DNA from: Amphibalanus amphitrite
Taxonomy: Eukaryota > Arthropoda > Thecostraca > Balanomorpha > Balanidae
Length of the DNA stretch: 64,000 nt
Assembly (NCBI RefSeq): GCF_019059575.1
Contig: NW_024881592.1
Coordinates: 1 to 64,000, forward strand
Direction of reading: 5' to 3'
Positions 1-64,000 of the stretch are shown piece by piece. The translations under genes and the position numbers were made by a program. The notes under the pieces are model-generated. The model did no database searches and had not been told where the DNA came from. It saw only the letters and a program-made list of their open reading frames with translations. Positions within the stretch are counted from its first letter, which is position 1. Every line of letters begins with the position of its first letter.

Positions 1-1495
<1,495 letters not shown>

Positions 1496-1503
1496 GAATA
1501 CCG

Positions 1504-2492
1504 GGGTCCACGTCAAAACAGCTAGTGACTATTGAGCTAGTGACTTTTGAGCTGGTAAAAAAGAGCTAGTGCTTCAAAACAGCTAGTGACAAAACAGCTA
1601 GCGCCAAAATAGCTAGTAATGCAAAATAGCTTGTGCACTAAATCAGCTAGCGACTAAACAGCTAGTGTCAATATAGCTGGTAGAGCAAAATAGCTAGTGC
1701 TTTATTATAGCTAGTGACAAAATCGCTAGCGTCCACTAATAACCAATGAAGCAAAATAGCTGATTCGTAGAGCAGCTATTATAGATTCTTTCCCGACGAC
1801 GAGTCCCGCGCAAAGAGAAGGAGCAGAAGAGCACCGTTGTTTAACAAAATTATTTGGAATGTTAGAAGAAGGACAGAGGACGGGATTCCTAGGACAAACA
1901 ACAAATTAGAAGCGTGGCACCGGGGAATTCAAGCCATCCAAAAAGCATCTGATCCAATCCAATCCAAAAATCCAATCAAAAAATCTTCAAGCATCTGATC
2001 TTGTGAAATATTAAAGTGGCCAGGATGTTCAAAAACGAAAGAAAACATACAGAGACATGAATGCCAGATTAGTCACTACTGAGACGCTACAGGGAAGGCA
2101 TTATTGGCAAAAAAGAATTCATTCGGGGAGTAGGTTTCAACATCACTTTGAATGTTTGAGATGGCATATCGCGGGAAATACATATTTACAGTCATAGATA
2201 TCTTGCATTTTCGAAGCGAAGTGAATGGGAAGGGAACAAAGGTCCAACGAAATTGCTATTTTGATGATAGCTATTTCGTCACTAGCTGTTTTGAGGCACT
2301 AGCTCTTTTGCCTCACTAGCTACTTTGGCGCTAGCTGTTTTGTCACTAGCTGTTTTTAAGCACTAGCTATTTTGCTTCACTAGCTATTTTGACGCTAGCT
2401 GTTTTGTCACTAGCTGTTTTGAGGCACTAGCTGTTTTGTACTAGCTCAAAAGTCACTAGCTCAAATGTCACTAGCTATTCTGACGTGCACCC
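1504..2492. mobile_element. Non-autonomous DNA transposon with 8 bp target duplication and CACTAGCT arrays
   Basis: The ends are inverted: GGGTCCACGTCAAAACAGCT at the left, and the right end reads GGGTGCACGTCAGAATAGCT on the other strand. The perfect 8 bp direct repeat GAATACCG flanks it at 1496-1503 and 2493-2500. Inside each end lies an array of degenerate, roughly 15-20 bp units built on AGCTAGTGACAAAAC (1510-1760) and its inverse complement (2260-2480). The 500 bp core has no significant open frame. An 8 bp duplication fits hAT, P or Merlin-like superfamilies; the GGG ends do not decide between them. Recent insertion is implied by the intact duplication. Confidence 0.9.
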
Positions 2493-2500
2493 GAATACCG

Positions 2501-3455
2501 CAGGCAACGCGATTGAATGTGAGCAACGTTTCTGAATGATATGCTGTGATTCACATTTTCCTTTTCTTAATCGCATCAGGGGGGACGCTGAAAATCGTGT
2601 TGTTTTTGTGCAGCGCGCAGAACTTGCAAAAGTAAGTTTCATCTAAATCATTTGCCATTGAATGAGTTATCTCTGAATTGTTAGTGCCCGCGATGTTTTT
2701 TTTTTTTTAATTTTATTTCACAGCCTGCTGCGAATGTTTGACTTTGTTTTACGAACCTTTGTTGTTCTGACGTAGATTGTCCAGTGGGCCGTATTTCACA
2801 GCTGCAGTGCTGACATTGGCTGGCTAGTGGGTCCGTAGGACGGAGCTGGCCCGCTGCCACCCTTTCAGCACGAGTTCCACGACCGCTGCCGCTGCGACGA
2901 CCGCCGCGTCCCGCCTCGCTTGGTTACAGAGAGCACTGCGACCCAGATGTACCCCGATTGTGACATTGGAGCTTTTATTGTGTCGTTTTTCAGAAGATAT
3001 TTGAAATAAAAATGCACGAGTTTTTAGGCATGTCACAGACGTTTATGTTCATTCAACGCCTTTGAAGTTCATTGAGTAATGTTTTCAGCGAATAATGATG
3101 GCCAAGGGTAGGTCACTTGACACTTCCTTAGGTATGTGCAAAAACTGGAGTTTGAGTGTTTCTGGATGTTGCATCATCCTCTGGGATAATTGTTCACAAA
3201 TATCTTGTAATGTGCGAGTATGCTGGTGACGGACATGGAAGTTGTCTGCGGTGCGATTTCAGTCTCATGACCGGCCCGTATCGATCGCGGCACTCGACAG
3301 GTGTGCCCTGTCGTCTCTAACTAACAGCGGCTCTCCGACCAGTTTGCACTTTCACAAGGAAGCGGCGAAACTAGAAAATAGACATTAAATGGCTAGAAGG
3401 TGTGAATTTCACACCTTCTACTGTGAATAGGGCTGCGGAAGAACTGTGGGTTTCA
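2501..3455. other. No gene seen
   Basis: Ordinary mixed sequence with a T run at 2699-2709. No convincing exon, repeat or RNA gene is visible. Confidence 0.5.
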
Positions 3456-3459
3456 TTAA

Positions 3460-4636
3460 CCCTCGCCCCGTTGGGGGGGGGCATTTTGGCCCCCCCTGTG
3501 GTTTTTCCTGAATAGCAAGAAAACGGCGGCGCGCAGCGCCGCCAAATTTTCAGTACCTTCCCGGGCATCAATTTGACACCTTCACACCAAATTTCAAGTC
3601 TTAGGTCACCTTAGGTCAGGAGTTATTGAGGTCAATCTGAGGTCATGTTCGAGCAAAAATGAGCAAAAAACATGCAATCTTGAAACGCTCACCAAATCTA
3701 GAGTTATCAAGCAATTTCAAAGTTCTTTATATGGTCTAGTAGACAAAAAGCGGTGCTACAAAACTGCTATCTCGGATTTTCAAAATTTTCGGTTTTTGAC
3801 CAAAAAAAAATTCATAAAATTAATTTTTTTAGAAAAACTTTGAAAAAATCCAAATTTTTTCCGAATTTAAAAAAAAAACGGAATATATGTGATAGTCCCA
3901 GCGCTCTTCTATATACATACCAAATTTTCAGATCGATATCTCGTTTTTTGGCCAAGTTATAGCGAAAAAACTGTTCAAAAATGATGACGTCAATTTTTTT
4001 AACTCAATTTTTAGCGATTCTAGACCACGTACGGCAAAACAAAGACCACCATTGAACTCCCTGTGACGAGCTGCATCGATTCAATACCCATTTTATGCAA
4101 AAATATTAACTTTGAAATTTGACCTAATTTGACCTGACCTTGACCTGACCTTGACCTGACCTTGACCAAAACGTGATCTAAGCTGGCCCCAAAGGCTGCC
4201 TGACCCATATAATCGCATTTGTCATGTAAAATGGACCATAAAACATGTATCACACGACACTTTCATATTGTGACCCCCCCGTGACCTGACCTCTGTGACC
4301 TGACCTGGTATCAGTGACCTCAAATAGCAAAATATGTGTTTGAAGAACATTTCCCCATCGATGATTTTCAATGAAATGCATTTTACTCGATTTTACAACG
4401 CATTTCTTGAAGTGCCTGTAAACGGTGAAAATTGGACCTTTGACCTGACCTGTGACGTCATCGGTTTGACCTAGGTCAATAAAATTGGGTCACAAGGTAG
4501 TTCCCCGTTGGGGCTATCCAACGCCGTTTACCGCTTGTCGCTATGTTGCGTGGTTCTCGAGATCTTAGGGGGGGGGGGCCAAAATGCCCCCCCCCCAACC
4601 GGGCGCGTTGCTCGGCAGAGCCCAACGGGGCGCGGG
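3460..4636 (+). mobile_element. TTAA-flanked G/C-hairpin element, copy A
   Basis: The 1177 bp element is flanked by TTAA at 3456-3459 and 4637-4640 and has CCC...GGG termini, as in piggyBac-type insertions. The left end reads CCCTCGCCCCGTTGG then a G tract, the tip CATTTTGG and a C tract. The right end carries the inverse complement of the same hairpin (4567-4598) and a second, duplicated copy of the terminal motif. I hand-count about 20 AGGTCA/TGACCT hexamers inside, against about 0.6 expected by chance. There is no transposase frame, so it would depend on an enzyme encoded elsewhere. Confidence 0.85.
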
Positions 4637-5139
4637 TTAAAGATCACCAACTGCCATTTCGCCAACCAAGTGCCATTTCGATGCCCATTTATGTTTTGAC
4701 ATTATCTCGTTTTGAAGCCACCATATCCACTTTTCGAACCGAAATGAAGATGTGCTCAGGTAGATCACGCGCCAAACATGTTATATTGATGCGAGAATAT
4801 GATTGATTTGACTCTTATGACTCTTATGATTTTCTGTTCACGTAGCCTCTCTTGTTTTTCGCGGTTCGTGCTATACATACAAGTCACAGCCTGCCTGCAT
4901 GATATATTTCCCTACCGTTTCTCATTAGCGGCATGGCTGCGCTAATGCTCACAATTATGTTTCGTTATTAATCAAACGTCGGCTTGCGGACAGCTCGCCT
5001 GCTCCACACGCAGGCAAAACACGGAACAGTGAATACGAGCTTCATATGGCCCCCATGGGCGGGGCAGACGGGGAAAGACGAACCCCGGCGTTGTTGTTAG
5101 TGATGGGGAAACAAATGTATCGGGCGATCCTGTTGTTTG

Positions 5140-5568
5140 CTACATTGTCACCTCTGTCGGGATGAGGAACGTATTGTCGTTGAACGCCATGACCGCGGTC
5201 GGGTCACGTCCGCGGCTCGCTGCCGCCGTGACACTGTGACACAGCGGCGTCGCGTCGGCGTCGGCGGCCCGTCGACGGGCCCCGCCCCCGCCCCCGCCCC
5301 CGCCCCCGCCCCCGCCCGACAGCGCGCCCCGGGCCCGGGCGGCAGTGCAGTGTTGGTTGGCGCCCTGCAGTGGCCGGCCGTGGGTCTCAGTAGCAGCCGG
5401 CTGCAGTTGCCACAGTGCCGAACCGCTGAGCCGCTGAGTTAGTGTCACGTGCTGTCGTCAAAAGTAACCGAGCGGACTCAGTGGCCGGTGTGTCGTGAAA
5501 ACGAGGGGCGCATTTGTCAGTGTCGGGTCGCTGCGCTTCTCTCTCCGCTCACGCCTGTAGCCCACTCG

Positions 5569-5662
<94 letters not shown>

Positions 5663-6311
5663 CTCTCCCCGGCGACGGCCGTGACGAAGTGACGATGTGG
5701 CCGACTCACCTGGCGTGATAGCACGTGCCCGAGGTCCGCACGAGGCCGTCACGAGCTTTACGCCCCAGCCGGCGGCCCGGCTCGGGGCGGAACCTTTCCG
5801 TCGGAACAGGAAGGGGAGGCGTGACACGCACCTGTGCACCGGCCCGTGCAAAACTGCCGCCGTGCGCGCGGTGACCCTGGCCGGCCCCGTCAGATCTGCG
5901 CTGAGAGCTCCCGATCTGTGCTGAGAGGTCCCGTCGGTCGGTCGGGTCTTTGAAGAGGACTGGACATTACGCATTAGACGGCCACTGACTGATAGCGGTG
6001 CGGTTTCTGCGATAGTGACCTAGGACGGGAGGCGCCCGCACTGCGAGCCCCGACTCTCTGACGTGAGATTAGCACACCGCTCGTGACTTTTGAGAGTCGC
6101 CCATTGTTTTGAGATTTGGTGTGTGGGCGCATTAGTTCATGATTGTGCGTTGAGTGGAGAGGATCAAGTGCCAGTGAGAGACGGAGAAGGAGAGACATGT
6201 GATCGATCATGGTGTCAGAGCGTGCCGGGAGCGAGAGACCGAGCCGGAAATGAAGAGGAAGTGGAGAAGAACGAAAAACAGCCCGTCCCTTATACATTTA
6301 GCTGGAAAAGG
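5140..6311 (+). promoter_or_regulatory. CpG-rich region, possible upstream promoter and 5' UTR exon
   Basis: This stretch has high GC and CpG, a run of CCCCCG units (5278-5316), a (CT)n tract and then GA-rich sequence ending in AAAAG followed by GTACGA at 6311, which could be a splice donor. It could be the far-upstream promoter and noncoding first exon of Mctp, which lacks another clear 5' UTR. It could equally belong to another gene. No TATA box is evident and no transcript evidence exists. Confidence 0.3.
5569..5659. repeat. (CT)n microsatellite
   Basis: About 90 bp of almost perfect CT dinucleotides inside the CpG-rich region. Long frames read across it on both strands (Leu/Ser and Glu/Arg) are artefacts of the repeat. 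Confidence 0.97.
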
Positions 6312-6539
6312 TACGAATGAATGTCAGAAGCTACGCATTGTATGTTCTCTGTCTCATCGAAGCACGTATCGCGGTTTTGCTTTGTGATAATCACCTCAAG
6401 GCCAGAGCTCATATAAGCAAATATAAGCAAATCCGGAAGCTCCGTTGTGCGGGTCATATACTAGTAAATGTGAGCCATATGGTGGACAAATTTGTATTTT
6501 ATTTGGTCGCACAGATGTGTTATAGGCGTCCAATATTAA

Positions 6540-7713
6540 CCCGCGCCCCGCTGGGCTATTCAGCCATACGCGCCCTGCTGGGGGGGGGGGGGGGGGGCAG
6601 ATTCTGCCCCCCCCCCTGTCTAACTTCCGAACCGATGGTCGTAGAAAGACGGGGAAAACGGCAATTGAAAGCTCTCAACAAGGCGGATCTTAAGAGCCCA
6701 AATTTTTTTGCTTAAGTAGGTCAGAGGTCAGGTCAAGGTCAGGTCAAGGGCACAAAATGCAAGTTTCTACAGTATCGGCCTTGCACCGTAGTTGCCGAAG
6801 AATGGACTGAGACTGATTGCCCAAAAAGTGTTCTTAGACTACCAAGACAATATTCGTTGCATACAATGTCATTCAAAGGCCAAGGTCAAGGTCAGGTCAG
6901 GTCACCAAAAACAAAATATAGAAAAGGGCATGTGCGACACATGTTTTATGGGTGATTTTACTCATAGAATGCAATAGGCACACTCAATAAGTGATATGGA
7001 CCACCTCTGGATGAATTTCAGGTCGAGGTCAGGTCAAGGTCAGGTCAAGTGAGGTCAAATTTTGAAGTTGGTTGTTAAGGCCTAAAAAGGTGTCCATCTG
7101 ATGCAGTTTTTCACGGCGAATCGAATGGTGCTATTTTTGTTTCAGTACGAGGTCTAGAACTTCCAAAAAAATCATTTTAAAATTTTTTGTGTGTCATGAC
7201 GTCATAAAATTTTGAATAACTCCCACATTTTTGAACCGATTCTTCTAAAAATTGGTATTTAGGTGCTCATAGACCAGTTCTCTGACATATATTCCGGTTT
7301 TTTCGATACACTCAAAATTTTGGATTTTATAATTATTTTCCCAAAAGTCAGTTTTTTGAAAAAAAATTGGGCCAAAATCCAAAATTTTCAAAAAACCGAG
7401 ATAGCCATTTGATAGACAACGTAGAATCACGTATAACCTTTTTTGTTACGTCTTGATTCCTTTAAAAATGAAGATGTTAGCGGCGTTTGAAATTTTGCCG
7501 TTTTTGAGGCGAAAATTGCGAACATGACGTCACTAAAACGTCAATTTCTCAAAAAATTTCCGACGGATTTCGCTCAAATTTTCAGGGAACGTGTCAAATT
7601 GATGTATGATAAGGTACTGAAAGTTTAACGTCGCTGGCGTAACGCGTTTAGAAGTTATTGGCGAAAAACGGGAGGGGGGTAGATTCTGCCCCCCCCCCGC
7701 AGCGGGGCGCGGG
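6540..7713 (-). mobile_element. TTAA-flanked G/C-hairpin element, copy B
   Basis: The 1174 bp element is flanked by TTAA at 6536-6539 and 7714-7717, and is in the opposite orientation to copy A because the duplicated terminal motif is at the left end here. The terminal motif is CGCCCCGCTG and the hairpin tips contain AGATTCTGCC at both ends. Many AGGTCA half-sites are present, including extended CAAGGTCA forms at 6860-6905 and 7020-7060. No transposase is encoded. Confidence 0.85.
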
Positions 7714-7717
7714 TTAA

Positions 7718-9380
7718 TTTTCACGCATGAACATCGCATCGATGCGCTGCCATATTACATGACATTACTCGAACTTCATCGAGTTATTGGCAAACAACGT
7801 CCATGAAAACGAATTTTAATTTGGTCGTTCAGATCTTTTCCAACAATACAGACTCAACGGCTCAACGCTCAACGTAGATAAGTTTCGTCCCATCTGTTGA
7901 GTCTCGCAACATATTGAAACACAGCTCCACTGTGTTGTGCTCTGTAACAAAAAGGTCGATTATTATGCATTGGGCCCGTCCTTTCGCCTTTCAACTGCTC
8001 TCCATCAGCCGCTACATCTGTCATCGATGGCCGGTTACCGCGAACGAGCTAACCAACTATAAAATATGAAATCACGAGCAGCCAAGTATGTCTGGACGAG
8101 GAAATCAAATTAGGAGTTAGAAATGAAAAGTAAAACTGTTGTTTTGGAAAGCGAAAGGCATGTTAGACGTGATTGTTTATCCAAACAACTGCTGACGCCT
8201 GCATGGTCCGCGAGTTATTGGTGTCCATCCATTCTGGTCATGCATTTTAGTGGAGTCGAAATCGTATTCACTGCGGGCTATCTGAACTAATCGTATAGTA
8301 ATGCGATCCGAGTGCACTTGGTCAGTGGTCAGCCACCACGCCGCCCCCACCACGCGGACCCAGGGGTATTGACCAACAGGTCTGTCTTCATGACCATCAG
8401 CCACCATCCACGTTATGTCACTCTTCCATCAGGCGCCGGGGGGCGGCGGCGGCTGACGCTCGCGGCAGCCGTCCATTCAGCTGGACGATTCTCACATCGT
8501 TAGCGGCTGGTGGGGCTCAGCGACGCAGCCACGCCCATTCATCGGCCTGGGTCGTTTGGGCGCGCGCTCCAGCGGCGCCGAGACAATTCTGTCTCACCCT
8601 GGAGGCAATTCTGCCTCACCAGGGAAACAACTCTGCCTCACCCCGGGAGACAACTCTATCTCTCTCTGGCCCGCCGGTTGGGGCCGGTCGATTATGAAAA
8701 CGGATGTGTCAGAGCGCGAGCCCGACAGTTGGCCACTCGGAAAGGTCGCCGAGAAGCCTGCGGGCGGTGAGCCGGGGACCTGCGGGACGCTATCCGCCTG
8801 GGACGCAGGTGGCCGACGCCGAGTTTTTCGTTACCGACACTGTGTCGCCGTGTCCTAATGCTGGCGCAGCGTTACTCAGTTATGGGTGAAGGTCTTTGGT
8901 TCACTTACGTTTGATATGAGTACGTATCGGACTCGATATTGCGTCGTAACTTTATCCTTAAGCAATATTGGTCGATCTCTACGAAAACCTGGGTACTGCG
9001 TTATTGCAAGTTATTGCAACGAGGAAAGTTGTTTCATTAGTTGAGGTCTGATGAAGGCTGGGCGCCTCGCCTCACCGCTCGAGTATATATGTGCGGATAG
9101 AACATGTGGCATCGCTTGTATTGCTAACAAGTCCCATGACATTCCTGAAAATCGTGTAGGATGACAGTTAATTAGCCGTCATAGCTACAGAGTATTGTGC
9201 GCCACGCTATAGCATTACTTTTCTGTGTGGTGTTTTGAGCAGAACAAAATCCATTGACTTTTGACTGCCACAAAAAAACGTATTCACAATTGAAACGACT
9301 GATGAATATAAAGACGGGCCAAATTGACACAAATTTTTATTTATGTGACCTGACAATATTGTAAGTTACTACAGACATCG
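7718..9380. other. No gene seen, GC-rich centre
   Basis: 8420-8870 is GC- and CpG-rich with overlapping open frames up to 100 codons on one strand; none resembles a known protein. The remainder is AT-balanced and featureless apart from the short tandem array noted separately. Confidence 0.5.
8580..8668 (+). repeat. Short tandem array of about 27 bp
   Basis: Four degenerate units containing GACAATTCTGTCTCACC, GGCAATTCTGCCTCACC, AACAACTCTGCCTCACC and GACAACTCTATCTCTC follow each other. It is small and probably not functional. Confidence 0.7.
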
Positions 9381-9391
9381 ATGTTACAAAC

Positions 9392-9551
9392 CAGTAGCGG
9401 CGGAACACCTTCAATTAAGGGGGGCCGGGGGGGGGGGGGCACTGCCGACTTTTGATCCCATTCTTTCCATGCAACGCCCATAGGGCTAATGTTAAAATGC
9501 CGAAATCAAAGGGGGGCACGGTGCCCCGGTGCCCTCCCCGTTCCTCCGCCT
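9392..9551. mobile_element. 160 bp MITE with 11 bp target duplication
   Basis: The direct repeat ATGTTACAAAC occurs on both sides (9381-9391 and 9552-9562). The ends are imperfect inverted repeats (AGTAGCGGCGGAAC versus AGGCGGAGGAAC on the other strand), followed by a long G tract at the left. It lies 87 bp upstream of the alternative first exon at 9639. A 9-11 bp duplication is typical of Mutator-like insertions, but the family is not determined. Confidence 0.75.
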
Positions 9552-9638
9552 ATGTTACAAACAACAGAAAGCATGATCAAGCACAATATTGAAATGAGCT
9601 CTATAAACGTGTGACCGTGTCTCAGAGGGTGAAGCTAC

Positions 9639-9901
9639 ATGCCCGCTCCTGGAATGTCCTACGGTACGCTATTGTCCAAAGGTAGTTGTGACATCCCAGC
9701 GGTGTCGGAGGGGATCACGCGGCTCCATTTCGCCAACGAGCGGCCGGAGTCTGCGGACAGCAATAACAACGGGACGTGCTGTGACTCTGTTCCAGATTCA
9801 GAGAAGACGCCAGAGCACCGGTCCCTGCATGGAACCCTGTTGCGACACTTCTCCAAGTCGGCCATTGACCTCACCAGGTCACGGGACAGGTCAAATGACA
9901 G
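9639..9901 (+). CDS. Mctp: Mctp alternative first coding exon a
   Basis: The open frame starts at ATG 9639 and runs for 87 codons plus two bases to a consensus donor (ACAG followed by GTGAGA at 9902). It ends in phase 2, the phase required by the exon at 14091, so it can replace the exon at 13363. The protein is hydrophilic and Ser/Arg-rich near its end ([18 protein letters not shown]), similar in style to the other N-terminal exons. An upstream CAG at about 9624 could be an acceptor for a 5' UTR exon. No known domain is visible. If the donor were not used the frame would stop at 9905. Function as an alternative N-terminus is inferred from phase and donor only. Confidence 0.5.
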
Positions 9902-12900
9902 GTGAGAACATCACAGGGATTTTACCAGACAAAGTCCCAGGAAAACTTGGGACTTTTGTTGTGTCACAAAATTTTGTTGATTAAGTTCAGTGGGAAAAAA
10001 AGTGTTCTTTTTACTGTATTCAGAAAAAAAAATTCGACACCAGTAAAATGTATATGAATCGGTAGCTTTCGGGGGCTGCTGACTCCTTCATCAGCCTGCC
10101 TTTTAAAATATCCCACTCTGAAAGGCAGGCTGATGAAGGAGACAGCATTCATCTAATTTTAAAAGGCAGGCTGATGAAGGACGCAGCAGCCCCCACAGCT
10201 ACCGATTCATATACATTTTACTGGTGTCGAAAATTTTTTTCTGAATATTTATCATGTCCCAGTACAACAATTCCATATTTAAAAGTTGTTTTTACTGTTT
10301 CATTTATGCCATGCTCAAAAAAGCATTTGCCATTTGCTCAAAACCTGTGTAGCTATGTGGATGTTCGAGGGATTTATATTCCACAGGGTACGCCAAGTCT
10401 CATTAGGACAATTGCCATAAATTACAGTTGCTTTACTATACTGTAGTGCTGACGCTGTCCGGAATACAAATCACATCATCACATAATTTCGTGTCGGTGT
10501 GCGGTCGAGTTCATTGGTGGCTAAATGTAGTGGGCGGTCCCTGATGAGCATTAGAATATTTATGTATTCAGAATTGGACTTTGTCGGACATTTCCTGATT
10601 TTGCTGGCACACTTTGGAGAGCGTTGTTCATGGCAGTTAGACTGCCAGGCGAGAAATAAGTTTGTTGACTATTGCTGGCGTTATTGTGCCAGGAATGAAC
10701 TTGACGACAGTCGTCTTTTGGTTGGTATTATCAAATGTGCTTACTTAGATACTTCGATTATTATGGTAAAGGTTCTTGCCTTTAGCAAGTTCCTCAAAAA
10801 ATAAATAAATAACCATGTAAATAAATACATATGCAACGTGCTCGGCTCGTTAATTATTTAGAAATGATTAAACTTTGGCTTTTCGAAAAGCCGAAAAGCT
10901 AAGTTGTTTTGATAAATGAATAAATAAATAAGTAAATAAATACATAAATAAATGCATAAATAAATGAAAAATACAAAAATAAAGAAAAATTAATCATATA
11001 CCTGTTGTTTACGCTTAATGTACGAATGTATGATCCTTTAGGTGTTTTTGCATTATGTGTAGACTTCTTAAACATCTAGGCTTCATTTCTTGTGTTTTAT
11101 GTGAAGTGAAACTGTGAAATTCGCATCTTTCATCTTATTTCAAAAATGATAATCCTTATCTTGATGTTCGGCAGTCGCCGGCTCAGTTTAAAGTGGAAAG
11201 TATTGCATAGTTCTTTTGAAGTGAATCCTGTCTAAAGATGCCTCTTTTTGTTCTTGTGAATAGTGCCTTTGATGTTTAGAACAGCGTCATATAGGCCATA
11301 GGGGTGTCGACTGTCGAAAGTTGTACTTGTCACTCAGCTCCTGTTCTCCCAGCAGCGTCCCGATGTTTTTTACTTTCACTGGAGGAATTATAATTTATAA
11401 TGCAGCTACTCCTTCGCTGGCTGAAGGGGATGCTACCACCTGACGGTTTTCTCCTGATTGCTCGCAACGCGTTAACGATAGAGAGGTGAAATGGAATAAC
11501 TGTAAAAATACTATGTATATCTACCCACAGCCAGAGATACCTAACATAAATCTAGATTCATACTCTCTATGCTACGACAAAAGTGATTGGTGAAGTTCTG
11601 TTATTTCTGTAACTCCTTTTGAGTTATATTTATATGTCCACGACCGCAGTGCTTGCTGTATTTATTTGAGCAGCTTGTGCTGTTGCAAAGGCGGTTCAGG
11701 CCAGGGGCTGTAAACTGACAATCGTTTATCTCCATGCAACGTAGACTATAGCCCACGCCTCTTTTTGTACAGCTGAACACTGAGCAGGATGAATGATCTC
11801 CGCTGTGCTTACAGTTGCTGCCATCTATCACCGATCAACGACAAACCCATATAGCCTCGTTGCTGGTGCGCCCTAAAACACCAAATCATCACCATCGTCC
11901 AAATTCAAAAGATAATGTGCATTCACCCTATGGTGTTGGCATCAAGTTCTGTAAATACAATCTACTCTGAGCTTGTTTATCCCATTTTTGGGTTCGACTT
12001 TTTCTATCTGTTCAAATCTTTTCGTTATCGTGCCACAGCTCAGCCGCCCCAGTTGAGCAGACGGCCACATATGGTTATGCGCAATGCGGCGCAGCATGCT
12101 CGCAGGCGGGAACGCTAGAGACATCTAGTGTCAGGTTTTGAAGTCTGTGTTAGCGAGGGGCGGACGGAAAGTTAGGGATGGAGGGTGATCCCTGACTGTT
12201 CAGCCCGAAAACGAAATTAAGATTACTTATGCATGGGCAGGTGCCCCTCCTTTCACAAGTTTTGGCTTTGGGGAATCATTCGAGCCTGCCCTCAGCTTGC
12301 GATGACGGCAAGCATTACCTATCCTCACATCTGCTACGTAGTACGTTCTCAGTGCATTTGATTCAAATCACCTACTAAGATCGATAAAGAATGTTCGTAG
12401 GAGAACACTTTGTTGGATCGAATCACCGAGCGCATGGATAATATGGCATTTTATGGTCAAAACGATATTGCTCACCGGAGGCCTGCCCTGTGAAATATAT
12501 CGGTGCTGCCACCTACAGTACCACGATGGAACTAGACTTACCGTACCTCGCCGCCGCACCACTGTATGTCTTCCTGAGCATAGCTCTACTCAGCTTATAA
12601 GCCTACAAAAGGCTTAGCCTAGCCTGCTTTATGTAGGCCGAACAGCTATACATACGTACCTGTATGCTAATTTTGGTGCTTTGTGAGATGCCTTCTTCTA
12701 AATAGCCACATTCGTCATCACGTAAGCCCATTCTCTGAGACTTTCGGCTTTCAGTTCGTGAAAAGCGCCATATCAATTTTCAGTTTCTTTGGCACACGGG
12801 GTCCGAGACCAAACCGGCATAAATCATCTATGATATAATTTGAACGTACAAACTAGTATGCCTGCACACACACACTACTGACTACACAGTGACTGCAAAT

Positions 12901-15900
12901 AGGATCAGCCACATCGGACTTCTCTCTTGCCAAGAAAGTTGGGACCAGGCTGAGAAGAACGTCTTGTCAAAGCACCGCATATCCCTGATTTAAATCAAGT
13001 GTCTTCCGGCAAAAATGATTTAAACCAGCGCGTAAAACTGGCGGTAGCCGACAGCGTCTGACCTAATCACCCGACATCAGATTTTGACACTGACAGGTTG
13101 AGTGACAGACACAAAACTGCCGCAGGTAAACAGCCACACTCGCCACCACTTGGCTGGTTTTTCGGTCCGAGAACGAAGGCCAGTTCGGCATGTGCCGGGT
13201 CTGAAGCCACCTGTGAGCGCCAGCGGCCATTTCTGTGGAGCCACATGTTCGGCCGTCTGTGTTTAGAAAGGTCCGGAATCTTTTCAGTAGTCGATGCGGC
13301 TGCGGTATCGCGCCGGCTGAAAATCTGTGACCTGGTTAGAGTGTAAGCAGCCGCAAGCGACCATGGATGCGTCGGGTGGCAAAAACTGGAAACTACCATC
13401 TGTGTTTGACTCATTCTTCAGTGGTGCGACGGACAAAAGTGGTGACAAGTCGGACCAGCCAGAGGAGAGGTCGCCCGATCCGACACCCTTTCAACGAACC
13501 GACGAGCTCAGCGGGATTCAGACGTGTAAGCCAGATGATGGAACGGCGAATGAAGTGACTGGGGCTTCGTTACCTGGAAGAGGAATGGAGACCAACGCGG
13601 AGGAATTGGCGACAGCGACGGCAGAAGACGTGGATGTGTCGGAAATGAAGTTCTCGGGGATGCCTCCAGAGGCAAGTCATGTACCGCAGTCAGCTGAAGC
13701 GAACGAAAATGAAATTTCTGAGAAGGATGGCGCAAAGGAAATAGCCATCATGGGCAAAATAGAAGAAGCTGAGAGACGAAAGAGGAGCTCAGATATAAGC
13801 CTATCCGAAAGAAGAGCCCGATGTGTTTCCGCCCCATCAGGGTGGGTGTCATATGGCACGGTTCTATGCACTTTGTCGTGATTGTCCGTATTGCGTGTTT
13901 TCGAATGTAACCTTTGCATTGCGTTAGCCGCTAGCTACATGTATCTTCTGCTAGCTGTATGTTAGCTAGCTGAATTTTCTGTAAAACGTTAAAGTCTTTC
14001 AGTTGAAGTCTTCATTATTCCGTGGTCGTCTCTTGCTTCATCGCTGGAGGGTCAGCGCGGTCCTTGACACCTGTTGACCGTCTGTTTCAGCAGAGCCGGC
14101 ACCGGTGAGGACGAGGCTCGAGCCGAGAGCTCCGACAGGAGCGAGGCGTCCGTGCACACCCACAGCCACCTGGCCGAGAAGGTGGCTCTCGCGCAGAAGA
14201 CGCACGGCTTCCTCAATACACTGCGGGTGAGGCGAACGACGTGGTGGTTTAGTGCTGTTCGAGAACGGGTGATATGATTCCAGGATTGCTGTTATAATAA
14301 CACTCGAGAAAAAAAGACGACTTGAATTTAACTTTAGGCAATGTAAACAAAACTTGTACCGGCCCTCGGCAATCTGTTATTAACGGCTTTTCACGCACCA
14401 TTTAGTGCCTTTTGGTGGATTATTCGTAATCTGTTTTCTCAGACTCAGCGTTTTCTCAGCGGTTTTTAGTCATTGCGGTCAGTTTGTGTTGGGCTTATAG
14501 CAGTAAATGGTTAGTAACGTCACTCCGATCGCTCTCATAGTCTGAATCATGTTGTTTGCGACTGAAACGTATCCCACCGTTTCCGCTGACCCTCTGCCCC
14601 TCCCCGTTCCCCAGCACCGTTTTCAGAAGTCGCACAGCCGTGACCGTGAGCGTGAGCCGTCCTCTCCCCGTGACCCGGTGAACGGATCGTCGCGCACCGG
14701 CTCCGTGCCCGGTAAGGTCAAAGTCGGGGTCGGGGCTAAGCTGCGCCAGGTTCTGAAAATCGCTGTCTTTATGGCTCGTTTTATAACTAAATATAACTAG
14801 TAAATAAAAATGGAGTTTATAATACTGAAAATGTGGCGTGTTTCTGGACTTACCTTTGGATGCATTCATCTGAGGAGATAGGCTGTGTTGAGATAGGCTG
14901 TGTCGAGTAACTGTTTAAATGGTGTAAGTCAAAGCAAATATTAAAAAGTTCGCGAACATTTATGGACACGCATTGCTATGTTACAAAGTTTTGAATCACC
15001 ATTACGCTTGCACAGTGTACAGTCAAGGCGGGGGAGATTGTTGTGCAATGACAACAGTTGATGCGACTTGAATTGCACCCAATTTGAAATTGAATTCCAA
15101 CCTATTATTCATGCCACATGGTTCAAATCTTATAGGACTGGCAGTCGTGTTGGATGTTTCAGGTCACCCAATACACGTTGTGGTAAGATTACGGCTTATT
15201 TCAAAGTTCCCAAACAGCTATACCTCCATGTAACAACAAGCCATACCAAAAAGCCTTCCTGAAAGACATCCATTTATCAGGCTTTCTTCACCATATAGGT
15301 CATCACATCATCCATCCAAACTATCGGACTTGTTTCCACTGGGATAAGTCCCATTCCGGCACCATCTGGGTCCCTGGCATTTGCGGCCGACCGGAGGCGG
15401 AACGACGCGCGGCTCAGCGGATTTCAGGCTAGAAAGGTCGTTTGTACGACCCACGACAGAGCTAAACAAACGATCGCTTTGATCGGCCGGTCAGGTCAGC
15501 CGACGAGGGACGGGGTGTGTGGGTAACGGCAGAGGCGCTATCGCCTTTAGATGCGCCAGAGCGGAGGGCCCTCGACCCGCATCGGGTGAGGATAAATTGG
15601 CTGCTGGGGAGATCGCTGCGTAGTGCGTGACAAGTGACATATACGGGCATTGGATATCGAAACTTCAGCAATCCAACTAACATCGCAGTCTTTCGCATGA
15701 TCAGTGACGATTCCACATTGCACAGGTGCAAGGTTACTGACCTGTATTGCCACGTGATATTTCTGCTTCTTTTTAAAGAATCAAATTGATATCACCTCCG
15801 AAATTACGGAAAAGTAAGGTAGATCCCATAAGTCGCCATACGTCTATTTTCTTGTTACATATGCTTGAGTTGTGCAACATTTTGCTATTTATCCAGAACT

Positions 15901-18900
15901 TTATCAACATCAACCATGTTTCTTTTCGGTAAGTGAATGCTAGTTCGTGTATTTTTATGTAAATCGTTTCTAACGTTAATTTTCCCAATCTAATATTTCT
16001 GGCGCATCATCGTGTTCAAATTGGCGGGTTCCAGCAGCAAATCGGATCTCACTTCGCCCGATAAATATGGCGACGCGGGCTGACCTTCTCCGTGGCCAGC
16101 CCACCATCGCTATGCGTCTATAATCAGCGCCCGGTGCACTTGTTTAGCGCGGCGCACACTTGGTTAGGTAACGAGCACCACCTGGGTGCGCCAGACGCCG
16201 GCGCCGCCGCCGCGCGTGCCCGCCGCGCCCCACTGTGTCTTTGTGCGCCGGGGCCCCGGTGGCGGTCAGGGGGTCATTCGGCGACTCGGAGTGACTGTGA
16301 ACACCACCATGGCCGGCACACTGAAAGCCAGAGCCGAGAAGAGCAAGAAGAAATTGGTCAAAAAGTGGCGCAATTCGACAGGGAAAGATTCGGATTACGG
16401 TTAGCGTGCAGCTCGGTTGGGGTCCCTGAGCTGAAGATTGGTTTTCAAATGATGTTTGTGGGGAGATTTGTGAAGGAACGTTTGAAGGAGGAGAGTGTGG
16501 TGCTCATGTCACCCAAAGTGCGCTGGAAAGCGCTCAACAACATATGAGAAAGTGCACATTACGTCTCTCCCGTAGCAGTGGATGGTTCAATTCAAGCATC
16601 ATTATTTTTTAGTAATGAGTATGTGTTTGACAAACAAATGTTAACAAAAGACATGATTACCAAGTAATGTATCGTCACTTTATTGGTGGTGTCTGCATAG
16701 CCATTTTCACCAGCGAAAATACCTTCTTCCAAGCGTCTCCCAGCAGGGTAACTTGCAACCACTGGTGACAGGTGCTCCCTTGTTGCAGATGTCTCTCAGA
16801 AGGACCACTCGGACCACGGAGGGGAGTCGTCGGACCCGAGCGGCTCCACCACGCCCAGCACAAAGTCGCCGCGCAAGGGTGAGTGGTGTAGCCGACCCGA
16901 CCCCTAATGGTGTCACGGGGGTCTTGGTCCGTTCATTACGTGTCGGCAGTGTTTAACCCTCGCCCATGTAGGGGGGGGGGGTTGGTGCAACCCCCCCCTG
17001 AGGCTTTTCGGAAATAGTGCAAAAATTTTGGGTACCTTATGGGGCAAACCTTGCGCATCTTTTGATAAAAAAATTTGACCGGGTCATGTCAGGTCACGGA
17101 GTTATGACGTCACAAAGGGAACAGCCTCCGGCCGGATTTTCACAAACTGAGTGCCAACGCCCGAGGTTTCCTGCCGGTGGTACGGACATCGGTTGATGGA
17201 TCGTGATGAAACTTCCCATGCATGTTGGGGCAAGTATTGGCTATCATATGGTATAAGAAACTTGACCGGGTCAGGTCAGGTCACGGAGCTATGACGTCAC
17301 AAGAGGAACAGCGTCCGGTACTATTTTTGAAAAGCGCCCGAACCACTATTTTGCTAATTCTTGTCACCTCAATGGGAATATGCAGCAATATTAGCTTCTA
17401 TAGGGAGCAAATGGACCTCCCAAATCCAAAAATACAATCAGATTTCAAAAATTTAAATTTTGATTTTTCGAATTTCTGCCGCCGACTGTGACCTTGCCGA
17501 CTTCCGGCGCTCCCAACGCGCCATTTTTAGAGCTAGGGAAACGAAATACATACCAAACGATAGAGAATTGATCAAGGAACACGATAGTGAAGGTTTCAAG
17601 TCGATATCTCCCACCGTCTTGCCGCAATCGCCGCGGAAAGTTGAAAAAGTCTATTTTTCCGAAAATTTGACCTTTGACCGGTCAAAAGTAGGTCAAATGT
17701 TGACCTAGGACCAAAAAATATACCACCAATCGCGAGATCTCGGCGAGAGCAATCCGTTGGTCTTTTCCGCTAAGCTCTACGACGCTCCGTTTTCAAACGC
17801 CAAGGGGGGGGGGTCTCACCAACCCCCCCCCCTGCATGGGCGAAGGTGGCAGATCGCCGTTTACGGGCGAGGGTTAAATTGTGTTTATATCACTGGATTG
17901 CTTTTTTCCTGTAATGGATGCAATGTCCAATGGCGCCGTGAAATCACTGCATTGTAAGAAATGTGTGCATCCCCAATATTTTAGCTGGCCGTTGACCACC
18001 CAACCGAGTCCCACTGGAAAAAGTCGGCAACTACATACTAACAACATGATCATTATTTTTAGTGAATCACCCAACTTTTGAAACGATTAGAAACCTGCAA
18101 TCAAGATGACTGCTAACATGCTGGTTTTAACTCTTACCGGCTTCTGCTTTTTACACTTGATTTGACTTGGCGTCAAAAGTCCTTGGTCCCTTAGACGAAG
18201 GCCTTATTGTTGATTCAAAACGTCTTTTTTTTTAGCTTCTCTATATATTTACGGAGTGATGGAGGCGTGGGGGGGGGGGGGGGTAGAACAAGGTCCACAC
18301 CCCCGGGTCCCAAAATCCACTTGCCTTACCGAGGTGGAGGAACATTAAAATGCAGAGTTGCCATTCTTATTCTGATTAAGCGGCATAACAATGAAAGATA
18401 ACTATTGTTTCGGTTTGGAGGTCACAGTTGCGCAAGTGCGTCCCTGTGAGCACTTGTGTAACACAGCTGTGCGTCACTCTGCGCTCCCCATTCTCAATCG
18501 TGGCGTAATTATGAAGTTTACAACTTGCCGATGTCTGAAGGATATTAAAGGGACCATCCCACCTTAACCCGCGCACCGACGGGGGGGGGGCGGATATCCG
18601 CCCCCCCCTGAGGTTTTTCGCGGATAGCGGGAAAACCGCGGCGCGTAGCGCCGCGAAATTTAGTATGACTATTCACTCATCAATTTTACACATGGTGTGC
18701 AAGTTTGAACCTCCTAACTTTAAAGGTCAGGTCACCAGGTCACTTTGAATGACCCAACCTCAAGTCACTTTTTTGCAACTTTGTCACCGTGCCAGAGCTA
18801 CAGTAGATGTCGGAGGCCTTTGAAAGTCGCAGGATGTTATTAGGTCATTAGTAGCTACAATTTGTATATCTCGGAATTTTGATGTCGGTGACCTAAGGTC

Positions 18901-21900
18901 AGGTCAATTTCGCGACCTCCCCATTATAAGTCAATGGGGGAAAAATCAACTCCCTGTTTTTACCACTAAAACGGGTCGGAATGGCCCCATATACCATACA
19001 TGACTTCACATACGATCAACCTTCACTACCTTGAGGTCTGTTTTGCTGTTGGGCAGCTGTAAGGTCATGTGACGTCATCAAAGGTCACCAAAGGTTTTTT
19101 GCCAATAACTCCTTACAGGAACAAGATACAGCCGCGCGGATGGTCTCATTGTGTTCAGCTCGTCAAGACGCATCGAATGATATACATGATGACCTCGAGG
19201 TCACGTGACCTGAGGTCAACCTTTGACCTTGACCTTTCGAGGTCAACATATATATCATTCGATGCGGATTGACGAGAGGATCACGATGATGCCCTTAGTT
19301 TGTTCCTATCTTGACTACTTCGAAAGTTATTCGAGAAAAAACCCTCTCCATATCTAGCGCCGCCATTTTGACTTTTTCGACCCCTGTGACGTCATCTTTG
19401 ACCTGACCTGAAAATGACCTTTGTAAAAATTGTAGACCTTGTCCGTGCGTATCCGATGCCGTTTACCGCTTGTCGCTATCTTGCTTCGTTCTCGAGATCT
19501 CAGGGGGGGGCGGTCATCCGCCCCCCCCCCCGTCGGTACTAAGTTGGCGCAGACCCCCGTCGGTGCGCGGGTTAACATTAGTTTTGAGTTGAGATAGCCA
19601 AGTTTGCGGCCAGGCTCAGAAACCACCATTTATCCTGGTCGCAACCCCCGCAGCTTTATGGTGTTCAAGAAATTTCTTCCCTTTACTTGCAGGGTGGGAC
19701 CAGCTTAGTCCCTATCTCTTAACCATTAGCGGTTTTTTGATGACGTCAGCAGTCATTTCAACGCCCGCCATTCCTTGAACCCGAGTTTTGCTGACCTTGA
19801 GCTCCCTTTTTTATCAACGTGAAATCCGTCGTCGGCGCTGAGAAAGCCTATTGCTTTTCATTTTAATTTGAATATTAGAAGATACCCACCACTGGAACTT
19901 GGACTGATATTATACCAAGGCCGAAGATGATCAAGCTGCCTGCTATATCTGGAGCTTGGTGTTCAACTTCAACATGGAATACAAAACAAAATATCAAAGC
20001 AAACTGGATATGGTACTGCAAGTTAAAGTCCAAAGAAATTTGAAGAGCTGACAATTGACATTAATTCTTTTCCTTCAAGGTTTCCATATGGAGATCACAG
20101 TCACACCATGAAGAAATATTTTTGATGTTAACAGTTGAAAGGGGATTTATCTTCCAGTTTTGACGAAAGACGCTGCTGACTGTCTTTGGAAAAGGATGTC
20201 GGCATGAGGTGCAATTGTGCTTGTGAAGTGGTTATAACTGGTCTTTTCACAGTATTAAATTAAATGTGCCATTGCAGCCAAGTGTGTTATCATGTAAGGT
20301 AAAATCAAAACTACAATGTTGGTTTTACGAGCATTGAGAAGGCTGGTAGGTAACACCTGCCTGTGCTCGTAAATCATGCTGCCAGAGTATTCTAAATTAA
20401 TTTTATCATACACTATTGTTGTCCAGAATGGTTGCACTATTGTTTGGTATCATATTATTCCATGTAAATATGGTAGTGTAAAGTCCGACCAACATGTTAC
20501 CAGATTTGAAGCTGTTACGTTACCTAAGTACCTGTTTTTTACTGGCGTGATGAATGTCACCTGGATTTTGTTTTGAGGTGCAGACCTAGTAACTCTGACT
20601 ACATGGGTTTGAAGCTATTATCTATTCTGTTTTTACTGGCCTGGTGAATGGCGACTGATGTTGTCCGTGGATGGCACTGAAACAAATTTTGAGTGTTTTG
20701 TACAGTGTTTTAATACAATGCTGAGGGCTGAAAGTTGTCTTGTTTAGAGTGGTGAAAGTTCAGGATATGCCAGCCACCATGGTGGGTCAGAGTTAAATGT
20801 GTTGCAGTCAGTTCGGCTTCGGCAAGCACACGGATGGGCATACGCATCAAGACCTGCTCTGCCATACTTTCAGCCAATTTTACCTAGGTAAGTCTTTTCT
20901 TTTTTCTGCCAAAAGCTATGACATTGTGAATTTCAGCACTGTGGCCTGTGTGTAGCTTTCAGGAAAGCAATTCTAAATAAAGCTCTGATAAAGTGCATAA
21001 TCAGCAATGCAGCCCTTTATTACATGTTCTACAACATCTTACTTGTTCCTTGCATGGAGAGAAAAATGCAATGTTATGAATTCGTTTATTCACATAATTT
21101 GACAAGCATGCAGTTACCTGCTACTATCACTGCACAAAACAGAGCAGAAAACATCAGTTGATTAAACACAAGACATAACAGAACCAGAAGTTTACAACAT
21201 AGGGCTGCCGAACCTGCTTCCTCCCACCACAGTTGATGCCATTTCCTAGCCTGGCTTGATGTGAGCACTGAATAGCTGCTTTGTCTAATTACAGCTCACT
21301 ACCATTCAACTTAAACTACTCTCTTTAAAGTAAGAGTGAGAGCGTTCAGTGTTCATAGCAGCTCGACAGACGACAGACAACAAACATCTTGACAAACCAA
21401 CCAGTATTTGATTTGGCTAATGATTTATGTGCTTGTTGTATCATGGCCAAACTACTTTAACAGCAATAATCCCTGTTTCATCTTGATCTTGCTTTTATTT
21501 CCATTTGAACTCAGATCTTGAAACAATCATCTGAAGTGATATCAGATACTGGCTTCTGTTTCTCTTGAAAGCAAGTTAAAACAACAATGATAAACTAAGG
21601 CAGGAGATGTGAGTTGTGGCAGTAGATTTTTGATTCAACATATGTCAACCTTATATTGCTTGAGACCTCTGTGACAGACAAACAAATATTTATAGTTTTT
21701 TGATAGTTTGGATTCTTGGCTTGATTTAGCAGATCAGCTGTGAACCCTGACTTTGAAATCACATAAATGTCATGGTACCCGAACGAATCCTCGCATGACA
21801 TTTCTTCGTAGCACAATTTTTCGTCCGCATTTCTTCGTCTACAAATCTTCGTCGGTGCATTTATTTGTCCATCAATGCTTACTCTTGCATATATTTGCGT

Positions 21901-24900
21901 TGAAGAAGAAATGCGAGCCGATTTTCATATACCCTGGTGCGAGACAAAGTAATGCGATAGGTACGAATAAATGCCCTGACGAAGATTTGCAGACGAAGAA
22001 TTGCGATACGAAGAAATGCCATAAGAATTGTCCTGGAATCCTTTATTGGCCATCATATATTGACCTTGATAAGATAAACGCATCATTCGCGCAATATTTG
22101 TCGCACTTTGATACCAAACTATTGCTTCCAAATGCCGACGTAAAGAAAACCTTTATGTGACGTCATAGAAACAGCGGATTTCCCAAAAAGTAAACAAAAA
22201 TAAAAGTCTTATATCTCGAAAACGGGTGAATATTTTCCGGTAAAATTTGGTAGATGTTCATTTTCGCTCTTTGTGATTCACGCTACATCACTTTTATGCC
22301 AATTCATTAACCCGCGCCCTGCTGGGGGGGGGGGGGTGTTTGAACACCCCCCCCCTTATGGTTTTTCGCGAATATCTCAAAAACGGCGGCGCGGAGCGCC
22401 GCCGTTTTTGGCATACCTTATCACACATCAATTCTACACATGTTGTGAAAATTTCAGACCAAGGTCATGCAAGGTCAGGTCACCAGGTCACTTGAAGTGA
22501 ACTCACCTCATAAAAACTTTCAATGTCTGTCATAGCTACACCGAGTGACCGATCGCTTTGAAACTTTCAGCGATTGCTAAGAGCAATAGCATGTAGAAAA
22601 TGTATATCTCAGAATTTTGATATCGATGACCTAAGGTCAGGTCAATTTTGCGACCTCCCCATTATAAGTCAATGGGAGAAAATTGAAATGCGCCTCTTTT
22701 GGATGAAAGACATTATAAACACTCCCAAACACCGAATTACAAGTGGTTTAGACACAATGAACTTGAAAATGGTGTCCGTGACCCTTGTTTATGCCCTGAG
22801 GTCATCTTAGGTCACGAATGGTATCTATCAGTTTTTCGCAAATAACTTTTGATAGAGGCATGCTAGAGCGATGAAAACGCCTTAGATGTGTTCAGCTCGA
22901 CGATACGGATCGACTGATATGCAACATGACCCTTTCCGGTCAGGTCATGACCTTGACCTGAGGTCAAATTTTCAAGTTGACCTTTCAAGGTCAAGTTATA
23001 GTTCATTCGATGCGTCTTGACGAGAGGAACACGATGCCGGTAAAAGTAAGCTCGTACAAGGCTTGGGTCAAAAGTTATTGCAGAAAAACTGTTTTCGAAA
23101 AAATCGGCTATTTTTGCAGTTTTTGCCCCCTGCAGGCAAAACCGTTGACGTTAGGTCAAATCTGAGATAATTACTCAGAAAGGGCGTTAATAGGGCTATC
23201 GAATGCGCTTTTCCGCGGCGCTGTAGCTCTATTGGTTCCCGAGTTATGCGTTGGCTTCTTGGAAATTTTCGACATTCGACCTGGAAATCGGCGAAATTTT
23301 GCCTTCAATGACCTCTGGTGACCTGACCTTTGACCTGACCAAAAAATTGACCGAAGTGATTTCGTCATTATTTTTTACGCTCTTTCGAACGCCGCCTTCC
23401 GCGTATCGCTACGTGGCCCAGGAGCCGAGTTACAAGGGGGGGTGTTCAAACACCCCCCCCCCCCCAGCAGGGCGTGGAAATCCAGGACCCCCAGCAGGGC
23501 GCGGGTTAACTTTTTTGAAGGTGGGAGGGTCCCTTTAAGACCAAATGAACGCAGCAACTGTTCACGGGACTTATGCCTTTTTAAATGTGTACCAACAACT
23601 GAATGTATTTCCGCTCTCACAGGGTCCGAAGGAAGGCTGAATGGAGAAGCAGGACAGGTGAGGAATACATAATCACGTTACTCTGCACGCGCATGCTCTA
23701 AGACCTGGCTTGCTGGCAAATGGTTCAAAAATATGATCATGCACGATTTCCAGTGGGAGATGAAAAAAAAAACTTAAGTAACCAACGCTCCATGATAGTT
23801 GCAACAACTCAAGTCACAACCATATGCGTGCATGGATCCGGAATGAATCGATCCGGGATCTGACCCCATGGATCTCGATCTAGGATCCGCTCAGATCATA
23901 GCTCCGACTCCTCCATTTTGTCGAGAGATCCACTGAGATCACAGATTCGACCCCTACATTTTGTGGAGAGATCCACAGAAATCATAGATCCGCCTCTCGG
24001 ATCCATGCACATGTCTGATCACAACCCACAGTTGCCTTCTACTCGTGTTCGAACTTGCAGTTTCAGACACTCGATTTTAGCAAATCGCCTCTTTCACCAT
24101 CCCATAGATACTACACTAGTTACACTTACATGTTGCCTTCACTGTTGGTATCATATCATATCATATCTTTTATGGGATCTTTTTTTTAGTTTTTCCCCCG
24201 CCATATGCGCCCGGCTCAGCTGTTGTCACCGGCAGCAAAGGGTGGCAGAGGCGTTCACCAGATTTGTGATGAGCTGACAATACCATGCCCAAACCGTTAG
24301 TTAAACGACACTTGGTAACATCTACCACGCTACCAACAAAGTCGCTCCCAGTTTTACCCTTTTTCCCCCAAAATAAGAAGTGTCAGATTTGCATTTGTGC
24401 AATATAATGAAGCGCTTGGATGCTTACTCCTACCATCTGCGCTCACAAACCCCACTCAGTGAGTGCCGACCTGGCCGTGCCTCTGCCAACGCCGCGGTGC
24501 ACAAGTGTGCAGAACGGTTCACCGAAACTAAACGATCGGCGACAGGAACCCCACCGGCAGCGACCACAGTTGGTAGACAGAGGAGGAGAGTGTGGTGTAA
24601 ATTATCGGCTCATCTTGCAGTGTTTTTATTTTACCTTACAAACATGCTAGTGGCTGAAAAGCTTGGTGGCTTGGGTGTTTTTGTTTCCGTTTTGTCATTG
24701 CGTTATGACAGTTCCCGGTGAACAAGGCTCATTGCTACGGTTCACTGTCATTGCTATGCGTGTCGGTCTTTTAATTGATCTCACACAGAGGATTGGATAG
24801 GTAGAAGAACACATCTCGAATTAAATTTGCGACACGGGTAGAAGAACACATCTTGAATTTAAAGACAAAACTGTTTCCTTCCGATCTAAGCTCGGAAATG

Positions 24901-27900
24901 CCATGGATGATGCACTTTCTGTTGGAAAAGAAGCGCTGAAGTCGTTGTCCCAGTTTGCCAAGACGTCTCTCAAAGTAAGTATTATGTGCACTGTGCAATC
25001 ACTACTCGAAAATAGAGGCTTCGACCTAATTGCATGCAGCCTGTTCGATTATTGCAGCCAAAGCGATGGCTTTTAACATTTGTTATCCAGCTATATCTGC
25101 TTTTCGTTTTCCATGAATTGCGGTATAACAGTAATTCTATGAGAACGCGTCCTAGGGGCGAGTGGTCTTTTCTATGCCGGTGGCGTTCATGAAAAAGTCA
25201 TATTTTGAGCCAGCAGACAAAATGTGAGTTTCTACTTAAGCGTGGAAGTTATCTTTGGATATCGATGGATAACTTATCTCTTTATGACTTATGAGTATGA
25301 ATATCGACAAGGACAGAACGTATAATACATCTGTTTGGATTATATTTTTGGCTGAATCGAAAGGAGATGCTGTCGTAACTAGGTACCCCTACAGCTCTGC
25401 CCCATCCCCCTAATTGAATTCATCTCCGCGAGTCCGCTTTCTCTTCATCCGTGTGAGTCTTGCAATTTTGTTCGTTTCAGCTCCAAATGGTAAATATTTC
25501 AGTCATTCGTTTCGCAGTCTTATCTCACCGTCACCTTCGACCTAAATCATCTTGATCTAAATCTTGATATGAGTCATAACTTCAACCAACTGAAACGTGC
25601 TTCGGCTTCCGCGTTAAATTAAAAACCGCAAGTTAAAAATATTTTTCTCGGAAATGAAAGCATGATGCAACATGTTTTACTTCAATTTAAAACACTTCTC
25701 ATGTATTCTTCTCCGAATTGGTGCATACAATGTTTCAACAATGGTATCCACAATACTTTTCCGGAAATTATTTCACTTTGAGGGCATGTATCTTTCGGAG
25801 CGGCATGTGTCGTCATTTATCTTTGTTTCCAGGAGATCACGAGAAAAGTTTGTTATTGACGAGGCCGCCCGGGCTGAGGCCTGCTGAACGTTATATTTGC
25901 ATTCGATTTGTTCATCCAGGCGAGCGGTATAGCTCGCAGCTTCTGACTTACCGAAAAGTTTAGCCACCAAGAGGGGTGCTGTTTCTGGCCATGTTCCAGC
26001 CGTCGATCCTATAGCAGCTAGAGCCGACTGTTCTAGCTGAATTATATTGCAGGAGAGGGTTTGATGTGATTATGCTCGCAGGTCAGGCAGTATTTCCTGA
26101 CCTGATGTCTCCATCACTGGCTGATGGCTCACTACATTATCTCGTACGGGAGTTGCGGACCCCATCAGCGACCCGGCATTCCTCACTCGATATTCCACAC
26201 GTGCCATTCGACTCTGCAGTAGTTTACTGGCACTTCATGCTTGGCGTCCCGTATTGCCGATCAACCTGACCCAGGTTCGCCGTGAATGGAATGTTCACAA
26301 ACGAGTTACCCGAACAACCCGAAAAACACAGGTACTTTGAGCCTCGCTCGACTATCCGAGTGCTGCGTTCTGTTGGCATACGGCGAGTAGCGACGGTCGA
26401 CCTGAACCGAACTGTAGGCATGTACCCGACGAGTCGGCCCATTAGCCTGATGAGTGTGGCACGTGTGTTCGCAGTGGTGCCATCTACCGTCGATCCTGGC
26501 GATGGTCGGGCCGGCCGAGGGGTCGCTGTGGGTACTGGGTGTCTGTGCCGTGAATCGGCTGCGCTCCATGGCTTTGCTCCTCGTCGCACGATAGGTCAAT
26601 GGTCGTGACACCTGTGCCTCCCATGCAGCGCGTCTTTATAGTGTTGCTCAATGCATATTCACTGCTGGCCTTTTGGGTATTGATCGACCCGAGCGTGATC
26701 GATAAGTCGATGTGACGCGGTCGATACTTTGACCTTGACAATGACGCGCCTTTGCAGTCATTGCTTTTGAGCAACCGGCGTTCCGTTGCGTTCGTTTGAT
26801 GCAACTGGCCGGCTCAGTCCAGGTGCCAATTAAGTGTTGTTCTCTTGCTTGCTCGTTGACTACACCGAGAGGACAGTTTTGGAACTACAGCTGTGGTGTT
26901 CTTTCCGCCAGGACTTCCTACCTATTGCTATAGGTGACGTTCAGTTTGGCACGTCACGGCCGGCCATTAGCAAACAGCGGGGTGTCGGTTGTAGTGCGTA
27001 GTGGGAGGGCAGGCACGCCACTCCGTGCCTCTACCCAGCGCCACTCCGGGCGCCACCCAAGGCCACGTCCGCTGCTGAGCCCTCGCACAATGGGCACGGG
27101 TGGCCCGGACCGTCTCGGAGGTCACGCTGTATAGAAGAGGTCATGCCATGCCATAGAGGAGGTATGACGCTATATATGGAACTGTGGTTCCGTGTCACAT
27201 GGATGGCCGGGACCCGTCAATACGGTTTTATTACCTTAGGGTAAACAAACGGTTGCGTCTACCTCACTTACATAATTATTGCATTGATAAGACGATAAGA
27301 CTGAGACGCATCCGTTTTCTGGATCAATTGGTGAATGGGACTGTGGAGCTGGCGAATGTCTCATACCAGACTGTCACAGAGTCGCTCAGCTCTGAGCCAG
27401 CTGTCATATCTACTATTATAAATCTTAAAAAGTCCGCCGCCGTCGGGGTTACGCAGCCGGCGTTACTCCCAAAAACGCCTATTGCGGCGCCGTCGATTGA
27501 CGCAGGAGGGTGAAATTTTCACGACTCGTGGGTCACGTAATTCAACAGGTCGTATTAAATTTTGGGCACGATGTGGCCGGGGGTGCGCCCGTGGCGCGTG
27601 TTCATGTGCGCCATGGGGTAAGCATTAGAATCGCGACCGGCGCCGAGCAGAGGGCACGTGCTTTAGGCTCAGTTGTTCGCTTAAAAAACTGAGTGAAAAG
27701 CATCAGAGCCGGGAGGTCGTTGACCTTTGACAACGAAGGCCGACACAAGGCACCGCTCGCCAAGAGGATTCGCCATAAATACAATTAATTTGTTTCTGCA
27801 ATATCTCAGCCGTTTCTGGGCCGATTTAGCTGAAACTTGGACTGTCGGTGGTAGTGTAGGGTAGGGTAGGGTAGGGTAGGGTAGGGTAGGGTAGGGTAGG

Positions 27901-30900
27901 GTAGGGGTAGGGGTAGGGGTAGGGGTAGGGTAGGGTATGGTAGGGTAGGGTAGGGTAGGGGATTGTAGGGTAGGGTAGGGTAGGGGTAGGGGTAGGGGTA
28001 GGGGTAGGGTAGGGTATGGTAGGGTAGGGTAGGGTAGGGGATTGTAGGGTAGGGTAGGGTAGGGTAGGGTAGGGTAGGGTAGGGGATTGTAGGGTAGGGT
28101 AGGCGATTGTAGGGTAGGGTAGGGTAGGGTAGGGTAGGGTAGGGTAGGGTAGGGTATGGTAGGGTAGGGTAGGGTAGGGTATGGTAGTGTAAGGGTAGGG
28201 TAGGGTAGGGTAGGGTAGGGTAGGGGATTGTAGGGTAGGGTAGGGTAGAGTAGGGTAGGGTAGGGTAGGGTAGGGGATTGTAGGGTAGGGTAGGGTAGGG
28301 TATAGGGTAGGGTAGGGGATTGTAGGGTAGGGTAGGGTAGGGTAGGGTAGGGTAGGGTAGGGTAGGGGATTGTAGGGTAGGGTAGGGTAGGGTAGGGTAG
28401 GGTAGGGTAGGGGATTGTAGGGTAGGGTAGGGTAGGGTAGGGTAGGGTAGAGTAGGGTAGGGTAGGGTAGGGGTAGGGTAGGGTAGGGTAGTGTAGGGGT
28501 AGGGTAGGGTAGGGTAGTGTAGGGGTAAGGTAGGGTAGGGTAGGGGTAGGGTAGGGTAGGGTAGGGTATGGTAGTGTAGGAGTAGGGTAGGGTAGGGTAG
28601 GGTATGGTAGGGTAGGGTAGGGTAGGGTAGGGTTGCATTGAGTAACATCCTAACTTACAAAGGGCTCGAACAACTCGCATGCATCACCATCATACTTTAT
28701 AGTTCAATTAAAAGCAGTTACCCAGTTCTACACAAATAATACCAATAAAAATGCAAGTTTCTACACCCAAACTAATGCATCCGTTAATCATACATATCAA
28801 AACATACAGTTATCGCGTAAATCTGTACCTCTAGTTGTTATAAATTGCTTATTGCACCCATGGCCAACTGTCAGAGTTTGACTAATTTCAGACGGACATT
28901 GGACGTTTCGGAGCTCGGACACAATCTGTAAGGTCAACTCCGTCCCCCCCCCCCCGCCGACCAAAACCGCACCCAGAGGCATTGTTCGGCGTTTTGTTCA
29001 AATTAAATGGAGTGCCAAGTACGCACTGCGTAATGCGTATGTTGGATAGCTCAATCGTGTCCAACGTTATTGGTCTCTGGAATCAACTCTGAGCGCCGTA
29101 TCTACCAGTCATATAGGTATGCATAGCCGACGTTTCATGTGCCTCTCAGCGTTTCAGCTGCGCCATGCGATCACGCTCGGAGACTAATCTGCCGTAGATC
29201 CCACCTGGGCGACCCACGGGCTGTCCCGTATTACCGCCGGCCATACGGGAATTGACCCACCGTGCCACGTCCCTATTGGTGGTCACCGGCCTCGGTATGA
29301 CGTCACTGAGTGACGCAGTCGGCGGACCATCGGCAGCCTATCGGCGGCTCCGATAGAGGTCGCTGACTGCACGCTGCCCAGCTGGCAGTGTTTGGGCCTG
29401 TAGTGTGGGCCGGGCCGGCGCTGGCGGGGCTGGGCGAGGTATCCGGTGAGGTGGATACGCGCAGCGCGTGGAGTGCGACGCGTGTGCGGTGTGGTGCTCT
29501 CTGTGTGCCGGTCTTTGTGACGTCGTCTTGCAATCCGAATCCGGATCGGACGGACGTCTGAGACGAGCGAGTCGCGCCTGGCTGGTGGTGGGAATTTCCT
29601 AAACCAGCGCTCCCGTGCCGGCCGGTGACGCGTGTGTCTGCGGGGAAATTCGGCCGTTGCCCTGTGATCTGGGCTAGCGCCGGGCGGGCCGGCAGCCGCC
29701 GGCAGCCGCCGCAGCTGCGCCGGCTCCGCCATGCGGCTGGGGGAGCGGCTGCGGGCCTCGCTGTCGGGAGCCCTGGAGCGCGCGCCGCGACGGACCCGTT
29801 CGGTCCGCAGCCGGCGGCAGACACTCCCGAGGCCCGTCAGTCGCCTCAGTGACGACGTGCTCTTCCTCTGTGAGGGAGACGACGAGCTCAACTCGCTGAC
29901 GGCCAGCGGCAGCAGCGACAGCTCGCTGGCAGAGGTCAGCGCGGGCGGCGGACGGATTTGTGCCCGCCACCCCAGCGCCGAACCAGATGGGGTAGGTAAC
30001 TGTCACCTCATGGCACCGACCCAGACCGAGTGGGTAACCCAATGTCTCACCACCGACCCAGATGGGGTAGGTAACTGTCACCTCATGGCACCGACCCAGA
30101 CCGAGTGGGTAGCCCAATACCTCACCACCGACCCAGACCGTGTAGGTAACTGTCACCTCATGACACCGACCCAAGGTCGGGTCGGAATGTAATACGAGTA
30201 TAATGCGATTATGCGTGTAAGATAAGAGTACCTGCTACCTTGAGTAGGGCTATAATAGCATGTAGATTGTAAACCCGATCCCACGTGAGGGGGGTGGTGC
30301 TGGGTCAAGTTCAGAAATTTTAGAGGAGGGTACAGGCTACTCAGAGTACCTACTTAGTACTTACCGTTAGGCTTGATCGTATCTTATATCCATGAAGTAG
30401 CAAGTGGTGAGTTCTGATAAGTAACGTTAAACGTTGGCAAATCAATATCGCATTGAAGCAAAAGTGTTTTTATATTTTCATGGCTTATACGCAGCCACTG
30501 TCCCCGCTCGCATGCCACGGATTGACTTTTGGTCCCATGATTTACTATCGCCAGATAATGATACTAGCGAATGTGGTCTACACTACGATACGATAATGGC
30601 GTTACGAGCTTGTTTATCATATCATCAGCCGTCCACGATCACGGTGTATCGGGTGACCGATGCAACCGTACTCGTACGAAGAAACCATGTGCCACGATTT
30701 GTCGCGCGGTTATCTCCCCTAAGCCGATTATCGGTTGTGCTTGCATAGCCGGCCGTACGCGTCATTCCCCGTGCTAGAGTGGGATTTACACACGATTCGT
30801 GCCGGTTTCGCGTCATAAGCTGTCTTGAGTGTCTATGATAATCAACTGTCTGGCTGGTTGCATATTCCACGGCTAGCAGGGGTGTAGCCAAGATATCCTC

Positions 30901-33900
30901 AAGGAGGGGCCCAAGGTAACCCCCTCAAAATCCAAAAAGTCATCGGATTTCATCCACTTTTTTTGGAGGGGGCCCAAATAAAAAGAAAAATGTTTATTAA
31001 AAAAATAAAAATGTTAGTACTGAGAGGACAAACAAGGCCCACGAATAGCTTCATAGATTCGCTCAGCCGGTTCTGAGGGCGTTTTGAGGGCCTCGTAGGT
31101 CGGATGAGGGTCATCATTCAGACTGTCAAAGGCCCCTACAGCCGATGGGAGTCTCGTAAGCCGTCTGAGGGTCATGTAAGCCGTCTAAGGGCCACTCAGA
31201 CCGACAAAAGGCCTCTTGCACTCGCAGAGGGCCCTGTCAGACCGATGGAGGGCCCTCTCAGACAAACTAACGGCCCGTTCAGGTCATTTGAGGTCCTCCT
31301 TAAACCGATAGGGGCCCCTCAGATCGACAGTGGATCCCATCTGAGATCCCTCAAACCGACATAGGGTCAGACCAACAGTCGGAAACCAAAAGATCAACAG
31401 AGGGCAGGTGAACAGATTCGATCGAGGTCGATCGAAGGACCCATAGACCGGCAGGGGCCCCTCAGAACAGTGGAGGGCCTCTCCCAAGTCGGGAGAGGGT
31501 CCCTGAGATTGACAGAGGCCCCTCATGTCGGTAGAGGACCTCCTCAGGTGGGAAAAAAGCTTCTCCAGTTGATAGAGGTCCCCTCGGACGAACAACGGGC
31601 CCCTCAGGCCGATCGGGAGCCCCTCAGACCGACAGAAGGCCATCACGGTCCAAAAAGGGCCCATAATGCAAATTGCGACTACTTTAGACTAACTCGAGGG
31701 CAGCGCTTTTCGAGGAGCGCTGTGGCCCGAAGGTTTGGACTTTGAATTGTGAAAAACGCCCGCCCGCCGGAAAACGCAAACACCGCAAAACGCGCAAAAC
31801 GCACGCCCGAAACGCCAACGCAAACGTCGCAAAAAATAAACAAACGCCCGCCCGCCGCAAACCGCAAATAAAAAACGCAAAAACGCCGCAAAACAATAAA
31901 ACCGCCCGCCAACCGCAAACAAATTTAACACCGCAAACGACGCAAAAAAAAGAAGAAAACCGCCCGCATCGCCCGCCCGCCCGCCCGCCCGCCGCCAAAG
32001 ACAAACACCGCAAAAAACACAAAACGCCCGCCCGCCGCAAAACGTAAACACCGCAAAACGTGTAAAACGCACGCCCGAAAAGCCAACGCAAACGGCAAAA
32101 AATCACCCGACCGCCGCAAACCACACAGAAAAAAACGCCGAAACGCCGAAAAAAATAAAACCGCCCGCACCGCACCGACGCTAACTGCTAACCGAAAACG
32201 ACTAAAAGTCGCCCGCCAGCCGCCAAACGCAAACACCGCAAATAAGCGCCCGGCCGCAGCAAGATAATAATTTATCAGCGGCTGGCATACCGCTAGGCTG
32301 GTCATTTTCACAAATCAAAAAGATATCTGCAAAAATCTCCTAGATGAAAGCGCCCGATTAAAAAACGGATGGCACGTGCGTGTTCCTCGCCCCCAACTTC
32401 CTTCAGGTCAATCGTCATTTGGGTCATCTAACGCATTGACGTATCTGCAAAAATCTCCTAGATGAAAGCGCCCGAGTAAAAAACGGATGGCACGTGCGTG
32501 TTCCTCGCCCCCAACTTCCTTCAGGTCAATCGTCATTTGGGTCATCTAACGCATTGACGACCGGCTGGGTGGAATGAACATTGCGCCAAGAAACGTAAGT
32601 ATATTGTCAAAAAGAATCCCCAGAGTGGTGGATCCCAAAAGTTTGAAACTACCACTTTGGCCCACTGGACGACACCTTAAACAGTTGCCGACCGGATGAC
32701 ACCCATTGTTTGGTCTCCCACGCCATAGTATGCATCATGGGTGCGCCGAAATGACCAAAAGTCCCAATTTCCGGTGTGCAGGGTCATTTTCAACGGCACG
32801 TGGCACGTGGTTCTGGACTTTTCCGGCCACTTTGCGACATACCCATGGGTAGTGCACCGAATGGTGGTTGATCTGCATGTAAGAAAATGGGGGGTCGTTT
32901 GGATCGTTTTCGAGCAATCTGCCGTGGAACGCATTTTTTCATTTTCCCCATTGGCTTAACACGGAAATTTTTAAAGTCACGTGGCACGTGCACCAGATGG
33001 TCCGCGGAGGGGAGACCCATACCAGAACGTAGATCACCTGGCCCACTAGAAATCCTGAAAAAATCAGAATATTTGGACCAGCCGTTTTCAAGAGCATCAA
33101 GTTGTACTGATCTCAGGCAGCTTTTGCCAAATTGTCAGGGAACTCAGATTTGTTTTTCAATAGAAAAACACAATTCTAAAGAATAGTGTTTTAACTATTG
33201 ACAACAAACCTTCGGTTACAGAGGGCCCTTTAGATGTTCCACAATACCAGCATCTGCGATGCTGGGCTCCGCATCGCGGGACCGCAGGTTGTTTGAGCAA
33301 GCACCTTTGTAAACGCAGCAAAAACGCCCGCCGCCAAACGAGAGGATGAGCCTTGCACGTGCAGACCGGAGTCGGTGTGCTATCTTGAAGCGACCCCTAC
33401 ACGTGCGCACGTGCAGCTGCACCCCAACCGTGGCACATGAAAATAACGTCCGTTAAACGTAAACACTGACGCATTAAGACAAATATGGCGCCTTGCGGCA
33501 AGTGTGGTGTATTCATATCTGCCGTTTAGGCAGCCATCCCTCAATCAAAGCGCATCCTAATCGTCCCATGTTCGATAAAGTTACGCACATTCTGTGATTT
33601 GCGGCAAAAATGGCGCTTTGAGACAAACGTGGCGCACTGCGACAAACGTGGCGCATTCGTTCCTGTCACTTAACAATTTTATCCACCCACCAAAGTCCAG
33701 CCCAATTGGACTTAAACTGACAAAGTTATGTTCATTTGAATATTTCACAATAAAATATCTCCGCAACGGAGGTGCCCAAATCTGCACTTGTGCCACGTGA
33801 CCGCCGGTGGTGTAAGCAGGACTTGTCCCCTCACTGATTGCACCATTGCAGTGTTCCTGGCTTGTGCTGTTTTCGTGCTATAAGGCCACAAATCGGCAAA

Positions 33901-36900
33901 TACACGATAATCTGGGAGGTACGCGACTCAAACACGTGGCCACGTGGCACGTGCCGGACCTCTGATAGCTTCACCGTTCACGCCACGTGATGACCCATCG
34001 ACGTGGCCATCAGCATGTAAAAGATGACCCCGGCCGGTGTCACCGTCTCTGAACAGTGGACGGCTAAACTCAAAAAACGGGAAAATTTAGGGAAATTTCA
34101 CCTTCCGAATATATAATTTCCCCAGAATTTTAAATTTTTCATTTTACAAAAATCCGAGATAGCAGTTTTGTAGCCCCCTTCATTCTGTGCCTAAACCCAT
34201 TTTCAGATCGACCCTATCATAAAAACTGACGGCCTGACGGCTATTTCCCCCACTCCTTGCATTTCACAATGCTAGTATGTTTAAGCACCAAAATTGACCC
34301 CGTGCCACGGCACGTGCAATAGCACGTGCGACACGTGACCACTAGTGCGACAAGCTGGACTCATCTGCTCACCGGCTGCACTGATTTGGTGTCGCTAGTT
34401 GAAGTCGTTTTCACGCCATAGGACCCCGAGTAGGCCAATGTCGGATTTTCCCGGAGGTTACCCCATCAAACACGTTTGCACGTGGCACGTGCTTTTCAAT
34501 CGCCCCATATCTGACCCATACCATGTGGTAGCCGACACCCCGGGGCACAACATATTGGAACATTTTCAAAATCTAACGTGGAAATTTTTGACAAAATCGA
34601 TTTGAAAATAATATTTCGAAATCGCCATAGGCTCAACATGGGGTAACTGTTCGTGACGATTACCCGAAATTTTGTCAATTATATTTTAAATAATTACCAC
34701 CGTCAGTCGGGGTGCCAGCCCGAGATCCGACCCTAAAAATATCAGCAAATATAATTGACGAAATTTTTCGCAAATCGCATTTTAAATTTTCCCATGTTAA
34801 CCCTATGGGAAAATGCACGTGCCGATTACCCCAAAACAGGCCCATTATACCCATTATGTTTCATAATGAAGCATAACAACATGTTCTATGGTCGTTTCTC
34901 AACAGGTCCTGAAAGTTTAAACAAAATCGTATCATATAATTTTGTGCAATGAACGAATGAAAATGTCTCTGCAAAAACGTCCATTGACTTAACATGGGGA
35001 GCGAAAAAAGTTCAACTTTGACCTCGTGCAAAGGCACGTTACGAAATTCTGAGGGGTATACGGCGCACACTAGCGTGTACCGGAAAGTGTTTCCCATAAA
35101 ATGCTGGGAAGAAAACCACCCCTTTCTTGGCTCGTTTTTCCGCCATTCCCGATGGCGCAAAAAGTGTCCAAAACCCCATTGACTTAACATGGGCGAAAAT
35201 TGAAACGCACGTGCCACGTGCCACGAGGTTTTAAGCGAGTAGCGACCGGTGCCATCAGGTAGATCGCCTGCGGGAGCCCATACACTGAACTTTTTACGAA
35301 GATTGATCGATTCGTCTAGGCCCCAATCAAGTTGTACTGATTCGCGGCCAGACTTGCAAAACATAGCCCGGACAACGACCGCTCCGGTTGTTTTTCAATA
35401 GAAAAACACAATTCTAACGAATAGTGTTTGTCTTTTCAAACAACCTGCGGTTAAAATATGCAAAATTTGGGTGCAATCGGCCCGGCCGTTTTCGAGATCT
35501 TGAAGCGGCACCCTGCACGTGCGCACGTGCAAGCTGGGTCCCAACTGACTTGTGCACGGCACTCTATTCGCCGGTCTCTAGCGGTGTACCAAATTTGAGC
35601 TCAATCGGCCCAGCCAATTTCAAGATCTGGAAGCGACCCCTACACGTGCGCACGTGCAGCTGCACCCCAACCGCGGCACATGAAAATACATACTTACTGA
35701 CTTCTGCACGGCACCCTACTAACCAATCTCTAGTGGTATGCCAAATTTGAGCACAGTCGGTCCAGCCGTTCTTGAGATATGGAAGCGTCAGCCTGCACGT
35801 GCGCACGTGCAAACTGGGTCCCATCTGACTTGTGCACGGCACCCTACTCGCCGAGCCCTAACGGTGTGCCAACTTTGATCACAATCGGCCCAACCGTTCT
35901 CGAGATCTGGAAGCGTCACCCTGCCCGTGCGCACGTGCAGCGGCACCCCAACCGTGACACACAGAAATGTATTACCCGGCGGGTGCCTACCCCCATGCCA
36001 TGTATCAGCGCAATCGGCAAAATAACTACAGAGTTATTAGACTTGCTACCGAACTGACACCTCTTCGCTTTGCACGTGGCACGTGCATTAGGGGTCACAC
36101 ATACGCATCGAGAGTAGCACACTACGTGTGAGAAAGGAAGAAGCTATCTCACTCAAAAGACCGCGAGTGAAGTGGTCAAGCGGTTGTGGAGATATAACCT
36201 TTGCAAAGGCGCCCCCACAACGGCCGACTGCTAATATTCAGCAATAATCAGTGTCGCGTCCGCACATGGGAGGTGTCCCCTTCACCTGTTCGTATATTCT
36301 AATGTGGTTGGGTTCAAGTCACAGCCGAGCCCTGCTTTTTTACAACTTTTCTTGAAAACTGCACACCGTGCAGTGACGTTCTATACATCAGTGGAAAGAG
36401 CATCAAAAGTTGTATATTATATTAACTTTTCACCTATATATATTACTAACGATAAAAGTTATAGAGGAATAAAGACGCACCCATTGACTTTCCATGTTAA
36501 AAATTTTCATTTTCAAACGAACTTTATTAGAAAAAACGATTTCTGCCAGCTTAACGAAGCATACCAGCATGTACTATGCTCCTTTCTCTACAAGATATAA
36601 GAGTTTGGGCGAAATCTATCTCTAAAATTTTGTACAAAGATCGAATGAAAATGTCTCTGCAAAGTCTCGACATCGCCGTCCATTGACTTAACATGGGACA
36701 CAGCAAAATTCCAACTTTGATCTCGTGCAAAGACACGTTCCGAGATTCTGAGGGGTATACAGCGCACACTGGCGTGTACCTAAACGTGTTTGCCATAAAA
36801 TGCCGGGAAGAAAACCACCTCTTCCTTGGCTCGTTTTCCCGCCATTGGCGATCGCGCAAAAAGTGTCCAAAACCCCGTTCACTTAACATGGGGAAAATGG

Positions 36901-39900
36901 AATCGCACGTGCCACGTGCCACGAGATTCTGGCGGGTATACAGCGCACACTAGCGTGTACCCAAACGTGTTTGCCATAAAATGCTGGGAAGAAAACCACC
37001 CCCTTCTTGGCTCGTTTTCCCGCTATTGGGGATCGCGCAAAAAGTGTCCAAAACCCCATTGACTTAACATGGGGAAAATGGAATCGCACGTGCCACGCGC
37101 AAAAGACTTCTTAGCGAGTAACGACCGGTGCCATCAGGTAGATCGCCTCCGGGAGCCCATACACTGAACTTTTTACGAAGATTGAGCGATTCGTCTAGGC
37201 TGCGACCAAGTTGCCCCAATTCGCTGCCAGACTTGCAAAACATAGCCCGGAGAACGACCGCTCCGGTTGTTTTTCAATAGAAAAACACAATTCTAACGAA
37301 TAGTGTTTGTCTTTTCAAACAACCTGCGGTTACGTGCAGACCGGAGTGGGTGTGCTAAAAACTGACGTGCACGGCACCCTATTCGCCCGTCTAGAGCGGT
37401 GTGCAAAATTTGGGTGCAATCGGCCCGGCCGTTTTCGAGATCTTGAAGCGGCACCCTGCACGTGCGCACGTGCAAGCTGGGTCCCAACTGACTTGTGCAC
37501 GGCACTCTATTCGCCGGTCTCTAGCGGTGTACCAAATTTAATCGCATTCGGCCCAGCCGTTTCCAAGATCTGGAAACGACCCCTACACGTGCGCACGTGC
37601 AGTTGTACCCCAACCGTGGCACATGAAAATACATACTTACTGACTTGTGCACGGCACCCTACTAACCAGTCTCTAGTGGTATGCCAAATTTGAGCACAGT
37701 CGGTCCAGCCGTTCTTGAGATATGGAAGCGTCAGCCTGCACGTGCGCACGTGCAAACTGGGCCCCATCTGACTTGTGCACGGCACCCTACTCGCCGATCC
37801 CTAACGGTGTGCCAAGTTTGATCACAATCGGCCCAGCCGTTCTCGAGATCTGGAAGCGTCACCCTGCCCGTGCGCACGTGCAGCGGCACCCCAACCGTGA
37901 CACATTTAAATGCATTGCACGGCGGGTGCCTACATCCATGCCAAGTATCAGTGCAATCGGCAAACTAACTACAGAGTTATTAGACTTGTTACCGAACTGA
38001 CACCTCTTCGTTTTGCACGTGGCACGTGCATTAGGGGTCACCCATACGCATCGAGAATAGCACAGTACGTGTAAGAAAGGGAGGAGCTGTCCCACACAAA
38101 AGACCGCGAGTGATTTGGTCAAACAGTTGTGGAGATATAAGCTTTGCAAAGGCGCCCCCACGACGGCCGACTGCTAATATTTAGCAATAATCAGTGTCGC
38201 ATCCGCACACGGGAGGTATCCCCGTCACCTGTTCGTATACTCTAATGTGGTTGGGTTCAAGTCACAGTCGAGCCTTGATTTTTTACAGCTTTTCTTAAAA
38301 ACGGCACATCGTGCAGTGACGTTCTATGCACCAGTGGAAAGAGCATCAAAAATTGTATATTATATCAACTGTTCACCTATATATCTTACTAATGATAAAA
38401 GTTATAGAGGAATAAAGATGCTCCCATTGACTTTCCATGTTAACAATTTTCATTTTCAAACGAACTTTATTAGAAAAAACGATTTCTGCCAGCTTAACGA
38501 AGCATACCAGCATGTACTACGCTCTTTCCTCTACAAGATATCAGAGTTTGGGCAAATTCTATCTCTAAAATTTTGTACAATGAACGAATCAAAATGTCTC
38601 TGCAAAGGCTCGGCATCGCCGTCCATTGACTTAACATGGGACACAGCAAAAATCCAACTTTGACCTTGTGCATAGAGGTGTTGCGAGATTCTGGCGGGTA
38701 TACGGCGCACACGAGCGTGTACCTGAACGTGTTTGCCATAAAATGCTGGGAAGAAAACCACCGCTTCCTTGGCTCGTTTTCCCGCCATTCGCAATCGCGC
38801 AAAAAGTGTCCGAAACCCCGTTGACTTAACATGGGGAAAATGGAATCGCACGTGCCACGTGCCACGAGATTCTGGCGGGTATACAGCGCACACTAGCGTG
38901 TACCGGAACGTGTTTGCCATAAAATGCTGGGAAGAAAACCACCTCTTCCTTGGCCCGTTTTCCCACCATTGGCGATCGCGCAAAAAGTGTCCAAAACCCC
39001 GTTCACTTAACATGGGGAAAATGGAATCGCACGTGCCACGTGCAAAAGACTTTTTAGCGAGTAGCGACCGGTGCCATCAGGTAGATCGCCTCCGGGAGCC
39101 CATACACTGAACTTTTTACGAAGATTGTACATTTCGTCTAGGCCCCACCCAAGTTGCCCCAATTCGCGGCCAGACTTGCAAAACATAGCCCGGACAACGA
39201 CCGCTCCGGTTGTTTTTCAATAGAAAAACACAATTCTAACGAATAGTGTTTGTCTTTTCAAACAACCTGCGGTTACCGGCATCTGCGATGCCGGGCTCCG
39301 CATCGCGGGACCGCAGGTTGTTTGAGCAAGCACCTTTGTAAACGCAGCAAAAACGCCCGCCACCAAACGAGAGGATGAGCCTTGCACGTGCAGACCGCAG
39401 TCGGTGTGCTACGGACTGACGTGCACGGCACCCTATTCGTCGGTCTATAGCGGTGTGCCAAATTTGAGTGCAATCGACCCGGCCGTTTTCGAGATCTGGA
39501 AGCGACACCCTGCACGTGCGCACGTGCAGCCTAGGCCCCAATTGACTTGTGCACGGCACTCTATTCGCCGGTTTCTAGCGGTGTACCAAATTGGAGCTCA
39601 ATCAGCCCCGTCAATTTCAAGATCTGGAAGCGACCCCTACACGTGCGCTGGTGCAACTGCACCCCAACCGTGGCACATGAAAATACATACTAACTGACTT
39701 GTGCACGGCACCCTACTAACCAGTCTCTAGCGGTATGCCAAATTTCAGCAGAGTCGGCCCAGCCGTTCTTGAGATCTGGAAGCGTCAGCCTGCACGTGCG
39801 CACGTGCATAGCGGGTCCCATCTGACTTGTGCACGGCACCCTACTTACCAGCCTCTAGCGGTGTGCCAAGTTTGATCACAATCGGCCCAGCCGTTCTCGA

Positions 39901-42900
39901 CATCTGGAAGCGTCACCCTGCCCGTGCGCACGTGCAGTTGCACCCCTACCAAGACACGTGGAAATGCATCGCCTGGAATGTGTCTACCTCCATGCCAAGT
40001 TTTAGCGCAATCGGCCCAGTAATTACCGCGAGCTATTGCACTTATTACAAAACAGGCACCTCTTGGCTTTGCACGTGGAACGTGCGTTAGGGGTCACCCA
40101 TATGCATCGAGAGTAGCACACTATGTGAAAGAAGGAAAAAAGCTACCCAACACAAAAAACCGCACGTGTATCAGCCCAGTGGTTGCCGAGATATAAGTCG
40201 TACAAAAACGTCCCCACGGCGGCCGGCCGCTATTTAGCAGTAAAATCGTGTCGCATCCTTCTATGGGAGGTATCCCCGTCACCTGTTCGTATACTGTCTG
40301 AGCAAAGACCATACGTTACGGTCCAAACTCCATAGTGAGGCGGACATACGAATTTACGAGAGTTTAGCGACGAAATGATTCACTTAATTGTTAAGTAATG
40401 GGTACCATTAGGTAGACCATAAATTTTATCTAGCATCTCACCGTAGATGCAGTAAAAAGTGCTTTACTTTTCAATGTATATAAAGACTTGCTCAGCTCAA
40501 TCAGTTCACTCTGTATTGGCTCAAGCCGTATCATGCGAACGCAATGCAAACTAGAGCACCGACAGCGCAGCGCTCCCCAACTCACTGCTCGCCCAGTCCA
40601 CCCGGGCCGCCGCCACGACGGCCCCCCGCAAGTAGGCATCCCGCACTGCACCGACAGCCGCGGGCGACCAGCTGACCGGCCAGCTGACCGGCCAGCAGCC
40701 GGCGGGCGGCAGGGCGCGGATGGCCGACCCGCCGGCGCGGCGAGGGAGGGGAGGAACGCAGCTGAAAGACCCGACTACATATATATCAAAGAAACATTAT
40801 ATGTAATCATCGATGACGCGACATAAATCTGCTTTATTGGGGTTAGCGGTGTAGTCTGTGATGCCATCACAATGAAAATAGGCGCCTAGTTTTGTACAGC
40901 ATCAAATTCTGATTCCATAACGACTCTCGCTAGTCCATTTTCAATTGTAAATAAGCCTTTTATTGCGATGCAAAGTCCCGAAATGGTGCCGACGGCGGCC
41001 GGTCCCCCGATGGTACCATACCATAGATGGTAAACAGGTTAGTTCACATTCCCGCCGCTATGCGGGCGGCGGCGGCGCCACCTGTCCTCGTGTCCGCCTG
41101 ACACCGTAACGATATAGGTCTGAGCTCAAATCTCGGTAATGTCGTGCTTTTTTACTATATTTCTCAAAAACGGCACCACGTGCAATAAAGTTGTATATAT
41201 CATTGGAAAGAGCATCAAAAGTTGTATAAAATATCAACTTTTCACTTGAATATGTCTTCAAGGTACAAAGTTATTAAGCACCAAAGACGCTCCCATTGAC
41301 TTTCCATGTTAAAATTTTTCATTTTTAAAGAAGCCTAAAGACAACAAACGAATTTGCACAGCTTAAAGAAGCATAACAACATGTTCTATGGTCTTTTCTC
41401 AACAAGTCCTGAAAGTTTAAACAAAATCGTATCATATAATTTTGTACAATGAGCGAATGAAAAAGTCTCTGCAAAAACGCCCATTGACTTAACATGGGGA
41501 GCGAAAAAAGTTCAACTTTGACCTCGTGCAAAGACACGTTACGAAGTTCTGAGGGGTATACGGAGCACACTAGCGTGTACCTGAACGTGTTTGCCATAAA
41601 ATGCTGGGAAGAAAACCACCTCCTTCTTGGCTCGTTTTCCCGCTATTCGCGATCGCGCAAAAAGTGTCCCAAACCCCCATTGACTTACTATGGGAAAAAT
41701 GGAATCGCACGTGCCACGTGCCACGAGGTTTTAAGCGAGTAGCGACCGGTGCCATCAGGTAGATCGCCTCCGGGAGCCCATACACTGAAATTTTTAAGAA
41801 AATCGAGCCACAAGTTTAGGCCTGACCCAAGTTGCCCCAATTCGCGGCCAGACTTGCAAAACATAGCCCGGAGAAGGACCGCTCCGGTTGTTTTTCAATA
41901 GAAAAACACAATTCTAACGAATAGTGTTTGTCTTTTCAAACAACCTGCGGTTAATCGCGGGACCGCAGGTTGTTTGAGCAAGCACCTTTGTAAACGCAGC
42001 AAAAACGCCCGCCGCCAAACGAGAGGATGAGCCTTGCACGTGCAGACCGGAGTCGGTGTGCTACGGACTGACGTGCACGGCACCCTATTCGCCGGTCTAT
42101 AGCGGTGTGCCAAATTTGAGTGCAATCGACCCGGCCGTTTTCGAGATCTGGAAGCGACACCCTGCACGTGCGCACGTGCAGCCTGGGCCCCAATTGACTT
42201 GTGCACGGCACTCTATTCGCCGGTTTCTAGCGATGTACCAAATTTAATCTGAATCGGCCCAGCCGTTTCCAAGATCTGGAAGCGACCCCTACAGGTGCGC
42301 ACGTGCAGCTGCACCCCAACCGCGGCACATGAAAATAGGTACTTACTGACTTGTGCACGGCACCCTACTAACCAGTCTCTAGTGGTATGCCAAATTTGAG
42401 CACAGTCGGTCCAGCCGTTCTTGAAATATGGAAGCGTCAGCCTGCACGTGCGCACGTGCAAACTGGGTCCCATCTGACTTGTGCACGGCACCCTACTCGC
42501 CGAGCCCTAACGGTGTGCCAACTTTGATCACAATCGGCCCAGCCGTTCTCGAGATCTGGAATCGTCACCCTGCCCGTGCGCACGTGCAGCGGGACCCCAA
42601 CCGTGACACATGGAAATGCATCGCCTGGAAAGTGTCTACCTCCATGCCAAGTTTTAGCGCAATCGGCCCAGTAATTACCGAGCTATTGCGCTTATTACAA
42701 AACAGGCACCTCTTGGCTTTGCACGTGGAACGTGCGTTAGGGGTCACCCATATGCATCGAGAGTAGCACACTATATGAAAGAAGGGAAAAAGCTACCCCA
42801 CACAAAAAACCGTAAGTGTATCAGCCCAGTGGTTGCCGAGATATAAGTCGTACAAAAACGTCCCCAGACTCCCCACGGCGGCCGGCCGCTATTTAGCAGT

Positions 42901-45900
42901 AAAATCGTGTCGCATCCTTCTATGGGAGGTATCCCCGTCACCTGTTCGTATACTGTCTGAGCAAAGGCCATACGTTACGGTCCAAACTCCATAGTGAGGC
43001 GGACATACGAATTTACGAGAGTTTAGCGACGAAATGATTCACTTAATTGTTAAGTAATGGGTACCATTAGGTAGGCCATAAATTTTCTCTAGCATCTCAC
43101 CGTAAATGCAGTAAAAAGTGCTTTACTTTTCAATGTATATAAAGACTTGCTCAGCTCAATCAGTTCACTCTGTATTGGCTCAAGCCGTATCATGCGAGCG
43201 CAATACAAACTAGAGCACCAGACAGCGCAGCGCTCCCCAACTCACTGCTCGCCCAGTCCACCCGGGCCGCCGCCACGACGGCCCCCCGCAAGTAGGCATC
43301 CCGCACTGCACCGACAGCCGCGGGCGACCAGCTGACCGGCCAGCTGACCGGCCAGCAGCCGGCGGGCGGCAAGCCGCGGATGGCCGACCCGCCGGCGCGG
43401 CGAGGGAGGAGAGGGAGGCAGCTGAAAGACCCGACTACAAACATATATACCAAAGAAACAATACATGTAATCATCGATGACGCGACATAAATCTGCTTTA
43501 TTGGGGTTAGCGGTGTAGTCTGTGATGCCATCACAATGAAAATAGCCTAGTTTTGTAGAGCATCAAATTCTGATTCCATAACGACTCTCGCTAGTCCATT
43601 TTCAATTGTAAATAAGCCTTTTATTGCGATGCAAAGTCAAAACTAAGCCCGAAATGGTGCCGACGGCGGCCGGTCCCCCGATGGTCCCCCATACCATAGA
43701 TGGTTAACAGGTTAGTTCACATTCCCGCCGCTATGCTGGCGGCGGCGGCGCCACCTGTCCTCGTGTCCGCCTGGCACCGTAACGATATAGGTCTGAGCTC
43801 AAATCTCGGTAATGTCGTGCTTTTTTACGAAATTTCTCAAAAACGGCAGCACGTGCAATAACGTTGTATATATCATTGGAAAGAGCATCAAAAGTTGTAT
43901 AAAATATCAACTTTTGACTTAAACATATCTTAAACGTAAAAAGTTATTAAGCAGCAAAGACGCTCCCATTGACTTTCCATGTTAAAATTTTTCATTTTTA
44001 AACGAGCTTCAAAAGAGCAAACGAATTCTGACAGCTTAACGAAGCATAACAACATATTCTATGGTCTTTTCTCAACAAGTCCTGAAAGTTTAAACAAAAT
44101 CGTATCATATAATTTTGTACAATGAGCGAATGAAAATGCCTCTGCAAAAACGCCCATTGACTTAACATGGGGAGCGAAAAAAGTTCAACTTCAAACTCGT
44201 GCAACTCAAGTTAACGAATTCTGACGGGTATACGGCGCACACTGGCGTGTACCAGAACGTGTTTGCCATAAAATGCTGGGAAGAAAACCACCTCCTTCTT
44301 GGCTCGTTTTCCCGCCATTGGCGATCGCGCAAAAAGTGTCCAAAACCCCGTTGACTTAACATGGGGAAAATGCAATTGCACGTGGCACGCGCAATGATTT
44401 TTGTTGCGAGTAGCGACCGGTACCATCAGGTAGATCACCTGCAAAAGTCTATACCCTGAAATTTTTACGATCCTAAACGCAAAACTCTAGGCTGCGACCA
44501 AGTTGCCCCAATCTCAGGCCAACTTTGCAAACATAGCCCGGAGAAGGACCGCTCCGGTTGTTTTTCAATAGAAAAACACAATTCTAACGAATAGTGTTTG
44601 TCTTTTCAAACAACCTGCGGTTATGCATGATAGTTACACCTTGACTTTGCGCACACACCGCTGGACCCCCTGGTCTCAAAAGAGCCCCGAGGCTCTAAAA
44701 TTGGGGCTCCCTTGGCCAAATTGTGGCTACGCAGCTGCATTAAATCTTTTCAAACAACCTGCGGTTAAAATATGCATGATAGTTACACCTTGACTTTGCG
44801 CACACACCGCTGGACCCCCTGGTCTCAAAAGAGCCCCGAGGCTCTAAAATTGGGGCTCCCTTGGCCAAATTGTGGCTACGCAGCTGCATTAAAAGATCTG
44901 TCGCAGGGGCATTTGCGTCGCCAATGGCCCACTGTGTCAGCCAGGGGTCCCTATGGAATAGGGCCCCTGGCCTGGCACGATGGGGGCCCCTTTGAGCTCC
45001 AAAGGGGGGGGGGTCATGGCCCCTTGGCTACGCCCCTGACGGCAGTGCCCTAGTTGACCAGCTTTTCTGACGTTTAAGTTATCTCTCCAATTGTCCGTTG
45101 CAGTGATGGCGATTAATGCACTTGAAAAGGTGTTTTAGTACAGCGCCGAACGATGGCGTAGAATGACGCATCACTAATATGCCAATTGAGACATACTGCA
45201 CCAAGCAAAATTGTCAACTTTGGAAACGACTAGATATAGGGTTTAATCGATGTTGCCAAGCGGTGCAGGAAGGTAACTATCTCTCGTCAGGCAGGCTTCT
45301 GATTAAAAGGCGTTTTCACTTAGCGTACTTGGCGGCCGCATGTGAAAATAAGCCGATAAACCTCAGTTGAGAGCTGCCTGGTGTATGATGTGAATTGAGC
45401 TGCCGCCGATGGTCCTTATTCAGTGATGTTAGAAACGGTCATATTCTTGGCCTTGCGGACGTTTTCCAAAGCGGACATTTTCTTACAAAATAGTTACTTT
45501 TCTTACTGGACATATTTTCCCCACACACCTTGCCGACAAATCGCCATTCTTACGGCAATTTCCTATCGGAGGCAAATTCTTACACAGTTTTAAAGTTTCT
45601 TACAATGATTAAAGGTTTCAATATTTCAAACATTAGGATCAATAAAATGTAGCCTAAGACGACTAGCATCCACTGGAATGGTTGTTTGAGACGTGGCAGA
45701 TCAACTTCTTCACATTTCGTCCTACTCCTTCTTTGGGAAATGATGCCTGTCTTTGACCTTGTGTTTGACCTTGAAGGTCAAGGGCTAGAGCCAAAGTCAG
45801 GGTAGCGGAGGCTAGCCAACGAGGCTTTTGGGACCGTTTTAGCCGCTCTTTCCATGCATTCGAGACGTCATCGGGTACCCCGTCGTTTGACCTCAAATAT

Positions 45901-48900
45901 GACCTTGAAGTTCAAAGGTCAAGGTTAAGGTCATGGTCACGGAGGCTGCCCATGGTGACGAGCTATCATGTATGACCACTTACGGTCCTCTTGGGGTAAT
46001 AATTCGGGACGTTTTTGGGTATCCCGTCTTTTGACCTGGAGTTTGACCTCTAAGGTCAAACATTAGGGTCAAGGTCAAGAGAATAGAATGTAGCCCAAGC
46101 GGACAAGCATCCGCTGGAATGGTTGTTTGAAACGTGGCAGATCAACTTCTTCACATTTTGCCCGACTCCTTCTTTGGAAAATGATGCCTATCTTTGACCT
46201 TGTGTTTGACCTTGAAGTTCAAGGGCTAGAGCCAAGGTCAGGGTGGCGGAGGCTAGCCAATGAGGCTGGCCGTCGTTTGTGACCGTTTTTAGCCCGCTCC
46301 TTCCATAAATTCGAGACGTTATCCGGTACCCCGTCATTTGACCTTAAATTTGACCTTGAAAATCATACTCACGGAGGCTGCCCACGGTGACGAGCTATCA
46401 TGTACATCACTTTCGCTATCATGTATGATCACTTTCGGTCCTCTCCTCTTGGGGCAATAATTCGGGATGTTTTTGGGCACCTCGTCCTTTGACCTCAAAT
46501 TTGACATTGAAGATGACCTTGAAAATATGTTTTATGTCAGTTTTTGGGATCAGCATGTCCTACTTGACCTGATTACAAGTTTTCAGGGACTTCTAAATCC
46601 GTCGCTGAATACGTTGCTATCTTCACACACGTCTCTTTGACGGCTGGGATCGGCAAATGGACCTCACTCGTGCCTGTTTCGTGCCCCGGCACAGAGCCGT
46701 CTCTCACCCCTGTAGTCCGTTTGTCTTTCATTCTGTCACCATCCGTCTGCCCTCAACCTCTTTTGTCACAGGGTCTGACAGTCCACCGTTTGTTAGCCAG
46801 TGGAGATGGACTGCGCCCATGGTATTTGAGTTTGGTCCGTGTGGTCTCGGAGGTGGTCTCATTTCACGGTTCGTTTTGGTTCGTTCACGGTCCCGGCATT
46901 GACCCGTTCAATGTCCATACCGTCCATTCCACGGCCGCTGTTGGCCAGGCTGTCATCAGTTCCCGGCACGTATTTGCTATGCTGGGTCCGCTCTCGACCG
47001 TCTGTTTGATCCTTCAGAACTAACCAAGGTCTGTCAGAATGGACGCCTGTTATCGTGGCGTGAGTCAGGTCACCAGCGCCGAACTGATGCCTGCAGATTC
47101 CGATGTAGCTATTGAGTCCACTGTTTGTATTATCACAGGCTCCCAACAGCTAAGACTCGCAGGTCGGAACTCAACTCGCTGCTATCCCGTTTCATTGCTT
47201 TCGTCAGACGCTTTGACGCGTATTATCTCCAATTCACCTGAAGCTCAACATGTCCATTGCCTAATCCAATTTCCTTTTCGCGCAAATGCACGCGCATAGC
47301 GATCCGATACAGGCTTCGGTCCTCTCTCGACTCTTACATCTCAACACTTGGTAGGTCAAAGCGCACCTAACAGCACAATATGTAAATTCCATGAATGTTT
47401 CTCTGCTCTCAGCATTCATGCCTCGCTGCTCGTGGCGGCGTGATTGACGTTGCGTGCTCGGCCCCAAAGAACGTCTGGTGGCGTTCTGTCATCACTGACC
47501 CCTCCCCTCCACCAGAAATAGACCGCCGCCCCTCGTACCGACTTCCTGTGATGGCTAGCCCTGGGCGAGGGGGAACTGGGAGCAGGGGTAGGCTGCCGTG
47601 CGACCCAGCTCACCTACCCGGGGTAACGCCCCACCCCTACCCCCACCCGACCATCGCGGCGGTCCGTATATCTAAACAGACCAGCCATTCTGAAACTGCA
47701 CAGTCCTGCAGCAGACTGGAGAGCAGCCCAAAGGAGCAGGCGATGGCAACAGTTGATGGAAACTGACAATAGCAGCGGTCGGTGGAAACGGACAATTATA
47801 GCCGGGATTAAACGGACAAATGCAGTGACCATAAATGCGGACATTGTCTGGATAATAAATCTTGGCGTCGCTGAATTATTGTTTAGCGGGCGTGGCTACC
47901 ATCGTTTAGCTTGGCCCAACCTTGCCAACCTCTCCATGACCGGACCATGTGGCTGGGCGTGGCTGTGCCATCGGCTGGGCGTGGCTGTGCCATCGGCTGG
48001 GCGTGGCTGTGCCATCGGCTGGGCGTGGCTGTGGCATCGGTTGGGCGTGGCTGTGCCATCGGCTGGGCGTGGCTGTGCCATCGGCTGGGCGTGGCTGTGC
48101 CATCGGCTGGGCGTGGCTGTGGCATCGGTTGGGCGTGGCTGTGCCATCGGCTGGGCGTGGCTGTGCCATCGGCTGGGCGTGGCTGTGCCATCGGCTGGGC
48201 GTGGCTGTGGCATCGGTTGGGCGTGGCTGTGGCATCGGTTGGGCGTGGCTGTGGCATCGGTTGGGCGTGGCTGTGGCATCGGTTGGGCGTGGTTCTGGCA
48301 TTGTTTTGGTGTGGCTGAACCAGTTACCGGTTGGAAATCATCGGTGTTCGTGCCGCACCTAGCAAACAGACATAAAGCTATGTTCTCAGTTTTACCCTTC
48401 GCATGGTGGTGGCTGACCGCAGCATATCACATACAGTGACTGCATTTGCCGTGGCGGCTCGCCACTCCGCCCTTGGCCTTGGGCTGGACTGTGGCTCTCA
48501 TCAACCTTGCACTCACCTCGCAACGACCCTGCACGCCAGGCTGCACATCTGACACAGTGCGAGGAGAGGTCCTAAGGGGACACACGCGAAGGAGAGCGAA
48601 TGAGACACATAGCGTTAGTGGCCTTGACAGCGTGGCCCCCGAATTCGCTATGCGGCAGGGATCGATATCTACTCTAAACTGCCCGACGAAGGCCTGGCGT
48701 GTTGATTTGATTAGACATTTGTGTACGGCTTAAAAATCTTATCCTAGCCACTAGAGGAAAACTGGTTTTTGTTGTCACTGCCTGTTGGCTGGGCATTATT
48801 GATTTTGGGTGCGGAATGATACATGATTTTTACGAGAGGTCCCAGAAAGCAATGCGAGATTTGCACTGATGATCTTGATCTGTCGTCTTTTTTGTGTGTT

Positions 48901-51900
48901 CCTACTTCCTATAGTGTGTGACTTTTCTTGTGCAGTAAATGCTGTTGTTGAATGTGATATATCCGTGCTAGGCAAGCCACTAATTGCTGTGTTGAGCCTG
49001 TGTTGTTGACTTTGATCATCATTATTGGCAATTCGTTTGAAACATAGAAACTATAATAGCAAGTACGTATTAACACGGAATATATAGTCTACGACAGACT
49101 ATATGTCGTAGACTATATATTCCGTGATATTAAGCTACCTGTGCTATCGTGTTTCCTGAACCACTTGTTGGTCTTTCTCCCTTGGATAACCGTATCGAGC
49201 TCCTCGACTTTATCTCCCAACTGATTCCTGCGCCGTACGGCTTAACGCCGCAGTCGCGTTCTCTGCCACATGCCGTGTGTTGTTTGCTTACACCACCGTT
49301 AAAATACCGTCCCGTGTCGGGTCGTAGTTGGAACGACGGAGACCGCTGACCTGACCGTTGTGTTTGCGTTCGCCGCAGGACTCTGCCCAGCATGCAGCGC
49401 TGCGGCAGCACGAGTTCTTCGTGGTGGACGTCTACCTCAAACACGGCCGAAACCTGCCCGCCATGGACAATAGCGGTGAGAGTCTGTGAGAGCGAGTTTG
49501 TGATTGTGTGTGTCGGTCTGTCGGTCGGTCGGTTGGTCTGTCGGTCGATCGGTCGGTCGGTCGGTCTACGGCCGGCCAGTTGGTCTGTCGGTCTTCGGTC
49601 GGTCTGTCTGGTTGTCCGTCGATTGGGAGGTCGGTCTATCGGTTGGTCTGTCTTTTTATACTCCGAAGGCCTGTAATCTATATCCCACTCCCGTTCTCTT
49701 GCTTGCTCTCTCCTCTCACTTTTCTAGTAGCTCTCTCACTCATTCCTTTTCGTACTCACTCATTTTAATTACACTACAAATATTTTACTTTAAAATATTT
49801 ATATCACATTGCATTTTATCGCCGCCTGCATTTGCCGATAAGGCCTCCAATTAAGGTTTCAAGTTCAGATATAATCGGATTACAGCTAATGCCTTCAAAC
49901 AACTGGACTGGTAAAAACGGAAAGGTCAGCCCTGGCGGCCGTGCACGGCGTGCCATTTTCCCCCACGACCCTTTGGACATTGGGCCGTGGGTCATTAGTT
50001 CCCCGTCCACCGACGTGGACCAAACGACCGACGTGAGAAAGGACCCCCCCCCCCCCCTTCCCCCTCCGGTGGACGAACAGACGCTGCCAGCGACAGCGCC
50101 CACCGACTGGCCGACCCATCGGTCAGGGGTCAACAAAGGAACCAAATCAGCCCAACAGCCCTCTGCCGAAATGGTAGCTCAATCACAGTGGCAGCGGGGA
50201 CGTTGGGAGTGACGTATCACCTCGTGCCCACCCCGTCCCCTCCCTGGGGCGGGAAGGAGGTCAGGGCCGAGGTCAGGACGAGCGGTGGTCCATTGGTACA
50301 CCCGTTCGTCTCTGATCCGATGTCCACCCGTTCCTCTCTGGTATGGTCTAGTGGTATGTTCGTTCCTCTCTTGTCTCCCGTTAATAGGTCCACCATTTCC
50401 TTTCCGGTCCGATAGTCCACCCGTTCCTTCCCATGGCCTGTTGCTCCGTCCGCTCGTCCCATGGTCCGTTGGTCTGTCTGTTCCTCCTCATGGTCTGTCG
50501 GTCTGTCCGTTCCTCTCTGGTTCGTTGGTCCACCAGTTTCTCTCTGGTCTTGTTCGTCCGTGCGATCCGGCGTCTGCCGTAAAGCACCCATCGTCTCCAG
50601 CAAGCCGTGAAGCTGCAACATAGGCTGATGTGTCAATGGACCCATGATTAGACCGCATTCAGCGCCCGAGGGCACGGCCGACCTTCCTTCACTGAATTCC
50701 CATGGGAGCTGCCGCTCGTCTGTGGAATTTATAGGCATGGTTAGCTGACATGTGAATGCTCACACAACAGCTGGTAACGATTTCCTGACTATGGCGAGCA
50801 TTGCTTGTGAACTTATTGTTCATGATCATCCTCAGTGATCATCCAAGCTGGCCGTCTTGCAGTGACCACTGTCCAGTAGTAGCTGTTGACTTAGCCAATG
50901 AGCCATTGATCAGTGACCGCTGACTGCTGACTACTGACCAATGAGTCACTGACTACTAATCACTGACCAGTGACTGCTGACCGTTGGCTGACCAGTGATC
51001 ATTGTCCTTTGACCACTGAGTCATGGTTCACTGGCCAGCATTCGCCACCGACCACCGACCGTTTTATACTGACCAATATCCATTGAACCCTGGCTGCTGT
51101 CCAGTGTCCAGTGACCACTGTCCATTGAGCCCTGACTACTGTCCAGTGACCACTGTCCATTGCCTTGCCGGCCTGCAAAGGCTGCAGCGTGGCTCGTGGC
51201 CGGTCAGTGGCGGTGCCAATCGATCCCCGTCTACTACACTGTAAAAAATGTTAACTAACTTCCGTGTTATCATGGCAAATCTCACTAACCTAATGCGTGT
51301 AAAGTTTACACGCATCTACTGGCCAAACGTGTTTTATATAACACGCTTTTAAGAAAAAACGTGTTATGAAACTAAGACATTAGTTTTCGACGTGGTGTTG
51401 ACCTACACGCCTTTTGCGTGTGACCGTGTTACGTAACTAATATCTACCTGTCAATGTACTAATATTATGCGTGTAAAGTAACTAAAAAGTTAGTTATCCT
51501 GGCAAATCTCACTAGGCAAAAGCGTGTGAAGCTTACTAGCATTTTGCGTGTAAGTGTGTTTCCTTTTGTGCGTGTTATGTAACACCGAAGTTAGTTATCA
51601 TGCAACTATGGCATCGCCTAGTTGCAGGATAACTAACTTCGGTGTTACATAACACACACAGAAGAAAACACGCTTACACGCAAAATGTGAGTAAGCTTCA
51701 CAAGCTTCTGCCGAGACTTGCACAACGTGCACATGTTATCCAGGCAAATATCATTAGCCAAATGCGTTAATAAACTTCGGGATGCAGTGTGTAAATACAA
51801 AGTTTACACGCATTTGGTTAGTGAGATTTGCCAGGATGACTCGAAACGAGCAAATATGTTTTACAGTATATATACATGTTGTGCGTTTTTCACACACCGT

Positions 51901-54900
51901 GTTGCGACACGTGTCGAAATTTTTATCTTAAAAAAGTATCATACAGACGAGTATTTAAACACAAAGATGTTTATTCAAACCAACGAATAAAGCAACGCAA
52001 CCAACCTCATGCCAACCAACGTCATAAATCAATCGGTAATCTGCACCGGTCGTGGTGACAAATCTGCACTGATTCACACCTGCAACATAGCCTGCAGGAA
52101 TCCGCACCAGCCATGACACCATAGAGGCTCCAAATACCTATTACGAAAACATTGAGAATGCTTCATTTCTGTCGCTATGGGTAAACTAAATTGAACAAAA
52201 GGGCAAAAATTCCCTGACCGAACAATGGTGGCTCATGTGTCTACAAAAATTTTATTTGACAACATGGGTGCAGTGACAGGAATTACATAAAACATCACCT
52301 CACCGCGTTCACTGGTTGAGTGCCCAACCAAAAATTAGGTACATTTAGGTAATTTCTTGTTCAAAGCATAATGCGGTTTTAGTGTGCAAATGCTCATTGT
52401 TCAGTCCGTCTATATGTACATACTTATAGACGTCAATTGACAGTCAACAAATGAACAGTGTCTCCAACCTGAGACCCTCTAAAGCCTGGTTGGAGGTTCA
52501 ATTGAAAAGAAAATGAGTGACATAGGTACATAAACCACACTAAAACGCCAGCAATATCTGCACTGATCTTTCCCATAATCACTCACCATACCAGTAAGGA
52601 TGAAAGCCATGTCCAACAATCCATATCATTTCACTGTTTGACTTCTTATTATTCGTATTTAACACCACAGCAGCTCATTATATACTGCACACGCAACACT
52701 TATACGCCACAGCTCAGCTCCTTCACAACGCACACGTCCTCTCCCTTCTCTGACTTGGCACAGACTGAACATGGCGGACGCAGAGGGGCGCACAAAATGG
52801 CGAATTTTTTCAATTAACTAAGGTCTTTGTAATGCTACAACAAAAAGGGCAGTAAGAAAACTAAGATTGTGAGTTACAACATGCGTTTGATGTGTTAGTT
52901 AACACGTTATCCCAGAAAAAAGGCAAAGGAAGCATAAACAAAGAGGTTTGTCAAATAACACGGCATGGTTTGCACGGATAATATTTGTCGGCTTACAATG
53001 ATGTTAGCTTTTCTGCTTCGATGAAATGGATGTGGTGTTAGGTTGCAAACATATGTGTTATCTGACCCGTTTTTTGCAACAACGTGTGTTTTAATACTAG
53101 ATTTTGCTTGAAGAATTAACTAACTGGTTTGTTAGCATTTTTTACAGTGTAGTGTCGAGTTGCTGTCCGACCGGGCGGACCAGTCCGGGGTGGGTTGGCA
53201 AGGCCGTCTGAACTAGTGCAGTGGTCAGACTCGCCGGCCCACGCGCCCAGTCCGCCTTCACCAGAATACAGCGCAAAGCTCACCACGTGCGTTGACCGGG
53301 TTGGGTTGGCCTGTAATACTCGTACAACACAATATAGCTCGGTCAGACCGCCTGCAACACAACAACACAAGACAACACACAACACAACAACTCAGCAAGT
53401 CCGCGCATAGCAACGCAACATAACACAGTTCTGCCAGTCAGCCCGCGGCAAAACGCACTCACGACGGCTTTAACGGTTTCACAGAAGTCCCGTGCCCCTC
53501 TTTGATTTACATCACTGAATGGACTGGTGTGTTATTTGGGGTTTTAGACACGTTTTCTATTTTTCGCGACAATGGCCAGACTCAAAACATGGGAGCAACA
53601 CCGCCACGAGCCTGGTGAGGTGATCGAGTCCATTGGCACACAGCATCGTTAGCTGTTCACTGACGTCAACATCTCTTCTCACTGGTGGCAGCTCTCCCGG
53701 TCACTGACGCCGGTCACCCATACGACAAAAATCATATTCAGAAGCATAATAGTCTTATTGTACTACAGCTTTGAAGTTTTTTTAATGAGCTATTTTTGCT
53801 GCACTAATTGCATGACTTTTTATGATCCGTGACAAAGCATTTTATTGTTTTGGACGTTTTTTTTCAGGGACCAGCGACCCGTATGTCAAATTTAAGCTCG
53901 GTGGCAAGGTGGTCTGCAAGTCGAAGATCGTCTACAAGACGCTGAACCCTCTCTGGGACGAGTGGTTTCAGATTCCGATCGACGACCCCTACGTGCCGCT
54001 GCAGATCAAGGTCGGTGCCCGGAGGTGACAAGGATAGGTCGCAGTTCGTGACTCGTTTTTAACGTTTGATTGTTGATGTTGAAACTTGTACAGATGTTTG
54101 GAGCACAGTTTGGAGCAAGGTGACGGCCAGGATTGTGCCGTCACCTTGGCTGAGTTGTGTCTCGGTAAAATTGAAAATGTACCGTAGTTTTATTAGTATT
54201 TTCAAAACTTTTTGACACCAAGATGCACTAGGATTGTACAGCCTAATTTCTTACGAAGTCAGCCGTTATCGTTTGACTATACATGACCTGATGTTCCCAA
54301 TAATTCGCCAGGTGTACGACCATGACTGGGGCATGAACGACGACTTTATGGGCGAGGCGGAGCTAGACCTCAGTACCCTGGAACCCAACAGGTGAGCAGC
54401 CTCCATCGATAACGTCGATTCGATGAGGCGGAGCGGGACCTCAGTACCTTTGAACCTAGCAGTAGCGTTCGCCGATAATTATCCCTAAGTTAGCCGATTA
54501 GTGTTTACATTTGCATGTTCCGATTACGTTTACATGGGATCTAGATGTTTTATAACAGCTATCCCTAAACCTCGATTTCGTAATAATATTTTAGGAAATA
54601 TTCCTATAACATGAGACGATTTTTCTGCAGAGAAAAGTATTATGATTTATAGATTGTTATTATTTGAAATCTACATATTACTACCTGCGCTGCCTGATGG
54701 ACCAATCCAATATGTTTGCTGCAAACAATTAAACTACTATAATCGCTCTTAACCCTCGCCGGCCGGGGGGGGGGGCGGGTGCCGCCCCCCCATAGGGTTT
54801 TTTCGCGATAGCTCCGAACACGCTGGCGATAGAGAGCTGAAACTTGGCATACCTGACCTTTGATCCAAGCCGGATCTTTTGACACCAACCGCATTTTTGG

Positions 54901-57900
54901 GTCAGGTCAGGTCACTGACCTATGACGTCATAAGTGAACCTCTGCACGGTCTTCAGATGTCGCAACTTCGCAACGCCCTCACTGCCAGAGGAGATGTCAC
55001 AGGGAAATGAAACTTGCAGGATCTAATATCCATTATGCGTCCCACAACTTGTATATCTCGGATTTTTCCTAAAGGTCATATGAGGTCAGGTCATTTTCGT
55101 GACCTCACCATTATAAGTCAATGGGGAAAAATTCAAACTGCTATTCTGGCGCCGGGAACGATCTCCAACTATCTCAAGCACACAGAATCGTGATTTGATG
55201 CACTCCTTGCAAGGTTAGATGCGTCACTTTTGCAATGTTGACCTTGCGTGACGTCATTTATGACGTCATCAAGGTCAAATTAGTTTTTCGTCAAAAACTC
55301 TTGTTCAAATTGAGCTAGCGAGTCGGGAAAGGCACCAATGGACTCAGGAAGGCCTGCCGAATCGAATGATATGCGACATGACCTCTTTCGACCAACTTCG
55401 TGACCTGGGGGTGCTGACCTGACCTTGACCTGAGGTCAACACCCCAAGTTGACCTGACCCGGACAAAAAGTATATCATTCGACGCGCCTGAGCGAGGCGA
55501 ACACGATGCTGCCAAAATCGGCGCTCTGCGGCCGTTTTTTGGCGAAGTTATTCACCAAAAACTGAACCGTACCCTGGGGCACTTGACCTGACCTCAGAGG
55601 TCACCGGTTGACCTAGGACCTTAAAATCGGGTACCAATCTCTGCGTCTCGTAACGGCGCACACGCTCGTTTTTTCCGCGACGCGCTAGCTCCACCAGGGG
55701 CGAAACGGCGAGGGGGGGTCGTACCCGCCCCCCCCCCCCTCGGCCGGCGCGTATGTAGAAAACCAATAGGTCCGGCGAGGGTTAAGAAGTATATTATTTT
55801 ACCAGCGCTGTTCTCCTCCTGTTTTCAGAGAGCAGGAGATGACATTGAACCTGTCCGACTCTGCCAAGTCGGGCGAGCAGGGAAGCATCACACTGGCTGC
55901 CAACCTGGTGCCAAAATCCAAAGAGGAACGGGAGCAGGTCAGTTATGCTTTGACGTAAAACCGGGACAGGGAGGCTCACACAAGGCGTGGTCGTGTAACG
56001 GTTCGCAGTTGATTGTATTCGGAGGATAAGCCTGATTTGGACTAATTATGACATTTGGACATTCTAACTATGCCGTGACATGAGCTATGACATGCCTCTG
56101 TTCTTCAGTTACTGTCTGTTTTCTGTCAACTCTGGTTTTGCTAATGTTACTGAATGATTGTGGACCTCTGCATACCGCGGTATGCAGATGTCTATGGTGT
56201 TATGTAAATGCATTGAAATATGCGTAGGAAGAAGGTACAATACCGAACTATCAATGCCAGGAAGGAAGGGTGGACAGATAATGGTGCCAACCTTACTTTT
56301 AATACTCCTGTGGGCAGGAAGAGGTCGTTGCCTTGTTCCGGGAAGGGCATGGATAGATAGCCAGTTCATGGTCAGTTCTCACAAAAAAAGGATGTGGACG
56401 TTACTGTGGTAAAAGGATGTGGACGCTATATTCACTGTAGTGTTTTTTATATGGAACGTTCAGAGCTATTATATGAATTTATTATCACGCATCTAATTGT
56501 ACCAGCTACGCAATAGTTGATGCTCAGCAACCATCCAGATGTGTGTGGAAATCGCAGTTGATAATATTTTTATATAAGCAAAAGCTACAAAGTTATTCAC
56601 ACCAAGCAATCCGACTACAGCTAAATGCCTTCTTGGAGGATGTGTGCAGTGGAACACCCTTAAGTGACCACCTCTGACTCTGGCGTGTATTCAGACAATT
56701 AGTATCTTGAACATCGAAATTACACTCATTAGACATCGTTGGGGATAATACCGCAGGTGTCACAGACAAATGATTGATCCGGTTTGCTAGACTTGAATTA
56801 TCTCCAAAGGTGTCATTAGGAATGCACCTCCGAAAGTTTGCACTGTTTTAGATTATTAGGTATACTTATTGTTAATTTTTACCCAAGGCGTTTTATATCG
56901 TATCCTTCATCATCTTTTATCAACGCTCTGAGCCTATGTCTTTTTTCCTTTAATTGCATGACGTCTTGGTCTGAAATAGATATGTGATTTTCCAAGCACT
57001 TTGATTCCATAACCATGATCGATCATTGTTTTTTTGTCATAACTGATTACTGAATGTACGCTGAAGCTTTTGAAATAATTAAGATAATGTTTCTGACGGC
57101 GTCATCGCTGCGCCAGACGCCGGATCCTGCTGGTATCAGGGACTGGCTACGCAGGCATAGCTTCACGCCGACAGATTGTGTCACTAAGGCAAGCCAGCAT
57201 TCATTTATATAACCACGAGCATGTCTTCTGGACCCTGATAGCGCTTCTGGGCTATGAAATAATAACGAACGGGCTTCAACCAAACTAATCAGCTGCTTTA
57301 AAATGTACTCTGCCTGAAACACGCATGTCAGATTGCGAATAAAATCACAATGCAGTAAATAACACGCAATTAATTTCGGGGACGGGATTTCTTTGCACGC
57401 TCGCAATGCTCACTGGGCTTGAGTGTTCTATAGATGCGATCGTATCTTATTGTGAAGAGCAATGCTTATCTTTGTGCGCGTTGGCAGATGGCTAGTATGA
57501 AATTTATTGCACTGATTGGCACCAGAAAACCCTCGCACTGCAGTGAAACACGATGTAAATACAGTTTTCACGGCACTGAACTTAAATGGAATAGCTTTGG
57601 GTAGCTGCCGCAGCAGCATACGATGCCGATGGCCACGGGAAAATAAGCTATTGCGCAGGGCGATGGGGCATGCTGTTTCGTTCAGCCTCCCCGCGAGCTC
57701 ACCGTCATTGTGCAGCATTGAAGCTTGAGTTTTGGGGCCTGTTCACAGCTGCATTGGGCCCCAGCATATGACTATCACTTGAGCCCCTTTGCCGGTCCCG
57801 TGTCAATTCACAGTGCCACTATGATACAGGGCACAGGGCTCTAGGCCAACCCAACCAAGTCAAACAAACAGCTACTTATGGATAACGCAGGAGATGAATT

Positions 57901-60900
57901 TAGAGTAACCCGCCCCAGATGTATCATACCCGACCTTTGGTCACTCATGTACTTTTGTTGCCTGCTGCCTGGGCGATATGTCACGCGGCTGGGACTGTGG
58001 GTGGCTGTTTTTAGCGTACCCTCTTCTCGAAAGGTGGACCACGCCGCCGTAACCTGACCTGCCATTCAAATATCGACCACCCGTCTTTGATTGCTGAGTC
58101 TCAGTATAGGAACATATGTTTTGTTTGTTGTTTGGTTGGTGAACCATCCTTGTGGCGCGGTGTCCGTAACTATGTGGTCCCCCCCCCCCCCCAGCTGGCC
58201 GGGGCGGGCTCCAGGAGCACAGACTCGAAGAAGCTGAAGAACCAGCAGTGGAGCAGCGTCGTCACCATAGTGCTGGTGGAGGCCAAGGATCTCATGGCGA
58301 TGGACTCGGAGGGGACCAGTGACCCTTACGTCAAACTCAGGTACGAATTGTAATGAGCGTGCAATTTCGCAACGAAGCTATGCTTTTTTGTTTATATAAC
58401 CTATCATAAAACAGAGACATTCTGGGCCTAAAGAAAATCTTACATAAACATAGCGGCATACAGCAACTGTACAGGGCACAGCCCTTCCACGACGAAGCTA
58501 CATAATTAACAGAAGGAGCCTCGGGTGGTATCATTACATTAGCCTGCATGTAGCCCTTCCCATTACAGGTCCATCTAATTAGCAAATTAATCCTCGGCCT
58601 TAGCGTACTAGTCTGATGACCTCCGGTATGCGTGCTGACCCCCCCCCGTCCCCTACCCCTACCCCTCCCCATCGGACAGGCTGGGTGCCGAGAAGTACAA
58701 GAGCAAGGTGCAGGACCGCACGCTGACACCGCGCTGGCTGGAGCAGTTCGACATGCACCTGTTCGACAGCGGCTCGCAGATCCTTGAGATCGAGGTGTTC
58801 GACCACGACGCGCGCAGCAAGGATGATTTCATGGGAAAGTGAGTAGTCTGGTCTGGTTTGTCTGGCTGGGGATTGTATAGGGGGGGGGGAGGGAAGGAGG
58901 GAGGGAGGGAGGTCTGAACGGGCTGGGGTGTCATGCGGCAGGGAGGGAAGGGTCGGGAGTCAGGGAGACGGTGAGAAGTCTGGGTGGGATGCTGGAAACT
59001 GGGGAGACTCCGTTTTCAAAAGGATTGATTTGGTTAGTAGAGTTTGTATGCATATATTTGGATGCTAATGGAGTTCAGGACAGCACATTTATAATTTTAA
59101 TGAAATCTGAGTCCAGCGAGTATAAAAATGAACTATGCAATCTTAGCACTGGCTCGTACTGAGACAATATGTAATTCACGAGTTTCCTTTCTTTTAATGC
59201 GTCTTGATTGTAAGAAAAGAAAAACGTTCGCCCTTGCCTTGTAAACTATGTGTGATCTTCCCTTTGATATCACCCGCAGGACGACGGTGGACATATCGAA
59301 GCTGGAGCGTGAGAAGACGCACCGTCTGTGGTGTGAGCTGGAGGACGGCGCCGGCTCCGTGTTCATCCTGCTGACCGTGTCCGGCATGACCAACGTGGAG
59401 ACCATCTCGGACCTGCTCACCTACCAGGAGGACCCCGAGCAAGTGGACACCATCCGAAAACAGTTTGTGAGCGAACACAGAGCGAGAGGAAGGAGGGGGA
59501 TAGGGAGAGGGATAGGGAGAGGGAGAGATGGTGTAAGGGATCTAGCATCGCGAGGGGTGGAAATGATTTATGCAGGAGGAACTTATGTGGATTACTACTA
59601 AGTTTAATTTGGGACATATTTTTGCAGGCGTTACTTGAGAGCGGAGAGACTAAATTTCCGGCGGTCGCTTACCATTTCACTTTGGGTAGTGGTTGAAATT
59701 TATCCAGGCTGTGACATTTCATACAGCCGTGAAAGTACCCCGCAATTTCCTGGAAGTGTACCACCGGAGCGATATTTGCCGCCCCGCTAGCGCCGCGGGG
59801 TAAGCCAGCTGGCGAATATGTCACACCACCGTCGCCGAGCCGCGGCACGGCCCCAGGGACCGGCACCGGTGGCCGGTGTCACACGGCGGGACGTGGTCGG
59901 TCGGTGCGGCCCCCGGGGGCGCCAGAGGTCATATTGGACTGACCTGACCGGCACCCGCGCCCCCGAGAGTCGGTCGTGGCGACAGACAGACTCCCGGTGA
60001 CATTTCCCGGTGTCGGCCGTTTCGGGTTTTTATGGGATGCTGGGGGTGTCGTATAGAGACGACCTGACTCGGCAGAGACGATCTGCTGTAATTTAATGAC
60101 GCTCACGGCTGGGCTGGGGAGATTAAGTGGGTTTTAATTGAAACACTGGGTTATTTAGAATGCAACGAGACTCCCTGAGACATGCATTTTGTATTCGGAC
60201 GGTTCATGACATTTGACAGTTCGTCCTTCGTTTGTTTGATCTGGCTTATCAATATGCGAGTCACATTCACACTTACATGGAACTTGAAAATGCTCCCATT
60301 CTTGTCAGTCGGGTAAGCGCAGCGGCTCGCAGTAAAATGAAGCTCTCTACTCTCCCGTTTGGAAGTTCCCACCTGACGTTGCACTGTTTCCGCTGTTACA
60401 GAACCTGCGGAACACGCTGAAGCAGGTGAAGGAAGTTGGCCACCTCACGGTGAAGGTGTTCAAGGCCATGGGTCTGGCGTCGGCCGACATTGGCGGCAAG
60501 TCGGACCCGTTCTGCGTGTTGGAGCTGGTCAACTCGCGTCTACAGACGCAGACAGAGTACAAGACCCTGTCGCCGCAGTGGAATAAGATATTCTTCTTGT
60601 GAGTCGTGTTCTGTCAGTTATGGGGTGTGTGTGGACATTTGATGTTCGCAAACAGCCGCTGGCTCTTTATCGTAATCCTAGAAAGTCCGCGGTGCTAGTG
60701 TGTGGGCTATGAGCTAACTGGCCCAATATAAGACATTTGTAGCATGATTTTACCTGGAAAGACTGCGATAAAACTTCTTTAGGATTTGTCCGAGAAAACA
60801 ATTGATCGTGCTAAGACTGAATCAACGGTGAGACCGAGAGTAACAATGTTAGACGACGATCATAAATCGGTGACGTGTGCTGATCTTTTGCAGCAACGTG

Positions 60901-63900
60901 AAGGACATCCACAGCGTGCTGGAAGTGACTGTGTATGACGAGGACAAGGACCACAAGGTCGAGTTCCTCGGAAAAGTGTCCATCCCTCTGCTAAAGGTAA
61001 AGACCAATCGAGCTTCTTAAATTATATAGGTAGTGTATGTCTCGACATAAGGTAAAGACGTGTCGAATTCCTCGTAAAAGTATTAGTCCCTCTGCTAAAG
61101 ATTAGGCTGTGCTAGATTGCTGTGACTCCCGCATGTAACATTTTTCTGTTGATTTACGGAGCTGCCAAAGTGTCAAACCGAACCGCTAGTTTACAGTATA
61201 TCTGCAGAGCTCGCGCTGCCTGTTGCCGGTCCATTTGTCCGATAGGGGGCCATCGCTCTGTCTGTATCGGACCGGTCGGAGCAGCTCAAATCCCACCACG
61301 GGCGATATGTGTCTCCTCCTCAGATCCGACCCGGAGAGAGACGATGGTACGCGCTCAAGGACAAAAAGCTGCTGGGCAGAGCTAAGGGCAACAACCCTCA
61401 AGTGATGCTGGAAATGGACTTAGTCTGGAACCCGGTAAGCACTGAGGAAATGGACTTAGTCTGGAACCCGGTAAGCACGGAGCAGTACATATTGGCATAA
61501 TCGTGACTGTGTCTGTTGCGCACACCGTCCTTTTTCGTATGCTATTGGCTATTGCTTAGCTCATAACTATTTATGCCTGTTACCATCTGTAAGGCAATCC
61601 TTGAATGTCTTTTGTGAAAGAAGAACTGCAATAACTAAATGTCGCTTACTACTTTTGTAGGAATGCATAATTTTGAATAGACTTATCTTAACTGTTGATT
61701 CACTAGTTCTTGCATTAGGCGGGTATGCCTTTATTTCCACAAAGGAAAATAACACCTCCATTTGACATATTCTCCATTTGGCACTCATAATTATTTCAGA
61801 CAGACCGCAGCTCGAGTCGTTGGATATAATCGGTTTAAGCTGCCTGCCTGCTGAACTTTGATAGAGCTTCCCGGTCCACCATTCGCTGCGCTTTATCCCG
61901 GCTTGAGCCGCATGGTGTGATGTGATGGCTGGCACAGCCGCGCTATCTTAGAAAGCGTATACGGAAATAGGTTCGCTGACAGCGGGAACGTCTCAGTTCA
62001 TAATGTCATATCGTAGTTCATCGCAGCTATTACCGTTCATCGTTCGTACTGAGCATGTCTGCATAAATTATGCATCCTGGAAATCAATATCACTTTTCCT
62101 AAGTGGGTGGAGATGATAGGGAGGAAGCCAAGTAGCGAGAGCCTTATTTTCATCGCAGAGAAAGGAGCGGTCGACCGCCGCGGTCCGATAATCTATACCG
62201 AGGGTTAGCGTGGCTCGCCGTAGCCGTTTATCCTGCCCTCCAAAAGTGGATTCCACAAACAAAACACCCGATCCTGGAGTATTGACAGGTCGTGATGGAG
62301 TGCCCCTCCAAAGAGCAGATAACAGACTCGGTGCGGCCCGGCTGAGGGTGTTTGTACGCCAGCAGCGCGCGATCGAACCTCCTCATGTGGTGATTTGTTT
62401 TTCTCCGGAGAGAATCTGTGGTTATAAGTATATTGCGTTGTTCGTTATTTCAGGAAGATAACTCAGATAAGTCTCAGAATACTTCTGATAATTGTCAATG
62501 TGACTGTTGCTATATAACACTAGAAAGTGGTTGGTCAAACTGTGTGTCTCACTGATTACAGGAATTCAGGAAACCTGTTATCCTGTACAGTATACCTATA
62601 TGGTCGCTGTCTTCCGCAGTTTCTTTACGTGTATATTTTTGTGGAATGTCTCGAAACTGCGATATACACTGAACACTCCTTGCTTTTTTGGTTGGCTTTC
62701 ACTGGACCACGACTTGCACAACGCTCGTACGTCAACGTTGTTACCTCATGGTCTTGGTGTTCCTAATTTCCTGCCATTTTTCATCAATGATGTGGCTGTT
62801 TTGTTTCATTGTGTCGTCGTCACTGGTTAGTTGCTTCTGTTGATGTTATATTTTGTTGACATCATCTATTTACCTTCAGGCACGGGCAGCGATTCGCACG
62901 TTCAATCCGCGCGAAGAGAAGTATACCAGGCCAGAACTCAAGTTCAAGAGGGCAGTCTTCATCAGAAATGTCAACCGGCTCAAAGAGATGGGCGCCGGCT
63001 TCGCCGAAGGGGCAAAGTTCATCAAGTCAGTTCACTGATCACACAGCAAAAGTTCACTGACGCTGAACTCTGTGTGAATATGCATAACAACTAAGTCGTA
63101 CAGATGTCATGTCCACTCACATAGACCATGCGTTGATGCTCAAATGCTTCTCATTTTTACGTACTTACATTACTTTTGACTTGTGTTTGTTTATATTGTC
63201 TGTTGACGGAAACGTCACTTTCCCGCCTCAATGGATGATGAGATACTGGCGCCACCCTGGACCTAACTATGGCTCCAGTGCTACTTCCTCAAAAGCCACT
63301 AGCCAACTGACCAAACTCCTCTGGGCATCTGCTGTGTCTGAATATCAAACGAATGCACCATGCTTACCCACTCACACCAGCCCCATTCGCTTGTACACAG
63401 GAGTATTTTCGACTGGGAATCGAAGCCGCGTACGATAGCGGCCTTCTTCGCCTTCATGCTGGGCGCATACTCGTTCGAGCTGTATATGGCTCCGGTGGCA
63501 CTCCTGGTCGTCTTCTTCAAGGGCTGGGTGGTGAGTGGTCTAGGGCTCAGGAGCATGGCAGTGGGTCGTTGGTCACTTCTGCTGTTGTCTGCTCGGCTTT
63601 TACTGTGTGGTGGTTGTCAGATGTATTTATCCGAGCCGTACTAGCTTATGAAGCAATAAGCAATGCGAAAGTAATTCGGTCACCGAGTTTCAGTAACCTT
63701 TCAACCGACATTCAAAAGCTGCGCCCTATTCTGAGAACAGCTATTTAGCAGCACTACCGATCCCAGCCTATCATTGAGGGCGCCCTTGTACCCGTGCTGG
63801 CTCGCTGCCGACTGTAACCACATGCTGACGTGCTCCTCAGGTGAATCTGGTCACCGCCGGGTTCCGCAGCGCCGACGACGACGACTACGTGGCCGACGAC

Positions 63901-63927
63901 GACGATGAAGATGACGACAAGGATAAG
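9639..63927 (+). CDS. Mctp: Mctp gene (multiple C2 domain and transmembrane protein), incomplete at 3' end
   Basis: This is the overall locus; its exons are listed separately. The protein has three C2 domains followed by a membrane anchor, the MCTP layout. MCTPs are calcium-binding, phospholipid-binding ER-membrane proteins; in Drosophila the orthologue acts in presynaptic homeostatic plasticity. In the isoform starting at 13363 I join 20 exons: 13363-13841, 14091-14226, 14615-14711, 16789-16878, 23623-23657, 24513-24594, 24865-24974, 49379-49475, 53868-54010, 54312-54391, 55829-55937, 58195-58340, 58680-58838, 59280-59466, 60402-60598, 60894-60996, 61324-61434, 62880-63025, 63401-63530 and 63841-63927. 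Together they make 2724 nt, 908 codons, with every junction in phase and GT/AG borders. C2 domains occupy about residues 350-486, 495-640 and 655-785. The second transmembrane segment and the stop codon lie beyond the right edge. Identification of the C2 and membrane exons is secure; the N-terminal exon set is inferred from splice phase and open frames. Confidence 0.93.
10018..10247. mobile_element. Hairpin (foldback) MITE
   Basis: Arms of about 90 bp pair: ATTCAG, an A run, TTCGACACCAGTAAAATG and GAATCGGTAGCT at the left are mirrored at the right. Inside, GGCAGGCTGATGAAGG appears in both orientations, giving nested hairpins. The transcript would fold into a long stem within the intron following the 9639 exon. 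No clear target duplication beyond TA or ATA-like bases. Confidence 0.8.
10248..13362. other. Intronic/upstream DNA, no gene recognised
   Basis: AT-rich sequence with an (AAAT)n-type array at 10797-10990. Small open frames on both strands have no recognisable domains. The 300 bp before 13363 is moderately GC-rich and may hold the promoter and 5' UTR of the exon starting there, but no TATA box is apparent. Confidence 0.5.
10797..10990. repeat. (AAAT)n microsatellite, interrupted
   Basis: AAATAAAT-type tetramers with GTAA and ACAT variants, broken by about 80 bp of a different sequence containing a small hairpin (TTTGGCTTTTCGAAAAGCC). Confidence 0.9.
13363..13841 (+). CDS. Mctp: Mctp alternative first coding exon b
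   Basis: ATG 13363 has a strong context (gcgaccATGg), and no upstream in-frame ATG is seen before it. The 159 codons plus two bases end at a donor, GTGGGT, at 13842. The encoded segment is acidic and Ser/Glu-rich: it starts [20 protein letters not shown], and the second half contains a likely short helix, [14 protein letters not shown]. It looks like the disordered cytosolic N-terminus of MCTPs, which is poorly conserved between species. The phase-2 end joins the exon at 14091 to give the junction SAPSG|RAGTGED. No signal peptide is present, as expected for a tail-anchored C2 protein. Confidence 0.72.
14091..14226 (+). CDS. Mctp: Mctp N-terminal linker exon
   Basis: The acceptor tctgtttcag ends at 14090 and the donor is GTGAGG at 14227. 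The exon is read in phase 2 in and phase 0 out, and encodes [20 protein letters not shown] followed by a His/Ser stretch and [20 protein letters not shown]. The second half could form an amphipathic helix. A CAG repeated at the acceptor (NAGNAG) could shift the start by three bases, which would leave the frame intact but remove one residue. No domain is recognised; it is assigned to Mctp by phase and order. Confidence 0.65.
14615..14711 (+). CDS. Mctp: Mctp N-terminal Ser/Arg-rich exon
   Basis: A pyrimidine-rich acceptor ends at 14614 (ccccag) and a strong donor, GTAAGG, begins at 14712. Read from phase 0 it gives [20 protein letters not shown] and then [12 protein letters not shown], ending in phase 1. 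A second in-frame acceptor, ttttcag, ends at 14626 and would remove four residues. The sequence is basic, Ser/Pro-rich and likely disordered, a plausible phosphorylation-rich linker. Its phase-1 exit matches the entry of the exon at 16789. Confidence 0.65.
14713..16308. other. Intron plus likely internal promoter region
   Basis: Mostly featureless intron to about 16000. From 16060 to 16308 the GC and CpG content rises sharply, just before the strong start at 16309, so this probably holds the promoter and 5' UTR of alternative first exon c. I see no reliable TATA or initiator. Confidence 0.45.
16309..16399 (+). CDS. Mctp: Mctp alternative first coding exon c
   Basis: ATG 16309 sits in a near-ideal start context (caccaccATGg). 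Thirty codons encode a short, very basic N-terminus, [20 protein letters not shown] plus [10 protein letters not shown]. The exon stops in phase 1 at the donor GTTAGC (16400), the same phase as the exon ending at 14711, so both can be spliced to 16789. The region just upstream (16190-16300) is very GC- and CpG-rich, consistent with a separate promoter. The basic helix could bind acidic membranes; that is inference. If splicing failed, the frame would end at 16404. Confidence 0.65.
16789..16878 (+). CDS. Mctp: Mctp shared N-terminal linker exon
   Basis: The acceptor tgttgcag ends at 16788 and the donor GTGAGT begins at 16879. It is phase 1 in and phase 1 out (90 bp). The peptide is [20 protein letters not shown] then [10 protein letters not shown], a disordered Ser/Thr/Pro-rich linker. 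It can receive either the long N-terminus (exon 14615-14711) or the short basic one (16309-16399), because both leave the same phase. A TTAA-flanked transposon begins only 78 bp downstream of this donor. Confidence 0.68.
16957..17873 (+). mobile_element. TTAA-flanked G/C-hairpin element, copy C
   Basis: A 917 bp element with TTAA at 16953-16956 and 17874-17877, in the Mctp intron 78 bp after the 16878 exon. Terminal motif CGCCCATG(T/C)AGG occurs at the left and, as the inner copy, at the right. Hairpin tips are GGTTGGTGCAACC at the left and GGTCTCACCAACC at the right. It has fewer AGGTCA half-sites than the other copies (about seven by hand count). Confidence 0.82.
18250..18330. repeat. G tract in intron
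   Basis: A run of about 15 G at 18269-18283 is followed by ACACCCCCGGGTCCC. It resembles the ends of the TTAA elements in composition but lacks the CGCC terminal motif and TTAA, so I do not assign it to that family. Confidence 0.5.
18568..19571 (+). mobile_element. TTAA-flanked G/C-hairpin element, copy D
   Basis: A 1004 bp element with TTAA at 18564-18567 and 19572-19575. Terminal motif GCACCGACGG is found at both ends, plus a near copy inside the right end. The left hairpin tip CGGATATCCG is a perfect palindrome; the right tip is CGGTCATCCG. I count about 19 AGGTCA/TGACCT hexamers. A central inverted repeat pairs CATCGAATGATATA (about 19171) with TATATCATTCGATG (about 19251), enclosing the densest half-site cluster. 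No transposase. Confidence 0.87.
19576..21796. other. Intron without recognisable features
   Basis: AT-rich intron with short frames only. No exon with matching phase and borders was found. Confidence 0.5.
21797..22021. mobile_element. MITE with iterated CTTCGT ends
   Basis: Inverted ends carry repeats of GCATTTCTTCGT-type units: at the left ACATTTCTTCGTAGCACAA and AAATCTTCGTC, mirrored at the right by GACGAAGATTTGCAGACGAA and ACGAAGAAATGCC. Inner arms also pair (GTGCATTTATTTG with ACGAATAAATGCC). About 225 bp, no coding capacity, and no clear target duplication. Confidence 0.75.
22311..23505 (+). mobile_element. TTAA-flanked G/C-hairpin element, copy E
   Basis: A 1195 bp element with TTAA at 22307-22310 and 23506-23509. 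The terminal motif CGCCCTGCTGG occurs three times: once at the left and twice at the right, in inverse orientation. The hairpin tip GTGTTTGAACAC at the left is the exact inverse complement of GTGTTCAAACAC at the right. I count about 20 AGGTCA/TGACCT hexamers. It shares with copies D and F the core around TTCATTCGATGCG and GACGAGAGGAACACGATG. No transposase. Confidence 0.9.
23623..23657 (+). CDS. Mctp: Mctp 35 bp microexon
   Basis: The acceptor ccgctctcacag ends at 23622 and the donor GTGAGG begins at 23658. Entered in phase 1 it codes for [11 protein letters not shown] after a shared Gly codon, and exits in phase 0. It is likely a cassette exon: being 35 bp, its inclusion changes the frame, which must be compensated by the acceptor choice at the next exon (24513 instead of 24460). 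It lies 114 bp downstream of the TTAA element ending at 23505. Confidence 0.5.
24460..24594 (+). CDS. Mctp: Mctp linker exon with two possible acceptors
   Basis: A long form begins after cccactcag at 24459 and needs phase 1 (encoding [18 protein letters not shown] and onward). A short form begins after gtgtgcag at 24512 and needs phase 0 ([20 protein letters not shown], then VDRGGEC). Both exit at 24594 in phase 1 at a GTGTAA donor. The peptide is hydrophilic, rich in Arg, Gln and Pro. If the long acceptor were entered in phase 0 the first codon would be TGA, so it is compatible only with skipping the upstream microexon. The donor is not a perfect consensus, which lowers confidence. Confidence 0.5.
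24865..24974 (+). CDS. Mctp: Mctp pre-C2A helical exon
   Basis: The most likely acceptor is the AG ending at 24864, entered in phase 1; the donor is an excellent GTAAGT at 24975. The peptide is [20 protein letters not shown] then [17 protein letters not shown]. It looks like an amphipathic helix just before the first C2 domain. A direct repeat of about 20 bp (gtagaagaacacatct) sits immediately upstream at 24801 and 24839, so the exact acceptor is uncertain. The phase-0 exit matches the first C2A exon 24.4 kb downstream. Confidence 0.6.
24975..27785. other. Large intron, first part
   Basis: No exon recognised. Open frames of about 100 codons overlap on both strands at 26224-26611 in a CpG-rich patch; their mutual overlap and lack of domains argue against coding. 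26900-27140 is another CpG-rich patch. Confidence 0.45.
27786..28634. repeat. GTAGG pentanucleotide tract
   Basis: From 27850 the sequence is an almost unbroken array of GTAGG with GGGGTAG and GGGGATTGTAGG variants, about 785 bp, G-rich on the + strand. Before it (27786-27848) is a unique-looking lead containing CTCAGCCGTTTCTGGGCCGA, the inverse of the AATCGGCCCAGCCGTT motif found in the 33-45 kb units. Long minus-strand frames (280 codons of Tyr-Pro-Thr-Leu) are repeat artefacts. Confidence 0.95.
28635..29140. other. Intron, no gene seen
   Basis: AT-rich then mixed sequence with a C run at 28945-28955. Nothing supported. Confidence 0.5.
29141..29730 (+). promoter_or_regulatory. CpG-rich putative internal promoter
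   Basis: About 590 bp of high GC and CpG directly precedes the start at 29731, in contrast to the AT-balanced intron around it. This is the pattern expected of a housekeeping-type promoter and 5' UTR for alternative first exon d. No TATA box is visible. Inferred only from composition and position. Confidence 0.4.
29731..29934 (+). CDS. Mctp: Mctp alternative first coding exon d
   Basis: ATG 29731 follows about 580 bp of CpG-rich DNA. The frame encodes a basic start ([20 protein letters not shown]), then an acidic stretch ([16 protein letters not shown]) and a Ser-rich end. Possible donors are GTCAGC at 29935 (68 codons) and GTAGGT at 29992 (87 codons). Both are phase 0, the phase needed by the first C2A exon at 49379. 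This would give a shorter isoform driven by an internal promoter. A 202-residue open frame on the opposite strand is taken as its shadow. No homologue is recognised, so the assignment rests on position, phase and CpG content. Confidence 0.5.
29982..30180 (+). repeat. 75 bp tandem repeat with repeated donor-like sites
   Basis: About 2.6 units of 75 bp, each starting near CAGATGGGGTAGGTAACTG. Because 75 is a multiple of three, the frame from ATG 29731 stays open as a 25-residue repeat to a stop at 30190. Each unit carries GGTAGGTAAC, which can act as a splice donor in the same phase. Confidence 0.85.
31080..31670. repeat. Degenerate ~30 bp tandem array
   Basis: Imperfect units of the type CAGACCGACAGAGGGCCCCT recur about 20 times. 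Frames read through it on both strands without resemblance to any protein family. Confidence 0.8.
31740..32262. repeat. T-poor AC/G tandem tract
   Basis: About 520 bp made of AAACGCCCGCCCGCC, CGCAAACACCGCAAAACGC and similar pieces, with very few T on the + strand. The strong strand asymmetry opens long frames on the minus strand (Phe/Cys/Arg-rich) and one on the plus strand (Lys/Asn/Pro-rich); these are compositional artefacts. Confidence 0.9.
32324..32559. repeat. 118 bp direct tandem duplication
   Basis: Two nearly identical 118 bp copies (32324-32441 and 32442-32559), each starting TATCTGCAAAAATCTCC and containing GGCACGTGCG. Very few differences, so recent. Confidence 0.95.
32560..33222. 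repeat. Diverged leftmost part of the CACGTG repeat block
   Basis: Contains ACGGCACGTGGCACGTGG and TCACGTGGCACGTGCACC and ends with a diverged copy of the unit tail (TTTTCAATAGAAAAACACAA, then CTTCGGTTA at about 33218). It is therefore the remnant of an older unit. Confidence 0.7.
33276..35453. repeat. CACGTG unit U1
   Basis: The most diverged unit. It starts with CCGCAGGTTGTTTGAGC (33281), keeps one 16 bp palindrome near 33400, and then contains sequences not shared with U2-U5 (33450-34700), rich in CACGTG, before the common 3' half from about 34850. Confidence 0.8.
35454..37332. repeat. CACGTG unit U2
   Basis: Lacks the inverted head. It has four palindrome sub-repeats (35514, 35643, 35795, 35924) and two copies of the 180 bp sub-repeat (about 36690-37060). 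It is very similar to U3 across its length. Confidence 0.88.
37333..39275. repeat. CACGTG unit U3
   Basis: Close copy of U2, indicating a recent pair duplication. It keeps GTGCAGACCGGAGT from the head region but not the inverted terminal sequence, so its left part is truncated. Confidence 0.88.
39276..41953. repeat. CACGTG unit U4
   Basis: Starts with the inverted head, and carries an additional block of about 900 bp (40260-41150) with a TATA-type promoter-like site and a GC-rich patch not found in U1-U3. Nearly identical to U5. Confidence 0.9.
40477..40503 (+). promoter_or_regulatory. TATA box and initiator in U4
   Basis: TATATAAA at 40477-40484 is followed by an arthropod-type initiator TCAGTT with the A at 40503, a spacing of 26 bp from the first T. 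It is the best core-promoter match in the window. The frame downstream (from about 40533) differs from the equivalent in U5, so the transcript is probably noncoding. Confidence 0.5.
41954..44623. repeat. CACGTG unit U5
   Basis: Near-identical to U4 with small indels, including one that shifts the reading frame of the GC-rich patch (43200-43400). U4 and U5 are the second recent pair in the block. Confidence 0.9.
43136..43162 (+). promoter_or_regulatory. TATA box and initiator in U5
   Basis: TATATAAA at 43136-43143 and TCAGTT with A at 43162 reproduce the U4 arrangement base for base, including the 26 bp spacing. The downstream sequence has a frame-shifting indel relative to U4. Confidence 0.5.
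44603..44896. repeat. Tandem duplication of unit tail with flank
   Basis: The sequence from the tail (TCTTTTCAAACAACCTGCGG) through GCAGCTGCATTAAA is present twice in a row (about 44610-44740 and 44746-44896), differing by a few bases at the junction. This shows duplication that includes non-unit flanking DNA. Confidence 0.9.
45047..45646. other. No gene seen
   Basis: Ordinary intronic sequence. A 63-codon frame at 45179 has no recognisable domain and no supporting splice pattern. Confidence 0.5.
45647..46520. repeat. 441 bp tandem repeat, two copies, TGACCT-rich
   Basis: Two diverged copies are offset by 441 bp (CTGGAATGGTTGTTTGA at 45673 and 46114). Both contain repeated TGACCTTG and AGGTCAAGG hexamer clusters, as in the TTAA elements, but no CGCC terminal motifs, TTAA borders or G/C hairpins. 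Confidence 0.85.
46521..47950. other. Intron, no gene recognised
   Basis: Open frames of 120-130 codons at 46637 and 47395 have no recognisable domain and no phase-consistent borders. They might be chance frames in GC-richer intron. Confidence 0.4.
47951..48300. repeat. 22 bp minisatellite
   Basis: About 16 units of GGCTGGGCGTGGCTGTGCCATC with variants GGCATC and GGTTGG. Since 22 is not a multiple of three, all six frames stay open with a 22-residue period, which explains the overlapping frames of 120-230 codons on both strands. Confidence 0.97.
48301..49073. other. Intron, no gene seen
   Basis: Nothing supported besides a short CpG-richer stretch at 48440-48660. Confidence 0.5.
49074..49126. 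other. Perfect 23 bp hairpin
   Basis: CACGGAATATATAGTCTACG at 49074 continues ACA, then a 7 base loop GACTATA, then the exact inverse complement to 49126. It lies 253 bp upstream of the first C2A exon. It could be the end of a lost transposon or a tiny foldback element; no target duplication is visible. Confidence 0.95.
49379..49475 (+). CDS. Mctp: Mctp C2A exon 1
   Basis: The acceptor gttcgccgcag ends at 49378; the donor GTGAGA begins at 49476. Phase 0 in, phase 1 out. The peptide runs [20 protein letters not shown] then [27 protein letters not shown] is the first beta strand of a C2 domain, and AMDNSG begins the first calcium-binding loop, completed in the next exon (GTSDPYV). These match the start of the first C2 domain of animal MCTPs. 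It is the first exon whose family identity is certain from sequence. Confidence 0.9.
49505..49660. repeat. (TCGG)n-like microsatellite
   Basis: Imperfect GGTC/TCGG tetramers directly after the first C2A exon donor. Frames across it (Ser-Val-Gly-Arg) are artefacts. Confidence 0.93.
49661..50849. other. Intron with low-complexity patches
   Basis: A C run at 50045-50057 and degenerate GTCCGTTGGTCTGTCC-type repeats at 50290-50580, extended on both strands as open frames but without protein resemblance. Confidence 0.55.
50850..51165. repeat. Degenerate TGACCACTG repeats
   Basis: About 300 bp built from TGACCACTGTCCA, TGACCAGTGACTGC and similar 10-15 bp pieces, possibly an old decayed satellite. 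Confidence 0.75.
51237..53149. mobile_element. TA-flanked CACTG-ended DNA transposon, non-autonomous
   Basis: Ends are CACTGTAAAAAATG at 51237 and its exact inverse complement at 53136-53149, with TA on both sides (51235-51236 and 53150-53151). Near the left end are repeated GTTAGTTA, GTGTTATGTAACAC and GCGTGTAAAGT blocks in both orientations, forming a long hairpin at about 51525-51705. The 1913 bp element has no transposase-length frame. CACTG ends suggest a CMC/Chapaev or Tc1-like affiliation; TA duplication favours the latter. It sits in the intron that splits C2A. Confidence 0.85.
53152..53867. other. Intron, no gene seen
   Basis: An ACAAC-rich simple tract at 53355-53430 is the only distinctive part. 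Confidence 0.55.
53868..54010 (+). CDS. Mctp: Mctp C2A exon 2
   Basis: A poly-T tract and CAG end at 53867; the donor GTCGGT begins at 54011. Phase 1 in, phase 0 out. The peptide starts [20 protein letters not shown] and ends with the diagnostic C2 block [10 protein letters not shown]. The Asp of SDPYV is a calcium ligand of loop 1, and the basic [15 protein letters not shown] strand corresponds to the phosphoinositide-binding face in C2 domains. All positions expected of a functional C2 are intact. Confidence 0.95.
54312..54391 (+). CDS. Mctp: Mctp C2A exon 3
   Basis: The acceptor taattcgccag ends at 54311; the donor GTGAGC begins at 54392. It carries calcium loop 3 of C2[21 protein letters not shown], in which the Asp residues of YDHD and NDD are the expected metal ligands. 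Phase 0 in, phase 2 out. Just downstream (54423-54460) a short imperfect copy of part of this exon (gaggcggagc, gacctcagtacc) is visible in the intron and looks like a small tandem duplication that is not translated. Confidence 0.95.
54753..55781 (+). mobile_element. TTAA-flanked G/C-hairpin element, copy F
   Basis: A 1029 bp element with TTAA at 54749-54752 and 55782-55785, located in the C2A intron 47 bp before the exon at 55829. Terminal motif CGCCGGCCG appears at the left and at the inner right. Hairpin tips are CGGGTGCCGCC at the left and GTCGTACCCGCC at the right. I count about 21 AGGTCA/TGACCT hexamers. It shares the D/E core (TATATCATTCGACGCG, GGCGAACACGATGC). No transposase. Confidence 0.87.
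55829..55937 (+). CDS. Mctp: Mctp C2A exon 4 and A-B linker
   Basis: The acceptor ctcctgttttcag ends at 55828 and the donor GTCAGT begins at 55938. The exon supplies the last strands of C2A ([20 protein letters not shown] then TLAANLVP) and a charged linker, KSKEEREQ. Phase 2 in, phase 0 out. It lies 47 bp downstream of the TTAA element ending at 55781, so the element inserted next to the branch point/polypyrimidine region without destroying it. Confidence 0.93.
55938..58194. other. Mctp intron, no other gene recognised
   Basis: Frames of about 100 codons on the minus strand at 57047-57718 have no recognisable domain. No repeat family seen. Confidence 0.5.
58195..58340 (+). CDS. Mctp: Mctp C2B exon 1
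   Basis: The acceptor is preceded by an unusual run of C (58179-58192) rather than T. The exon encodes a linker ([18 protein letters not shown]) and the first half of C2[21 protein letters not shown] then [11 protein letters not shown]. The [11 protein letters not shown] motif holds loop 1 calcium ligands. The donor GTACGA begins at 58341; phase 0 in, phase 2 out. The match to MCTP second C2 domains is close. Confidence 0.95.
58680..58838 (+). CDS. Mctp: Mctp C2B exon 2
   Basis: The acceptor atcggacag ends at 58679 and the donor GTGAGT begins at 58839. The peptide [20 protein letters not shown] continues into [20 protein letters not shown] and [12 protein letters not shown]. The [10 protein letters not shown] block and the loop 3 ligands [10 protein letters not shown] are intact, so C2B should bind calcium. 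Phase 2 in, phase 2 out. The coding strand is strongly GC-rich compared with flanking intron. Confidence 0.95.
58858..58920. repeat. G-rich GGGA tract
   Basis: A G run and (GGGA)n units just inside the intron following the 58838 donor. Prone to form G-quadruplexes; no further evidence for function. Confidence 0.8.
59280..59466 (+). CDS. Mctp: Mctp C2B exon 3 and B-C linker
   Basis: The acceptor atcacccgcag ends at 59279; the donor GTGAGC begins at 59467. It codes for [36 protein letters not shown], and a linker ending [12 protein letters not shown]. These are the last strands of C2B and the conserved stretch leading to C2C. Phase 2 in, phase 0 out. The GA-rich simple sequence after the donor (59480-59540) keeps the frame open into the intron but is not coding. 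Confidence 0.95.
59467..60401. other. Mctp intron, no other gene
   Basis: GA-rich simple sequence at 59480-59540 and a CpG-rich stretch at 59770-60010. No exon was found in it. Confidence 0.5.
60402..60598 (+). CDS. Mctp: Mctp C2C exon 1
   Basis: The acceptor cgctgttacag ends at 60401; the donor GTGAGT begins at 60599. The peptide reads [20 protein letters not shown] then [20 protein letters not shown], then [20 protein letters not shown] and NKIFF. This block, with [23 protein letters not shown] and [11 protein letters not shown], is one of the most conserved parts of animal MCTPs and fixes the family identity. Loop 1 ligand Asp residues (ADIGG, SDPF) are present. Phase 0 in, phase 2 out. 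Confidence 0.97.
60894..60996 (+). CDS. Mctp: Mctp C2C exon 2
   Basis: The acceptor gatcttttgcag ends at 60893; the donor GTAAAG begins at 60997. It encodes [20 protein letters not shown] then [14 protein letters not shown], the second half of C2C with loop 3 ligands in VYDEDKDHK. Phase 2 in, phase 0 out. Near-identity of this block to insect and vertebrate MCTPs is clear from memory of the family. A short partial copy of the exon end (gtcgaattcctcg, tccctctgctaaag) occurs about 60 bp into the next intron at 61055-61100. Confidence 0.97.
61324..61434 (+). CDS. Mctp: Mctp C2C exon 3
   Basis: The acceptor gtctcctcctcag ends at 61323; the first donor GTAAGC begins at 61435. The peptide [20 protein letters not shown] then [17 protein letters not shown] matches the MCTP block RWYALKDK...QxxLEMDxxWNP. 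Phase 0 in and out. The last 24 exon bases and the donor are duplicated in tandem (36 bp unit), giving a second identical donor at 61471 that would add 12 in-frame residues without a stop. Confidence 0.96.
61411..61482 (+). repeat. 36 bp tandem duplication spanning a splice donor
   Basis: The exon end GAAATGGACTTAGTCTGGAA, CCCG and the donor GTAAGCAC are present twice (61411-61446 and 61447-61482) with one or two differences. Both donors are in the same frame, 36 bp apart. Confidence 0.95.
61483..62879. other. Mctp intron, no other gene
   Basis: AT-balanced intron without recognisable exon or repeat. Confidence 0.5.
62880..63025 (+). CDS. Mctp: Mctp pre-membrane linker exon
   Basis: The acceptor tctatttaccttcag ends at 62879; the donor GTCAGT begins at 63026. 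The peptide [20 protein letters not shown] then [20 protein letters not shown] and FAEGAKFIK matches the conserved MCTP segment between the third C2 domain and the first transmembrane segment. It is helical and basic, likely running along the ER membrane surface. Phase 0 in, phase 2 out. Confidence 0.95.
63401..63530 (+). CDS. Mctp: Mctp first transmembrane exon
   Basis: The acceptor cttgtacacag ends at 63400; the donor GTGAGT begins at 63531. The peptide starts [20 protein letters not shown] and continues [20 protein letters not shown] and GWV. It holds the family signature F-x-WES, then a hydrophobic segment of about 30 residues broken by Glu and Pro, typical of the first MCTP membrane region, which may form a hairpin rather than a simple span. 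Phase 2 in, phase 0 out. Confidence 0.95.
63841..63927 (+). CDS. Mctp: Mctp acidic linker exon (last in window)
   Basis: The acceptor gacgtgctcctcag ends at 63840; the donor GTGTGT begins at 63928. The peptide [20 protein letters not shown] then DDEDDDKDK leaves the membrane and enters an Asp-rich stretch. The Drosophila orthologue has a comparable acidic linker at this point. Phase 0 in and out, so the gene continues past the window with the rest of the linker, the second membrane segment and the C-terminal tail. Confidence 0.9.
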
Positions 63928-64000
63928 GTGTGTGGCACCGCCTCGACAGGCCATCCTCCCTCGCGTTGTATGTAGTTGTCTCAATGTATCGGCTGAGCCT

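Follow-up and report, generated by a model that had tools for sequence, protein, structure and literature searches.

Left-right matched, copy-specific palindromes in TTAA elements of Amphibalanus amphitrite as probable paired transposase-docking sites

Here, we found that each of six TTAA elements (A–F) in a 64,000-nucleotide stretch of the Amphibalanus amphitrite genome (assembly GCF_019059575.1, contig NW_024881592.1, positions 1–64,000; hereafter the window) carries at its two ends a tag that differs between copies and largely agrees, as an inverse complement, within a copy. We consider it probable that A–F are non-autonomous piggyBac-type elements and that the tags are paired transposase-docking sites belonging to several end-specificity subfamilies. 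The G/C structures that the original prediction took for hairpins would then most likely be dimer sites, and the matching within a copy would be the ordinary state of such elements.

All six elements measure 0.9–1.2 kb and are bordered by TTAACCC and GGGTTAA; the presence of TTAA at both ends, by which membership of the piggyBac superfamily is judged, thus holds in 6/6. Their terminus presumably differs from that of Kolobok, which also uses TTAA. Element A (3456–4640, forward strand, 1185 bp) has TTAA at both ends and is non-coding, with a longest stop-to-stop frame of 88 codons. Its left unit (3464–3496, forward) consists of the motif CGCCCCGTT at 3464 and a palindrome, G9-CATTTTGG-C7, at 3473–3496. 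Its right end (4568–4640, reverse) holds an outer motif from 4632, an inner motif CGCCCGGTT from 4605 and a palindrome at 4596–4568, the tip of which, read from the end, is that of the left side. A fourth copy of the motif, CCCCGTTGGG, lies in the interior at 4503–4512 (forward); when one mismatch at most was allowed, such interior copies of an element's own motif were present in A alone and in none of B–F. Element B (6536–7717, reverse strand, 1182 bp, longest frame 79 codons) is reversed relative to A, its double-motif, right-type end lying at the low coordinate, 6536, and its left-type end at 7717. The right-type end (6544–6616, forward) shows an outer motif CGCCCCGCT at 6544, an inner motif CGCCCTGCT at 6571 and a palindrome at 6580–6616 with the tip CAGATTCTG, and the left-type end (7674–7717, reverse) a motif CGCCCCGCT from 7709 and a palindrome at 7698–7674 with the tip CAGAATCTA.

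The remaining four elements lie on the forward strand. Element C (16953–17877, 925 bp, longest frame 93 codons) has palindromes at 16971–16998 (tip TTGGTGCAA) and 17832–17804 (tip TTGGTGAGA), and element D (18564–19575, 1012 bp, longest frame 73 codons) at 18581–18608 (tip CGGATATCCG) and 19531–19503 (tip CGGATGACCG). In element E (22307–23509, 1203 bp, longest frame 95 codons) the palindromes at 22324–22355 and 23465–23436 share the tip TGTTTGAACA, and the motif CGCCCTGCT occurs three times, at 22315 on the forward strand and at 23501 and 23474 on the reverse. Element F (54749–55785, 1037 bp, longest frame 78 codons) has palindromes at 54765–54791 (tip CGGGTGCCG) and 55739–55712 (tip CGGGTACGA). 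No frame in the six elements, counted from stop to stop, exceeds 95 codons. The lack of a long frame and the occurrence of six copies within 64 kb might suit a MITE, but the length is 0.9–1.2 kb. A Pfam scan of eight frames of the window, none of which lies within an element except by chance of position, returned as its sole domain a C2 domain fragment in the frame 58015–58350.

Every end passes through four successive zones, namely the universal terminus, then a block specific to the copy, a flank specific to the end and finally a partly shared core. The terminus begins with CCC at 12/12 ends and continues as CCCT at 5/12 and as CCCG at 7/12. The copy-specific block opens with a motif of CGC plus 5–7 variable bases, the boundaries of which were set by eye from an alignment of the ends anchored on CGC, and goes on to a palindrome of G-run, tip of 8–10 bases and C-run. 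This architecture, with G-tract and C-tract arms of 6–18 bases, is found at 12/12 ends, which confirms the palindrome claimed earlier for both ends of all six copies. The strings quoted for it are present as well: CATTTTGG with CCAAAATG in A, GTGTTTGAACAC with GTGTTCAAACAC in E, and CGCCCTGCTGG three times in E. For D, the quoted motif GCACCGACGG stands at both outer ends, but the third, inner copy reads TACCGACGG and lacks CGC. The right outer motifs are altered in C and F, and the inner right motif of B is identical to the motif of E. Palindromes of at least six G and at least six C number 12 in the window, one per element end, as compared with a mean of 0.02 and a maximum of 1 in 100 first-order Markov shuffles; one further and weaker match, the 13th, has a C-run of 5 and lies away from the element ends at 18269–18304.

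The tips themselves possess dyad symmetry. Of their 52 base pairs, 33 are complementary, whereas applying the same permutation of positions to both ends gives an expectation of 14.5 (as high a count arose in one of 20,000 trials, P ~5e-5). The tip of A is nearly without symmetry (1/4 pairs). In B, C, D and F the better palindrome is found at one end, as would be expected if an originally symmetric site had decayed after insertion.

Do the left and right tags of a copy belong together? To answer this question, we ranked the true pairing among the 720 possible left-right pairings of the ends of the six copies. Scored on the tip in inverse orientation, the true pairing reaches 37, above every other of the 720, and scored on the outer motif it likewise ranks 1 of 720. 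On the 7 nt that precede the inner palindrome, 4 of 720 pairings are as good as the true one, whereas 357 of 720 do as well in the control region, a stretch of 40 nt on the inner side of the palindrome, where no matching remains. With the motif anchored on CGC, the ranks are 1/720 for left against right outer, 2/720 for left against right inner and 2/720 for right outer against right inner. Identities give the same picture when averaged over 6 within-copy pairs and, between copies, over 15 left-left, 15 right-right and 30 left-right pairs: mean tip identity is 84% within copies, 43–45% between copies and 43% after shuffling, and the corresponding values for the outer seven-base motif are 88%, 56% and 49%. 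The six bases after TTAA are 97% identical within copies and 90–91% between them. In E, the two hairpin blocks are 98% complementary across 42 nt.

Within single copies the matching has limits. The tips are identical in A and E only, with two differences in B, C and D and three in F, where the left tip scores 5 against the right tip of D and 3 against its own. A copy's own partner is the best of its row in 5/6 copies for the tip, but the unique best in just 3/6 for the 7 nt before the palindrome. In direct orientation the tips reach a total of 14, as against 37 in inverse orientation; this total, too, is the highest among the 720 pairings, which near-palindromes would lead one to expect. A general flip-flop of the tip was set aside on this comparison, although B alone favours the direct orientation (7 vs 5).

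Inward of the palindrome the matching breaks off, and there each end resembles the same end of other copies. Over 60 nt inside the palindrome, left ends are 63% and right ends 57% identical between copies, whereas left and right of the same copy are 49% identical, with 47% after shuffling. This boundary supports the docking-site reading. It also led us to reject a Foldback-type element with long, internally repetitive inverted repeats, since the likeness of left and right ends does not continue beyond the palindrome (357/720 over 40 nt; 49% against 47% over 60 nt).

The layout of the ends is asymmetric in 6/6 copies, with motif and palindrome on the left, and a motif, an insertion, a second motif and the palindrome on the right. 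With positions numbered from the C that directly follows TTAA, the left motif begins at 5, the outer right copy likewise at 5 and the inner right copy at 32 (A–E) or 33 (F), which gives a shift of 27 bp for A–E and of 28 for F, the limits of the motif having been set by eye. The start of the G-run is shifted on the right relative to the left by 27, 25, 27, 27, 27 and 30 in A to F, and the tip centres, at 26.5–31.5 on the left and 54.5–63 on the right, by 26–33. A closely similar arrangement is known from piggyBac of Trichoplusia ni (IFP2; LE35/RE63), which shares with the present elements the TTAA target, the CCC terminus, three motif copies, two palindromes and the asymmetry. According to the available text of PMC3078864, its left end has the repeat AAAGATARTC at 7, and its right end has it at 7 and again at 34 (shift 27); the 19-bp palindrome begins at 17 and 45 (shift 28), and from the end sequences we computed dyad centres of 25 and 53. 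The motif shift is therefore the same (28 in F), and the palindrome shift of 28 compares with 26–33 here by tip centre. The two systems differ in the sequence of motif and palindrome, in the G-tract and C-tract arms of 6–18 bases found here, in the start of the motif (5 here, 7 there) and in the transposase gene, which A–F lack; moreover, the ends described here differ from one neighbouring copy to the next. The recurrence of the same layout, including the 27-bp shift, on other sequence fits the view that the asymmetry is functionally constrained.

In T. ni piggyBac, the palindrome at both ends is the docking site of a dimer formed by a transposase domain. By analogy, each end of A–F would hold a docking unit made of the short motif and then the long dyad of G-tract, variable tip and C-tract; the left unit would adjoin the terminus, and the right one would lie 27–28 bp further in, behind the extra motif copy. 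A dimer of the transposase's C-terminal cysteine-rich domain would bind the palindrome as double-stranded DNA, and the regions of the protein that grip the terminus would bind the terminal motif. As a single transposase would read both ends, motif and palindrome would have to agree within a copy. We infer that a piggyBac-family transposase is the mover and that selection for matching maintains the tags; selection of this kind, acting via a transposase that binds both ends, would explain why the tips are symmetric and would also account for the third motif and the piggyBac-like spacing. The six copies may represent several, perhaps six, end-specificity subfamilies, each presumably mobilised by a separate transposase lineage encoded at another place in the genome.

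We regard it as practically negligible that chance, or a simple-sequence composition common to unrelated TTAA elements, produced the pattern. The copies are only six and G and C tracts are of low complexity, but the excess of palindromes over the shuffled expectation (12 vs 0.02), the first rank of the true pairing for both tip and outer motif, the constancy of the 27–28 bp motif shift in 6/6, and the common end-flanking sequence and partly shared cores all speak against it. Could the ends instead be paired physically by extruded DNA hairpins or G-quadruplexes, with the tip as a loop-loop 'key'? Folding of the single strand gave a hairpin at the palindrome in 8/8 ends tested, those of A, B, C and E (8 of 12), with z below −2.5 in 6/8 and values of −0.69 and −1.37 in the remaining two; any long palindrome, however, would fold in this way. 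In addition, most tips are self-complementary and would thus leave few unpaired loop bases with which to contact the opposite end, and the piggyBac layout accounts for the dyad through protein binding to double-stranded DNA. We therefore think it very unlikely that pairing by hairpins, one of three options raised in the original prediction, underlies the tags; it is not needed for the matching. A second option, very many subfamilies with coevolving ends, fits best by way of the T. ni layout.

Several observations run counter to paired docking sites. The piggyBac terminus is stated as CC[C/T]T in the available text of PMC2872659, and this form occurs at just 5/12 ends. Caution is also advised by piggyBat of Myotis lucifugus, a member of the superfamily that is arranged otherwise: as far as the accessible part of PMC11707139 describes it, piggyBat resembles A–F in that a short motif is repeated and leads into an imperfect palindrome, to which a dimer of the cysteine-rich domain binds there, but it carries the palindrome three times on the left end and not on the right, and it is autonomous. 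The same text reports that the sequence of this palindrome is unrelated to that of piggyBac, so docking sites do change between relatives. The tip of A, as described above, is hardly symmetric, and six separate tags in six copies within 64 kb are much to ask of separate transposases. Finally, A and D have similar flanks and dissimilar tips, which is not easily explained by point mutation and selection: inside the palindrome they are 82% (right) and 77% (left) identical, whereas their tips are merely 40% and 50% alike (binomial P 0.004 on the right and 0.06 on the left).

The third option, end-to-end homogenisation, we regard as rather unlikely. Here, the tips would be unread or only loosely read by the transposase and would drift freely, and a block reaching from the universal terminus to the C-tract would be copied from one end to the other through fold-back pairing or repair of a single-stranded or cut element. 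The variable pieces indeed sit between universal anchors (TTAACCC[G/T]CGC, G-tract and C-tract), the matching ends at the C-tract, tips compared between copies are at the shuffled level (43–45% vs 43%), the contrast between flanks and tips of A and D is what block replacement would give, and the near-complete complementarity of the E blocks points in the same direction. Copying between ends would thus explain both the block-like change and its inner boundary. However, tract lengths are unequal within copies (G-runs of 10 and 18 in B, C-runs of 7 and 11 in A), which recent copying tends to equalise, though slippage is fast; dyad symmetry has been kept in the tips; and the inner third motif agrees as well, which would require a further copying event. 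Selection and copying are compatible, since copying can supply a matched pair and selection can keep it.

Do the tags follow the descent of the cores? The best local matches between cores are D–E (68% over 584 bases), A–B (73% over 166) and D–F (83% over 93). We compared four core-related pairs (A–B, D–E, D–F and E–F) with the 11 others under 720 relabelings, using rounded identities and six copies only. Right tips are 54% identical in core-related pairs and 42% in the others, a contrast that 36 of 720 relabelings match or surpass; for left tips the values are 45% and 42% (288 of 720), and 132 relabelings are as good for both tips combined. The outer motif (54% vs 57%; 420 of 720) and the inner motif (49% vs 53%; 456 of 720) do not track. 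The earlier proposal that tags following the core phylogeny would reduce the pattern to ordinary subfamily structure thus finds at most a weak hint of such descent in these six copies, carried by the right tips and mainly by D–F, and left tips and motifs are without it. This weak, one-sided tracking lends slightly less weight to the docking-site reading and slightly more to homogenisation. Although the average between copies is at the level of shuffled letters, single pairs of tips reach 60–70% (D–F left, 70%). Together with the scant tracking, this average suggests a turnover that is fast or block-wise and affects both ends. What stands out is that these sites have turned over almost completely, although the neighbouring end sequence of the elements can still be similar.

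We speculate, while considering it doubtful, that the palindrome together with the motif acts as an exchangeable specificity cassette framed by universal G- and C-tracts. The whole cassette would be substituted at one end and then copied to the other, with the tracts as recombination handles. Non-autonomous elements might in this way switch the transposase that mobilises them and keep their body and end-flanks.

Is there a precedent for such ends? A partial one for the tendency to turnover is found in the coral CMITEs, piggyBac-type non-autonomous elements of Acropora with terminal repeats more variable than the interior. The available text of PMC2872659 describes TTAA, terminal repeats that are less conserved between families than the interior, and left and right ends matched in families I–III (Table 1 there). 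The CMITEs differ in their length of ~100 bp, terminal repeats of 13–14 bp, several to many copies per family and a poorer match of left and right termini in families IV–VI, and that text holds no description that we could find of G/C or paired palindromes. Tm1, of the Mutator/Foldback family of root-knot nematodes, shares composite terminal repeats with internal motifs, but has 9-bp target duplications and repeats of variable length and does not use TTAA; in the accessible part of PMC3169594 we found no description of a copy-specific palindrome. For Galileo, the part of PMC4168063 available to us makes no mention of homogenisation or gene conversion. A literature search with the terminal strings of the elements returned no transposon paper by title. 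Exact patterns found no further copies in viral and genome contig collections, from which records of this or a very near genome may be absent. One match in a viral contig showed no C-run after the G-run in the stretch examined, and among 107 left-end-like loci in viral contigs none had a palindrome of at least six G and six C 5–50 bases before GGGTTAA within 6 kb.

If the tags are docking sites, the recognition palindromes of a single genome form a natural series, matched between left and right and borne by partly related elements, with which one may ask how transposase and ends change specificity together. If they are kept alike by copying, the series shows end homogenisation at base resolution.

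The interiors of the elements are also distinctive in composition. The hexamer AGGTCA occurs 101 times on both strands of their 6,544 bases, where 2.6 would be expected, and 67 times in the remaining 57,456 bases of the window. AGGTCA is a nuclear receptor half-site. The string TGACGTCA was found 11 times in the interiors, as against 0.08 expected, and 4 times outside.

The interiors of all six TTAA-bounded non-coding elements (A, 3456-4640; B, 6536-7717; C, 16953-17877; D, 18564-19575; E, 22307-23509; F, 54749-55785) are crowded with AGGTCA/TGACCT, each copy holding 7-21 of these motifs, and in total we counted 101 where 2.6 are expected. Likewise, TGACGTCA was present in five of the six elements, with a total of 11 observed versus 0.08 expected. 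AGGTCA is the half-site of nuclear receptors, and TGACGTCA is a putative CRE-like site. It is possible that the interiors of A-F represent arrays of putative nuclear-receptor half-sites and CRE-like sites, which would have been dispersed through transposition.

Outside the elements, another region dense in TTGACCTTGA/AGGTCA was observed at 45720-46570, the two halves of which appeared similar by eye. Within that stretch, GGTTAA occurs once, at 45928, and both TTAACC and the G/C palindrome (G-tract, variable tip, C-tract) are absent.

A second palindrome, [GC]GCGGCGCGNAGCGCCGC[CG], lies internal to the G/C palindrome at the left end of each of A, D and E (3525-3543, 18637-18655 and 22385-22403, respectively). 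Element C (16953-17877) contains a direct duplication, in which 49 core bases are repeated 187 bases further at 90%.

A fragment of a C2 domain was found at 58015-58350 (Pfam C2, E 1.1e-4) and is probably a host-gene exon. Other repeats of the window include an inverted repeat at 1504-2492, whose 230-base arms are 84% complementary and which is made up of short units with GCTAGTGAC, a long TAGGG/TAGGGG array at 27809-28650, a tandem-like array at 33245-44624 with spacings of ~1.9-2.7 kb and smaller repeats nested within its units, and a 22-bp tandem repeat spanning ~506 bases at 47885-48390, in which several frames are open.
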